Shown: positions 1-64,000 of the stretch, piece after piece
Layout: each line of letters starts with the position of its first letter
Numbering within the stretch: the first letter of the stretch is position 1
Source of the DNA: Leptodactylus fallax
Taxonomy: Eukaryota > Chordata > Amphibia > Anura > Leptodactylidae
Assembly: GCA_947044405.1 (NCBI GenBank)
Contig: CAMRHE010000352.1
Location: forward strand, 186,001 to 250,000
Length of the DNA stretch: 64,000 bases
Reading direction: 5' to 3'
Made by a program: the position numbers and the translations under genes
The notes under the pieces: generated by a model
Told to the model about the DNA's origin: nothing
Databases searched by the model: none
The model's input: only the letters and a program-made list of their open reading frames with translations

Positions 1-308
1 ACGATAATTATCATACTCCGTCCAGGCATTTTACTATTCATCTAGATTTTCCATATACATATCCCAATATACACTTAGACCTTACACACTTGGTATACTT
101 CACACGCGCCATTCATCTTACAATACCACATACACTGCCATATACACTCTCATCCTCCAATAATCCACACACCCCATATATCCATCTTTCATTACATACC
201 TATTCCTATCTCCATAGGGTCATACCTCACCCTTATCCATACTTTCCTATAAGCATATCCTATTGTTATCGCCATAGGCACTACCACAATGATTCATGAT
301 CACACAGT

Positions 309-650
309 TCCAATTCACACAGTCCTGTTGTTAATACCTTTGTCACCTCCATAGACATACCCTTCACCATATTTCATTACAAAGTTTGAAAAGTTTGAAG
401 AGGGAAAAAAATAAAAAAAAAACCCTATTGGCACCTAGCTACTCCTACTTAAATAGCCCATTTATGCTTCCATGGCCACATAGTTCACACCCGGTCAAGC
501 AGGCTACAGGTCAGTATTCCATTCACACAGTCCTGTTGTTAATACTTTTGTCACCTCTATAGGCATATCCTTTACCATATTTCATTATAAACAAAATTTG
601 AAAAAAAGAAAAAGCTCACACCCGGTCAAGCAGGCTACAGGTCAGTACCA
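309..650. repeat. Diverged AT-rich direct duplication
   Basis: A segment starting near 313 (cacagtcctgttgttaatac) recurs near 520, and a second segment (cacccggtcaagcaggctac) occurs near 487 and again near 618. The two offsets differ (about 205 and 131 bp), so this is an imperfect, rearranged tandem duplication. The surrounding 1-1260 is AT-rich, with no coding signal that I recognise. Confidence 0.55.
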
Positions 651-1264
651 CTCTCTGTCTATACATCTATATGTCTATTCATGCAAACCATTATCAGATA
701 CCAGCTGACTTGGTTGTAATGTGAAAGCTGGACTACTATTCATTGGTCATTTATTAACATCCAGTGATTACCTGCAAATAATATACAGAGACTCATTACA
801 TTACATTATAGTCACATTCACACTGAATTAAGTAATTTCCCATACTGTTCATTGTGACCTATGTAAATTTATGAATACAGGAACATTTTATTTTATATAT
901 ATATTTAAGTATTTTTTATATACACTATACTTTTTAATTATTTTAAGAGTCTGAATTCCTGCTAAATGTCCTATCTATAATCTATAACTAATGATATATA
1001 AGCTTGCATTATTTTGTTTTGTGCTTTTTCGTTTTTTCTTCTGTCTATCCATGTATTTTACTGCAGCCATATATCATATTGTTATTCAGGACTTATAAAT
1101 ACCAATATATTTATTTGAAATACAAACAATATACCATAGTACTTTTAAAAAGTGGCTTTTTAGTATAAACAGATTCAGTTTTTATATTTTTTATATCCTT
1201 GGTGTTTTTAATTGTAATTTTGAACTTTGGAATATTTTCTTTTATTCTGTTTATAGTTTCTGTA

Positions 1265-1357
1265 TGTTGGATCTGAGGAAGGGGTACACCCCAAGCGGTG
1301 TATCAAACCCCGAAAAGCGTTATCCGTATTATATTCAATAAATACCCGTATTTTGTC
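1265..1357 (+). ncRNA. Possible hammerhead-ribozyme-like fold (weak)
   Basis: CTGAGGA at 1273-1279 fits the hammerhead core CUGANGA. It is followed by a stem (gggg 1281-1284 with cccc 1308-1311, holding an inner tacacc/ggtgta hairpin), then GAAA at 1312-1315, and a GTC at 1355-1357. The outer stem I pairs poorly (only ggaatat/atattcc at a distance), so this may be a decayed copy or chance. Penelope-like elements are known to carry such ribozymes. The motif sits in a repeat with an AATAAA-like stretch, and nothing here shows it to be active. Confidence 0.25.
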
Positions 1358-1979
1358 AAGCCCTGTTTTAGCTCTGAATTCTATATTCCTAAAGAGGAGC
1401 GCGCATCCTGGCTTCTTTATTCGGGAGTCACTCACTCCTAGAGACGATTAGTTCTACTACTCAAAGACTGTAAATTCCAGTTAGCTGTACGCCAGTGGAC
1501 GCTGCCCTCTAGATTCCTGCATCCTCCCTGTTAGCAGTTGTGGCTTACCACAACGAAACAAGGTGAGCAGCCATTTTGTAAACTCCCTAACATCTGGTTG
1601 CTCTCCATTATATATTCATACTGGTTCCGCACAAGGAGCGCGTCTTTCCTATCTTTTTTTTCTCTTTCATAGTAACTATTACTATGAGACACTTAACCAG
1701 ACTTATTTTATGTCGGTCCAGGTGACATTCGCATTAGACTGACTGATCGCACCTCATCTGAACCAAACTTACTGTGTCATTGTGATTTATATTAGAGTGA
1801 GTTTTGCTCATCTGACCCATGGTCAATCAAGGAAATGCGGCCAATACAGCAACCATATCTTGCAGACCACACGTGGACATCTAAATGTGCCAATAGGCTC
1901 AAATTATGAGAGGAGATGCATATACGGAAAAGGAAGAATGAGGCAAATGGAAGTACTAGGATTTAACATACCATTATAG
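1358..1979. other. Unassigned spacer
   Basis: No gene, terminal repeat or known element was recognised. The short reading frame at 1782-1979 has no recognisable domain and runs into the satellite, so it is not called. Confidence 0.5.
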
Positions 1980-3895
1980 AGCAGGTTAAATTCAAGAAGG
2001 CAGAGGAACCTGGTCCTTTAGCCAACTAGGATTTAGCATCATTATATAGAGGAGGCTAAATCGAAGTGGGCAAAGGGACCTGGTTCTTTAGCCCACTAGG
2101 ATTTAGCATTCTTATATAGAGCAGGCTAAATCCTTGTGGGCTGAGGGACCTGGTCCTTCTGCTCAAAATTAGCTATATGTGGTGGGCAAAGAGACCTGGT
2201 CTTTTAGCCCACTAGGATTTAGCATCCTTAAATAGAGCAGGCTAAATTCTACTGGCCAAAGGGACCTGGTCCTTTAGCCCACTAGGATTTAGCATTCTTA
2301 CATAGAGCAGGCTAAATTCTAGTGGGCAAAGGGACCTGGTACTTCTGCTCAAAACTAGCTATCTCTAGTGGCCAAAGGGACCTGGTCATTTAGCCCACTA
2401 GGATTTAGCATTCTTATATAGAGCAGGCTAAATTCTAGTGGGCTGAGGGACCTCGTGCTTCTGCTCAAAACTAGCTATCTCTAGTGACCAAAGGGACCTG
2501 GTCCTTTAGCCCACTAGGATTTAGCATTCTTATATAGAGCAGGCTAAATCCTTGTGGGCTGAGGGACCTGGTCCTTCTGCTCAAAATTAGCTATATGTGG
2601 TGGGCAAAGAGACCTGGTCTTTTAGCCCACTAGGATTTAGCATCCTTAAATAGAGCAGGCTAAATTCTACTGGCCAAAGGGACCTGGTCCTTTAGCCCAC
2701 TAGGATTTAGCATTCTTACATAGAGCAGGCTAAATTCTAGTGGGCAGAGGGACTTGGTCCTTCTGCTCAATACTAGCTATCTCCAGTGGCCAAAGGGACC
2801 TGGTTCTTTAACCCACTAGGATTTAGCATTCTTACATAGAGCAGGCTAAATTCTAGTGGGCTGAGGGACCTCGTGCTTCTGCTCAAAACTAGCTATCTCT
2901 AGTGACCAAAGGGACCTGGTCCTTTAGCCCACTAGGATTTAGCATTCTTATATAGAGCAGGCTAAATTCTAGTGGGCAGAGGGACTTGGTCCTTCTGCTC
3001 TATCTCCAGTGGCCAAAGGGACCTGGTTCTTTAACCCACTAGGATTTAGCATTCTTACATAGAGCAGGCTAAATTCTAGTGGGCAAAGGGACCTGGTCCT
3101 TCTGCTGAAAACTAGCTATCTCTAGTAGACAATGGGACCTGGTCCTTTATCCCACTAGGATTTATCATTCTTATTTAGAGCAGGCTAAATTCTAGTGAGC
3201 AAAGGGACCTGGTCCTTCTGCTCAAAACTAGCTATCTCTAGTGGCCAAAGGGACCTGGTCCTTTAGCCCACTAGGATTTAGCATTCTTATATAAAGCAGG
3301 CTAAATTCTTTTGGGCTGAGGGACCTGGTCCTTCTGTTCCAAACTAGCTATATGTAGTGGGCAAAGGGACCTGGTCCTTTAGCCCACTAGAATTTAGCAT
3401 TCTTATATAGAGCAGGCTAAATTCTAGTGGGCAAAGGGACCTTGTCCTTCTGTTCAAAACTAGCTATCTCTAGTGGCCAAGGGGACCTGGTCCTTTAGCC
3501 CACTAGGATTTAGCATCCTTATATAGAGCAGGCAAATTCTAGTGGCCAAAGGAACCTGGTCCTTTTGCTCAAAACTAGCTATCTCTAGTGGCCAAAGGGA
3601 CCTGGTCCTTTAGCCCACTAGGATTTAGCATTCTTATATAGAGCAGGCTAAATTCTAGTGGGCAAAGGGACTTGGTCCTTCTGCTCAAAACTAGCTATCT
3701 CTAGTGGCCAACGGGACCTGGTCCTTTAGCCCACTAGGATTTAGCATCCTTATATAGAGCTGGCTAAATTCTAGTGGGCAAAGGAACCTGGTCCTTTAGC
3801 CCACTATGATTTAGCATCCTTATATGGAGCAGGCTAAATTCTAGTGGGCAAAGGGACCTGGTCCTTCTGCTCAAAACTAGCTATCTGTAGTGTGC
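1980..3895. repeat. Satellite array of hairpin-forming monomers
   Basis: About 1.9 kb of tandem repeats alternates two related monomers. One carries TAGCCCACTAGGATTTAGC, a spacer (attcttatatagagca), and the near reverse complement GCTAAATTCTAGTGGGC, so each such monomer can fold into a hairpin of about 19 bp. The other carries ctgctcaaaactagctatct. Both share gggacctggtcctt. A higher-order unit is visible: the variants tccttgtggg (2131 and 2549) and cctcgtgctt (2451 and 2869) both recur at exactly 418 bp, so a 418-bp block has been duplicated. Monomers differ by scattered substitutions. Confidence 0.9.
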
Positions 3896-4249
3896 AATTA
3901 GAGATTGCCAGGAGTTCACAGCTGATTAGCGTTAACGTGAGCTGTACTTGATTTCACAGCACAGCTCTTTTATTTGAATGGTTCTGAACTGCGATTAGGT
4001 CATGTGACTTACGTCATAAGGCCTGTAAAATGTAAGTGGTTCTCAGCAAGTGTCACTGCAGATTCAAACAGCTGATTAAAGCCCCACGGATCTAAAATTG
4101 ATCAGATAAGTCATCAATAAAAAGCAACAAGAACCTGAAAAGCGCTTTGGAATACGTTGGCGCTATCAAAAAATATAAATAAATGAAAATAAACCATTTT
4201 GATGTTTAAAAAAAAAAAAATTAATAAATTACACTTCTATATACATTAC
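3896..4249 (+). mobile_element. Insertion splitting the satellite, with L2-type tail
   Basis: Satellite sequence stops near 3895 and resumes near 4250. The inserted segment ends in aaagcgctttggaatacgtt followed by ggcgctat and an A-rich tail (4136-4215). This matches the 3' end shared by L2 LINEs and L2-dependent SINEs in amphibians and fish. The 5' part (3896-4130) contains no recognised tRNA-like head. It is probably a SINE or a 5'-truncated L2; I could not define a target-site duplication. Confidence 0.55.
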
Positions 4250-4435
4250 ATGTCCTTTAGCCAAATGGGATTTAGTTTTCTTATATAAAACAGGCTAAAT
4301 CCTAGTGGGCAGAGGGACCTGGTCCTTAAGCCCACTAGGATTTAGCATTCTCATATAGAGCAGGCTAAATTCTATCAGGCAGAGGGACCAGGTCCTTTAG
4401 ACCACTGGGATTTAGACTCAACCATTTTATTAGGT
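4250..4435. repeat. Satellite, distal remnant
   Basis: Two to three further diverged copies of the same monomer (ctaggatttagcattctcat, caggctaaat, agggacctggtcctt) lie beyond the insertion. They show that the array was once continuous. Confidence 0.85.
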
Positions 4436-4551
4436 GTACATCTTATCTGCCATTACACATGAGGCTGCCTCAAGAACTACAACCAACGAGTTGCAATAAC
4501 ACAGTTGTACCAATATCTAAGTAGTGAGACCCCTAGAGGCCATACCCAGCA

Positions 4552-4698
4552 TAAAAAATGCATACTCACCTGTCCGAGTTGCTCCGGTGTCCTCCCAGTT
4601 CTTCAGCACAACTCCGGAAGAGACCCGCTGGAGTAAAAGAACCAGGAGGCACAAGAGGACACCGGACCAACGGGGACAGGTGAGTATGCATTTTTTTT
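4552..4698. repeat. Foldback cassette F1 with outward splice-donor motifs
   Basis: The left arm (aaaatgcatactcacctgtc) and right arm (gacaggtgagtatgcatttt) are inverted copies. Each arm carries a consensus-like vertebrate 5' splice site, AG|GTGAGT: on the minus strand at 4570/4569 and on the plus strand at 4679/4680. The intervening 110 bp (4570-4679) is exon-like only by position. This is the simplest of the cassettes discussed in the findings. Confidence 0.75.
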
Positions 4699-4729
4699 TT
4701 TTTTTCCACTGCCGCCACCTGATTTAAAC

Positions 4730-4770
4730 ATTAAAACGGTTGTCCATTTTTGCCTGGACAACCCCTTTAA
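4730..4770. mobile_element. TTAA-type MITE end
   Basis: The sequence gttgtcca...tggacaacccctttaa ends in TTAA (4767-4770) and abuts the CR1 coding sequence, which it truncates. The same CAACCCCTTTAA end occurs at 15510-15519 and 41760-41772, and inverted near 6973. TTAA at the boundary suggests a piggyBac-like non-autonomous element. The partner end was not found, and cassette F1 probably lies inside it. Confidence 0.5.
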
Positions 4771-5965
4771 ACCTTTTTTTCTCCAGATGGAGAGAATGCC
4801 CCCTTGTCTTTTGAGGGGATTTTACATAGAACAGCTTTTCACCATATTTCTTGTATGGGTCATTTATATATTTATACTGGTTTATCATATCTCCTCTTAA
4901 AAGCCTCTTCTCCAGACTAAAAAGATTTAACTCCTTTAGTCTTTCCTCATCCTTTCTATGAACTGGTGCCCAGAACTGAGCTGCATAATCCAGATGGGGC
5001 TGCAACAATGACTTATAAAGTGGTAATATTACATCCCTGTCCTGTGAGTCCATACTCCTTTTATAACAAGACAGTATCTTGTTGGCCTTAGAAGCAGCTA
5101 ATTGACATTGCATACTGTACTTTAATCTATGTGTGGTAAGGTGTACGGCAGAATAGTGGACGGGGTATGCGGAGTGTTAGCCAGCGGCTGGACAGGCCTA
5201 GGTATTTTTGTTTTGTTTGGACACCATTTGTTTTGTGTTTATTTTGGTAAATAAAGCACCATCACCTTTTGAGAAAAACCTGCTGTGTGTGAACATGGTC
5301 ATTGCCGCCCCCACCGTATGAGCTGATCCCTACATATGATATACAAGTACATCCATGTCCTTCCCCACCAGTGACTCTCCCAGCTTTATTCCCCCTAGGA
5401 CATATGCTGAATATGGATTATTTTTACCCAGATGCATAACTTTACATTTATCCACATTGAACCTCATTTGCCATGTGGATGTCTATGTCTGCTTGTATCC
5501 TACATACATCCTCTTTAGACTGTATTGTACTGCATAGCTTGGTGTCATCTGCGAAAAAAATACAGTGCTATTAATTCCATCTTCTATACCATTAATAAAT
5601 AAGTTAAATAACACCGGTCCTAGCACTGAATCCTGGGGTACACCACTTATAATAGGACCAATAGGAGCTGCACTCATTGACCACAAGTCTCTGAATACGA
5701 TCCTTTAATCCAATTACAAGCTATATTTTCCAAGCCAATGGACCTGATTTTACCCATTAAACATCTATGAGGGACAGTGTCAAACACCTTTATAAAGTCC
5801 AGGAACACTATATCCACAGCTTCCCCTCTGTCCAGACTTCTACTCACCTCTTCATAAAGGCAAATCGGTTAGTTGACTTCTGTCAACTTCAGACTTTAGT
5901 AAAACCATGCTGTCTGTCAATTATAATATTACGTATAGTCACATATTCCTGTATGTAGTCGCGTA
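4771..5965 (-). pseudogene. CR1 LINE reverse transcriptase fragment
   Basis: On the minus strand, from 5965 downward, fragments match CR1-type reverse transcriptase. A palm region reads FDTVPH near 5770, [14 protein letters not shown] (5600-5660) is the conserved RT block (usually GVPQGS), and the C-terminal part at 4770-5110 reads KANKIL...YKSLLQPHLDYAAQFWAPVH...LFSLEKRLLRGD. Frameshifts and stops break it, and no 3' UTR remains because a MITE end adjoins at 4770. A 203-bp insertion at 5132-5334 splits it. It was a component of a LINE that would nick and reverse-transcribe at the target; this copy is dead. The clade call is confident. Confidence 0.85.
5132..5334. mobile_element. Solo-LTR-like insertion in CR1, TATG duplication
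   Basis: The segment begins TGTGGTAAGG and ends GATCCCTACA, so it has TG...CA ends. It contains AATAAAG (near 5251), as expected of an LTR polyadenylation signal. It is flanked by TATG at 5128-5131 and 5335-5338. Removing it with one copy of TATG joins the CR1 reading frame without a shift (...HRLKYSMQCQ...), which fixes both borders independently. No second LTR or internal region is present, so it is a solo LTR or a very short element. A 4-bp duplication would suit some LTR families, but I cannot assign one. Confidence 0.7.
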
Positions 5966-6972
5966 AGAGCCCCTCAGAGCCCCTGTAGTCAGCATATATG
6001 CAAGATTTCAGGTAGGCCCTAGGCCCTTCAGTCTGACACTGCCTCCTTCTAATTCACTGCGACTTTGTATAAGGTCAAGTTTAGGCCCAGCTGGCTATTG
6101 ATAAGTCACCCTGTCCTTTGGCTTCCCTGCCAGTGGTACCATATATGAAACAGATATCTAGAGTGGGATGGTCTGCAGATTGTTGGAGAGACCTCCTCCT
6201 AGTCAGAGGCTGAATCATCTCCAAGATGGTGATCTGGAATAAGTACAGTGGCTCTATTTACAGAGGCTGGGCGTCATTTGTCAGTGTATCCTCAAATACA
6301 GCCTTTGCTGGTGTTCCAGGAGTTGCTTTTGGGCTCGATGAAGCAGAGACTCCTGAAGTCAATTCTATCTGACTTCACTTTAGAACTGGAGGGCACGTTA
6401 ACAGTGTACCACAAAATTTTTCTTCAAATTCTGTTGCTGCCAGTGCTACTTGCCACTGATAATGTTGGCATAATAACAACAAAATAAAACAAACAACCTC
6501 ACCATTGCTTCTTCCAATACCAACTTAATGTTGTTGCGACATTCTGCTTCCATAAAGGAATAACCTTTGGTGGCTTTTTTTTTTGGCTTCTTCATCACTT
6601 TTCAACCAGGCACATAGCCACAATTTTTTCTCCAAAATAACAAGTCTATTGCAATTACCAGTTCCCAGAATAGGCTAATTTTTATATAAAGCCATTGCTA
6701 TTTGCGATGTAACCACCATGTGTCTATAAAAAACCATGGGCAAGCACCTTCCCCCAAAATAGGCTAATTTTTGGAACGTTATAAATATTAAAATGCCTAA
6801 AGCCAGGTGGCAGCATAGTGTATGGTTAAATTAGAAGTACAGATTCAATCCACAGCTTAGCATCCGTTTTTCATAGACATGTCAGTGTCATACACTATGT
6901 TTTAAGCCAATTTAAGCTCTAGTTCATACTAAACTTACTTGACCTGAAACAAATCTTTAATTTTGAGGGTTT
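5966..6972. other. Spacer with one hAT terminus
   Basis: At 6012-6047, taggccctaggcccttcagt continuing to ctgacactg matches the right end of the hAT-like element at 40660-40685. The rest (6048-6972) shows no gene or recognisable repeat. The reading frame at 6248-6487 has no recognisable domain. Confidence 0.45.
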
Positions 6973-7400
6973 GAAGGGGTTGTCCAGTTTCAGACCAATA
7001 CTGAGAGACGAATATTATTGTTTGTACAATGAAAAGTTCTACAATTTTCCGATAATCTATCTGTATCAATTCCTCACAGTATTCCAGATCGCTGCTTTCT
7101 GTCATTTATTCTTCTTACTTCCAGGGGATAAAAATCAGTCCATGGTCATGTGATGTACAGTCCATGGTCATGTGATATACAGTCCATGGTCATGTGATGT
7201 ACGGTCCATGGTCATGTGATGAACACACAAGTTCATTAACATCTGCCTGGTAATGTGCTGTGCACCTGCCTGTGTACTCATCACACCACAAATAGCCAGT
7301 GAGACAACATTGCAGATGGGATTCAAGTAAAACCAAGCCAGTGTATCATTCCAAGCTACCAGCAATTAAACCTCAGCTGTGCCAAACACAGAACAGCTGA
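6973..7400. mobile_element. MITE-like segment, left end only
   Basis: It starts with aaggggttgtccagtttcag, the inverted form of the CAACCCCTT end seen elsewhere in the window. It holds the 22-bp tandem repeat described separately. The right terminus was not identified, so the extent is approximate. Confidence 0.35.
7136..7223. repeat. Four tandem 22-bp repeats
   Basis: Four copies of cagtccatggtcatgtgatg plus two bases run head to tail with one or two differences each. This is a small minisatellite. Confidence 0.9.
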
Positions 7401-8526
7401 TATAAGAGCAATACAGGGTAAGAATTCATCACTAGTGTCTAATTATAGCACAACGTTACATCACCTCAGTTGAATCTAAAGTTGTAGCAGAAGGAACCAA
7501 AGTCCTTTACAGACTGACAGCCAAAGGTTGTACAGATGGGGAGAATTGGAAAGTAAGGGCAGGCAGCTACAGCATGTTGCCATCTTATGAATGATAAGGA
7601 GCTCCAATCAGTGTGGCTGAACCACGGGGAGGAGTCCTGGACAGGAAGTGATCCATGGGTCCACTTCTCCCGCTGCAGACACCATCTTGTTTCCCTTCCG
7701 AGAGCACATTTATCATCCCATAGGTGAGCTGCAGAATATGATAATTCTTTCCATGGATCCATGAAGACATGCTACTGAGTAGACAACCAGAGATTCAAGA
7801 CTCTATCCAGGATCTCCAGCAGCTGGGTTTCCACCGAAATCCCCGGAAACTAGCACTCCAGCACTAGCACTCTTTCCCTCAGGATCCTACTGAAACACCA
7901 TCCTATGGACATGCTCGGGCTTTGCAGAACTTTATCCACAGAGCCCAGGAACATCCATACTGGCTGGAGCAAGCGGCAGCAAGGCTTATGGATTGACTCA
8001 CCCATAATGATGGCTAAATGCTGAAAGACCAGACTGTCAGGACTATCTTAGTTTTTTTCAGGGAAAAGCGCTTGGGCCATTTATATGTGCTGCCCATGGC
8101 GGAACAGGAGCAACTACAATTCCAAGGGTACCCCAATTGTGGGAGATGCTGAGTTGTGTATACCCTCGAGGGGCTTCCAAGTGCCCTAGCAACCCAATAG
8201 GACTTGGACTAACTGTATTGATCCCTGTTGGGCTGAAGCATCTGAAGTTGATGTCCCCCTCTTTTGGGCTACGATTCTTTTGTGTATGCAGCACTGGTCT
8301 GTCTTCTAATCATGTCTCAGCTGGGCCAATAACTCCATCTCCTCCCATTGTTTATATGTGAAGAACTTTTGGATGTTCTGTTTTTGCACCCGTGTGCCCC
8401 TTCTTACTGAAAAAGAAAGGCTTGTCTCTACCATCCCTACCTCAAGGACTTTACACTATGGATTAAGTAAAGAGACCGATTATTAATGACTGCATAATGA
8501 TTTTTACTCAAGCTTATTTATACCAA
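7401..8526. other. Unassigned non-coding stretch
   Basis: Several overlapping short frames exist on both strands, but none carries a recognisable motif. I see nothing that supports a gene or a bounded element. Confidence 0.4.
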
Positions 8527-8742
8527 AAAGTACAGGTATAAAGACAAAAAAGTAGGGGGCATCCTGAGGCTTGAAAAAGCTCTTGTGTGTGAAACGATTT
8601 GTTGCCTTGCCTTTAGGGCATTTTTTTCCTCTTTTCCATGTGACATGGATGTTTTTATGGATGTTTTCTGAATAAAAAGTCTCCTTTTTACACAAGTCCG
8701 GATGAGTGCCCCCTTCTTTTTTGTCTTTATACCTGTACTTTA
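8527..8742 (+). repeat. Inverted repeat enclosing a degenerate hammerhead-like core
   Basis: The arms aaagtacaggtataaagaca (from 8527) and tgtctttatacctgtacttt (ending near 8742) pair almost continuously inward through gggggcatc/gatg...gccccc, forming a long stem. Just inside lie CTGAGGC (8564-8570), GAAAC (8591-8595) and GTC (8696-8698), in the order of a type I hammerhead (CUGANGA, GAAA, then UH). The core is imperfect because CTGAGGC lacks the final A, and two bases next to the cleavage side are unpaired. It is read as a decayed ribozyme-bearing retroelement terminus; a plain palindrome is the alternative. Confidence 0.45.
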
Positions 8743-9780
8743 TGAATTAAACTTTTAAGGGAAGTGCACCACCCTGTTTTCTAAGCATGGACTTGTTGTA
8801 TGTGGTCTTCTAGTGCCGTCATATTATTTCGATGACTTGCTAGATAGGTCAGGTATCTAAGCAGTGCCACCTTCTCTTTTTTCTCTACTATTGTTGCTTA
8901 TTTATACCACTCTAAGGCGTTAGTACTCTTTAGTAGCACTTCAGTACTACAGTACCTTGGTAGCTCTTTCGTAGCACTTTGGTGGTACCCTGGTAGCAAT
9001 CTAGTAGCATTCTCTGTAGTGCTGCTCTTTGTACCAAAGTTTTATATGTGATCCATTCCCATGTTGTACTTGATGTATGCAATGATATGCTTACAGAGCT
9101 TAGTGGTTGCTAAGAGCCCCCAGTCTTTAGCCAGGAGGTAACTTCCTGTTCACCGCAGATAGCATTAGAAGAGAACAATTAGTGGCAGTTAGGGATTACA
9201 GACAGTCCCATGTCACCAGACCCCAGGCTCGCAGAAGCAAAACTTTATAACACTGCTGTAAATGTATTATGTCTACATGTTACCTTGTATATGGATGAGT
9301 CTTTCTAAGATTGCGTTCACATATGCACATCCTTAGTATCTGTTTCCCTCTGGCTTAGTGCACACAAGCCAGAGGGAAAACTGATGCTAAAATGGATACC
9401 ATTGCTTTCTATGGGATAGGTTCTGGCACAAGAGTCATCAGTTGGGTGCTGTATGGCACCCGATCTGTGTCTCAGTCAGTTGGAAAAACGCTATCTACAG
9501 CATTTTTCCATCCGGCACCGTTAAAGGGGTTTTCCTACTAAAACAATCATATTTCATAGTAAGTTACAAAATATCACTGTCACCTATTGAAAGCAATTAG
9601 CAAAAGTGTATATGTCACTAGAAAAAGCCCAATGAAATCCTCCTATCCCTACCATTGTTTGAGCACTGTTATCAATGGATACGACTTGTAGTCCTTCTTC
9701 ATTGAGGACAAGTGTGTCCATTTTGTTTCTTTCAGCTTACTATAGCTGCTTATTAAATCAGGGCTACATAACCTTGCATG
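8743..9780. other. Spacer with a TTAA-type MITE end
   Basis: A TTAAAGGGGTTTTCC motif near 9523 looks like another TTAA-type element end. The rest contains short imperfect iterations of gtagcac/ttagtagcactt (8930-9025) but no gene. Confidence 0.35.
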
Positions 9781-10212
9781 CAGAGGTGTAACTTGAAGTT
9801 CTTGGGCCCCAGTGCAAAATTTATTTATTTACTATGTTTACTTATATAGCGCCATCATATTCCACAGCGCTTTACAGACATTGACAGTTGTAATGGGGTC
9901 CCATTCCTACATTGTGTCATTTAGAATAGTAGTATATTTTATGTGGCAGGGGGACCTTTTGTGCCCCCCAGGGTTCAAAGCCTTTACCTGTGCAACCCCT
10001 ATAGATATGCCCCTGGAAGTGACAAACAAGATGAAAGAAGTTTAATCAGCTTTAGTGTGGTTATGGCAACCTGTAGGTCCCCTTGGCTTATGGTCCAGGT
10101 TGTAGCCTCGACCACTGCAACCTAAATAGTGATTCCAGTGCTTATGTGCCCCCTAAAGCTCCTGGGCCCGGGTGCGACTGCATCTTCTGCACCCCCACAA
10201 GTTAAGCCCTTG
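9781..10212. mobile_element. Non-autonomous hAT-like element, 432 bp
   Basis: The ends are CAGAGGTGTAACTTGAAG (left) and the reverse complement of CAAGGGCTTAACTTGTGG (right), sharing TAACTTG at equal distance from the tip. The flanks are cttgcatg (9773-9780) and catgcatg (10213-10220), an 8-bp duplication with one mismatch, as expected of hAT transposition. No transposase is encoded. A minus-strand L2-like 3' tail (atatagcgccatcatattcc, 9845-9895) lies inside. Confidence 0.7.
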
Positions 10213-10254
10213 CATGCATGTACCATCCTAACAAACAGAGTATGTTCAGTAGTA

Positions 10255-10394
10255 GTATAATGTTGAACCCTGTTAGCCATTGAAAGTAGTGGAAGAGTGA
10301 AGTAATCAGGCGATAGCTTTTAGAGGCTAACTGAGTATATTTGATGGTAAGCTTTCGGGAGTACTAGCTCCCTTCATCAGACATGGTGTTATAC
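10255..10394 (-). ncRNA. Type I hammerhead ribozyme, Penelope-like context
   Basis: On the minus strand the invariant boxes occur in order. CTGATGA is at 10380-10374; stem II is gggag/ctccc (10373-10357) with a short loop; GAAA is at 10356-10353. Then comes a long stem III region closed by GC/GC and the T-A cleavage dinucleotide at 10275-10274. Stem I pairs GTATA...CCATGT (10394-10381) with ACAGGG...TATAC (10273-10255): TGT/ACA next to the core, then CCA/TGG, then the distal GTATA/TATAC. Hammerheads in Penelope-like retroelements are established. The long stem III loop (about 70 nt) is unusual, so activity is uncertain. A second fragment of the family is at 39098-39166. Confidence 0.6.
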
Positions 10395-10456
10395 AAGAAA
10401 GCTTACCATCAAATATACTCAGTTAGCCTCTAAAAGGTATCGCCTGATTACTTCAC
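10297..10456. repeat. 60-bp palindromic arms around the ribozyme core
   Basis: 10297-10356 and 10397-10456 are near-perfect inverted copies (gaaagcttaccatcaaatat on the right arm), separated by 40 bp that hold stem II and CTGATGA. This suggests two element termini joined head to head. Inverted terminal arrangements are known for Penelope-like elements. Confidence 0.8.
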
Positions 10457-10460
10457 AATT

Positions 10461-11040
10461 CCACAGAGTATGTTCAGTGCATGAATGATTTCTGTTAGGA
10501 GTAAAGGCCAGTACGGCAATTAGAAAGCACAGAGAGCAATACCTGGGAAATGGGTAGTTTTTGCTAGTAAGCAGGCAGTCGCATGCTCCATAGTAAGGAC
10601 CGCCCCCTCTCAGGCCATTGCAAGTTGAAAATGTAATGGTGCTATTGGAGTGCAAATCTTGCAAGAGAGGGCACATATTAGGTGGGTGAAGTCACAGGTA
10701 CAGTGCAGATATTTTATCTGTATGGTTGATCAAGTTTTATAAAAACACCTTTAAAATTCTTGCAGTGCTGGATGCATGTCGGGTAACGCTTGAAGTTGAA
10801 TGTGGCAGCACCCAGTGTTCTGTGGAGGAGTGTCCTGAACTGCTTCCTCCACAGTCCATCTATTTACAGAAGCAATTATTAGTTTCACTACTGTACCTGA
10901 GCAGGGGGCCGTCTGCTGTCCGGTTCTCTATCTCCTGCCTCTTTCATTCTGTTACTGTTAAATATGTATGGGGGTACTAATGGGGAATTATACTGACTGT
11001 GTTTGGGAAGGTTACTAAGGAGCAGACTGTGAGGAGGCAC
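10461..11040. other. Unassigned spacer
   Basis: No gene or bounded element was recognised. The frames at 10419-10676 and 10726-10980 lack recognisable domains. Confidence 0.4.
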
Positions 11041-11045
11041 AATAA

Positions 11046-11275
11046 TGGTGCATTATACTGTGTGGGAACATTAATGGGACATACAGTATAATGCTCCTTA
11101 ATGCTCCCCACAATATAACGCTCCTTACTGCCCTCACTCACAGTATAAAGCTCCTAAGTGACCCCACCCACAGTATAATGCCATGTTAATGCCTCCTGCA
11201 CACAGTATAATGCAATGTTAGTCGCCCCCTGCACAGTATAATGCCACGTTAGTGCCACCTCCTCAATTAATAATG
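11046..11275 (+). repeat. Degenerate minisatellite, cacagtataatgcc type
   Basis: About seven loose iterations of cacagtataatgctcctta and relatives occur. The unit resembles the attatgcccc/cagtattatg core of the 31-bp minisatellite elsewhere, but spacing is irregular. It is probably an older or diverged relative. Confidence 0.6.
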
Positions 11276-11701
11276 CTAGGTTAGTAAAGATTTTTTTCCA
11301 AATTTTTCTTGTCTAAACCTGGGGTGCGTCTCATAGTCAGACACATCTTCTTGTCTGAAAAATGCTGTAAATACTGGACGTGTTCAGCTGCTGTTCAGCT
11401 CGGACCTTTGCTTGATGATGGAAGCTAGTCATTTGACCTTTACTAAAAGTAGATGAGTACCCCTGCTCAATTGGCCTTGGCAGTCCATCATGCCTCAGGA
11501 TACCTCATGGTAAAAACTAGTGTCAACTGATGACTTTGGAATAGAAATTTGTTAAAAAGCCTGATGACAACTGATGCATTTTTGCATCAGTTTTGGCATC
11601 AATTGTAAAGACTTAAAGGGAATTTCCAGGCAAAAAATGTTTTGTTTTTTTAAATTTCTGTTAGTGTTATTAATGGGTCAATGAATGCACCCATATACCT
11701 T

Positions 11702-14700
11702 TAATAATAATAATAATAATAATAGTCCTTTAATAGTCCCACAATGGGGAAATTCAGTGTGTTACAGCAGCAAAGATAAGCAGATACAAATACAAATACA
11801 ACATGTACAGGAATATTCCAAGGTGAGAGGCATTACATTGATAGCAGACAGACAGATAGGGCGTAGCAGGGGGGGGGGGGGATTTAACAGGCAGAGAGAT
11901 ATTTCAGTTCTCTGTGTGTAATGATCTCCGCTTAGGTCGGTGTTGGTTGTACAGCCTAACCGCGGTGGGGAGGAAAGACTTCCGATAGCGCTCCTTCTCA
12001 CACCTAGGGTGGAGCAGTCGGTCACTGACAGTACTGCTCAGCGCGATCACAGTCTCATGCATGGGATGGGACTTCTTCTTCTGCATGGAGCTCACCACGG
12101 ACAGTATCCTTCTGTCACCCACCACCTGCACTGGGTCCAGTGGGCTCCCCAGGACAGAGCTGGCCCTTCTAATCAGCTTGTCAAGTTTATTTCTGTCCCT
12201 GGTTGATATACTGCTCCCCCAGCAGGCCACTCCAAAGAAGATGGCTGATGCCACTACCGAGTTGAAGAAAGTTCTAAGAAGTGCCCCCCGGATTCCAAAG
12301 GCTCTCAGCTTCCTAAGCAGGTAGAGCCTGCTGTGGCCCTTCCTGTACAGGGCCTCCATATGATCTGCCCAGTCCAGCTTATTATTAAGGAGCAAACCCA
12401 GGTACTTATAGGTGTTCACAATCTCGATGCCCGTCCCCAGGATGTCCACTGGTTTAGGAGGGCTTCTGCCTTTGCGGAAGTCCACCACCATCTCCTTGGT
12501 CTTCCCCGCGTTAATCTTCAGGTGGTTCCGGTGGCACCAGTCCACAAAATCCCGGTTCAGTTCTCTGTACTCCCTGTCATCATCATCTGTGATGAGACCC
12601 ACTATTGCAGAGTCGTCAGAATACTTCTGTAGGTAGCAGCTGGATGAGTTGCACCTAAAATCTGCAGTGTACAGTGTGAAGAGGAAAGGGGCGAGAACCA
12701 TACCCTGAGGTGCCCCCCGTATTACAGATCACTGTACCTGACACACAGTCTCGGGCTCTCACGTATTGAGGTCGATTTGTGAGGTAGTCTAGGATCCAGT
12801 TGGAGAGGTGGTGGTCCACTCCAGCAAGGCCCAGCTTGTCCCTCAATAACCTGTGCTGTATGGTGTTAAAAGCACTGGAGAAGTCAAAGAACATTATTCT
12901 CACTGTGTTCCCTGGTTTCTCCAGGTGAGACAGAGCCCTGTGCAGAAGATGGATGATGGCATCATCTACCCCAATGCCCGGCCGATAAGCAAACTGGAGT
13001 GGGTCCATAGCGGGGCTCACTAGAGGGCGGAGATGTGTGAGAACCAATCTCTCCAAGATCTTCATCAGGTGGGATGTCAGTGCTACAGGTCTGTAGTCGT
13101 TGAGGTCCATAGGGTGGGGTTTCTTTGGAACTGGTACCACACAAGAAGATTTCCATAATTCAGGGACTATTTCCTGCCTCAGGCTCATATTATACATATA
13201 TGTAATTATACCACACAGCTGGTCCCCACAAGTCTTAATTAGCCTTGCACTGATGTCATCTGGCCCTCCGGCTTTCCTCGCCTTGATCTTTTTCATCTCC
13301 TTCCTCACCTGGGCCCGTGTGAAGGTCAGACTGTGGCCAGATAAAGATGGATTTCTGGATTTACTGGTCTGTTGGGAAGTGGCCGCATGGGGAGAAGTCA
13401 TTGTGGTGGGGGGAGCTGAAGGACATACTGGGGTGGGAGGAGCTGGTGTGTGATCAAATCTGTTGAAGAATAGGTTTAGTTCATTAAGCCAGTTAACATC
13501 TGCCTCAATCTGGCAGACAGACTGTTTATGACCCGAAATTGACTTAAGCCCCTCCCAGACCCCCCTTATGTCTTTTCTTTCCATTTGCTTTTCCATTTTT
13601 TCTTTATAACTGGATTTTCCCTGCCTGATTTGATGCCTCAGCTCCTTTTGTACTTCCCTCAACCCCTCCTTATCTCTTGTCCTGAATGCCATCTTTTTCT
13701 CCTTAAGTAGTGTTTTTATATCAGAGTTAATCCATGGTTTGTTATTGGAGAAGCACCTCACCACTTTTGTGGGTACTGTGTTGTCCACACAAAAATTAAT
13801 GTAGTCCGTTATGCAGTGTGTGAGTCCTTCTATATCTTCCCCATAAGAATCCTGCAGAACTTCCCATGCGGTTGTGTCAAAACAATCCCTCAGAGCCTCA
13901 TCACTCTCCTCGGACCATATCCTCACTGTGCGGGTGACAGCTGGTTCTCTACGTACAAGTGGCTTGTACACAGGTCGGAGATGTACTAGGTTGTGATCCG
14001 ATCTCCCCAGGGGCGGTAGGGCTGATGAGTTGTATGCCTCCCTCACGTTGGCAAAGAACAAGTCCAGTGTTTTGTTGTCTCTTGTGTGGCAGGTTACATA
14101 CTGTGTGAAACTGGGCAGTGTGGATGATGGAGAGGCATGGTTGAAATCACCCGACAGAAGAAAGAGGGCCTGGGGGTGCTGAGACTGTAACTGGCTCAGC
14201 GTGGCTTGTAGGACCTCGCAGGCAGTGTCAGCTTTCGCAGAGGGGGGACATATGCAGCTATCACGATGACATGTGATAGTTCCCTTGGTAGGTAGAAAGG
14301 TCTAATGCTCACAGCTAATAGTTCAATGTCCTTACAGCAAGTTTGATCCTTAATCACAATGTGCCTAGGATTACACCATCTATTATTCACAAACATTGCC
14401 AGCCCTCCTCCTTTCCTCTTACCGCTCTCCCTTGTCCTGTCTGCCCGAAGGAGTTTAAAACCATCCAAGGAGACCAGAGGGTCAGGAGTAACTTCAGTGA
14501 GCCAAGTCTCTGTAAGTAGCATCATGCTGCACGCCCGAAACTCCTGATGCTGCCTGGTGAGCGCTGTTAGTTCATCCATCTTGTTTGCAAGAGATCTCAC
14601 ATTGCCCATGATGATGGAGGGAACAGCTGGTCGGTAACGCCTCTTTTTAATCCTCTGAAGAGTTCCTGCTCTGCATCCCCTCACCCGCTTTTTCTTTCTC

Positions 14701-14862
14701 CAAATCTCACGGGGGGATGTGTGACCAGATGGTATGCCCTCCTGCTGTGCCTCTGAGCTGCAGAATTTCCTCTCTTGTATAGACAAAGGAATTGTCTGCA
14801 TACACAAAAGATCCCATTTTCAAGCAGAACAAAGACAGATAAAAAAAAAAAAAAAAAAAAAA
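11702..14862 (-). mobile_element. LINE of the CR1/L2/Rex1 group, copy A
   Basis: A near-complete non-LTR retrotransposon on the minus strand. The 3' end (left) has an (AAT)n tail at 11702-11723 next to agtcctttaatagtcccaca. The 5' end (right) stops in a poly-A/T run near 14840-14862, lacking the first part of the 5' UTR present in copy B at 21.26 kb. The two copies look nearly identical across the coding region, implying recent activity of the family. The exact clade (Rex1/Babar or L2-like) is not certain from inspection. Confidence 0.85.
11904..14817 (-). pseudogene. APE endonuclease-reverse transcriptase ORF, copy A
   Basis: Likely start ATG at 14817 (MGSFVYADNSFVYTREEILQ), aligned with the start of copy B. 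The endonuclease domain follows (MGNVRSLANKMDEL, LTETWLTEV, then the SDHN motif near 13995). The RT domain lies at 13330-12400 (ARKAGGPDDIS, FDFSSAFNTIQ, KYSDDSAIVGL) and the C-terminus ends at 11904. A working copy would nick DNA and prime reverse transcription. Four breaks relative to copy B fall in homopolymers: a G run near 14711-14716, one at 14242-14247 (6 against 7), and a C run at 12713-12718 (6 against 5) are visible, leaving pieces at 14196-14807, 12655-14061 and 11904-12701. These could be true mutations or run-length errors. Confidence 0.85.
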
Positions 14863-15100
14863 CTCTGTTTTGAGTGATTTCTGGGTGTCTCTGAGAGCTC
14901 CTGGTAACTTCTGCATTTGTTTACATGGTTCAGCTTCCTGCTATGTCACTTCCACACTAACCCCTCTCACCTTACTCCGCCCCTCCTTCCTCTCTCCCTC
15001 CCTTCTCTCTCTCTCCCTCCCATACACCTCCTCCCTGTCTCTTTCGCTATCCCGCCCACTACTAGCCCTTCCCTACCTACTCAACCCCCGATCCCATCAT

Positions 15101-15330
15101 ATACTTACCTCTCTTCCTTCCATGGCTTCTTCCTGCGGGACAGCCCCTCCTTCTATACTGATTCTGCAGGCACGCGTTCTTCTCCCAGCGCTGCTTTTTG
15201 CTCTGCAGCGACGATCCACCTGTAGAGGTGGATTATCGACAGCAGTGCGCAGAGCAGCTCTGGGAGAAGCGGCAGCAGTCAGAAAAGAAGGAGGAGCCAT
15301 CCCGCAGGAAGAAGCCATGGAAGGTAAGTA
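15101..15330. repeat. Foldback cassette F2 with outward splice-donor motifs
   Basis: The left arm atacttacctctcttccttc and right arm ccatggaaggtaagtat, with long inner pairing (catggcttcttcctgcggga against tcccgcaggaagaagccatg), make arms of about 110 bp. AG|GTAAGT occurs on the minus strand at 15109/15108 and on the plus strand at 15323/15324. The enclosed segment is 215 bp. Confidence 0.8.
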
Positions 15331-15795
15331 TGATGGAGTGGATGGGGGGAGTAGTAGTGTCGATCCATTTCTGGAAATGGGGAAACGGATCATCACAGGA
15401 TAATCAGAAAATATGGGTAAATATACATTTTTGATTAATTATGTTATTTAGAAAGTAGGAGGTGGGAGGGTGTTTAGATTAGTGTAGGGATTTCCATTTA
15501 TCCCGGACAACCCCTTTAAGGGACAAAAAAAACTGATACTGATGCAACTGATATATGTGAATGTACCCAAAGTAAACCTATCCGTAAACTGTGTCTTTTT
15601 AATTAACATCATAATGCCTGTGCCATCATTCACACATAGCCCCAAAAGACCTCAGTACAACTCTATCACTGTGCCAGTCTAGGGCCTTTAAGAGGATTTG
15701 ATGCCAAAAGCCACTGAGACCAGCGTGGCAGCCATCTTGGGACAACTGACTGTTAGCTTTGAGTCGTTGCATACATATTGACACTGCACTGTAGC

Positions 15796-16270
15796 CAGTG
15801 GCATAACTAAAGTCTACTGGAACCCGGTGCAAACTTTTGTCCGTGGCCCCCTCCCTAGAGTGAATTCTTGATAGTGGCGGTTACGGGTGCTGCAGCAATA
15901 TCTCTGATACTTGAAAGGGATACAGCTTTAGTACCCACAATTCCAGTTATCAAGAATACAGTGAGTGAGCAGTGCAGTGCCTGGCATGTAAAGAATACTG
16001 GAACAGTATTATGTTCTCCACAGCGGCTCCCACACAGCATTATGTGCTTCACAGTGGCCCCCCCACACAGCATTATGCGCTCCACAGCAGCCCCCACACA
16101 GCAGTATGCACTCTACAGCGGCCCCAACACAGCATTATGTGCTCCACAGCGGCCTCCACAGAGTATTATATGCCCACAGTGGCCCCCATAGAGCATTATG
16201 AGCTCCCAAGAGCCCTCCTCCTAGAACCAGTGAAATTATTATACTTTGGGGTCTCCTCTTTTGTCTGCCC
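15796..16270. mobile_element. hAT-like left end with minisatellite, truncated
   Basis: CAGTGGCATAACTAAAG at 15796 matches the tip of the element at 31580 (CAGTGGCGTAACTAGG). It continues into a minisatellite and attattatactttggggtct (near 16228). The right end was not found; the Tx1-like LINE begins soon after, so the element is probably truncated. Confidence 0.5.
16005..16205 (+). repeat. Minisatellite array A1, about 30-bp unit
   Basis: About seven copies of a unit like cacacagcattatgcgctcc followed by acagcggccc occur. It is related to the 31-bp arrays at 31.7, 40.0, 43.3 and 46.2 kb. Open frames across it reflect the lack of stops in the unit, not a gene. Confidence 0.8.
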
Positions 16271-16361
16271 GGATTCTTTTTGTTGCAGGAGGGGATTGGA
16301 TTACCCCATTCTGTGCTGATATTGCTATATCTCTCTCTCAGCAAAGTGTACAGTAGTACAC

Positions 16362-16585
16362 ATGGCGACCGTCGCTGTGACGACATTTAATGTTAAAGGG
16401 CTAAATACGCCACAGAAATGTCATAGTATCCTGAGGCTGCTCCAGAAAAACTGAAATTGAAATTGTTCTGCTTCAGGAAACTCATATTAAAGCTGGATGA
16501 CAACCTTCCTTCTCCAAAAGACAGTACAATCAGTGGTTTTTCAACTCACACTCAACTTCAGCGTCTAAGGGAGTTGCCATTGCTA
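16362..16585 (+). pseudogene. Tx1/L1-like endonuclease, N-terminal piece
   Basis: ATG at 16362 opens MATVAVTTFNVKGLN, the start of an L1/Tx1 apurinic endonuclease (FNVxGLN motif). A stop at 16452 and a frameshift follow, then the second motif LLQETHIKAG (near 16470-16500), whose glutamate is catalytic in the family. The piece ends at the L2 insertion after KGVAIA. Confidence 0.75.
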
Positions 16586-18869
16586 CTACTGCCTTTATTG
16601 ACCACTTCACCACCTGGCTAATGCACTTCCTATCCACAGACACCCCCACCATCATCATGGGTGATTTCAACATCCCCATTAACACATCCCTCTCCGCCGC
16701 TTCCAGTCACTCACTACCTCCTTTAACCTCTCTCAATGGTCCTCCTCTGCCACCCACACAAAGGGGCACACGCTGGACCTCATATTCACCCGCCTCTGCT
16801 CTCTAGGCAATCTCTCTAACTCTCCGTCCACGCTCTCCGATCACAACCTGCTGACATTCTCAGCCCTCTCCTCTGTAATTGAACCCCCCCCAACCCCTAA
16901 ACCAACACTCCCCCGCAGGAACCTTAATCGCCTTGACATCCGCACGCTCTCAGACTCTCTCCGACCGCTCGCTGACATATCCTCACTCCAGGACGCAGAT
17001 ACCACTGCTGACTTCTACAACACCACCATTACTTCAGCCCTTGACTCTGTGGCCCCCTTCACTAACACCAGAACCTGGCCGATCAATAGGCAGCCCTGGC
17101 ACACTGACCTGACTAAAAAACTGAGACGTGTCTCACGGGTTGCAGAACGCCTCTGGAAGAAAAGCCACTCCCAGGAAGACTTCCTTAGGTATAAAGAGGC
17201 AGTTCTCACATTCAAGAACGCAATCACCTCTGCAAAGCAGGTCTACTTCACCACACTAATATCTTCCCTATCCCGCAACCCCAAACAGCTATTCTCTACC
17301 TTCAACTCCCTCCTCTGTCCTCCTGCAACCCCTCCAACATCATTTATCACAGCTAATGACTTTGCCTCTTATTTCAAAAGCAAAATTGACACCTTCAGAG
17401 ACAGTCTCACCCTACACCCCCAACAACCACTCTATCCAACTGCTCGGTGCTCATCATCTTTAACCTGTTTCTCCACCATCACTGATGAAAAGCTCTCTAC
17501 CCTAATCTCTAAATCTCACCTCACCTCCTGTGCACTCGACCCAATCCAGTCACATCTCATCCCAAAACTCTTGGAAGACATTACTCCTGCCCTAACCCAT
17601 CTCTTCAACCTATCCCTAACCACTGGATCCTTCCCTTCCGCCTTCAAACATGCTACCGTCACACCTATACTTAAGAAACCCTCCCTGGACCCGTCCTCTC
17701 CAGCCAACTATCGCCCCCATCTCACTGCTCCCGTACGCCTCAAAACTACTAGAGCAACACATCCATTCCGAACTATCCTCCTACCTCTCGTCCAATATGC
17801 TCTTTGACAGACTACAGTACAGTCAGGCTTCAGACCCCATCACTCCACAGAAACTGCCCTAACCAAGGTCACTAACGATCTTATAACTGTCAAAGCCAAA
17901 TGTCACTATTCTGTCCTCCTCCTCCTTGACCTCTCCTCTGCCTTTGACACAGTCGACCATTCCCTCCTGCTAGAAACTGTCTCATCCCTTGGCATCTCAG
18001 ACCTGGCCCTTTCCTGGATCTCCTCATACCTCACCAACCGCACATTCAGCGTCTCCCACTCACACACCACCTCCCCGCCATGCATTCTTTCTGTAGGTGT
18101 CCCCCAAGACTCCGTCCTAGGACCCCTCCTGTTCTCAATCTACACCCTAGGCCTTGGCCAACTCATAGAATACCACGGTTTCCATTACCATTGCTATGCT
18201 GACAACAACCAAATATATCTCTCTGGACCAGACATTACTTCCCTGTTGTCTAGAGTCCCAGAATGTCTAGCAGCCGTAGCCTCCTTTCTCTCCTTCCGCT
18301 TTCTCAAACTCAACATGGAGAAAACGGAATTAATAATCTTCACCCCTCCACGCACGATCCCCCTACCTGACCCATCTATCAAAATGAATATATTTTCGAC
18401 CTAATCTCCCGCTACCTGCCCATACGTAACCTCCGATCCTCCAAAGACCTCCTACTCAGCTCTGCTCTTATCCGCTCTTTACACAATCGACTCCAAGACT
18501 TCTCCCGGGCATCCCCCATACTCTGGAACTCATTACCAAGACACATAAGACTGTCCCCCAAAGTCACAAGCTTCAAGAAGGCCCTGAAGACTCACCTATT
18601 CAAGAAAGCCTACAACCTCCAATAACGCTACTGTCACCACACCACCACCTGAGCAGCCTCTACCCCCACCTTCTGTCTCTATCCCTCTTCCCTCATAGAT
18701 TGTAAGCCCTTGCGGGCAGGGCCTTCTATCCCACTGTACCAGTTGGTCTCTGTTAGCATTATCTGTTTTGTATATCTGGTGTACCGTATGTACAGTAAAT
18801 CCGCAAATGTAAAGCACCATGGAATTAATAGTGCTATATAAATAAACAATAATAATAATAATAATAATA
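16586..18869 (+). mobile_element. L2 LINE inserted in the Tx1 endonuclease
   Basis: Bounded by ATTGCTA at 16579-16585 and 18870-18876. The 3' end carries the L2 signature (gattgtaagcccttgcgggc near 18700, then tgctatataaataaac and (AAT)n). The 5' end lies within the endonuclease, so the copy is 5' truncated, as is usual for target-primed insertion. Confidence 0.9.
16590..18624 (+). pseudogene. L2 endonuclease-reverse transcriptase, broken
   Basis: Segments in order: TIIMGDFNIPIN (about 16650), GHTLDLIF...SDHNLL (about 16765-16850), a linker, VTPILKKPSLDPSSPANYRP (17655-17715), [14 protein letters not shown] (about 17830), [13 protein letters not shown] (about 17930), and the RT active site near 18195-18206. 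The active site reads YADN instead of YADD (AAC for GAC), which would abolish catalysis. An internal deletion after DPSIK (near 18382) removes more than 100 residues before the C-terminal part (RNLRSSKDLL...FKKAYNLQ, ending 18624). Several frameshifts occur. Confidence 0.85.
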
Positions 18870-18870
18870 A

Positions 18871-20208
18871 TTGCTATTCATCATTTTGTGCCATTTAAGT
18901 GTTCTCAGCAATACTCAGATGCAGAGGGTAGACTGTTGTTCTTGAGAGGCTCAATAGCCTCGAGTCCGGTAACGATTACGAACATATACACACCTAACCA
19001 CTTGCAGGTTCCAAGGTTGAAGCAGGTGTTGCAGGACCTTAAGTCGTTCGCTATTGGCAAAATAATTCTTGGTGGAGACCTGAACCTAAATTTTGACTCT
19101 AACTTAGATTCCTCGACGGGTAGGTCGGCTGTTTCTCAAAGAGTCCTCAGTAGCTTACACAGAACGCTCCAGGAGTTACACTTGATAGATGTATGGAGAA
19201 TGCTTCATTATACAACAAAAGATTTCTCTTACTTCTCGGCCAAACATATATCATACTAGAGGTTAAACTACATCCTTTGCTCCTCACAACTCGCTCAACT
19301 CTCAAACTATGCACATATTGACTGTATAAGTTTGTCGGACCATGCACCTGTCTCTTGCATTCTTAAAATCCCTGACTCCTGACCAGTGGACCTGGCGTCT
19401 AAATGATAGACTGTTGGTTGATGCCATGATTACGCTTGAGATCACGGAGAAGCTTGAGGAATTCTTTAGACTAAATCTCACCCCAGAGGTCTCCCTTGGC
19501 ACTGACTGGGAAACACATAAGAGTTATGTAAGTGGTCTCTTGATTGCTAAAGCGTCAGCCATCAAATGAGCGTGACAAAAAGAGCTAGACTCCCTGTTGT
19601 CCCAAATTTCTGCGATTGAGAGCACACACAAGCAAAGTAGGTTGAGTACTATGCAGGCAGAACTGTCCTCCCTCAGGGAAAAATTGAAGCGTATTCTGCA
19701 TCGGCAGGCATTGAAATACTTGCTGTTCTACAAAATGAGATTATTTGCGCACGGAGACAAGGGAGGTCGTCCGATGTCTCACTTGATTAAAAAAGCTAAA
19801 GCGAAGACGCATATTGAGAAAGTGAAAAGTCCGACCAGAGCACTAGTGCATACTACACTGGCTATAGCGGAACCCTTCCGAGCCTACTACTCGGATTTAT
19901 ACAACCTCCAAGCTGGCGATACGAGCCAGGAGAGAGCGGCCTGCCTCTCACTAGCTTCCAGTTTTCTTGAGGCTCTCTGGTTGCCAAGATTGTCCTCTGA
20001 CAAAGTGGGACAACTATTGACCCCTGTAACAAGCGCTGAGCTTCAGAAAGTCCTTGCAACGTTTCCGCCTGGCAAAAGCCCAGGGCCCAACGGTCTCCCC
20101 TTGATATACTACCAAATGTTTAGGGAGGTCTTGTTACCTCACCTCACCCAGCTGTGTAATGACCTGCTCTCAGAGGGGTCACTGCCCAAACAGACTCAAG
20201 AAGCTCAC
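18871..20208 (+). pseudogene. Tx1/L1-like endonuclease C-terminus and RT fingers
   Basis: It resumes in frame as HHFVPFKCSQQYSDAEGR, then ILGGDLNLNFD (endonuclease GDxN motif, about 19065). A connector with heptad-like charged residues (19600-19720) follows, then FPPGKSPGPNGLPLIYYQMF (about 20060-20120), the L1/Tx1 RT entry motif. Frame breaks and stops occur at 19258-19350 and 19569-19580. It ends at LPKQTQEAHIVLI, where the 741-bp insertion begins. Confidence 0.85.
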
Positions 20209-20221
20209 ATTGTTTTAATAG

Positions 20222-20962
20222 AAAAGGGAATCTCTCTCCTTGTGGAGAGCACCAGTGAGAGCACCACTTGCCAGACAATCCGGTCACTGGGTAAGGAACC
20301 AGAACCATTTTCTAGTTCAGGGGCTCCAAGCTAGTAGGCGTAACTTCCCTCCCCCGTGACAGCACTTTGGGCAGGGGCAGGGAACACACAAAAGCCAGCC
20401 ATGCGAGGACCACATGGGTCTTCTGCCCTTTGCCCTGCTAAGATTCATCTGCTACTGGACGTTCATAAGATACATGCCCTGGCTCATCATCTTGGGGCCA
20501 GAGAAACCATCACAAGCTGGTGTTGGTAATATATATTCTTTTCTTTCTGTTATTCCCATTTTTATTTTATGTACCATGTTATGCTGCTTTTCACTTGTAT
20601 CTGCTTGCTAATCGCTACATGTATTCTATGTATGTGTTAAGTGTCTAGTGCCGACCCGTTTAGGGGTTAATAAATATATAAAATTTAGAAGGCTCATCTG
20701 GCGTATTATCCTTGGAGGCCCAGCACCCTCACTGGAAGTGGGTGTGAGGTAATTGAAGCGATCTCAAGTAGGCCAGAAGCGGGTTCTGGTAGGACGAGAT
20801 CCTTCACAGTGGATGCAGTGGATGCAGATGAGTGATACTGGCTTGGCTAATATCCCTTTTGCTTTCTCAAGACTCAGTGGGTCAAAAGCAAATTGAGGAT
20901 TTGTTACATCCAATAGAGGGCACTTGAGCTTCTCAGCTCCTTTTCCCATAATGCCTTGTGAT
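20222..20962. mobile_element. Unclassified 741-bp insertion with 13-bp duplication
   Basis: Flanked by ATTGTTTTAATAG at 20209-20221 and 20963-20975. Excision with one copy restores the Tx1 frame (HIVLIGKEGKYPTL). The insert starts aaaagggaatctctctcctt and ends cccataatgccttgtgat. It contains tgcagtggatgcagatgagt, and near 20670 ttaataaatatataaaattt. No terminal inverted repeats, LTR ends, tRNA-like boxes or long ORF were recognised. The duplication length points to LINE-type retroposition, yet neither end is a clear poly-A. Confidence 0.75.
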
Positions 20963-20975
20963 ATTGTTTTAATAG

Positions 20976-21242
20976 GTAAAGAGGGGAAATATCCCACACT
21001 ATGTAGTAGCTATCGCCCTATATCCCTACTTAATTTGGACCTCAAAATCCGGGCCAAACTGCTGGCTGTACGCCTGCAGTCTTTCCTCCCTAAACTAGTC
21101 TATGAAGAACAGTCTGGTTTTGTAAAGGGCCGAGAGGGTAGAGACAATGCTCACAGACTGCTTCATGCCACTGAACTAGCCGGCAGAAATAAGCTCCCAC
21201 TAGTCCTTCTCGGTGTAGACGCTGAGAAGGCATTAGCTGGAG
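20976..21242 (+). pseudogene. Tx1/L1-like reverse transcriptase fingers/palm piece
   Basis: It encodes GKYPTLCSSYRPISLLNLDL, then KIRAKLLAVRLQSFLPKLVY and QSGFVKGR, the classic L1-clade RT blocks. It ends in LGVDAEKALAGV, just before the palm aspartate block continues. The frame is interrupted by the LINE at about 21250. Confidence 0.85.
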
Positions 21243-21249
21243 TTATTTT

Positions 21250-24200
21250 TTTTTTTTTTTCCAAGATGGCGCCGCTGAAGTGGCTGCCTGGTCGGCAGCT
21301 CTGAGACCTCTCTCTCTCTTATTTTTTCTTTCTCTGTCTGTTTTTTATCTCTCTACTTAATGGACTTTACACTATGAAGAAATGAAGAAACAAAGACTTG
21401 GAATTGGACCTTTGTGATACTTTTTTTTTGTTTTTATCTGTCTTTTTGTCCTGCTGAAATGGGGACTCTTGTGTCTGCAGGCATTTCTTTTGTCTACACA
21501 AGAGAGAAATTACTGCAGCTTAGAGTCACAACAACAGGGCTGCATACCATTTGCCCACCCATCCCCCAAGAACTCTGGAGAAAGAAAAAGCGGGGGAGGG
21601 GCTGCAGAGCAGGAACTCTTCAGAGGATTAAAAAGAGGCGTTACCGACCAACTGTTCCCTCCATCATTATGGGCAATGTGAGATCTCTTGCAAACAAGAT
21701 GGATGAACTAACAGCGCTCACCAGGCACCATCAGGAGTTTCGGGTGTGCAGCATGATGCTACTTACAGAGACTTGGCTCACTGAAGTTACTCCTGACTCT
21801 CTGGTCTCCTTGGATGGTTTTAAACTCCTTCGGGCAGACAGGACAAGGGAGAGCGGTAAGAGGAAAGGAGGGGGGCTGGCAATGTTTGTGAATAATAGAT
21901 GGTGCAATCCTAGGCACATTGTGATTAAGGAGCAAACTTGCTGTAAGGACATTGAACTATTAGCTGTGAGCATGAGACCTTTCTATCTACCAAGGGAACT
22001 ATCACATGTCATCGTGATAGCTGCATATGTCCCCCCCTCTGCGAAAGCTGACGCTGCCTGCGAGGTCCTACAAGCCACGCTGAGCCAGTTACAGTCTCAG
22101 CACCCCCAGGCCCTCCTTCTTGTGTCTGGCGATTTCAACCATGCCTCGCCATCATCCACACTTCCCAGTTTCACACAGTATGTAACCTGCCACACAAGAG
22201 ACAACAAAACACTGGACTTGTTCTTTGCCAACGTGAGGGAGGCATATAACTCATCAGCCCTACCGCCCCTGGGAAGATCGTATCACAACCTAGTACATCT
22301 CCAACCTGTGTACAAGCCACTTGTACGTAGAGTACCAGCTGTCACCCGCACAGTGAGGATATGGTCCGAGGAGAGTGATGAGGCTCTGAGGGATTGTTTT
22401 GACACAACCGCATGGGAAGTTTTGCAGGATTCGTATGGAGAAGATATAGAAGGACTCACACACTGCATAACGGACTACATTAATTTTTGTGTGGACAACA
22501 CAGTACCCACAAAAGTGGTGAGGTGCTTCTCCAACAACAAACCATGGATTAACTCTGATATAAAAACACTACTTAAGGAGAAAAAGATGGCATTCAGGAC
22601 AAGAGATAAGGAGGGGTTTAGGGAAGTACAAAAGGAACTGAGGCATCTAATCAGGCAAGGAAAAGCCAGTTATAAGGAAAAAATGGAAAAGCAAATGGAA
22701 AGAAAAGACATAAGGGGGGGTCTGGGAGGGGCTTAAGTCAATTTCGGGTCATAAACAGTCGGTCTGCCAGATTGAGGCAGATGTTAACTGGCTTAATGAA
22801 CTAAACCTATTCTTCAACAGATTTGATCACACACCAGCTCCTCCCACCCCAGAATGTCCTTCAGCTCCCCTCACCACAATGACTTCACCCCATTCACCCC
22901 ATGTGGCTACTTCCCAACAGACCAGTAAATCCAGAAATCTGTCTTTATCTGACCACAGTCTGACCTTCACACGGGCCCAGGTGAGGAAGGAGATGAAAAA
23001 GATCAAGGCGAGGAAAGCCGCAGGGCCAGATGACATCAGTGCAAGGCTAATTAAGACTTGTGGGGACCAGCTGTGTGGTATAATTACATATATGTATAAT
23101 ATGAGCCTGAGGCAGGAAATAGTCCCTGAATTATGGAAATCTTCTTGTGTGGTACCAGTTCCAAAGAAACCTCACCCTATGGACCTCTACGACTACAGAC
23201 CTGTAGCACTGACATCCCACTTGATGAAGATCTTAGAGAGATTGGTTCTCACACATCTTCGCCCTCTAGTGAGCCCCGCTATGGACCCTCTCCAGTTTGC
23301 TTATCGACCGGGCATTGGGGTAGATGATGCCATCATCCACCTTCTGCACAGGGCTCTGTCTCACCTGGAAAAACCAGGGAACACGGTGAGAATAATGTTC
23401 TTTGATTTCTCCAGTGCTTTTAACACCATACAGCTCAGGTTACTGAGAGACAAGCTGGGCCTTGCTGGAGTGGACCACCACCTCTCCAACTGGATCCTAG
23501 ACTACCTCACAAATCGACCTCAATACGTGAGAGCCCAAGACTGTGTGTCAGGTACCGTGATCTGTAATACGGGGGCACCTCAGGGTACGGTTCTCGCCCC
23601 TTTCCTCTTCACACTGTACACTGCTGATTTTAGGTGCAACTCATCCAGCTGCTACCTACAGAAGTATTCTGACGACTCTGCAATAGTGGGTCTCATCACA
23701 GACGATGATGACAGGGAGTACAGAGAACTGAACTGGGATTTTGTGGACTGGTGCCACCAGAACCACCTGAAGATTAACGCGGGGAAGACCAAGGAGATGG
23801 TGGTGGACTTCCGTAAAGGCAGATGCCCTCCAAAACCAGTGGACATCCTGGGGACGGGCATCGAGATTGTCAACACCTATAAGTACCTGGGTCTGCTCCT
23901 TAATAATAAGCTGGACTGGGCAGATCATATGGAGGCCCTGTACAGGAAGGGCCACAGCAGGCTCTACCTGCTTAGGAAGCTGAGAGCCTTTGGAATCCGG
24001 GGGGCACTTCTTAGGACTTTCTTCAACTCGGTAGTGGCATCAGCCATCTTCTTTGGAGTGGCCTGCTGGGGGAGCAGTATATCAACCAGGGACAGAAATA
24101 AACTTGACAAGCTGATTAGAAGGGCCAGCTCTGTCCTGGGGAGCCCACTGGACCCAGTGCAGGTGGTGGGTGACAGAAGGATACTGTCCGTGGTGAGCTC

Positions 24201-24598
24201 CATGCGGGAGAATAACTCCCATCCCATGCATGAGACTGTGATTGCGCTGGGCAGTACTGTCAGTGATCGACTGCTCCACCCTAGGTGTGAGAAGGAGCGC
24301 TATCGGAAGTCTTTCCTCCCCACCGCGGTTAGGCTGTACAACCAACACCGACCTAAGCGGAGATCATTACATACAGAGAACTGAAATATCTCTCTGCCTG
24401 TTAAATCCCCCCCCCCCCCTCTGCTACGTCCTATCTGTCTGTCTGCTATTAATGTAATGCCTCTCACCTTGGAACATTCCTGTACATGTTGTATTTGTAT
24501 TTGTATCTGCTTATCTTATCTTTGCTGCTGTAACACACTGAATTTCCCCACTGTGGGACTATTAAAGGACTATTATTATTATTATTATTATTATTATA
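21250..24598 (+). mobile_element. LINE of the CR1/L2/Rex1 group, copy B, near full length
   Basis: It starts after a T run with CCAAGATGGCGCCGCTG (21261), a YY1-like motif also seen at the 5' ends of other LINEs. A 5' UTR and one long coding region follow. The 3' UTR ends gggactattaaaggactatt then (ATT)n to about 24598. It sits in the Tx1 RT domain; the host resumes at YMTTVLTTFGI, but a few host residues appear lost and no clean duplication is seen. It is the sister of copy A at 11.7 kb. Confidence 0.88.
21459..24384 (+). pseudogene. APE endonuclease-reverse transcriptase ORF, copy B
   Basis: Start ATG at 21459 (MGTLVSAGISFVYTREKLLQ). Endonuclease motifs: MGNVRSLANK, LLTETWLTEV, SGDFNHASP (about 22125), TLDLFF (about 22212). 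The RT region (from about 22980) has ARKAAGPDDIS, LTSHLMKILERLV, FDFSSAFNTIQ, GAPQGTVLAPFLF and the active site YSDD at 23665-23676. The C-terminus (CWGSSISTRDRNKLDKLIRR) ends at 24384. The only frame break noticed is one extra G in a run of seven at 22714-22720; copy A has six there. With one base fewer the ORF would be continuous, about 970 codons, so this is nearly intact. Host genes cannot be inferred from it. Confidence 0.88.
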
Positions 24599-26508
24599 TG
24601 ACTACTGTACTGACAACTTTTGGCATATCGGAGGGTTTTGTGAAAGCAATATTGTCGTTATACTCTGAACCTCCCAGTAAACTTAAAGTAAATGGCTCCC
24701 TATCCCCCTTTTCTCACATAACAAATGGGACGCGTCAGGGGTGTCCACTCTCCCCCACCCTCTTTATCCTTACCTTAGAGACGCTACTGCAGGTGGTACG
24801 TCAGCACCCGTCCATCCATGGACTAGAGGTGGGAAAGAACTCTCTCCATTCTGTGGCTTTTGCGGACGACGTCCTATTCCTGGTGACCAACCCTGTAGAG
24901 GGCCTACCACAACTCACTATTCTACTTGAGAAGTTCGGCGAGATCTCAAACTATAAGGTTAATCTTGAAAATCGGAAGCCTTGTGCATATACCTCTCCCA
25001 GTCACTCCTGAGACAGGTGAAGAGAGACTCCTCATACTCCTGGAAGTCGGATCATATCTCTTACCTAGGAATCAAACTTATTTTGTGAGCCTCCACTCTC
25101 TATACGACAAACTATGTGCCCCTCCTACGAGACTTTGCGGACCTACTTCGAACTTACGATCTGTCATTCATCTCATGTTTCGGGAGGAAGAACCTTCTCC
25201 AGGTCTATGTTATTTCAAGGCTGCTATATGTTCTCCAGATGTTACCTATCCACCTGCCATCAACCTTCCTCCACGCTCTCCGGTCCCTTTTTGTTCAATT
25301 CATCTGGAAGGGGAAATCAGCACAAATCGCACAAAGACTTCTCATCCAACGTAGAGAGAGAGGAGGCATTGCACTCCCGGATGTGACACAGCTGTACAAG
25401 GCTAACCTTTTGCACACTTGGCTGTCTCTCATGTCCCCAACTAAATGCAAATTTACTAGTCAGATGGCGGAGCTACTGCATGGTCAGAGCTTACGGAGAT
25501 TACTGTGGCTCCTGGATAAAACACGGACTGCCCCCTCATTTGACAACCCACTACTGAAGGGACCTTGCACGATTTGGAAGGAGATGCGGCACGTGCTCCT
25601 ATCCATGCCTTCTAAAGTATTCCCAGCTGATTTACTTCCCTATCTTAACTCCTCCTATAGCTCGACATATGATGACTTCTGGAATCATTTCAGAGGCAAA
25701 TTCTTAGGAGATCTCTTTGTTCAGGACTCAGCACTCTCTTTGGAGGCCCTAAAGGCCCTCATACCCAATGCAAGAGTTACGCATATACACTACCTACATT
25801 TTCAAAGATGTACCACTTCTCTCCTCACACCTTCCGCAATGGGCAGAGACCCAACCCAATTTGAAAAAGTACTGCTCTCTAACTCTAGACTGTTGAGGAA
25901 ACTATCCTCTTGTAAACGTTTCATAGAGCTGTCATCCTCCTTCACAAGACCTGCATACCTGGCCTCTTGGGAGAGAGATCTCCAAGTGACAGTTACTGAT
26001 GTAGAAGTCTCTGCTGCGCTCCGCTACTCCAATGGGTTCTCCACATGTGTATGATTTTAAGAGATGCATTATAAGTTGCTGGCCCGTTGGTACAAGACCC
26101 CGGAATGGCTTCACGCCCACAAACTTGGGCATGAAGCACATATGGTGGTTGTGTGATCTAGTCAAGCCATTTTGGTCCAAGGTGCAGAATATCATAAGGA
26201 AAGTGACCTCCACGACTGTGACCCTGACACCTGAAATGCTATTTCTCACTATCCCACAACCTGGGTTCACACCGTCAAAGACTGATTTAACTATCCATCT
26301 CCTTGAAGTGGCCAAGTCAATTGTCCCCTTGCATTGGCTGCAACCGTCTACTCCACCTATCTCAGAATGGATAAACAAAGTTGACCAAATTGTGCGGTTC
26401 GAAGAACTAATTAGCTGGTCCAGGTTCTCTCATGACAAATTCCTTAAATTGTGGTCCCCATGGCTGAAATACCGCAACTCCACCATTGCCTCTGACTCCT
26501 TGCCATAG
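24599..26508 (+). pseudogene. Tx1/L1-like RT palm, thumb and C-terminal region
   Basis: It continues the host LINE: GFVKAILSLYSEP, TRQGCPLSPTLF, and FADD at 24859-24870 (active site intact). A frameshift near 25011-25115 follows, then the C-terminal domain LFVQFIWKGKSAQIAQ...RRERGGIALPDVTQLYKANL (25116-26054) and a last piece to 26508 (MKHIWWLCDLVKPFW). The order and spacing match L1/Tx1 ORF2. Confidence 0.88.
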
Positions 26509-26608
26509 CTCCTGGGACCAATTAGACAGACACACGGTCACCTGTCACATGGGATCGGCCCAGGATAAGGCCTATCTCCACTCTACTCCTGTAGCTCTTC
26601 CTTTGACG

Positions 26609-26610
<2 letters not shown>

Positions 26611-26684
<74 letters not shown>

Positions 26685-26685
26685 G
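26611..26685 (+). repeat. (TTTC)n microsatellite
   Basis: About 19 uninterrupted TTTC units lie within the 3' UTR of the Tx1-like LINE. Confidence 0.97.
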
Positions 26686-27108
26686 TTTCCACTATATTCT
26701 TTTCTGTCCTTCCTCTCACCCCTCATACTAGCCAGCTCCCTCTTCCCTCCTTCCCCTTCCATTTTCCTTGCAGTTACCCCTCCCCTCACCTTCCATTCCC
26801 CCCCCTTCAGGGGGTGCCTCCCTACTATGAGACATGGTTGCCTCCTATGGAGGTGATATTATGGTACCAATGACTAAGCCCTTTGCGCACGGTCAAGGCC
26901 CTTGGGATAGTCCAGGGTCTCATACATGTCAGTTTTCACATGTTTATGTTAGCGGGCTCATCCCTGCATGGAGATCTGTGACTCATTATTTAGATTCTGA
27001 GATTTTGATACCAATTACTCTGTATGACTATTTTTTGAATACCATTGTCTGTATGTTAAAAATTGAAAAATGTTAATAAAACAGATTTACAAAAAAAAGA
27101 AAAACAAC

Positions 27109-27810
27109 AAAAATGTAGATATTTTTGCAAATTTATTAAAAAAGAAAAACTGAAATATCACATGGTCATAAGTATTCAGACCCTTTGCTGTGACACTCAT
27201 ATTTAACTCACATGATGTCCATTTCCTTCTGATCCTCCTTGAGATGGTTCTACTCCTTCATTGGAGTCCAGCTGTGTTTAATTAAACTGATTGGACTTGA
27301 TTAGGGAAGGCACACACCTGTCTATATAAGACCTCACAGCTCACAGTGCATGTCAGAGCAAATGAGAATCATGAGGTCAAAGGAACTGCCCAAGGAGCTC
27401 AGAGACAGAATTGTGACAAGGCACAGATCTGGCCAAGGTTACAAAAGAATTTCTGCAGCACTCAAGATTCCTAGTAGCACAGTGGCCTCCATAATCCTTA
27501 AATGGAAGAAGTTTGGGACGACCATAACTCTTCCTAGACCTGGCTGTCCAGCCAACTGAGCAATCGTGGGAGAAGAGCCTTGGTGAGAGAGGTAAAGAAG
27601 AACCGAAAGATCAATGTGGCTGAGCTCCAGAGATGCAGTAGGGAGTTGGAAGGAAGTTCCACAAAGTCAACTATCACTGCAGTCCTCCACCAGTCGGGGC
27701 TCTATGGCAGAATAGCCAGAAGGAAGCCTCTCCTCAGTGCAAGACATATGAAAGCCCACATAGAGTTTGCCAATAAACACATGAAGAACTACCAGACTAT
27801 GAGAATCATT
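27109..27810 (+). pseudogene. Tc1-type transposase, 5' half (left arm)
   Basis: A 5' untranslated region typical of the family (atatcacatggtcataagta) precedes the ATG at 27350. MSEQMRIMRSKELPKELRD then runs through the paired helix-turn-helix DNA-binding domain (GQGYKRISAALKIPSSTVAS) and a GRPA-like hinge read here as PRPGCPAN, followed by a stop. It continues frameshifted to KHMKNYQTMRI (27810), where DIRS sequence takes over. The terminal 150 bp of the transposon is missing. No catalytic DDE residues remain. Confidence 0.85.
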
Positions 27811-28570
27811 GATTATGATGTTAATCTGTTTTCCCTTATTCCTAACAACAGCACAATATGGGGAATTCCTGCCCCTGTGCGCTGGTAGGACAGGCGGAAC
27901 TTTTAAGTAACATAAAATATGCATGACTACTCTACCCTATAAGAGGGCAAAGAGACCTCCCTCCTTGTGTAAGTTATAAAGTAAAAATGTCTAAGTTTAG
28001 GGAGGGAAGCTTGTGCTGCTGTTAGGACTAAGGGAAAACAGATTAACATCATAATCAACAATTCCCTTATGTCCTACAGCAGCACAATATGGGGATATAG
28101 CAAGTAATTTCCTTAGGGAGGGTTTCCCTGCTCTACAACACCTAGGACTGACTGTCCAAAGGCAGTCACCACAGAACTCTGAACGTCTAGTCGATAATGT
28201 TTTACAAAGGTTAGGTGAGACGACCAAGAAGCAGCTGCACAGATCTGATCCAGTAAAGAGACTAATTGGTTAATATTGGTGAGGAAAGGCACCTTAGGGT
28301 TAAACCCAGGAAGAAAACTAAGTTGGACCCTATCCGCAAAAAATGATATATAAGGTTCCTTGGAAGAAAAAGCCTGGAGCTCACTCACCTTTTTGGCTGA
28401 AGTGATGGCTATTAGAAAGGTGGTTTTAAAGGCAAGAAATTTAAGATCTACATCCTACAAAGGCTCAAAAGGAGGACCACAAAGACCTGAAAGCACAGTC
28501 GAGAGATCCCACCGGGGAATCGGAGCTGAGACCACTGGTCTAAGTCTGGTAGCGCCCTTAAGAAAAAAAA
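27811..28570 (-). mobile_element. DIRS-like fragment with tyrosine recombinase, left copy
   Basis: 27811-28140 is a terminal repeat with motifs such as ccatattgtgctgctgt on either strand. On the minus strand from 28570, a DIRS tyrosine recombinase reads WDLSTVLSGLCGPPFEPL, LIAITSAKKVSELQAFS, then SSHLTFVKHYRLD with the nucleophile tyrosine (about 28170-28200). Compared with the right copy, about 295 bp in the middle is deleted between tctctttac and tggatca. The usual catalytic Arg context SARRVSEL is SAKKVSEL here. DIRS elements integrate by recombinase rather than integrase. Confidence 0.75.
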
Positions 28571-29265
28571 TTTCACTCTGTTTCACTGCAGCCATTTGCT
28601 AAAAGCAAAAAAGTTCATTTTATTTCTCATTAATGTACACTCAGCACCCCATCTTGACAGAAAAAAAAACAAATGTAGATAGTTTTGCAAATTTATTAAA
28701 AAAGAAAAACTGAAATATCACATGGTCATACGTATTCAGACCCTTTGCTCAGTATTGAGTAGAAACACCCTTTTGAGCTAGTACAGCCATGAGTCTTCTT
28801 GGGAATGATGCAACAAGTTGTTCACATCTGGATTTGGGGATCTTCTGCCATTCTTCCTTGCAGATCCTTTCCAGTTCCGTCAGGTTGGATGGTGAACGTT
28901 GGTGGACAGCCATTTTCAGGTCTCTCCAGAGATGCTCAATTTTGTTGAGGTCAGGGCTCTGGCTGGGCCAGTCAAGAATGGTCACTGAGTTGTTCCGAAG
29001 CCACTCCTTTGTTATTTTAGCTGTGTGCTTAGGGTCATTGTCTTGTTGGAAGGTGAACCTTTGGCCCAGACTGAGGTCCAGAGCACTCTGGAAGAGGTTT
29101 TCTTCCAGGATATCTCTGTACTTAGCCACATTCATATTTCCTTCAATTGCAACCAGTCGTCCTGTCCCTGCAGCTGAAAAACACCCACGTAGCATGATGC
29201 TGCCACCACCATGTTTCACTTTTGGGATTGTATTGGGCAGGTGATGAGCAGTGCCTTGTTTTCTC
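28571..29265 (-). pseudogene. Tc1-type transposase, 3' half
   Basis: Minus-strand [58 protein letters not shown] (second catalytic Asp), SPDLNKIEHLWRD (catalytic Glu) and RRLMAVLAQKGVSTQY end at 28749. The 3' terminal repeat begins at 28571 (ttcactctgtttcactgcag) but its outermost part is absent. At 29265 the sequence changes to DIRS at gggtttaaccc. Confidence 0.85.
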
Positions 29266-30062
29266 CAGGGTTTAACCCTAAGGTGCCTTCCCATGCCAAT
29301 ATTAACCAATTAGTCTCTTTACCCGTGTTTTTTCCAGCCCCTTCCTCTGAAGAGGAGAAAAAACTTCACACACTAGATGTTGTGAGATGTCTCCAGATTT
29401 ACCTCTTACGTACACGTTCCTTTAGGAGAACCGAGAATCTCCTTGTCAACATGTATGGTAGAGACAAAGGTCTTAGGACTTCCAAGCCTACCTTGTCTAA
29501 GTGGATCAAGGAGGCAATCAAAGTATCTTTTTTTGCTCAGGGGTTAGCTCCACCCAAATTTTGTACAGCCCAGTCAACCAGGGCTGTATCAACCTCTTGG
29601 GCTGAGAACCGGGCCTTACTGCTGGATCATATCTGTGCAGCTGCTTCTTGGTCGTCTCACCTAACCTTTGTAAAACATTATCGACTAGATGTTCGAAGTT
29701 CTGTGGCGACTACCTTTGGACAGTCAGTCCTAGGTGTTGTAGAGCAGGGAAACACTCCCTAAGGGAATTACTTACTATATCCCCATATTGTGCTGCTGTA
29801 GGATGTAAGGGAATTGTTGATTATGATGTTAATCTGTTTTCCCTTAGTCCTAACAGCAGCACAAGCTTCCTTCCCTAAACTTAGAAATTTTTACTTTATA
29901 ACTTACACAAGGAGGGAGGTCTCTTTGCCCTATTATAGGGTAGAGTAGTCATGCATATTTTATGTTACTTAAAAGTTTTGCCTGTCCTACCAGCGCACAG
30001 GGGCAGGAATTCCCCATATTGTGCTGTTGTTAGGACTAAGGGAAAAAAAATTTACATCATTA
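29266..30062 (+). mobile_element. DIRS-like fragment, right copy
   Basis: It contains the C-terminal recombinase (29290-29762) and a terminal repeat (29763-30062). The repeat holds the motif ccatattgtgctgctgt directly at about 29779 and 30018 and inverted at about 29845, typical of the complex repeats of DIRS elements. It is inverted relative to the left copy and joins Tc1 sequence at the same position as the left copy (agactatgagaatcattgat). Confidence 0.75.
29290..29762 (+). pseudogene. DIRS tyrosine recombinase, C-terminal part
   Basis: It reads LDVVRCLQIYLLRTRSFRRT, SKPTLSKWIKEAIK, AQSTRAVSTSWAENRALLLD, then HICAAASWSSHLTFVKHYRL, ending ...GVVEQGNTP stop. The family box HxxR is normally AHSTRA; here the His is Gln, so the protein is unlikely to be active even though the tyrosine (KHYRLD) is kept. 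The open frame extends upstream into antisense Tc1 DNA, which is coincidental. Confidence 0.8.
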
Positions 30063-30905
30063 TCAATGATTCTCATAGTCTAGTAGTTCTTCATGTGTTT
30101 ATTGGCTAACTCTATGTGGGCTTTCATATGTCTTGCACTGAGGAGAGGCTTCCTTCGGGCCACTCTGCCATAGAGCCCCGACTGGTGGAGGGCTCCAGTG
30201 ATTCTTGACTTTGTGGAACTTTCTCCCATCTCCCTACTGCATCTCTGGAGCTCAGCCATAGTGATCTTTCGGTTCTTCTTTACCTTTCTCACCAAGGCTC
30301 TTTTCCCACGATTGCTCAGTTTGGCTGGACAGCCAGGTCTAGGAGAAGTTGTGGTCATCCCAAACTTCTTCCATTTAAGGATTATGGAGGCCACTGTGCT
30401 CCTAGGAACCTTGAGTGCTGCAGAAATTCTTTTGTAACCTTGGCCAGATCTGTGCCTTGCCACAATTCTGTCTCTGAGCTCCTTGGGCAGTTCCTTTGAC
30501 CTCGTGATTCTCATTTGCTCTGACATGCACTGTGAGCTGTGAGGTCTTATATAGGCAGGTGTGTTCCTTTCCTAATCAAGTCCAATCAGTTTAATTAAAC
30601 ACAGCTGGACTCCAATGAAGGAGTAGAACCATCTCAAGGAGGATCAGAAGGAAATGGACATCATGTGAGTTAAATATGAGTGTCACAGCAAAGGGTCTGA
30701 ATACTTATGACCATGTGATATTTCAGTTTTTCTTTTTTAATAAATTTGCAAAAATATCTACATTTCTGTTTTTTTTTCTGTCAAGATGGGGTGCTGAGTG
30801 TACATTAATGAGAAATAAAATGAACTTTTTTGGTTTTAGCAAATGGCTGCAATGAAACAAAGAGTGAAAAATTTAAAGGGGTCTGAATACTTTCTGTACC
30901 CACTG
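30063..30905 (-). pseudogene. Tc1-type transposase, 5' half (right arm) with terminal repeat
   Basis: ATG at 30526 (minus), MSEQMRITRSKELPKELRD, with the helix-turn-helix (GQGYKRISAALKVPRSTVAS), PRPGCPAKLSNRGKRALV and [18 protein letters not shown], to KHMKNY at 30080. The outer terminal repeat ends ...CTGTACCCACTG at 30905 next to TA. With 28571-29265 it would make most of one transposon, lacking about 30 codons around the first catalytic Asp. Confidence 0.85.
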
Positions 30906-30907
30906 TA

Positions 30908-31579
30908 TATGCATTATAAACCAGGTTCTATAACTCCAACAGGAGTCAGATGTCTCACTTTTGCAGTGGAAGGATAGGTCAGGAAATTATGAGTGTTAAC
31001 CGTAATTTCTAGTCTTTAGTAATTAATAACCAGTTCTTGCTTAAAAGTAGATGGAGATTTGTAGGTTTACACATGTGGGAGGTAGGGTGACAGTACTTTT
31101 ATAAATAAACTAAATTAGAAATTAAGAAATATTTCAGATTTTGGTTAGTTATATGGGGATATTTGTTCACATATATAAATTACCCAGATTTTGTATTTGG
31201 AAGTTAGGTTTTCTTTTTTGCAGGAAGTTCAGGTTCAGCTGTGTAAACACTACAACCAATACTGGTGTCAGAGATCGGGGTCCACACCACTGATACATCC
31301 ACTCATTGTATGTCATAAAAGAAAACTCCACTTCCACACTCCCATCACACTGGACTACACAGGAGTGAAGTGTCCTTTTACACTCCAAACAAAGCTACCA
31401 CCACTCGCCATTTACAGTAAGATGAGACACCAGTATGCCCACACCATTCACAACTAGCACTTACAAGGCTAACACGGCTAGCAATATTCACTCTTTGTAA
31501 ATGTGGGAACATAGAAGTCAAAGGACAATCTTATTAAAAGTTAGATTTAATATACATAAAAAAGGTACAGTGCATTAGC
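30908..31579. other. Unassigned spacer
   Basis: No gene or bounded repeat was recognised. Confidence 0.4.
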
Positions 31580-31689
31580 CAGTGGCGTAACTAGGAATGT
31601 CTGGGCCCCAAGGTGAATATTTGACATGTCCCTCCCCCCCCCCCGGCAACCGCCCCCTCCCCCCTACGCACAAACGCATTTCTGGCATC

Positions 31690-31912
31690 CTGCACACACT
31701 ATTATTCCCCATAGTGTCCACTACACACACTATTATGCCCCATAGTGGCCCCTGCACACACTATTATGCGCCATAGTGGCCGCTGCACACACTATTATGC
31801 GCCATAGTGGCCCCTGCACACAGTATTATGCTCCATAGTAGCCTCTGCACACAGTATTATTCCCCATAGTGGCCCCTTCACATAGTATTATGCCCCATTG
31901 TGGACCACCCAT
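31690..31912 (+). repeat. Minisatellite array A2, 31-bp unit
   Basis: About seven copies of cacactattatgccccatag plus tggcccctgca occur. It is the same unit, orientation and right-hand junction (ccacccatgaactattatta-like) as array A4 at 43.3 kb. Confidence 0.9.
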
Positions 31913-31930
31913 GAACAATTATTATATCTT

Positions 31931-32262
31931 TTCAGACCCCAGAGTATAATGATTGATGACCCAGGAGAGGATGCAAACATAAAAAACAATGTTACTTACC
32001 TTTCCCTGGCTCCGGTGCACTCCCCGTTACTTTCGGCCTTCATCAATGCTGGACCAGACGTCATGTGAGCCAGGAGGCATGCTTTGCGACACATAATGAC
32101 GCCAGCCCCGCCCACGTGACGTCTGGGACGTCGCCAAGGAGGCGAAGACCGCCGAAGCACAGGAGAGGTAAGTAACATTGTTTTTTATATTCCCTCACCT
32201 CCCCTGGGTCTCCAAATCATTATACTCCATGGTATGAAAAGGCCCCAGAGTATAATGATAGC
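31931..32262. repeat. Foldback cassette F3 with outward splice-donor motifs
   Basis: Outer arms of about 80 bp run from cagaccccagagtataatga inward to aacaatgttacttacct, and return as aggtaagtaacattgtt to tatactcc. AG|GTAAGT lies on the minus strand at 32000/31999 and on the plus strand at 32167/32168. The enclosed 168 bp is GC-rich with gacgtcatgtgagcc and cacgtgacgtct near the centre. Confidence 0.85.
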
Positions 32263-32324
32263 AGTGTTTGTGGGGTTCGCGGGTTACCCATCCCCACTTC
32301 TGCCACTGGCGTTAGCAATAAAAA

Positions 32325-34420
32325 CTTAATAATAATGATACATTTTATTTATATAGGGACAACATATTCCGCAGCACTTTACAATTTGTAGAGTTCAAGT
32401 ACAGACAAAAAGATACATTACAGAGAAATTGTCAATGCACACAATGGGATTGAGGGACCTGCTCGCAAGAGCTTACAATCTATGAGGTAGAAGGGGTGAC
32501 ACAAGAGGTAGCAAGGGCGGCATAGGAGGTAGCATTGCTTATACAGTGGTCTAGACATTTTTGTGATAGAGGTTACTTTCATTACAAAAAAAAAGTTGTA
32601 TGAGCCGTCACCAGTCAGTGTCCTTTAATGTGCATATGGTGCCAGGACATATAAAGTTGCAGTCCGATACGACATCATATCCTGTGGGGTAATTCGGGAG
32701 CGTGAACAGAGGAGGGTTCATTTTAGGGATTCTAACTGCGGAAGGGTTTACATTAGGAATTGTGATAGGCCTGTCTAAAAAGATGTCTTTAGTTTGCGCT
32801 TGAAGCTGTAGAAGTTGGGAGTTAATCTGATTGTCCGGGGTAAAGTCTTGGATACGGGAGTGGGAGATTCTGATAATAGAGGATGTTAGTCTTAGGTCAT
32901 TGAGTGAACGGAGAGCACGGGTTGGACGATAGACATAGATGAGGGAGGAAATGTAGGGAGGTGCAGCATTATGGAGAGCCTTGTGGGTGAGGATGATAAT
33001 ATAGTATTCTGTATTGAATAGGCAGCCAGTGTAGTGACTGACACAGACCGGAGGCATCGCTGTGATAGACTGATAGATGAGCCTGGCCACTGCATTTAGA
33101 ATAGATTGTAGAGGGGAGAGTTTGGTAAGGGGATGACCGATTATAAGGGAGATACAGTAGTCAAGGCGAGAGTGAATCAAGGCGTCAATAAGGGTCTTTA
33201 ATGAATCTGTGGTAAGGAAACGGTGGATTCTGGAGATGTTTTTGAGGTGGAGATGACATGAGCGTCTAAGTGATTGGATATGAAGGGTGAAGGAAAGATG
33301 GTGGAAACAGCAGTAGTTCAGTCTTTGAGAGATTCAGTTTCAGATAAAGCGAAGACATATTAGAGACAGAAGAGAGACAGTGACTGGTGTTCTGTATTAG
33401 TGCAGGGGTGATGTCACGAGAAGACATATATAATTGGGTGTCATCAGCATAAAGATGGTACTGGAAGCCAAATCTGGTGATGGTTTGTCCAATAGAGGCA
33501 GTATAGAGAAAGAAGAGCAGGGAGCCTAGGACCGAGCCCTGAGAAACCCCAACGGTCAGGGGAAGAGACAGAGCCTGCAAATGATACACTGAAAGTGCAG
33601 TCTGAGAGATAAGAGGAGAACCAAGAGAGTGCGGTGTCCATGAAGCCAGCCGTTTAGCTGTGAGGTGATTATTGGAGACTTTTGTAAGCGCTGTTTCAGT
33701 AGAGTGCAGAGTGCAGAAGCCAGATTGTAAGTGGTCAAGAAGAGAGTTAGCAGAAAGTTAGCGGATTAAACGAGAATAGACCAAGCATTCCAATATTTTG
33801 GAGATGACGGGGAGGTTAGAGACACGCCAATAGTTAGCAGCACAAGATGGGTCAAGGGAGGACTTCTTCAATTGTGGGGTTATGACAGCATTTTTTAAAG
33901 AGGAGGGAAAGATTCCAGAAGAGAGAGAAAGGTTAAATATTTTAGTAAGGTGAGTCGTGACAACAGGCGACAGACTGGAGAAGGTGTGAAGGGAAAGGGT
34001 CACTGCCGCAGGTTGTAGGGGGAGAAGAAGAGAGGAGCTGGGAGACTTCTTCTTCTGTAACTGGTTCAAAAGGTGAGAATGAACAGGATTAATTGTGGTA
34101 GGTGAGGGGATCAAAGCTGCCTGGGGATTGGGCAGTTATTTCCTAACGGATCTTATCAATTTTGTCATGGAAATAGGTGGCCAGGTCTTCTGCACAGAGG
34201 TCTGTGAAAGGCACCTGCACCTTAGGAGTGAGTAAAGAGTAAAAAGTATCAAAGAGCCTTTTAGGGTTACAGGAGAGAGAAGAGATGAGAGCGATGAAAT
34301 AGGCTTGTTTGGCGAGGTGAATGGCAGAGCTACAGGTTTTAAGCATAAACCTGAAGTGGAGGAAATCTCTGCAGGTGTACGTGATTTTCTCCACAGACGT
34401 TCAGCACACCTAGAGCACAG
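32325..34420 (-). mobile_element. L2 LINE, 5' truncated
   Basis: The 3' end is at the left: atttatatagggacaacata and gcagcactttacaa are the reverse complement of the L2 tail, with aataataat beside it. An L2-type cttacaatctatgag occurs near 32470. Coding sequence extends to about 34420, inside the region after the endonuclease, so the endonuclease is missing. Confidence 0.88.
32608..34410 (-). pseudogene. L2 reverse transcriptase, broken
   Basis: From 34410 downward: CSRCAERLWRKSRT, then NAVITPQLKKSSLDPSCAAN (about 33830-33900), GVSQGSVLGSLLFFLYT (about 33500-33550), the active site LYADDTQLYMS with YADD intact (33437-33454 region), and the C-terminal HSRLDYCISLI...LTHKALHNAAPPYISSLIYV (32930-33180). 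At least three frame breaks separate the pieces at 34136-34447, 33758-34114, 33266-33589 and 32608-33180. A functional enzyme is excluded. Confidence 0.87.
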
Positions 34421-35595
34421 CTGAAAATCATGCAATAAAGAAGACAAATATATGCAAACAATGTAAAACAGAACGATAGTAAAAATACAGACCTTAAGTC
34501 TGGGACAGACTGCACCCTATCTCCAAGGTCCTGACACAGCGTCCTCCTTTCCACCTTTCTGCAACCTCCCACCTGTCATAATATTTCTTAATAACATATA
34601 GACTTTTGATCAGCTAATCTCCACATGGTCCACTGCAGTAATGTCTGCCATGGCAGAAATCCTGGCTGGCTAATTAAATGACCACTAATTGCATTATCTC
34701 CTGCAGACTGGTTCTTCCTCTTTAGTCTGCACATTTCCCCTGATACCAATTACACAGGACTTCCTATTTGCACATTTTAATTACACTGAAGCTCTAGCAT
34801 AGACAATACACAAACGACATCTCCTAATCACACCCATGAATGAAAAACTTCTTATCCCTATAAGAAAATTCCTACATTAAACACAAAACTATGGCACAGG
34901 ATAACATACATATTTCATCATAGCTGGTATCCTATTATTGCACATCTGTGCTCCTTTCCTACAAAAAAAAAAAAATAGTTAACGTTTCTTAATGCAGCTT
35001 AATAAATTAGTCTCATATTTCTGTATTTGCTTTACTTAACTCATCAAATATTCATCTGCCACAGTTGTTGCCACAGTCATTATTTTTCTACTGTTTCCTG
35101 AAAAGTAAGTTATTAATATCTGCAGGATCCTTGGGGAGTCTGATACATCTCTGTTTTCACTCAACATCTTGCTTTTTTGCTGCTGGCTAATCAATCGTCA
35201 TCATTGAAAAGGTAACCTTCCCAATTTGCAGGCATACTGGTGATACTGGACACATATGTCGCCCATCAGTATGTCACTTGTGTCAATTAGTCATGAAATA
35301 TTCATCCACAGCCAGCTATTTGAGCCCCTGACATGGTCACTTTGTTATTTTACATATTTTTTTCCACTGTATTAAGTGGCTGGCACATATGGACATGATA
35401 GGACCTCTTGCACTGCATATCTGATCAATAGCCATCTCAAGATGATTACACACCTCACAGCATAATAGTTGGTCTTTCTTCTGTAGTTCATGGACTAAGT
35501 ACAAGTGTAAGACAATGAACAATGATGAAAGTCATTATCACAAATGGATTATTTAGAAATGACTTGGATAAACACAGAGTAATCTGGAATATCTC
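34421..35595. other. Unassigned AT-rich spacer
   Basis: No ORF with a recognisable domain and no bounded repeat were seen. Confidence 0.4.
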
Positions 35596-35962
35596 TTCAG
35601 ACCACAGAGTATAATAAGTGGAGGGCGAAGAGAGGTGACAAACATAAAAAAACAATGTACTCACCATTCCACGCTCCACAGCCACTCTGTTCTCTTCGGG
35701 CGCTTCTGCCTGTAGTCAGCGACTGCTCATTGAGTCTCAGGGGTCACGTCGCGTCATTATGCGTACTGATGTCAGACGCAGACGTGATCCCTGAGGCCCT
35801 GTCAGCTGACTTCAGGCAGAAGCGCCCGAAGAGCACACAGCGGCTGTGCAGCGTGGAATGGTGAGTGACATTGTTTTTTATGTTTGTCACCTCCCCCGGG
35901 AGCTTCGCTTATTATACTGGGGTCTGAAGAAATCCCACAATATAATAATAGCAGTTTCATTT
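35596..35962. repeat. Foldback cassette F4 with outward splice-donor motifs
   Basis: Long arms (ttcagaccacagagtataat ... tgtactcaccattccacgct and agcgtggaatggtgagtgac ... tactggggtctgaag) pair over about 170 bp and include gggcgcttctgcctg/caggcagaagcgccc. TG|GTGAGT occurs on the minus strand at 35665/35664 and on the plus strand at 35860/35861, enclosing 196 bp. The centre has gtcacgtcgcgtcattatgc and cagacgtgatccc. No minisatellite is attached here. Confidence 0.85.
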
Positions 35963-37275
35963 CGGCCGTGTTTGGTTCGATCGAAACTGCTGGGTGAGGA
36001 CTCGGGCTGCCTTGCCAGGGAAATAAGCCTCGCGTGCCAGACCCCTGGTCTATACATACAACAGAAGAGGTGCTAGGCAGTTCCAACAGATACAAAACAA
36101 GAGAAAAGCTATTGTGTATTGTTCATTTATACAGATTGAGATGTACAATGGTACAGTGCAGGTTCCATATATACAGAACAAGAGAAGTGGTACTGTGCAG
36201 CATAAACAATTTTTTGAACTTATTGTTTGTAGAGTACGCAGTAAAAATAATTGTGTATGATGATGGATTAATGCTGTGTAATGCACCAGCTGCCTCATGT
36301 GTGAAATGGGTGATTAATCTTTTGATTGTATTAGTATTCACATGACCCTCACATGGTGACAGCAGTGATGGAAACTCAGTGGGAAGAGATTTTATTACCT
36401 GGATCCTAATGAGGCAGCACCTGCTGAAACCTGTCCTTTATCATTACATCAAGTCAAAAGTTTACAGTGTCCCATATGACCCTCCCCCGCTGAAACTCTG
36501 TGAATATATATGGCTGACTTGTGAGCAGATGTCGCCTGAAGCGGTGAAGCACTGCAGAAGAATAGAAACAGTGGGGCACATTTAGTAAGCTCCTATGCCA
36601 GAGGAGTGGCATTAAAAAGTTGCAAACCTTCGGTTTGTAACTTTTTTAATGGGATATGCGAGAAAAATTGCCCTTTTTAAGCTGCCCTTTCCAATTTCCA
36701 AAAAGGATTTTGACAAGGGTGCTGTGGGTTGAGCCACTGGTCCCTTTTAGTTTTACCATCATTTATGCCAGTTTTGTGGTGTAATTGTGCCTGAAATCTA
36801 AGCCAAATGAGCTGGCCATTGGAGGATAAACCTGGATTTATGGCAAGGCCTGCAACTCATCCTGAATCGGTCTATGTTTTGCTAGCTTATTTACATCTGT
36901 GTGGTATATGTTTTTCACTGATCCCATGAACTTGAATCTTAAGACTGTTGGGGTTTTCTTTGCAGCAGTCACCTCATTTACATCACAGACAAGGCAGACA
37001 GTATTACAATAGAAGTTAACACCTCTATAGATGACATCACATAACACCTATCATTGCATCCACTACTGCACACTCTGCACAGAGCATGTCTAGAAAAGTC
37101 TCCCATAGAACTCAAAAAGTTGGTACCAAATAGAGATTGGTGAACCTCATGAGATTCATTTTGATGAATATTCCTGAGATTAGTCCATCCATTTTTCTGG
37201 AACTGGAAGTGTTAGTATTATACTCTGCAGTTTTTTCTAAATTTCCCATTCTGAAATGGGTGCGGCAGGTAGAGA
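35963..37275. other. Spacer with minor direct repeats
   Basis: 36080-36215 has two loose copies of gatacaaaacaagagaaaag / atacagaacaagagaagtgg with a following ttgtgcagc-like stretch. 36570-36680 resembles a dispersed amphibian repeat (ggggcacatttagtaagctc) but has no defined ends. No gene was seen. Confidence 0.4.
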
Positions 37276-37277
37276 TA

Positions 37278-38782
37278 CAGTGGGTACGGAAAGTATTCAG
37301 ACCCCTTTAAATTTTCCACTCTTTGTTTCATTGCAGCCATTTGCTAAAAACTAAAAAGTTCATTTTATTTCTCATTAATGTACACTCAGCACCCCATCTT
37401 GACAGAAAAAAAAACAGAAATGTAGATATTTTTGCAAATTTATTAAAAAAGAAAAACTGAAATATCACATGGTGATAAGTATTCAGACCCTTTGCTCAGT
37501 ATTGAGTAGAAGCACCCTTTTGAGCTAGTACAGACATGAGTCTTCTTGGGAATGATGCAACAAGTTTTTCACATCTGGATTTGGGGATCCTCTGCCATTC
37601 TTCCTTGCAGATCCTTTCCAGTTCCATCAGGTTGTTAGGTGAACGTTGGTGGACAGCCATTTTCAGGTCTCTCCAGAGATGCTCAATTGGGTTGAGCTCA
37701 GGGCTCTGGCTGCGCCAGTCAAGAATGGTCACAGAGTTGTTCTGAAGCCACTCCTTTGTTATTTTAGCTGTGTGCTTAGGGTTATTGTCTTATTGGAAGG
37801 TGAACCTTCGGCCCAGTCTGAGGTCCAGAGCACTCTGGAAGAGGTTTTCTTCCAGGATATCTCTGCACTTGGCCACATTCATCTTTCCTTCAATTGCAAC
37901 CAGTCGTCATGTCCCTGCAGCTGAAAGACACCCCCATAGCATAATGCTGCCACCACCATGTTTCACTGTTGGGATTGTATTGGACAGGTGATGAGCAGTG
38001 CCTGGCTTTCTCCACACAAACCGCTTAGAATTAACGCCAAAAAGTTCAATCTTCGTCTCATCAGGCCAGAGAATCTTATTTCTCATAGTCTGGGGAGTCC
38101 TTCATATGTTTTTTGGCAAACTCTATGTGGGCTTTCATATGTCTTGCACTGAGAAGAGGCTTCCTTTGGGCCACTCTGCCATAAAGCCCTGACTGGTGGA
38201 GGGCTGCAGTGATAGTTGACTTTGTGGAACTTACTCCCATCTCCCTACTGCATCTCTGGAGCTCAGCCACAGTGATCTTTAGGTTCTTCTTTACCTCTCT
38301 CACCAAGGCTCTTCTCTCACAATTGCTCAGTTTGGCTGGACGGCCAGGTCTAGGAAGAGTTCTGGTCGGCCCAAACTTCTTCCATTTAAGGATTATGGAG
38401 GCCACTGTGCTCTTTGGAACCTTGAGTGCTGCAAAAATTCTTTTGTAACCTTGGCCAGATCTGTGCCTTGCCACAATTCTGTCTCTGAGCTCCTTGGGCA
38501 GTTCCTTTGACCTCATGATTCTCATTTGCTCTGACATGCACTGTGAGTTGTGAGGTCTGTGAGCAAAGGGTCTGAATACTTATGACCATGTGATATTTCA
38601 GTTTTTCTTTTTTAATAAATTTGCAAAAATATCTACATTTCTGTTTTTTTTTTTCTATCAAGATGGGATGCTGAGTGTATATTAATGAGAAATAAAATGA
38701 ACTTTTTTGCTTTTAGCAAAAGGCTGCAATGAAACAAAGAGTGAAAAATTTAAAGGGGTCTGAATACTTTCCGTACCCACTG
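37278..38782 (-). mobile_element. Tc1-type transposon, both ends present, 1505 bp
   Basis: The terminal repeats CAGTGGGTACGGAAAGTATT (left) and its reverse complement (right) extend for well over 100 bp. TA flanks each end (37276-37277 and 38783-38784), the hallmark Tc1/mariner duplication. Confidence 0.95.
37493..38537 (-). pseudogene. Tc1-type transposase, broken
   Basis: ATG at 38537 (MSEQMRIMRSKELPKELRD). The DNA-binding domain (GQGYKRIFAALKVPKSTVAS, PRPGRPAKLSN) is intact to KHMKDS, where one extra C (near 38097) shifts the frame. Downstream the DDE domain is recognisable: [10 protein letters not shown], a TGA in GTGRLV, a stop in the QQDNDPKHT box (with the second Asp changed to Asn), then SPELNPIEHLWRD and the end QKGASTQY at 37496. 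The family length is about 340 residues. Inactive. Confidence 0.9.
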
Positions 38783-38786
38783 TAAA

Positions 38787-39063
38787 TACATAATTGTCTC
38801 AAATCCCCAGCCCTATCCCACATGTCCTATTTATCCAATATACTCTGTCTTCATAGTTCAAAGCAATCATATGTTATAGAGTAATACATTAAAGGGTTAT
38901 TCTTATCTCAGGAAATCAGTACAGAAATGGGAATAGCAACTCCTGTGTCCCAGCCCCAGTTAAGTCACGAAATATTTGGACAGTGACACAAGTTTTGGCA
39001 TTTTAGCTGTTTAGCAAAACATATTCAAGATAGATACAGTTATATGGTATAATCAATATGGGC
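38787..39063. other. Unassigned spacer
   Basis: Nothing recognised apart from the general AT-rich sequence. Confidence 0.35.
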
Positions 39064-39427
39064 TTAAAGAGGACATTTCATGTCCTCATCGATGTGTAGT
39101 ATAATGTTGTACCGTGCTAGCCATAGAAAATAGTGGAAGGTATCGCCTCATTTATTCACTTTTCCACTCATCGATGTGTGTTATTATATACCATTAGAAA
39201 GCTGACAGGAAGAATACTGTCAGAGGGAGCGTTCCTTACCACCCAGCGATGACGCTAGGCTGTAAGGCCCACCCTTCTGACAGTGGAGAGACATTGGTGC
39301 CGAAATTAATGGCACCTATATTTCCACCGCCGAGGCACATACTGGGAAAGCTGAATTCAACGCACTGTTGGCTTCCTAGCGGTATATAATACCGCACATT
39401 GATGAGGACATGAAAGGTCCTCTTTAA
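39064..39427. mobile_element. TTAA-flanked MITE with 33-bp terminal repeats
   Basis: The left end is TTAAAGAGGACATTTCATGT and the right end is its inverse (catgaaaggtcctctttaa), both continuing through cctcatcnatgtg. TTAA lies at 39064-39067 and 39424-39427. A second copy is at 52257-52621. A 69-bp ribozyme-related fragment has inserted at 39098. Confidence 0.75.
39098..39166 (-). mobile_element. 69-bp hammerhead/Penelope-like 3' fragment
   Basis: Flanked by CTCATCGATGTGT at 39085-39097 and 39167-39179. The insert is the 3' part of the element at 10255: on the minus strand it runs from the stem III loop through ctatGGCTA, the predicted cleavage position, to gcacggtacaacattatact. It lacks CTGATGA and GAAA, so it is 5' truncated. 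A clean 13-bp duplication supports retroposition. Confidence 0.7.
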
Positions 39428-39699
39428 ATTGCAGACTCTCAACTTTAATTTGATGGTATTCACATCCAAATTGGAGGAAGGGTTTACAAATGACAGTTCT
39501 GAAATATGTAGCGACCTCTTTTTCAAGGGAACAAAATCAGGGTCAGACTGGCCCATCGGGGGACCGGTGAATCCCCCAGTGGGCCTCGTGCCTTTAGGGG
39601 GCACTTCCGGACCTCCACTGCCATTTTTTTTTGATAGGCAGTGGAGGTGCGGTTAGACCCCCATTCACTTACCTCTCCGCGCTCCAGGCCATGGCTCAC

Positions 39700-39866
39700 T
39701 GTGCATCGCACATGACGTTGCGATGACATAATGTGCGATGCACAGGTCCCAGGCTGCTGCGGGAAGAGGAGAGGCCGCGAGCAAGGGCGGAGTGAGGGAA
39801 GTGATGCTGCCAGGTTCACTCCGATTTTGCGATCCGGTTTTAATAACCGTATCGCAAAATCGGATC
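39700..39866. repeat. Two strong hairpins
   Basis: First, ctgtgcatcgcacat and atgtgcgatgcacag pair perfectly over 15 bp around acgttgcgatgac (39698-39743). Second, ccgattttgcgat-c-cggtt and aaccg-t-atcgcaaaatcgg pair over about 18 bp with one mismatch (39821-39864). Confidence 0.85.
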
Positions 39867-39892
39867 GCAAAATATTGTGTGTGACTTCTCGG

Positions 39893-40370
39893 GAGCATAT
39901 TATACTTTGTGGGGCAATTGTAGAGCATTATACTGGGGGGGACTGTGGGGAGCATATTATACTGTGGGGGACCACTGTGGAGCATTATACTGGGGGAATC
40001 CCTCTGGGCAGTATATTATACTGTATGGAGGCCATTGTGGAGCATGTTATACTGTGTTAGGCCACTGTGGAGTATTATACTGGGGGGGCACTGTGGGAAG
40101 CATATTATACTGTATGGAGCATATTATATTGTGTGGGGCTGCTGGGGAGAATATTGTATGTCTGGGGCCACTAAGAGGTAGTATGCTGTATGGAGCCTTA
40201 TATACCATGTGGGTCCACTATGGGTGGCTCAGGTGAGCATTTTATACAGTGTGGGTCCACTGTGGAGTATTATATACCATGTGGGGAAAATGTGGAGGGC
40301 TCAGGGGAGCATTTTATACCGTGGAGCATTATATACCATGTGGAGCATTATACTGTGAGGGGGGGGTCAA
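39893..40370 (-). repeat. Minisatellite array A3
   Basis: About 15 degenerate copies of gagcattatactgtgtgggg plus ccactgtg occur. This is the opposite orientation to arrays A1, A2 and A4. Units vary between about 27 and 33 bp. Confidence 0.85.
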
Positions 40371-40689
40371 AATTCCTGCTGGCAGCCCTATGTGCTATGT
40401 CTGCATCACAGCTCCCTCACTATAATTTTGCACATACATGTAGTGCTTCATGGCCATGTCATTCCCTATACAGAACTGTGCATGAGCTGGCGATGGAGTT
40501 ATTGGGGCCTACACACTACTGTAGGGGCTGACTATACTGGGAACATACTCAGTAACACCAGATAGTAAGCACATATGTAAGACTTCAGTGAAGGAGCCAT
40601 GGTGTAGGCTATTAGCAGGAAGCTGTTGGGTGGGGCCCCAGAACAAGTTCCTCTGGTGGGCCTAAGGCCCTTCAGTCCAATACTGTATA

Positions 40690-41145
40690 ACAGAGAACTA
40701 TTATATATAAGGGTGGGTTGCTATATGTAATTGGGAAATTTAAATATGAGGGGGCTAGTATAAGGGGGAACTATTATTTATAAGACGGGCTATTATTTAT
40801 AAGGGGGAAACTATTATATATAAGGCATCCATTATAAGGGGGAGCTATTATTTATAAGAGGGGAACTATTTATAAGGGGGGTATAATTGTTAAGTGGGCT
40901 TATTTATAAAGGGGGCTATTAGTGATAATGGGGACTATTATTTATAAGAGTAACTATTATTTATGAGGGGGTTATTATTTATAAGGGAGCAGTATTATTT
41001 TTACGGGGTGTCTGTTACTGATAAGGGGGAATATTACTGATACAGGGCACTATTTATCATTTATAAGGAAGTTATTACTGATAAAGGTGTAATATTATTT
41101 ATAAGCACGGACTATTATTTATAAGGAGGCACTATAATAACTGAT
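40690..41145 (+). repeat. Second minisatellite, ctattatttataaggggg type
   Basis: Roughly 20 loose copies of a 19-23 bp unit (actattatttataaggggg) with variable spacing. Related short stretches occur near 47040-47140. Distinct from the 31-bp family. Confidence 0.8.
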
Positions 41146-41299
41146 GACTGGGTGCAAAAATCTATTAGGCGGTACAAAGGAGCTCATTTGAATTGTGTGT
41201 TTTAAAATGGGGCTTGTTATTACTTTTTTGTTGGCAGAAAGGAGGCGTTATTATAGGGGTTGCTACTGCAAGCCAATGGTGTTGTTTGCATATCAGCAT

Positions 41300-41355
41300 T
41301 TGGGGCCCCGCTTTTAATTTTGCCCAGGGCCACATTTTGTCTTAAACCGGCCCTG
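41300..41355. mobile_element. hAT-like terminus (CAGGGCCGG type)
   Basis: Read inversely from 41355 the sequence is CAGGGCCGGTTTAAGACAAA followed by atgtggccctgggcaa, a form I associate with amphibian hAT MITE ends. The matching end was not located. Confidence 0.45.
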
Positions 41356-42059
41356 TTAGCCAGGCACCTTCACTGCATCTCAGCACTTATTGAAGTCATT
41401 GGGAGCTGAGCTGCAGTGAAGGCGCCGGGCTGCTGTAGAGTGAATGAAGCTTTCTGCTTCCGCCCCTGTGTTTAGTACAGAACGGGTGCCGGAACTGGCT
41501 CCATACAGCTGATGGGGCCGTGTATCAGCCCCCTAGCGATCAGGTATTTATGGCCTATCCTGAGGATAGGCCGTAAAAAAAGGTTAACCCTGCACAACCC
41601 CATTAATATGCCCCACACAGTTTAATGTACCCCCCACTGGATATTAGCCTCCATCACTGCCCGCACACAATATCATGGCCCCATCACTGTTCCCCATACA
41701 GTATGGGGGACCAGTGCAGAGACCACTGTATTGGGGGCCATTAAAAAAATTTGGCCCAGACAACCCCTTTAATCACTTAAGGACCCAGCCCAAAAATGCG
41801 TTAAGGACCAGGCCTCGTTTTTCAAAACTGACGTGTCATTTTATATGGCAATAACTATGAGACGTCTTAACTTACACAAGTGATTTTGAGACTGTTTTTT
41901 TCGTGATACATTGTACTTCATATTAGTGGTAAACACAAATGTATATTTTTGTATTTATTTATAAAAAATAGGAAATTTGATGGAAATTTGGAAAAAAAAA
42001 TCGCAATTTATCAAAATGTGAAATTCTCTGCTTTTCAGATAGCTATATGACTACAGTAT
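41356..42059. other. Spacer with TTAA-type MITE end and dispersed repeat
   Basis: gacaacccctttaa (ending 41772) is another TTAA-type end. It runs into aaggacccagcccaaaaatg...cgtgatacattgtacttcat (41775-41930), which resembles 53240-53350. No gene. Confidence 0.45.
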
Positions 42060-43070
42060 ATATACAAAAAAAGAAAAAGACATGGACCGCACATCCCAAT
42101 ATTATACATTGATCTTGTGCTTCTCAGCAAAATTTACAACACAGAACATGAGGTTCTGTTTAGTCTTGTTTTTACTTGGTACCAGCACTCCTCCCATTTG
42201 GCCCAGGTGTTTTTAATTAAGGGAGCCTTCTATAAAGGTGCAGTGCTGTGTGATGTCTGCCATTGCTGGGGTGCGGTGCCCATGGGGTGATGTGGCCCAG
42301 AGCCTGGGGGCTAAGCCTGGCAGCAGGGGTGTTGCTGGGCTGCTGGGTCGCTCGCCCTGTGGGCGCTATATCGTGGTGGTGGCGGTCGCTGTTCAGTGCC
42401 GTACCCAGTAGTGTAGGGACCCACTATAAAGAGGTCGCCGTGAAGTGGCTAGTGGGCTTATACACCTTGATCAATATGTATACTAAGAACCTCATGTTCT
42501 GTATTGTAGATTTTGCTGAGAAGCACAAGATCAATGTATAATATATAATATAATAGTCCTTTAATAGTCCCACAATGGGGAAATTCAGTAATATTGGGAT
42601 GTGTGGTCCGTGTTTTTTTCTTTTTTTTTGATATTTTTGTTTAGTCTTGTTTTTCCTTGGTACCAGCACTCCTCCCATTTGGCCCAGGTGTTTTTAATTA
42701 AGGGAGCCTTCTATAAAGGTGCGGTGCTGTGTGGTGTCTGCCATTGCTGGGGTGCGGTGCCCATGGGGCGATGTGCCCCGGAGCCTGGGGGATTAGCCTG
42801 GCAGCAGGGGTGTTGCTGGGCTGCTGGGTCACTCGCCCTGTGGGCGCTGTATCGTGGTGGTGGTGGCGGTCGCTGTTCAGTGCCGCACCCAGTAGTGTAG
42901 GGACCCACTATAAAGAGGTCGCCGTGAAGTGGCTAGTGGGCTTATACATCTTGATCAATATGTATACTAAGAACCTCATGTTCTGTATTGTAGATTTTGC
43001 TGAGAAGCACAAGATCAATGTATAATATTGGGATGTGTGTTCCATGTTTTTTTCTTTTTTTGATATTTTA
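42060..43070. repeat. Tandem 434-bp units with an inverted third terminus
   Basis: Two direct units (42157-42640 and 42641-43070) share gtcttgttttt-c/a-cttggtaccag, a GC-rich middle, gaacctcatgttctgtattg and tgagaagcacaagatcaatg, ending in a T-rich stretch. 42060-42156 is an inverted copy of the unit's right end. Unit 1 is longer by exactly 50 bp because of the insertion described next. Open frames in the units (42263-42541, 42729-43025) are parallel because of the duplication and show no known domain. Confidence 0.85.
42545..42588 (-). mobile_element. 44-bp LINE micro-insertion
   Basis: ataatataatagtcctttaa continuing through tagtcccacaatgggg to aaattcag is the last 44 bp of the LINE family at 11.7 and 21.3 kb. 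It is flanked by TAATAT at 42539-42544 and 42589-42594. The second tandem unit (43020-43032) has the uninterrupted sequence tgtataatattggg, i.e. an empty site. Confidence 0.85.
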
Positions 43071-43290
43071 GGTACCTGTGTAAGCCCTGTGACCGCTTCT
43101 CTGTTTACATAGTGCCATTCATCTCATAGCGGCCATGTAATGTAACTACAGTCTTGTCCTATACATGTCTATGTGACAAGGCTGGAATTACATCACACGG
43201 TCACTATAAACAGACAGCGTATGATATAAACAGGTGCCATAACCCCTGTTTATAGCGCTCCATTTTCACACACTATAATGTTCCACAGCA

Positions 43291-43890
43291 GCCCCTGCAC
43301 ACGGTATTATGGCCTACAGCGGCCCCTGCACACAGTATTATGGCCCATAGTGGCCCCTGCACACGTTATTATGGCCCGAAGCGGCCCCTGCACACTGTAT
43401 TACTGCCCGCAACGGCCCCTGCACATAGTATTATGGCCCGCAGTGGCCCCTGCACACTATATTACGGCCCGCAGTGGCCCCTGCACACTGTATTACTGCC
43501 CGCAAAGGCCCCTGCACACAGTATTATGGCCCGTAGTGGCCCCTGCACACGGTATTATGGCCCGCAGTGGCCCCTGCACACTGTATTACTGCCCGCAACG
43601 GCCCCTGCACACAGTATTATGGCCTGCAGTGGCCCCTGCACACTATTTTACGGCCCGCAGTGGCCCCTGCACACTGTATTATGGCCCGCAGCGGCCCCTG
43701 CACACGGTATTATGTTCCATAGTGGTCCCTGCACACGGTATTATACTCCATAGTGGCCCCTGCACACGGTATTATGCCCCATAGTGGCCCCTGCACTGGT
43801 ATCATGCTCCATATTGGCCCTTGCACACGGTATTATGCTCCATAGTGGCCCCTACACACGGTATTATGCCCCATAGTGGCCCACCCATGA
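43291..43890 (+). repeat. Minisatellite array A4, 31-bp unit, about 19 copies
   Basis: Units start gcccctgcacacggtattat and end ggcccgcagtg; successive starts at 43291, 43322 and 43353 give a 31-bp period. Variants recur in order: units 4-7 resemble units 10-13 (ctgtattactgcccgcaacg first), indicating a six-unit higher-order repeat. All three frames are open, giving apparent proteins of 137 and 168 residues with a 31-residue period; these are not treated as genes. Confidence 0.95.
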
Positions 43891-43903
43891 ACTATTATTA
43901 TAT

Positions 43904-44212
43904 TCTGGGGTCTTTTTAGACTCCAGAGTATAATGATCAGAGACGCAGGGGAGGTGAAAAACATAAAAACAAGTGTAACTTACCTTTACTGGACATCGGT
44001 GCACTCCCTGCAGCTTTCGGCCCTGTGTACTTACTCACAGACGTCATGTGATCAGGCCGACGTCGCGACCTGATGACGTCACAAGAGGGCCGAAGCCTGC
44101 TCGGAGTAACACCGCAGGAGGTGAGTAACAATGATTTTTATGTTCTCTCACCTCCCCTGGGCCTCCTATTATTATACTCTGGGGTCTGAAAAGACCCCAG
44201 AGTATAATAATA
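43904..44212. repeat. Foldback cassette F6 with outward splice-donor motifs
   Basis: The arms include aaacaagtgtaacttacctt and ggaggtgagtaacaatgatt. AG|GTAAGT lies on the minus strand at 43984/43983 and AG|GTGAGT on the plus strand at 44120/44121, enclosing 137 bp with TGACGTCA at 44074-44081. The right flank carries attattatactctggggtct-gaaa-agaccccagagtataataat (44171-44214), a perfect 20-bp palindromic module. Confidence 0.85.
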
Positions 44213-44230
44213 GTAGTATTTGAGGCCCGC

Positions 44231-44345
44231 AGCCTCACTTACCGATCCCCGCACTTGTTCACAGCCGCCTCGCTTCCCCCTTCTGCTATGGTACGCAGAA
44301 GCGGAGGCAGCCACGAGCAGGCGCGGGGGTAGGTAAGTAAATAGG
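44231..44345. repeat. Foldback cassette F7 with outward splice-donor motifs
   Basis: cagcctcacttaccgatccc gives CG|GTAAGT on the minus strand at 44243/44242, and cgggggtaggtaagtaaata gives AG|GTAAGT on the plus strand at 44332/44333. They enclose 90 bp with an imperfect palindrome (cgcctcgcttccccc/gcggaggcagc). The homologue in the right copy is at 45801-45910. Confidence 0.7.
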
Positions 44346-44477
44346 CTGTTACCTGCTGGGGTTACTCCAGCAAGTAACGGCCTATTTATATATATATATT
44401 AAAAAAAAAAAAAGTTATCCTCACCTACCTGTAATCCCTTAATGGAGACGTCGTCTTTTTGTCCGCGACGTCTGCGT

Positions 44478-44530
44478 CTCAGCATAGGAGGCACGATGAC
44501 GTCATTGTATCGCTGCCTGCACTGAGATAC
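44478..44530. repeat. Hairpin centred on TGACGTCA
   Basis: ctcagcataggaggcacgatg and the inverse cattgtatcgctgcctgcactgag pair around the perfect octamer TGACGTCA (44497-44504), a consensus CRE/ATF site. The homologous hairpin at 45624-45675 holds the octamer at 45646-45653. Confidence 0.75.
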
Positions 44531-44722
44531 GGATGTCTCATAAGCCAGCCCAGGACAGGCCCCGCTCAGCTTCTTTTTTTTTTTTTTTTTTTTTTTTTTA
44601 ATGCGGCCTGCCCTGGGCTGGTTTACCTTAGATAAATAGTAAATATGCCGCCCTCCAGACAGTGATGGATAGTGCCGCCTGAGGCGGCCGCCTCACTTCG
44701 CCTCATTAGAGGTGCGCCCCTG

Positions 44723-45447
44723 GTCATACCATCTCTTGCAACAACAGCTGCGTCACATCAGGTACTAGGTGCAGTGTCAGCATGACTGGTACTACAACCC
44801 TTGTCTGCACCTGCCTGGTACATGACCCTTGCACATTTACATTCATCAAATATTTTTAATGAACAATTTGGAATTCGTCTCTGTCAAACTAAAATGGCCA
44901 CTGCCAGTAAATTATTATACTCTGGGGTCTCTTAAGACCCCAGAGTATAATATCTGGAGGCCCAGGGGAGGTGACAATAAAAAAAAAAAAAACATACAGA
45001 AATGCAGCTTTTTTTTGTTGCAGATTTTTGCTGCGTTTTTTTGAGCCAAAGCTAAAAATGTTTTTTCTTCACCTATTAAATCTATATGGAAAACGCAAGT
45101 GTTTGCTCAGCAAAAGTTTTCTGCAGCATTTTTTTTCCGCAATGTGTGGATGGGATTAGCCAGAATCTCATTCATTTTGCTGGTACTGTAAAATGCAGTG
45201 TTTTTTTCTGCTGTGTTTCCACAACAGGAAAAACACTGTTTTTAGCCACTGTCACCTCTGTTACCGCTTCTCTCACTGTTACCTCTGTTACCTCTTCTGG
45301 GCTTCCTCATGGTGTCTGGCTCTCTGTGTCTTCCTCCTGATGGCATCTAGTGCTCTTCTGTGATGTTATGCGCCCATGGTCACTGCTGAGGTCTGTGATA
45401 GGGCCTCAATGGTGATATGGGCACGCTGAACATTTTGATGTCATGCA
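44723..45447. other. Spacer between the inverted copies
   Basis: It contains another copy of the palindromic module (ttattatactctggggtct-ctta-agaccccagagtataata, 44910-44952) and T-rich sequence, with gctgcattttttttccgc-like stretches. No gene was recognised; the frames here lack domains. Confidence 0.5.
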
Positions 45448-45800
45448 CAGGGGCGCACCGCTAATGAGGTGAAGTGAGGCAGCCACCTCAGGCGGCACTG
45501 TCCGTCACTGTATGGGGGGCGGCATTTTTACTATTCAATGTAAACCAGCCCAGGACAGGCCGCTTAAAAAAAAAAACAGAGCTGAGCGGGGCCTGTCCTG
45601 TGCTGGTTTACGAGACGTTGCATCTCAGCGCAGGCGGCGATACAATGACGTCATCACGCCGCCTACGCTGAGACACAGACATCGCGGACAACAAGAGGAG
45701 GAGGCGGCTGCATCAAGGCATTGCAGGTGAGTATAACTTTTTTTTATATATAAATAGGCCGTGACCTGCTGGAGTATCCCCAGCAGGTCACGACCTATTT

Positions 45801-46150
45801 ATTTACCTACTCCGCGTCTGCTCATGGCCGCCTCCGCTTCCCCCTTCTTCTATGGGACGCAGAAAGGGAAGTGAATGCCGCTGTGAGCGGCCGCGGGCAT
45901 CGGTAAGTTAGGGGAGGTGAGGTAACATAAAACCAGTGTTACTCACCTCCTGCGATCCGATGTAACTCCGAGCAGGCTTGAGGCCTCTTGTGACGTCAAA
46001 AGGTCGCGTCGCCAGCCTGATCACGTGACGTCTGTGCGCAATTAAACAGGGTCGAAAGCTGCAAGGAGTGCACCGGTGTCCAGGATAGGTAAGTAATACT
46101 GATTTTTATGTTTGTATTCTCCCCTGGGTCTCCAATCATTATACTCTGGG
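45801..46150. repeat. Foldback cassettes F7' and F8 in the right copy
   Basis: F7': AG|GTAAAT on the minus strand at 45807/45806 and CG|GTAAGT on the plus strand at 45902/45903. F8: AG|GTGAGT on the minus strand at 45947/45946 and AG|GTAAGT on the plus strand at 46088/46089, enclosing 142 bp with TGACGTCA at 45991-45998. They are the inverse homologues of F7 and F6. Confidence 0.8.
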
Positions 46151-46164
46151 GTCTGAAAATAATA

Positions 46165-46760
46165 GTCCATGGGTGGCCCACTATGGGGCATAATACCGTG
46201 TGCAGGGGCCACTGTAGAGCATAAAACCCTGTGCAGGGGCCACTATGGAGCATAATACCGAGTGCAGGGGCCACTATAGAGCATAATACCGGGTGCAGCG
46301 GCCACTATGGAGCATAATACAAGTACAGGGGCCACTATGGAGCATAATACCAGTGCAGGGGCCACTATGGAGCATAATACCAAGTGCAGGGGCCACTATG
46401 GAGCATAATACCAGTGCAGGGGCCACTATAGAGCATAATAACAGTGCAGGGGCCACTATGGAGCATAATACCGTGTGCAGGGGCCACTTTGGAGCATAAT
46501 ACCGTGTGCAGGGGCCAATATGGAGCATAATACCGTGTGCAGGGGCCAATATGGGGCATAATACCGTGTGCAGGGGCCACTAGGGTGCATAAAACTGTTT
46601 GCAGGAGTTGCTGTGGAACATAATACCATGTGCAGTGGCCACTGCGGGGCATAATACCGTGTGCAGGGGCCACTAAGGCGCATAATACCGTGTGCAAGGG
46701 CCGCTGCAGGCCATAATACTGTGTAATACCGTGTGCAGGGGCTGCTGTGGAACATTATAG
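46165..46760 (-). repeat. Minisatellite array A5, 30-31-bp unit, about 19 copies
   Basis: Units such as gtgcaggggccactatggag plus cataatacc are the inverse of array A4. Many units have lost one base (cagtgcagggg rather than the full form). It lies at the same place in its element as A4 in the left copy. Confidence 0.95.
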
Positions 46761-48230
46761 TGTGTGTAAATGGGGTGCTATAAACGGGGCTATGGCACTG
46801 TCTGTTTATAGTGGCCGTGTGATGTAATTCCAGCCTTGTCACATACTGTAGACATGTACAGGACGAGGCTGTAGTTACATTACATGGCTGCTATGAGATG
46901 AATGACACTATGTAAACAGAGAAGCGGTCATGGCGCTTACACAGGTACCATTCAAACAGCTGATCAGTGGGGGTCCTGGGTTTTTGAACCCCACTGATTA
47001 GTTTATTAATGACCTGGAAAATCTTTTAATTAGTTAACACCTGGGACATTATTAATAAGGGGCACTATTTATATAGGGTACACACGGACATTATTAATAT
47101 AAAGATGCACTTGGGGGTATTTTTCATTATGGGGGGTTATATCATATATTTTATAATTGTGGGTAGCAGCAGAATGGGGGCTTTGTGTAGGTGAGGACAA
47201 TGTGGGTTGGATGCTTGGAAAAGTGAGGAGTCAAAGATGTCTGTGTTGCAAACTTTACAGAGACAAGTCACAGCTGGAAGAATTGGTCATGGCGGTCCAA
47301 AGGGAAGAGAAGGGAAATGTGACTGATTAGTCAGAGATGTCACCTGTAAGTCACAAAATGTTACTGCCCTGTATTCACCTAAATGATAGAGGATAAATAC
47401 CTGAGTGATGGGGGTCTGTCTGCTGAGACCCCCACTGAGCCTGAGAATTGGGTTTTCCCCCCCCACTGGGTGGGAATTCAGCCTGACCGCAGCCATATAT
47501 ATAGGTGTGTCCTTGGTGGATGGACGAACCCGCGTGGCTCTCATTCACTTCGATGGGAGTGCCAAAGATACCCGAAGTCCAGAACTCAGCTATCTGCGGC
47601 ACTCCTATTATAGAGAATGGGGGCCACGTGCGCTCGTCCATTCATCAAGCAGAAGATGTGTGAAGTTACTTTCATTGTTAATGCCGTGTTGTTGATCTGA
47701 TACTGAAGTAATACAAGAAGAAGAATTCTTAAAAACTGTTTTATAACTTTGTGTATTGTGTATATTGTGCGACGATAACAGTGTGTTAAACTAGTAGCAT
47801 GGAAACTCAATTTTTTTTTTTTTTTTTTTTTTTGGGGGGGCGTCTTTCTATAGTCCGCCTCAGGCAGCAAAGAGGCTAGGTTCACCACTGGTCATGCATT
47901 GCAAAATACTGGCATTTAGATTACAGGCTGCATAGAGTTGAGGTGGCCCAGGATTATTAGATATATTGCCAGCAGTAAGGAGAAGCTGAGAGAGAGGTAT
48001 AAATAGAAAAGAAGTAGGAGGTATCAGTAGGAAAGGGTGTGAGGTGGCTGTGTGCTCAGCAGAAATTGAATGAAGGGTTAAAATTCACAGAAAGATAAAT
48101 AGTTCTTGGCTGGATATAGTGTTTGGGGTAGAAAAACCCTTTCAGAGCTAATGGAACAATTACTAAATTTGTTCTCAGTTTTTTTTTTTGCTACTAATTA
48201 TTATTGCTGCAGCACATTTTGCATTTCTCT

Positions 48231-48366
48231 CTACATAGTAGATGAGGTTGGATGACGACACCAGTCCATCAAGTCCAAGCTATAACCCTACAGTACCCTA
48301 CAGTTTTGATCCAATGTAAGGCAAAAAATCCCATGAGGCTTATGCCAATTGCCCAATTTCAGGGAG
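48231..48366 (-). mobile_element. CR1 3' UTR fragment
   Basis: tacatagtagatgaggttgg, gtccatcaagtccaagctat and ccatgaggcttatgccaatt match the 3' UTR of the CR1 copy at 61140-61270 in the same order. The fragment ends before coding sequence, so it is a severely 5'-truncated insertion. Confidence 0.8.
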
Positions 48367-48578
48367 AGGGCATGTACAATATGTAGCAGTCTTCTACCTC
48401 CCTCCATTAGTGCTATTATTGGTTTCTTTACATGTAATACTGCCAGAACTAACTGTAAAATAGCAAACAAATAGCTAAGAAAAGCCCACTGATCATAATA
48501 TAGCTCTGAGCTGTGTACCTGCAGGGAGCACAGAGCAGCACATCTATGTATTGTCTCTAAAGACAAAATTGCACTAGT

Positions 48579-49498
48579 AACTATTATTTTATTATTATTA
48601 CTATTATTGTTTATTTATATAGCACTATTAATTCCATGGTGCTTTACATTTGCGGATTTACATACAGTACACCAGATATACAAAACAGATAATGCTAACA
48701 GAGACCAACTGGCACAGTGGGATAGAGGGCCCTGCCCGCAAGGGCTTACAATCTATGAGGGAAGAGGGGGTAGAGGCTGCTCAGGTGGTGGTGTGGTGAC
48801 AGTAGCGTTATTGGAGGTTGTAGGCTTTCTTGAATAGGTGAGTCTTCAGGGCCTTCTTGAAGCTTGTGACTGTGGGGACAGTCTGATGTGTCTTGGTAAT
48901 GAGTTCCAGAGTATGGGGGATGCCCGGGAGAAGTCTTGGAGTCCATTGTGTGAAGAGCGGATAAGAGTAGAGCGGAGTAGGAGGTCTTTGGAGGATCGGA
49001 GGTTACGTGTGGGCAGGTAGCGGGAGATTAGGTCAGAGATATATGGAGGGGACAGGCTGTGGATGGCTTTGTATTTCAGCATTAGCAATTTGAACTCTAT
49101 TCGCTGGGCAACGGGTAGCCAGTGAAGTGATTGGCAGAGGGGAGCGGCCGATGAAGAATGGGGGAAGAGGTGTATTAGGCGAGCAGCACAGTTTAAGGTG
49201 GACTGGAGGGGGGCGAGGGTGTTAGCTGGGAGGCCATGGAGAAGGGTGTTACAGTAGTCTAGGCTGGAGATTATGAGGGCGTGGACTAGCATCTTTGTAG
49301 TTTCAGGGGTGAGAAAGGAGCGGATTCGGTGGATTTTCTTGAGTTGGAGGCGGCAGGAGGTGTTGAGGGTTTGAATATGCGGCTTGAAGGATAGGTCAGA
49401 GTCTAAGGTTATCCCAAGGCAATGGGCTTGTGGGACTGGGGTGAGAGTGGTTCCATTAGTAATAGGGAATGAACACCAAAGTAGGAAGGAGGGTGACA
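48579..49498 (-). mobile_element. L2 LINE 3' part, ACTAGT duplication
   Basis: The tail is at the left (attattattactattattgt, then the inverse of the L2 end: tagcactattaattccatgg). ACTAGT at 48573-48578 and 49499-49504 flanks it. 5' truncated within the RT C-terminal domain. Confidence 0.8.
48846..49498 (-). pseudogene. L2 ORF, C-terminal domain
   Basis: One open frame of 217 codons reads ITNGTTLTPVPQAHCLGITL, RSFLTPETTKMLVHALIISS, LDYCNTLLHGLPANTLAPLQ, LHWLPVAQRIEFKLLMLKYK and IRSSHNGLQDFSRASPILWN. It lacks the RT catalytic domain because of truncation. Near the end a frameshift relative to other copies yields SPQSQASRRP instead of the SFKKALKTHLF form. Not expected to do anything on its own. 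Confidence 0.87.
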
Positions 49499-49629
49499 AC
49501 TAGTGGCAGCAACTTTAGAGAGGTTTTCAAGCAGAAAACAGCAACATTTGTAAATAAAATACATTATATTTTGGTCCAGAATCTCATACTCTATTAAACG
49601 AGGCAAAGTTGTCTGAAAAGTTAGTGATC

Positions 49630-49790
49630 ATTATTATTTCTCTTCATCAGTATGTCTTTGGAGGAAACCTAAGCAAACACTGGAAGAACATACAAACTCC
49701 TTTCAGATGTTGCCCTTGGTTGGATTCAAAGGACTCCAGCGCTGCAAGGCAATAGTGCTAACCACTGAGCTACCAGACTTCCCACTTAAC
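49630..49790 (-). mobile_element. tRNA-derived SINE-like sequence
   Basis: On the minus strand from 49790: tggtagctcagtggttagca resembles a pol III A box, and gagtcctttgaatccaacc a degenerate B box. A conserved tail follows (gtttgtatgttcttccagtg, tttgcttaggtttcctcc). The arrangement is typical of vertebrate tRNA-derived SINEs. The ends are approximate. Confidence 0.65.
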
Positions 49791-50723
49791 GTTGTAGTTT
49801 GTGATTAGAAATGGGTGAATCTGAAGTTTCTTTTCCTTTTTAGGATTGGCTGGTTCGGTCCCATGATTTGTTTCAGCCCGAAAAATATTCTAATTTGTTT
49901 AAATTAGCTAAAAACATGGGGCATGGCACAGTCAGGGCTCTTAGAACTCTATCTAGCTCATTTCTAGATCTCTACAGTAAGTACAGTCAAAATTACATCA
50001 AAATGACAATAACATCTATGTCTATGGAAAAACGGATGGTAGGCAATGCATACAAACTGATTAACCATACACTGTCACTTTTCTAAGTTAAAAACACTTA
50101 AAAAATTGGCATGTTTCAGGGGAAAATGCCTGGCCAAGTGTTTTTCATACACACAACAGATGTATTGGAAGAAGTAATGAATATTACAAGTACTCCAAAA
50201 ATTATCCTGTTTTGGGGACTTGCAAGTGTAACAAGTTTACTATGTTAAGGAAACACTGGTGGCTGCAGTGTGTCTGGTTGAAAAGTAAAGTGGCTTTAAA
50301 AAACAAACACAATAAAAATGATCCCTTTATGGGAGAAGAATGTCACATTCTGTGTGTGTGGAAGTGGAAATTGGCACCCACAGAATTTCAAGAAAAATTT
50401 GCAACAGACTGTGTCAGTGTGCCTGGTTGAAATGAGAAGACATGGTATTTAAAAAATACAAAACAAAAATGATTTTTTTTTTTTTGCACCAGCAATGGGT
50501 TTTATTTTTTATTTATTATAACAAGAGTGTGGCAATGGAGGTGAAAAGTACAGAATTGTGATAATATTCCAATTTTGTTCTCTTTGGGAGGCAGGAAAAA
50601 ATGTGCCTATTTTGGCTTTATAGTGCCTAAAAGCATGGCAAACCAGTAGCCATCAATTTGTCTCGTGCTAAGGTTGCCCTTGTCACTGTGCATGCAATGA
50701 AGCATGTGGCCTGAAATGTGTAA
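49791..50723. other. Unassigned spacer
   Basis: AT-rich; two loose copies of a stretch near gtgtctggttgaaaagtaaa and gtgcctggttgaaatgagaa (50268 and 50420) hint at an old duplication. No gene. Confidence 0.4.
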
Positions 50724-50725
50724 TA

Positions 50726-52254
50726 CAGTGAATACAGAGAGTATTCAGACCCCTTTAAATTTTTCACTCTTTGTTTCATTGCAGCCATTTGCTAAAAGCA
50801 AAAAAGTTCATTTTATTTCTCATTAATGTACACTCAGAACCCCATCTTGACAGAAAAAAACCCAGAAATGTAGATATTTTTGCAAATTTATTAAAAAAGA
50901 ATAACTGAAATATCACATGGTCATAAGTATTCAGACCCTTTGCTGTGACACTCATATTTAACTCACATGATGTCCATTTCCTTCTGATCCTCCTTGAGAT
51001 GGTTCTACTCCTTCATTGGAGTCCAGCTGTGTTTAATTAAACTGATTGGACTTGATTAGGAAAGGCACACACCTGTCTATATAAGACCTCACAGCTCACA
51101 GTGCATGTCAGAGCAAATGAGAATCATGAGGTCAAAGGAACTGCCCAAGGAGCTCAGAAACAGAATTGTGGCAAGGCACAGATCTGGCCAAGGTTACAAA
51201 AGAATTTCTGCAGCACTCAAGGTTCCTAAGAGCACAGTGGCCTCCATAATCCTTAAATGGAAAAAGTTTGGGCCGACCAGAACTCTTCCTAGACCTGGCC
51301 GTCCAGCCAAACTGAGCAATTGTGAGAGAAGAGCCTTGGTGAGAGAGGTAAAGAAGAACCTAAAGATCACTGTGGCTGAACTCCAGAGATGCAGTAGGGA
51401 GATGTGAGAAAGTTCCACAAAATCAACTATCACTGCAGCCCTCCGCCATTCGGGGCTTTATGGCAGAGTGGCCCAAAGGAAGCCTCTCTTCAGTGCAAGA
51501 CATATGAAAGCCCGCATAGAGTTTGCCAAAAAATACATGAAGGACTCACAGACTATGAGAAATAAGATTCTCTGGTCTGATGAGAAGAAGATTGAACTTT
51601 TTGGTGATAATTCTAAGCAGTATGTGTGGAGAAAACCAGGCACTGCTCATCACCTGCCCAATACAATACCAACAGTGAAACATGGTTGTGGCAGCATCAT
51701 GCTATGGGGGTGTTTTTCAGCTGCAGGGACAGGAAGACTGGTTGCAATTGAAGGAAAGATGAATTCGGCCGAGTACAGAGATATCCTGGAAGAAAACCTC
51801 TCTGGACCTCAGACTGGGCCGAAGATTCACCTTCCAACAAGACAATGACCCTAAGCACACAGCTAAAATAACAAAGGAGTGGCTTCAGAACAACTCTGTG
51901 ACCATTCTTGACTGGCCCAGCCAGAACCCTGACCTCAACCCAATTGAGCATCTCTGGAGAGACCTGAAAATGGCTGTCCACCAACGTTCACTATCCAACC
52001 TGACGGAACTGGAGAGGATCTGCAAGGAAGAATGGCAGAGGATCCCCAAATCCAGATGTGAAAAACTTGTTGCATCATTCCCAAGAAGACTCATGTCTGT
52101 ACTAGCTCAAAAGGGTGCTTCTATTCAATACTGAGCAAAGGGTCTGCATACTTATGACCCTGTGATATTTCAGTTTTTCTTTTTTAATAAATTTGCAAAA
52201 ATATCTACATTTGTGAAAAATTTAAAGGGGTCTCAATACTTTCCGTACCCACTG
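50726..52254 (+). mobile_element. Tc1-type transposon, both ends present, 1529 bp
   Basis: Same family as 37278-38782. TA lies at 50724-50725 and 52255-52256. The left tip is mutated (CAGTGAATACAGAGAGTATT), while the right tip is canonical (ccgtacccactg). Confidence 0.92.
51105..52134 (+). pseudogene. Tc1-type transposase, broken
   Basis: MSEQMRIMRSKELPKELRN starts at 51105; the DNA-binding domain is complete. GGA to TGA in ...SREMG stops it at 51407. The frame resumes near 51468 ([13 protein letters not shown]) with [12 protein letters not shown] (first Asp) and [21 protein letters not shown] 13-bp deletion at about 51799 (between CTCT repeats, relative to the 28.6-kb copy) shifts the frame before QQDNDPKHT. 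The last piece (51898-52134) has TILDWPSQNPDLNPIEHLWR with the Glu. Confidence 0.9.
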
Positions 52255-52256
52255 TA

Positions 52257-52621
52257 TATACAGCTAGAAAGCCGACAGTGCGCTGAATTCAGTGCACTGT
52301 TAGCTTTCCTGGTATGCTCCCCTGGTGCCGGAGACATCGGTGCTGTTAATTTCAGCTCTGATATTTCTCCACTGTCAGAAGGGGTGGGCCTTACAGCTCA
52401 GTGTCATTGCTGGACTGTGAGGAATGCCTCCCGAACAGTATTCTTCCACAAACTTGTACAGTCAGGGGGAGCGTACCTCACAGCCCAGCAATGATGCTAG
52501 GCTGTAAGGCCTGCTTTTCTGACAGTGGAGAGATATTGGTGTCGCAACTAAGAGCACTCTCTGATCTTTCTAGCAGTATATAATAACACCTATCTATGAG
52601 GACATGAAAGGTCCTCTTTAA
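52257..52621. mobile_element. Second copy of the TTAA MITE
   Basis: ctagaaagccgacagtgcgc, ctgacagtggagagatattg and gaggacatgaaaggtcctct match the MITE at 39064-39427 in the same order. The left terminus is missing at the Tc1 boundary. TTAA is at 52618-52621. Confidence 0.7.
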
Positions 52622-52811
52622 TAAAAGTAATTGACAAAAATGTTGATACTGTATTTCAGGAAAATTCAGCTTTTAATAGTCTTTTTTATTAAGATTAGCG
52701 CAGGTTGCAATACTATATATATGCGCAGCAACAACAAAAAAAAAAACACGCTTAAGAGATATTTTTTCTGATTAACCCCTTGGTGTTACAGCCAGTTTTG
52801 GACTTTATGAC

Positions 52812-53232
52812 TAGAGATGAGTGAATTTCTCAAAAGTTCGATTCGGCAGTTCGATTCGAAGTTCCAAAAAAATTTGCTTCGAACCGAATTACTTTGCGGC
52901 GAATAAATAGCTATTAGCGGGCTACAGAGAGCCGGGGTAGGCGGGTGGGTAGCAAAATGCCAGAAGCCCTTGGATGCCGCGGTCATGTTTCTCTCTCTCT
53001 CTCTCTTAAGCATGGACAACTTTTATTCATGTGGAAGGATCTGCTAACAAGCAAAGACACTCCTACCCAATCACATCACTAGAGAATATCTTGTGACCGT
53101 CTGATGTCACAAAGGTCCTTACTAAATATTCGTTACCACGAAGCATCAAGAAATCCAGAATCATGGAGAATTGAAGATTTCCTGAAATTCGGATCGAATT
53201 CCACTTCTGCAGAATCAATTCGCTCATATCTA
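52812..53232. mobile_element. hAT MITE, 421 bp, exact 8-bp duplication
   Basis: The tips are TAGAGATGAGTGAATTTC and, inverted, TAGATATGAGCGAATTGA. TTTATGAC flanks it at 52804-52811 and 53233-53240. Its right subterminal region (gaagatttcctgaaattcgg and onward) is the inverse of the left subterminal region of the coding hAT at 56199, making that transposon family its likely source of transposase. Confidence 0.92.
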
Positions 53233-53816
53233 TTTATGACACAGCCCCATTTTTCAAATGTGACATGTGTCATTTTATGTGGTGATAACTTTGGAACGCT
53301 TTAACTTTTCCAGGTGATTTTGAGAATGTTTTTTCGTGACACATTGTACTTCGTGTTTGTTGTACATTTGGGTCAATATGTTTTGTGTTTGTGACACTCA
53401 AATTAGTTAATAAACATAATTTGCCATATCTTTGCTTTATGTTGACATCAAATTTTAAACGTTCATTTAATTTTTTTGAATGTTATAAGGTTTACAGTCT
53501 AACAGGAATTTTCAAGAGAATTTACAAAAGAAATTTTTTAAGGTATTAATTCAGTTCCAAAGGGGCTTTGAAAGGTCTTTGCATTAGAAAACCCCATTTT
53601 CAAAACTGCACCAACAAAACAATTCAAGACAGCATTTGAGAAGTGTGTTAACCCTTTAAGCGCTTCACAGGAATTAAAACAAAATAAAGGTGAAAAATAT
53701 ATGTTTCAATTTTTTTCAATACTATGTTCATTTAACCCTAAAATTTGCACATTCATAAGGGGTTAAAGGACAAAAAGCATCCCATAGTTTGTTGTACAAT
53801 TTCTCTCAAGCACATA

Positions 53817-55417
53817 CAGTCAATGAAAAAGTTTGGGCACCCCTATTAATCTTAATCATTTTTAGTCTAAATATTTGGGTGTTTGCAACAGCCATTATTT
53901 CAATTTGATATATCTAATAACTGATGGACACAGTAATATTTCAGGATTGAAATGAGGTTTATTGTAATAACAGAAAATGTGCAATATGCATTAAACCAAA
54001 ATTTGACCGGTGCAAAAATTTGGGTACCCTTATCATTTTATTGATTTGAATACCCTAACTACTACTGACTTACTGAAGCACAAAATTGGTTTGTAACCCA
54101 CTGAGCTTTGAACCATAGCCAGGTGTATCCAACATGAGAAAAGGTATTTAAGGTGGCCAATTGCAAGTTGTCTCCTATTTGAATCTCCTCTGAAGAGTGA
54201 CATCATGGGCTCCTCAAAACAACCTCAAATGATCTGAAAACAAAGATTGTTCAACATAGTTGTTCAGGGGAAGGATACAAAAAGTTGTCTCAGAGATTTA
54301 ACCTGTCAGTTTCCACTGTGAGGAACATAGTAAGGAAATGGAAGACCACAGGGACAGTCTTGTTAAGCCCAGAAGTGGCAGGCCAAGAAAAATATCAGAA
54401 AGGCAGAGAAGAAGAATGGTGAGAACAGCAAGGACAACCACAGACCACCCCAAAGAGCTGCAGCATCATCTTGCTGCAGATGGTGTCACTGTGCATCGGT
54501 CAACAATACAGCACACTTTGCACAAGGAGAAGCTGTATGGGAGAGTGATGCGAAAGAAGCCGTTCTGAAAGCACGCCACAAACAGAATCGCCTGAGGTAT
54601 GCAAAAACACATTTGGACAAGCCAGCTTCATTTTGGAAGAAGGTCCTTGGACTGATGAAACAAAGATTGAGTTGTTTGGTCATACAAAAGGCGATGCATG
54701 GCGCAAAAAACACAGCATTCCAAGAAAAACACTGCTACCCACTGTAAAATTTGGTGGAGGTTCCACATGCTTTGGGGCTGTGTGGCCAATGCCGGCACCG
54801 GGAATCTTGTTAAAGTTGAGGGTCGCATGGATTCAACTCAGTACCAGCAGATTCTTGAGAATAATGTACAAGAATCAGTGACGAATTTGAAGTACGCCGG
54901 GGATGGATATTTCAGCAAGACAATGATCCAAAACACAGCTCCAAATCTACCAGGCATTCATGCAGAGGAACAATTACAATGTTCTGGAATGGCCACCCAG
55001 TCCCCAGACCTGAATATCATTGAACATCTGTGGGATAATTGAAGCGGGCTGTCCAGCTCGGCGACCATCAAACAACTGAACTGGAATTGTTTTGAAAGAG
55101 GAATGGTCAAAAATACCCATCCAGGATCCAGGAACTGATTAAAAGCTACAGGAAGCGACTAGAGGCTGTTATTTTGCAAAGGAGGATCTACTAAATATTA
55201 ATGCACTCTGTTGAGGGCCCATACTTGCACCGGTCAAATTTGGTTTAATGCATATGCACATTCTGTTAGTACAATAAACCTCATTCAATCCTGAAATATT
55301 ACTGTGTCCATCAGTTATTAGATATATCAAATTGAAATGGCTGTTGCAAACACCCAAATATTTAGAACTAAAAATGATTAAGATTAATAGGGGTGCCCAA
55401 ACTTTTTCATATGACTG
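53817..55417 (+). mobile_element. Tc1/mariner-type transposon, second lineage, 1601 bp
   Basis: The tips CAGTCAATGAAAAAGTTTGG and inverse CAGTCATATGAAAAAGTTTG are followed by matching repeats of over 100 bp (tattaatcttaatcattttt). TA lies at 53815-53816 and 55418-55419. It interrupts the tandem-unit repeat. Confidence 0.93.
54205..55190 (+). pseudogene. Tc1-like transposase, second lineage, broken
   Basis: ATG at 54205 (MGSSKQPQ) is frameshifted within ten codons. The helix-turn-helix reads GYKKLSQRFNLSVSTVRNIV, then PRSGRPRKISERQRRRMVRT (54338-54568) with a stop after VMRKKPF. The catalytic region continues in pieces: [12 protein letters not shown] (first Asp), LPTVKFGGGS, WGCVANAGTGNLVKVEG, DSTQYQQILENNVQES, then a damaged QQDNDPK box and SPDLNIIEHLWDN (Glu). 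At least four frame breaks make it inactive. Confidence 0.88.
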
Positions 55418-56739
55418 TAAATATCACATGTGTTGATGTAACCTGCTGTTTGGGCACACAACAGGATACATAAAGGGAAGGAGCAACATTAAGCTTTCGG
55501 AGGGCAGATTTTACTTGAATCGTTTTCAGGTGCCATGTTGCATTTGCAGAGCACATGAGGTGCCAAAACAATAAAACCCCCATTAATTTACCCCATTTAA
55601 GAAAATACACCCCTCAAGGAATTTATCAAGTGGTATTATGAGCACATTGACGCCAAAGCTGTTTCACAGTATTTACTACCATTGGGACATAAAAAGGAAA
55701 AGTTACTCTCTTTCCAGTAAAATGTCTCTTTAGCCCCAAATTTCTCATTTTCACAAGGGTTTAAGAGAGAAAAAGCAACCCACAGTTCATTACACAATTT
55801 CTCCTGAAAGCAGTACCCCATATGTGGTCATAAACTGCTGTATGGGTAAATGGCAGAGCTTGGAACAGAGAGCGCTATTTGGCTGTTGGATGGCAGATTT
55901 TGATGGAATTGTTTTCAGGTACCATGTCGCATTTGTAGAACCCCTGAGGTGCCAGAGTAGTGGAAACCCCCGAAATGTAACCACATTTTGGAAACTAGAC
56001 CCCTCAACAAATTTATCTACGGGTATAGTGAGTATTTTGACCCTAAAGATATTTCACAGAATTGTGCTGTGAAAATAGATTACATTTTTTTTTCACTTAA
56101 AATGTTGTTTTAACCCCAGACTACTGGAAGTCCAGGTGTTTCATTTGTACTGTGGGATCAAAAAAGAAAAAAAAAAACCCACCAGCTATTATACCCATTA
56201 GAGATGAGCGAAACAAAGCTGACGAAGTGGAATTCGATCCGAATTTCAGGAAATCTTCGATTCGCATCCGGATTTCCTCACGCTTTGATGTATCAAATCG
56301 CATTTTCTCCTAAAATGGCTGCTGCACATGTTAGGACAAGGGGCAAGGAACTCTGGGAACGCGGGGTCACCTACAATGCCATGCATGCAGCCAATCAACA
56401 GCCAGCCCTGTGATGTCACAGCCCTGTAAATACCCTCCACCATTTTAGACTCAGTTATTTTACAGTGTACTTAGTGCAGGGAGAGATGTCAGCAGGCGCT
56501 AGGGAAGGTGTTAGAAAACACTTAAAAACTGATAGTTTGCTCAATCGCAGTTCAGGGAAAGAGCATTACAAATGTAGGGAAAGGATAGGTAGGAATTTAT
56601 ACAAGAGTATTGAAACAGAACAGGGTTCATTTGGGGTGTTTGCAGCCTGGGTAATAGGAACAATCCTACTACACCTTGCTGCACTGACTGCAATTATCCT
56701 GCTCATTGCAGGTTTGCAATAGATCATACCTGTGTGTTT

Positions 56740-57380
56740 AAGGGAGAAAATTGCAGGCCTTTTTGCTGTGCAGTAGTGGCAAAAACAGTATGGTTATCCA
56801 TTAATCTCCACAGTTATCTGTAATAACGCCTTTTCTGGGGGTTTGTTAGTGGGGAAAAAAAATAAGGGGCTTATTCACCGTTGTCTTGAAGGTAGAAAAT
56901 TACAGGCCTTTTTGCTATGCAGTAGTGGCAAAAAAAAAAGTATTCTTATCCATTAATCTCTGCAGTAATCTGTTATAGCGCCTTTTCTAAGCGTTTATTA
57001 TTGGGGAAAAAAATAAGGGGTTTATTCGCCATTGTGTGTTGTAGGTAGAAAATAACAGGCCTTTTTGCCGTGCAGTCGTGGCAAAAAAAAAAGGATTCTT
57101 ATCCATTAATCTCCACAGTAATCTGTTATAGCGCCTTTTCAAGGCGTTTATTAGTGGGGGAAAAATAAGGGGCTTATTCACCATTGTGTCTTGAAGGTAG
57201 AAAATTACAGGCCTTTTTGCAGTGCAGTAGTGGAAAAAAGAAAAGGATTGTTATCCATTAATCTCCGCAGTTATCTGTAATAACGCATTTTCTGGGGGTT
57301 TATTAGTGGGGAAAAAAATAAAGGGCTTATTCGCCATTGTCTCGAAGGTAGAAAATTACAGGCCTTTTTGCCCTGTATTA
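56740..57380 (+). repeat. About 150-bp tandem repeats in the hAT 5' region
   Basis: Four full units and a partial one begin near 56746, 56896, 57048, 57200 and 57351 with aaaattacaggcctttttgc. Each contains gcagtagtggcaaaaa, tccattaatctcc and taataaacgcc-like/cttattcgccattgt blocks. They lie between the terminus and the coding region. Confidence 0.92.
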
Positions 57381-57727
57381 TTTTCCTTTTCATTTACTTA
57401 TTTGATGTAACAGTATGTCAGACAGAGAAGCGACAGGCCCTGCACAGGCCTAAATGTTTCTGCCACAGGCACAGGTCACAGCAGAGTAAGGGGGCATGGC
57501 AGCAGGGGTTATATACAGAGGCCTGAGCTCCCAGTATCAGCTAGCGGTCGTGTCTTGACCAGCAACCCAACGGTTGTAGAATGGTTGACTCGGTCATCCA
57601 CTTCATCCCAAGTCACAACAGATACCCCCAGCCAAGTATCAGTGGGTTAATCAGACACAACCCTTAGTTGTGCTCTCACCTGTCCTCAACCTGCCTCTGT
57701 CCTTTTCTGTTCCTTCAGCCAGAGAAG

Positions 57728-60700
57728 CACTCTATGCCGTGGGCTCAGATCCACTATACAGTGAGGATGAGCTACTGCAGGACAGTTAGCAGCTACTGCC
57801 CAGCCAAGATCTGGAGGAGACAATTGCCGCTTCTTCTGGAAGGCGTCCAAGTAGTGATGAGGAGAGTGGCGTGGGAGCTGGTGTTGTGAGCGGTCAGGCT
57901 CCTGGCTCAGAGACCATTGAGGAGGACATCAGTGACATGCAGACAGTACTCGATGATGATGTAGCCAATCGCAATTGGAAGCCGGGTGACAAAGGGGCTT
58001 CATCATCATTGGGAGAAGAGAGTGGCAGCTTCCGCGTGAGGCAGCGGCAGAGCCAGCAAGTCAGTAGCATGGCCGGGAGTCAGCAGCATGGCAGCAGTAG
58101 GAGGTCAGGAGCCAAACGTGCCCGGGGTAGACCACTGACTTCTCAGGAGCCTACCTGCCCAGAAAGCAGTGGTGCAGGAGTTCACAGAGGCAGTGGTGGT
58201 AGCAGTCAGTTAGTTCGGTGTGTTGGGTGTAAAATCACCTACTCAGTGGTGTGGCAGTTTTTTGTTAAGCCGCCAGGGAAGTTGAACATGGCCATATGTC
58301 GAATCTGTGGACAGAAGGTGAAGAGTGGCCAGGGTGCCAATGTTGGTGGCACCACAGCCCTGCATCAACATATGCAGCGTCACCATAAAATGGCCTGGGA
58401 GAACCATAGCTCCAATGTGGTGGTCCAGCCTGCTGCAGAAACCGCTGCATCACCCAGTGGCACGCACCCCATTTCAGGCAGTCAAGGCTCCAACACCTCA
58501 GCCGAAGGAAGCTGTTTGTCCTTTCCATCATCTGCTGGTCCTGATTCTCCTGCTCCTCCTCCTCCTAGTCAGTCATTGTGTCAGCAATTGATCACCGAAG
58601 TGATTTCGAAGAGTGGTGGACTCTGCACCTTTCAGAGAACTGATGGCTTGTACCGAGCCGAGGTGGAGAGTCCCAAGCCGTCATTTCTTTGCCAGAAAGG
58701 CAGTACCAGCCCTGCACAAATATGTAGAAGAGAAGGTGGGCCAGTCCTTGAGCCTGTCGGCGTCTGTCAAAGCGCACGGCAGCGCTGATGTGTGGAGCTG
58801 TAACTATGGTCAAGGACAATATATGTCCTTTACGGCCCACTGGGTGAATGTTGTTCCTGCCCAGACACACCAGCAACTTAGCCAGGTGTCGCGGCTTCCG
58901 CCTCCACATTCTCACGCCATTGGTCCTGCAACAATTTCCACCTCAGCCTTCACTGTGTCCTCAGCCTCCACTGCAGGGACAATTCACAGTGCTCCTCCAG
59001 CATACCACATGTGCAGGACATGGCAGTGTCTTGCTGTTCTATACCTCCTTTGCCTGGGCAAACAGAGTCACACAGGGGAGGAACTGCACCGCGTCCTTCA
59101 TTAAGAAATCGAATCCTGGCTTTCTCCTTGACAACTCAAAATCAGAACCATGGTGACCGACAACGGGAAGAACATGGTTTCGGCGCTGCATCAAGGAGGG
59201 CTGAGCCATGCGCCCTGCATGGTGCACGTGTTCAATCTGGTTGTCAAGCATTTCCTTAAGTCTTCCACCCATCTGCAAGACATCCTAAAAATGGCCAGGA
59301 AACTTTGCATGCACTTCAGCCACTCGTACACCGCCAAGCACACCCTCCTTGAGTTGCAGCAGCAGAACGGCGTCCCCCAACATGGGTTGATATGCGACAT
59401 TTCCACCCTTGGAATTCCACCCTCCATATGTTGGACCAACTCCCCTGTATAACTTCAATATTAGCCAGTGGCAGCTCATGCGTGACACCTGCCATTTGCT
59501 CGTGCCCTTTGACGAGGCCACTTTATTTGTTTGTCGGCAGGACTACGGGATGAACAACTGTGGTGTCCCAAGGGAGATTGCAAGGGGGAAAACTTGCCTG
59601 AGTGGTGGATGTTGGGAGTGGTAGTCATGGTGCAGGCATCTCCAGGCTCTCTTCCTCAGGTACAGCACAGTGGTGGGGGAACGCACCAAGGTGGTCGTTG
59701 TACTGGACAGGTTCCCAGGGGTACTCCCTCTGGTGAATGATGGGTGTAGTAGTGTGGCCTGGCCCGTGATGTACCCAAGATGGTGGTTAGTGAAAGTTAG
59801 CTTCAGACACACACATGGAGGCAAGATGGATGGTGAAAGTAGTGGCAGTCTTTACTCAAGTAAAAAGCTTCCAGACAGCCAACATCAGGTTCACAGTACA
59901 AGCAGATAACTCTCAATATGGAGGTGCACAGCAAGGTAATGAAGGATAGAAGAGTTCCTCTCATATATAGGAGTATGATGTACCTTCGAATAGCACTAGG
60001 TAACCCTCCTTATGTAGGCCTGAATGCGGCCTTGTGCTCTGTAGCAGTCTAAATCCTCCTGCTCTTATTACAGACTGTACCTAGATTCCTGAGATTTGTG
60101 GTACTCCACTCTGAACTCTGTGTTAGGGTCCTTTTGGTCCAGCAATGGCCAAAAGTGTGGCAACCATCTTCTTCCTCAGACTACACTCCAGCTCACTACC
60201 TCACAGGCAGAACTAACCAGACTTCCCCAGTCTGCCTAAACTACACCAAAATGTTCCCACCTCCTTTGTCCAATGAGGGCACATGTGGTGTGAGGTGCTG
60301 TGCATTAACCTTACCAGTGCTGGCACAGATGCAATGGCTGATGCAATACTTCTTCTGGACATAACATATTATATACACATTACATATAAATGTAACAGTA
60401 CCCTGTGCTACAACATGAACACATCCCTGACTCAGCCTTAAAGTAATATAGAACCCAGTACTAGGGTATTACACGTCATTCCATTGATTCATATCCTGGA
60501 AAAGATGCTGGTAAATCTGGCTGGTCATGGGACTGGAGACGTGGCGCCTATATCTCACAGCCACATGAGCTCTGTGGGGTGTGGGGGCTGAACTGGAGGA
60601 GGAGGAGAACATTGGAGCACAAGCAATGTGTAGCGAAATGGGTGTTTTTTCTACACAGGTGACAGGAGAGGAGGAGCAGGAGCAGCCGAAAGAGCATGAG

Positions 60701-60898
60701 GGAGATAAGGAAGATGAGGCATATGACCCAGACACACCATGGCAGTATGCAGTGGAGATGGATGCAGGAAGTCCCTCCGAGTCATTTGCGCAAATGGCCC
60801 GATGCATGCTCTCTTGCTTGCGTAGTGACAGCCGAATTATCACCATTCCGCAGAGGCATGACTACTGGCTCTCCACTATGTTAGACCCTCGCTACTAG
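57728..60898 (+). pseudogene. hAT transposase with BED zinc finger, broken
   Basis: An acidic, serine-rich N-terminus (frame of 57871-58788, which also continues upstream with a stop) precedes a BED-type finger: VVWQFFVKPPGKLNMAICRI, CGQKV, then TTALHQHMQRHHK (C-x2-C ... H-x5-H, about 58245-58390). After a frameshift near 58610 the transposase core reads FRELMACTEPRWRVPSRHFF, SADVWSCNYGQGQYMSFTAH (probable first Asp), VTDNGKNMVSAL (second Asp, 59150), and CMVHVFNLVVKHFL. The C-terminal block ITIPQRHDYWLSTMLDPRY is at 60830-60898. Multiple frameshifts and two large insertions make it inactive. Host ZBED genes share this architecture, but the terminal repeat and decay argue for a transposon. 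Confidence 0.82.
59746..60472. mobile_element. Possible LTR-like insertion in the hAT
   Basis: hAT coding similarity ends near LVNDGC (about 59745) and resumes near PLIHILEKML (about 60475). The intervening 727 bp starts TGTAGTAGTG and ends GGGTATTACA, so TGTA...TACA ends are possible. I found no flanking duplication and no clear polyadenylation signal, so the boundaries are tentative. Confidence 0.35.
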
Positions 60899-61130
60899 TC
60901 AAAAATGGGGGCCTTTTTTACACCCGCTGAGAGGGAGGACAAACTGAACTAGTATAGAGACATCCTATGTAGTCACTGGCTATCTGCTCCATCTTCCATC
61001 CTCTCGCAGGTCTGACCGGGGGGGCCCTGGGTGCTCACCTTGCACTACCATGGCAGCTGTGGGGGGGGGGGGAACAGGAGCAGTACCAGCTCCATCAGCA
61101 GCAGCCTGAGCCTAGAGTCGTTGATAGTTA

Positions 61131-62557
61131 CATAGTTACATAGTAGATGAGGTTGAATGAAGACATCAGTCCATCAAGTCCAACCTATAACCCTACAGTC
61201 CCCTATGTTGATCCAGAGGAAGGCAAAAAACCCCATGAGGCTTATGCCAATTGCCCCATTTCATGGGAAAAAATTCCTTCCCGACTCCAATCTGGCAATC
61301 AGTATAAAACCCTGGATCAACGTGTCCTTAAAATCTAGAACCCATAACCCGTAATGTTGTTCTGTTCGAGAAAGGCATCCACGCCCTCCTTGAACTTGTT
61401 CAATGAATCCACCCTCACCACTTCCTGGGGCAGAGAGTTCCATAGCCTTGTTGTTCTTACGGTAAAGAATCCTCTTCTATGTTGCTGGTGAAACTTTCTC
61501 TCCTCCAGATGTAGAGGATGTCCCCTTGTCACTGTCACTGGCCAAGGAGTAAAAAGATCATTAGAAAGTTTTTTGTGCTGTCCTTTCATGTATTTGTACA
61601 TTGTTATTAGATCTCCCCTTAGACGTGTTTTCTCTAAACTGAATAACCTCAAGTTTGTTAATCTATCGTTGTACTCCAATCCACCCATTACCCTAATAAT
61701 TTTGGTTGCCCTTCTTTGCACTCTTTCTAGTTCGAATATGTCCTTCTTGTATACTGGGGCCCAGAATTGTGCACAATAGTCTAAGTGTGGCCGTACCAGT
61801 GATTTGTATATAGGCATAACTATGTTCTTGTCATGAGAATCTATACCTCTTTTGATGCATCCCATAATTCTATTTACCTTGGCAGCCGCTGCCTGGCACT
61901 GGTCACTAAAGGTAATCTTATTGTCCACCACAATCCCCAAGTCTTTTTCATTGGCAGTCTTACCCAGTAATTTACTATTAAGTACATAATCATGCAAACC
62001 GTCTACCAGGTCATTAATAAAGATATTAAACAGGAGAGGGCCCAGTACTGACCACTGTGGCATCCCACTGGTGACTGTGACCCAGTCTGAATATTTACCA
62101 TTAATAAGCACCCTCTGTTTCCTATCAGTGAGCCAGTTGCAAACCCAAATTCATATGTTTTCCCCCAGTCCCAACATTCTCATTTTGCATACCAACCTTT
62201 TATGTGGTACAGTATCAAAAGCCTTTGAAAAGTCCTGATACACCATGTCCACTGCATTACCCATATCCAGTCTTGAACTGATCTCTTCATAGAAGTTGAT
62301 CAGATTAGTCTGACAGGACCGATTCCTCATAAAACCATGCTGATTGGGTGTTATAAGATTATTTACATTGAGGTACTCCAGGATAGCATCTCTTAGAAAA
62401 CTCTCAAATACCTTACCCACCACAGAAGTCAAACTTACTGGCCTATAGTTTCCAGGCTCACTTTTAGACCCCTTTTTGAAAATTGGCACCACATTTGCTA
62501 TGCGCCAATCAAGTGGAACAGACCCAGTCATTATCAAATCCTTAAATATTAGATATA
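61131..62557 (-). mobile_element. CR1 LINE, 3' portion
   Basis: The 3' end has tandem octamers (tacatagttacatag, 61129-61143) as in CR1. A 3' UTR (61144-61340) and the RT region follow, extending up to a Tc1 insertion at 62558, beyond which the CR1 should continue outside the window. It is inserted in the hAT transposon on its left side. Confidence 0.9.
61335..62556 (-). pseudogene. CR1 reverse transcriptase, deleted active site
   Basis: From 62556: PLDWRIANVVPIFKKGSKSE, NYRPVSLTSVVGKVFESFLR, HGFMRNRSCQTNLINFYEEI, DFSKAFDTVPHKRL, MRMLGLGENI. After a stop near 62155, [39 protein letters not shown] follows and then jumps to KLLGKTANEKDLGIVVDNKI. The segment that should hold FADD is absent, an internal in-frame deletion. 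The C-terminus LDYCAQFWAPVYKKDIFELE...LFSLEKTRLRGDLITMYKYM is complete to 61335. GMPQWS replaces GVPQGS. Confidence 0.88.

Positions 62558-64000
<1,443 letters not shown>

Follow-up and report, generated by a model that had tools for sequence, protein, structure and literature searches.

The window, as the whole analysed stretch of 64,000 nucleotides is called here, contains several short foldbacks in which a central segment is bounded by inverted arms, each with a 5' splice-site-like motif that reads away from the centre. This raises the question of whether such cassettes could start spliced transcripts in both directions, as an earlier note on this DNA had proposed, or whether the motif simply belongs to conserved transposon arms. 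Our reading is that of a foldback element complex which may carry short promoters firing in both directions, each side with an outward-facing first exon; judged from the sequence, we consider it quite possible, if short of probable.

Foldback cassettes in the window

Donor-like sites were scored by a 5' splice-site position weight matrix with approximate frequencies (maximum about 12.6), and donor coordinates give the G of each donor GT. All eight cassettes listed in the earlier note are present, at most one base from where it had placed them. Outward donor motifs flank all eight centres, as claimed, and in six of the eight both donors are near-consensus 5' splice-site sequences with scores of 10-12.6. 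The claim fails in the F2 family with regard to strength, since three of its four donors are weak (44242-, 45806- and 45903+) and none of these three is found among the sites scoring at least 9.

The F3 cassette (4553..4696) is an outward foldback with donors at 4569- and 4680+, both CAG/GTGAGT. F4 (15077..15357), also an outward foldback, has donors at 15108- (GAG/GTAAGT) and 15324+ (AAG/GTAAGT), and its arms differ by an 8-bp indel adjoining the donor. The cassettes at 32000, 35665, 43984 and 45947 are grouped by their arms into one family, F1, with the members F1a (31928..32241, donors 31999-/32168+), F1b (35591..35933, donors 35664-/35861+, both ATG/GTGAGT), F1c (43891..44214, donors 43983-/44121+) and F1d (45946..46089, donors 45946-/46089+). 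The F2 family consists of F2a (44242..44333), with donors at 44242- (TCG/GTAAGT) and 44333+ (TAG/GTAAGT), and F2b (45806..45903), with donors at 45806- (GTAAAT) and 45903+ (TCG/GTAAGT). Two further cassettes were found beyond the earlier list. F5 (39672..39790) has an intact left donor at 39672- (GAG/GTAAGT, score 11.6) and a lost or decayed right donor. The other is represented by two half-cassettes, C. The left one (44424..44560, minus strand) has a donor at 44428- (CAG/GTAGGT) adjoining a second donor-like site at 44424- (TAG/GTGAGG), and the right one (45590..45727, plus strand) has a donor at 45727+ (CAG/GTGAGT).

Several of these cassettes lie in a large composite foldback (43071..46949), in which 43071-44158 matches 45910-46949 in inverted orientation, with 77-80% identity between the aligned arms. 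Each arm contains a 31-bp tandem array (43291..43882 on the left and, inverted, 46178..46702 on the right) and one cassette each of F1, F2 and C. A 31-bp array resembling these two (31689..31903) adjoins F1a on the left. The large foldback thus has tandem arrays inside long terminal inverted repeats, as foldback transposons do. No target-site duplication was seen by eye at the flanks of 43071 and 46949, taken as provisional ends. The window also contains fragments of transposases, with matches to Tc3-type HTH, DDE_3 and BED-finger models. The pairs 43984/45947 and 44243/45807, noted earlier as homologous, were confirmed, and the members of each pair mirror each other across the arms of this foldback. 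The listed loci represent perhaps two to four independent origins, fewer than the count of about six given earlier.

Likeness was also found between some of the families. F3 resembles the F1 arm 31999- (exon-side z 5.4, intron-side z 3.4) and shows no clear likeness to the two other F1 arms tested. On the intron sides, F5 and C each resemble one F1 arm (z 6.4 and 3.5, respectively). No likeness to the other families was detected for F4 (all p > 0.1). An F1 arm pattern gave 0 matches in viral and genome contig collections, which may omit the window's own genome.

Orientation and conservation of the donors

Outward pairs of donor-like sites with a spacing of 50-260 bp were compared with 40 Markov simulations. 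At a score of at least 10, 7 pairs were found against a simulated mean of 0.7 (maximum 3), and at a score of at least 9 there were 8 against 2.2 (maximum 6). The 15 pairs with a score of at least 8 are within the simulated range (mean 9.7, maximum 17), and the excess is therefore confined to strong sites. One of the 7 strong outward pairs (44151-/44333+) is not among the listed cassettes. Inward pairs scoring at least 10 also exceed the simulations, with 3 against 0.55 (maximum 2), and all three fall between adjacent cassettes. Among 23 foldbacks outside tandem arrays, donors with a score of at least 9.5 point outward on both arms in 5 and inward in none, at E-value and score cut-offs chosen by the analyst. 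The probability of this by chance is 0.0002 with copies taken separately and 0.013 with the three F1 copies counted once, as homologous copies inflate the counts.

The earlier note had asked whether the donor is better conserved than its neighbouring arm positions. For the F1 copies in the window this is true on one side only. Identity within the family is 0.92 across positions -1 to +6, in which +3 is the sole variable base and always A or G, compared with 0.34-0.44 on the exon side. On the intron side, conservation extends to a T-run with ATGTT, located about 15-24 bases in, and to a CACCTCCCC stretch, so that selection on the donor is inseparable from general conservation of the arm. In F2, as noted for F2a, the situation is reversed: the exon sides are homologous (z 6.2), the intron sides are not (z 0.6). 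Homology switches at the donor in two families. The mean purine fraction of the exon side is 0.68 in 19 arms and 0.55 at 42 other donor-like sites; the column table of these 19 arms is biased because the arms were chosen for having donors. Enrichment of T on the intron side is present in F1, F3 and C and absent in F2, F4 and F5.

MITEs have short inverted arms, and the cassettes are similar to them in this and in the occurrence of several related copies in one window, but here the arms carry donors where they meet the centre. We considered the motif as a MITE terminus (ACTYACC...GGTRAGT) and rejected this for F1, F3 and, by eye, F4, because homology continues outside the motif. The inverted homology carries on there in F1 and F3; in F4 it is short and includes an indel (by eye). 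No flanking duplication at the motif was seen by eye except for a self-complementary ATGCAT in F3. F2 is the only family whose homology ends at the motif, which may be a MITE terminus there.

Centres and predicted RNA folding

The eleven centres have a GC content of 0.53-0.67 (window: 0.44) and a CpG observed/expected ratio of 0.58-1.07 (window: 0.34). Such values fit CpG-island promoters, although the centres are far shorter than a standard island. The 90 exon-side bases of donors scoring at least 10 contain on average 6.5 CpGs at the 20 sites in cassette intervals and 0.96 at the 25 sites elsewhere. The F3 (4570) and F4 (15109) centres have only moderate CpG contents, which rank within roughly the top 5% of windows.

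Every full CRE site (TGACGTCA) of the window, four in total, is located inside a cassette of the large foldback, and the four form two homologous pairs. They were found at 44074 in F1c, at 45991 in F1d, which also contains TCACGTGA at 46021, and in the half-cassettes C at 44497 and 45646, the latter being the midpoint of a palindrome (45596-45702). F1a contains CRE half-sites at 32058 and 32117 and CACGTGAC at 32113, and F5 contains TGACGT at 39713. Exact half-sites are absent from F2, F3, F4 and also F1b, whose exon side is the most symmetrical among the F1 copies. In total, 13 half-site matches were counted in the centres (full sites counted twice), compared with 0.74 (maximum 5) in 2000 dinucleotide shuffles. 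ATGACGT, a word that was not preselected, shows the greatest excess among all 7-mers and occurs in 4 of 8 groups (0.11 expected), the groups with the CRE core being F1a, F1c/d, F5 and C. Since some 7-mer is shared by 3.5 groups on average, and by 5 at most, in shuffled centres, a count of 4 groups is unexceptional over all words. Between a half-site and the donor closest to it there are only about 40-75 bp, which leaves little space for a start site and an exon.

Retention of CpGs between the arms of the large foldback was compared as a further sign. In the F1 centres 9 of 13 are kept, against 12 of 46 outside cassettes (p 0.007, a post hoc choice). The F2 (4/12) and C (6/17) centres show a decay that looks like that of ordinary methylated DNA, and all cassettes pooled kept 20 of 44 (p 0.08 against outside). 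With F1 alone standing out, CpG retention is weak evidence, and it was rejected as proof of promoter activity. The proposal of a symmetrical first exon with a bidirectional promoter is thus supported in part. It agrees with the CpG- and GC-rich centres, the placement of all full CREs within cassettes, the purine-rich exon sides and an F1 donor far better kept than its exon side; it agrees less well with full CREs confined to one foldback, with the four groups (F1b, F2, F3 and F4) that have no exact half-site and with the moderate CpG of F3 and F4.

Folding predictions were made for RNA started in the centre and for RNA reading through the whole cassette. The predicted probability that a donor is unpaired was higher in centre-started RNA in 13 of 16 cases, equal in 1 and lower in 2, while in only 3 of 16 was the donor predicted to be more than half unpaired in such RNA. 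According to these predictions, folding hides the donors in read-through RNA.

Alternative readings and a possible mechanism

The motif might be without any splicing function. Non-autonomous elements would keep in common, by descent, the terminal or subterminal inverted repeats that transposition requires while their centres were replaced, and the inner arm end would happen to read AGGTRAGT. The F1 block, which continues past the donor through the T-run with ATGTT and CACCTCCCC, is what transposase-bound arms would show, and Tetris and DAIBAM share TIR ends on unlike bodies (PMC4079207). The likeness of F5, C and F3 to F1 means that some families are not clearly unrelated, and the donor excess at family level is modest (P 0.013). 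However, F4 is unlike the other families and still shares their motif and its orientation, F2 is homologous on the side opposite to F1, and the CpGs and CREs of the centres are left unexplained, so that we hold this account to be a real but doubtful possibility. Selective reading of donor-like words, which are common and are duplicated like any motif by inverted arms, is very improbable and already disfavoured. It would fit the 25 of 45 sites scoring at least 10 that lie outside the cassette intervals, as well as the outward pairs scoring at least 8 (15 against 9.7, maximum 17), but these intervals, 4% of the window, contain 20 of the 45 sites and 11 of the 16 sites scoring at least 11.5, and inward donors occur on both arms in none of the 23 foldbacks.

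The cassette could also be an internal exon, spliced in from an intronic insertion in either orientation, with each strand offering a branch point, a pyrimidine tract, AG, an exon and a donor. Read in reverse complement, the donor gives CTTAC or CTCAC, in line with the branch-point pattern YTNAY, and a purine-rich exon end gives a pyrimidine tract. The best 3' splice-site scores in nine cassettes, from a matrix of approximate frequencies, have a median of 7.25 (random segments: 4.3), and 11 of 18 strand-readings are above the 75th percentile of the null (6.4). F3, F4 and F5 have the highest scores. An internal exon would also account for the missing promoter signs of F3 and F4. Part of this score excess is, however, produced automatically by purine-rich exon ends, and the F1 acceptors (1.6 to 8.1) are mostly near the null. 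Hairpins are predicted to mask the donor when RNA reads through, and Alu exons are less readily recognised where the RNA structure is stable (PMC2639721). An internal exon is improbable.

In the two-way first-exon reading, the cassettes would be modules of non-autonomous foldback-type DNA elements, each with a short CpG-rich centre and exon-like flanks that close in an outward 5' splice-site motif. The centre may serve as a compact RNA polymerase II promoter that fires in both directions, of CREB/ATF type in cassettes with a CRE. Transcripts initiated there would depart both ways with a donor, recruit U1 snRNP and splice to any downstream acceptor. RNA reading through from outside would include both arms and form a hairpin that masks the donor, which would make an insertion within a gene nearly harmless. 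In the germ line, the element might gain open chromatin or stable transcripts, which is speculation. In favour of this reading, elongation is reported to benefit from U1 bound close to promoters (PMC11230626); against it, polyadenylation signals are found less than 1 kb away in the outward direction on 13 of 18 cassette sides. A wider proposal is rather unlikely, namely that a vertebrate foldback complex evolved reusable, symmetrical promoter-and-first-exon cassettes with a CRE/CpG core, palindrome-masked donors and modules exchanged at the donor, in short a portable two-way gene starter that would give rise to spliced RNAs from either strand at any insertion site. If spliced RNA does start both ways, the cassettes would, as mobile units, supply a genome with many foldback repeats with new first exons, antisense RNAs and new genes, and would provide a natural test of whether U1 sites flanking a promoter stabilise transcription in both directions.

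Related architectures are known. Drosophila FB is a foldback transposon with long inverted arms that bear tandem repeats. Galileo (PMC3688188) belongs to the same architecture class as the large foldback, and Tetris of D. virilis likewise has long arms with tandem repeats and a variable, apparently non-coding middle; neither "promoter" nor "splice" occurs in its main text (PMC4079207). Compared with these foldback transposons, outward splice-donor cassettes with CpG-rich centres are a feature of the present element. LTR or L1 antisense promoters splice into host genes, mainly in one direction per unit. They share the proposed order of mobile promoter and then splice donor, whereas the donor here is mirrored and would serve both directions. 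CRE sites are common in CpG-island bidirectional promoters, and Alu exons are mostly of one orientation. The former are alike in CpG richness and divergent architecture (PMC2777200, PMC5930751) and can be hijacked by elements inserted alongside (PMC2777200), but they are host-owned, whereas the promoter-like unit here lies within a repeat and spans only about 90-215 bp. Alu exonization (PMC2639721) is similar in that repeat-borne splice sites depend on RNA structure, while the present cassettes carry donors on both strands. No description of such cassettes is found among the literature matches listed, which mostly do not extend to subscription papers.

Some other origins were rejected. A U1 snRNA pseudogene was considered for ACTTACCTG, which resembles the 5' end of U1 snRNA; Rfam families gave 0 gathering-level matches in the window, and the likeness is limited to the first bases (by eye). 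No tRNA was found that would indicate a tRNA-derived SINE. Both F4 arms, F5 and F2b have GCCATG directly ahead of a donor. A coding first exon was rejected and the word is not counted as evidence, because the reading phases differ (by eye) and it is common in the window (16 and 24 matches on the two strands).

Cassette families and donor orientation

All eight cassettes listed in the earlier note, i.e., foldbacks with a short centre and an outward-facing 5' splice-donor-like motif on each inverted arm, were found where it had placed them. Grouped by arm homology, those at 32000, 35665, 43984 and 45947 form family F1 and those at 44243 and 45807 family F2, with 4570 as F3 and 15109 as F4. Two further cassettes had been overlooked: F5 (39672-39790), in which one donor is decayed, and C, which consists of half-cassettes with donors at 44428 (minus strand) and 45727 (plus strand). 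On the exon side (centre-ward of the donor, negative positions) F3 resembles the minus-strand F1 arm at 31999 with z 5.4, and on the intron side (+1 outward) with z 3.4; it shows no clear resemblance to two other F1 arms. Alignment revealed no likeness between the F4 arms and other families. The intron side of F5 (z 6.4) and C (z 3.5) each align to one F1 arm, and the families may therefore not be fully independent.

Donors were scored with an approximate 5' splice-site matrix. In six of the eight listed cassettes both reach at least 10, and three of the four F2 donors score below 9. Outward pairs spaced 50-260 bp were compared with 40 Markov simulations. Seven pairs scoring at least 10 were observed against 0.7 expected (simulation maximum 3), one of them outside the cassettes listed in the note, and eight against 2.2 (maximum 6) at a score of at least 9. 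The excess is limited to strong sites, since the 15 pairs scoring at least 8 (9.7 expected) stay inside the simulated range (maximum 17). Inward pairs scoring at least 10 number three against 0.55 (maximum 2), and every one lies between neighbouring cassettes. A mechanically compiled list gave 23 foldbacks outside arrays; both arms carry donors of at least 9.5 facing outward in five of them and inward in none. The tail probability for outward foldbacks is 0.0002 when every copy counts and 0.013 when the three F1 copies are treated as one. The cassette pattern is real and non-random. The foldback at 10289-10464 (84% arms) has inward donor-like sites, scoring 8.8 on both arms, opposite to the cassettes.

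Eight F1 arms were compared ungapped and anchored on the donor. Identity is 0.34-0.44 on the exon side (-40 to -2), 0.92 at the donor (-1 to +6), and on the intron side 0.61-0.79 at +7 to +20 and 0.52-0.63 at +21 to +40. The sole varying base from +1 to +6 is +3, which is always A or G. Conservation equal to that of the donor is also seen in a T-run with ATGTT that lies roughly 15-24 bases into the intron side; hence the constraint in F1 is not donor-specific. The two F2 arms compared show the reverse of F1, with homologous exon sides (z 6.2) and non-homologous intron sides (z 0.6). Because homology changes at the donor in both families, on opposite sides, the donor represents a homology border in each. 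All 19 arms tabulated have G at -1 and a purine (A or G) at +3, in a table that is biased because arms were picked for their donors.

Promoter-like features and competing readings

The eleven centres show a GC content of 0.53-0.67 and a CpG observed/expected ratio of 0.58-1.07, compared to 0.44 and 0.34 for the window. They contain 118 CpG in a total of 1540 bp, whereas 5000 random placements gave a mean of 25.8 and a maximum of 57. For donors scoring at least 10, the adjoining 90 bp on the exon side contain a mean of 6.5 CpG at the 20 sites within cassette intervals and 0.96 at the 25 other sites. All four full CRE sites (TGACGTCA) of the window lie inside cassettes, as two homologous pairs within the large foldback at 43071-46949; in C the site sits at the palindrome centre, where a self-complementary word must occur anyway. 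CRE half-site matches in the centres amount to 13 (full sites counted twice) versus 0.74 in dinucleotide shuffles (maximum 5). ATGACGT has the greatest excess among 7-mers by group count (4/8 groups, 0.11 expected), a count that alone is unexceptional because the best words of shuffled centres reach a mean of 3.5 groups and up to 5.

CpG decay was assessed from CpGs common to both arms of the large foldback. These were 9/13 in the F1 centre, 4/12 in F2, 6/17 in C and 6/30 in the array, or 20/44 for all cassettes versus 12/46 outside (p 0.08). The F1 centre alone gives p 0.007, selected after looking; for this centre only, the sequence hints at low germ-line methylation. Promoter directionality is currently explained by U1 snRNA sites and polyadenylation signals, according to the accessible part of PMC11230626. 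Here, 13 of 18 cassette sides have an outward polyadenylation signal within 1 kb.

A promoter-and-first-exon cassette, as the earlier note had suggested, is the best single account on the sequence features, although a tentative one with partial support. The CpG- and CRE-bearing centres speak for it, as do the exon sides, whose last 40 bases average 0.68 purine in 19 arms (0.55 to 0.78) versus 0.55 at 42 other donor-like sites; against it, F2, F3, F4 and the F1 cassette at 35665 have no exact CRE half-site. Intron-side T averages 0.37 versus 0.26 and is raised only in F1, F3 and C (0.21-0.29 in F2, F4 and F5). Conserved arms that have no splicing function are a somewhat less likely account. When complemented, the donor and purine-rich exon end read as a branch-point-like word and a pyrimidine tract. 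The best 3' splice-site score in nine cassettes has a median of 7.25 versus 4.3, with the best sites in F3, F4 and F5, which makes an internal exon used on both strands a fair rival, albeit an unlikely one.

RNA folding covered the eight cassettes of F1 to F4. The mean unpaired probability of donors in read-through RNA is 0.00-0.35, a masking expected of any palindrome. Of the 16 cases, centre-started RNA gives a higher value in 13, the same value in one and a lower value in two, with values above 0.5 in only three. Through hairpin masking, the donor would depend in part on initiation within the element. A stably structured 5' splice site disfavours Alu exons, as stated in the accessible part of PMC2639721. 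By eye, in both arms of F4, in F5 and in the F2 cassette at 45807, Kozak-like GCCATGG or GCCATGA words place an ATG 7-20 bases ahead of a donor; those at 15114-15324, 39676-39695 and 45818-45830 differ in phase.

Composite foldbacks and repeat setting

The left arm of the large foldback carries the cassettes at 43984 (F1) and 44243 (F2) followed by C, and the right arm mirrors this order with C, 45807 (F2) and 45947 (F1). Arrays of related 31-bp units lie beside the F1 cassette at 32000 and in both arms of the large foldback; the whole set is therefore interpreted as a composite foldback family. The plan of the large foldback matches that of the Tetris foldback (PMC4079207), and the words "promoter" and "splice" are both absent from its main text. 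Transposon hijacking of the CpG-island promoters of genes is the subject of PMC2777200, according to its accessible part. The literature search gave no account of such cassettes among the matches listed.

Repeats are abundant in the 64-kb window of animal DNA, which contains reverse transcriptases, many foldbacks, ~31-bp arrays and transposase fragments (Tc3-type HTH, DDE_3 and BED-finger). Rfam at gathering level gave 0 matches in the 64 kb, and the tRNA search found none. Tandem arrays of ~30-31 bp occur at 11083-11285, 16003-16206, 31689-31903, 39887-40119, 43291-43882 and 46178-46702. Their units appear related by eye (43267-43388 aligns to 16064-16186 at 74%), and several adjoin donor cassettes. 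The array at 1955-4419, left of F3, is unlike these, having 70- and 116-bp periods, and is itself rich in inverted repeats. A reverse-transcriptase element is present as inverted copies ~7-11 kb apart (11868-14715 and 21563-24420); over ~2.8 kb, the listed pieces are 96-98% alike. Another inverted pair of ~1.15 kb (27100-28253 and 29622-30776, 95.6% identity) apparently carries a Tc1-type transposase, as judged by eye. A mini-hairpin, TATTATACTCTGGGGTCT...AGACCCCAGAGTATAATA, flanks F1 cassettes at 43892-43937 and 44166-44211 and occurs again at 44911-44952.
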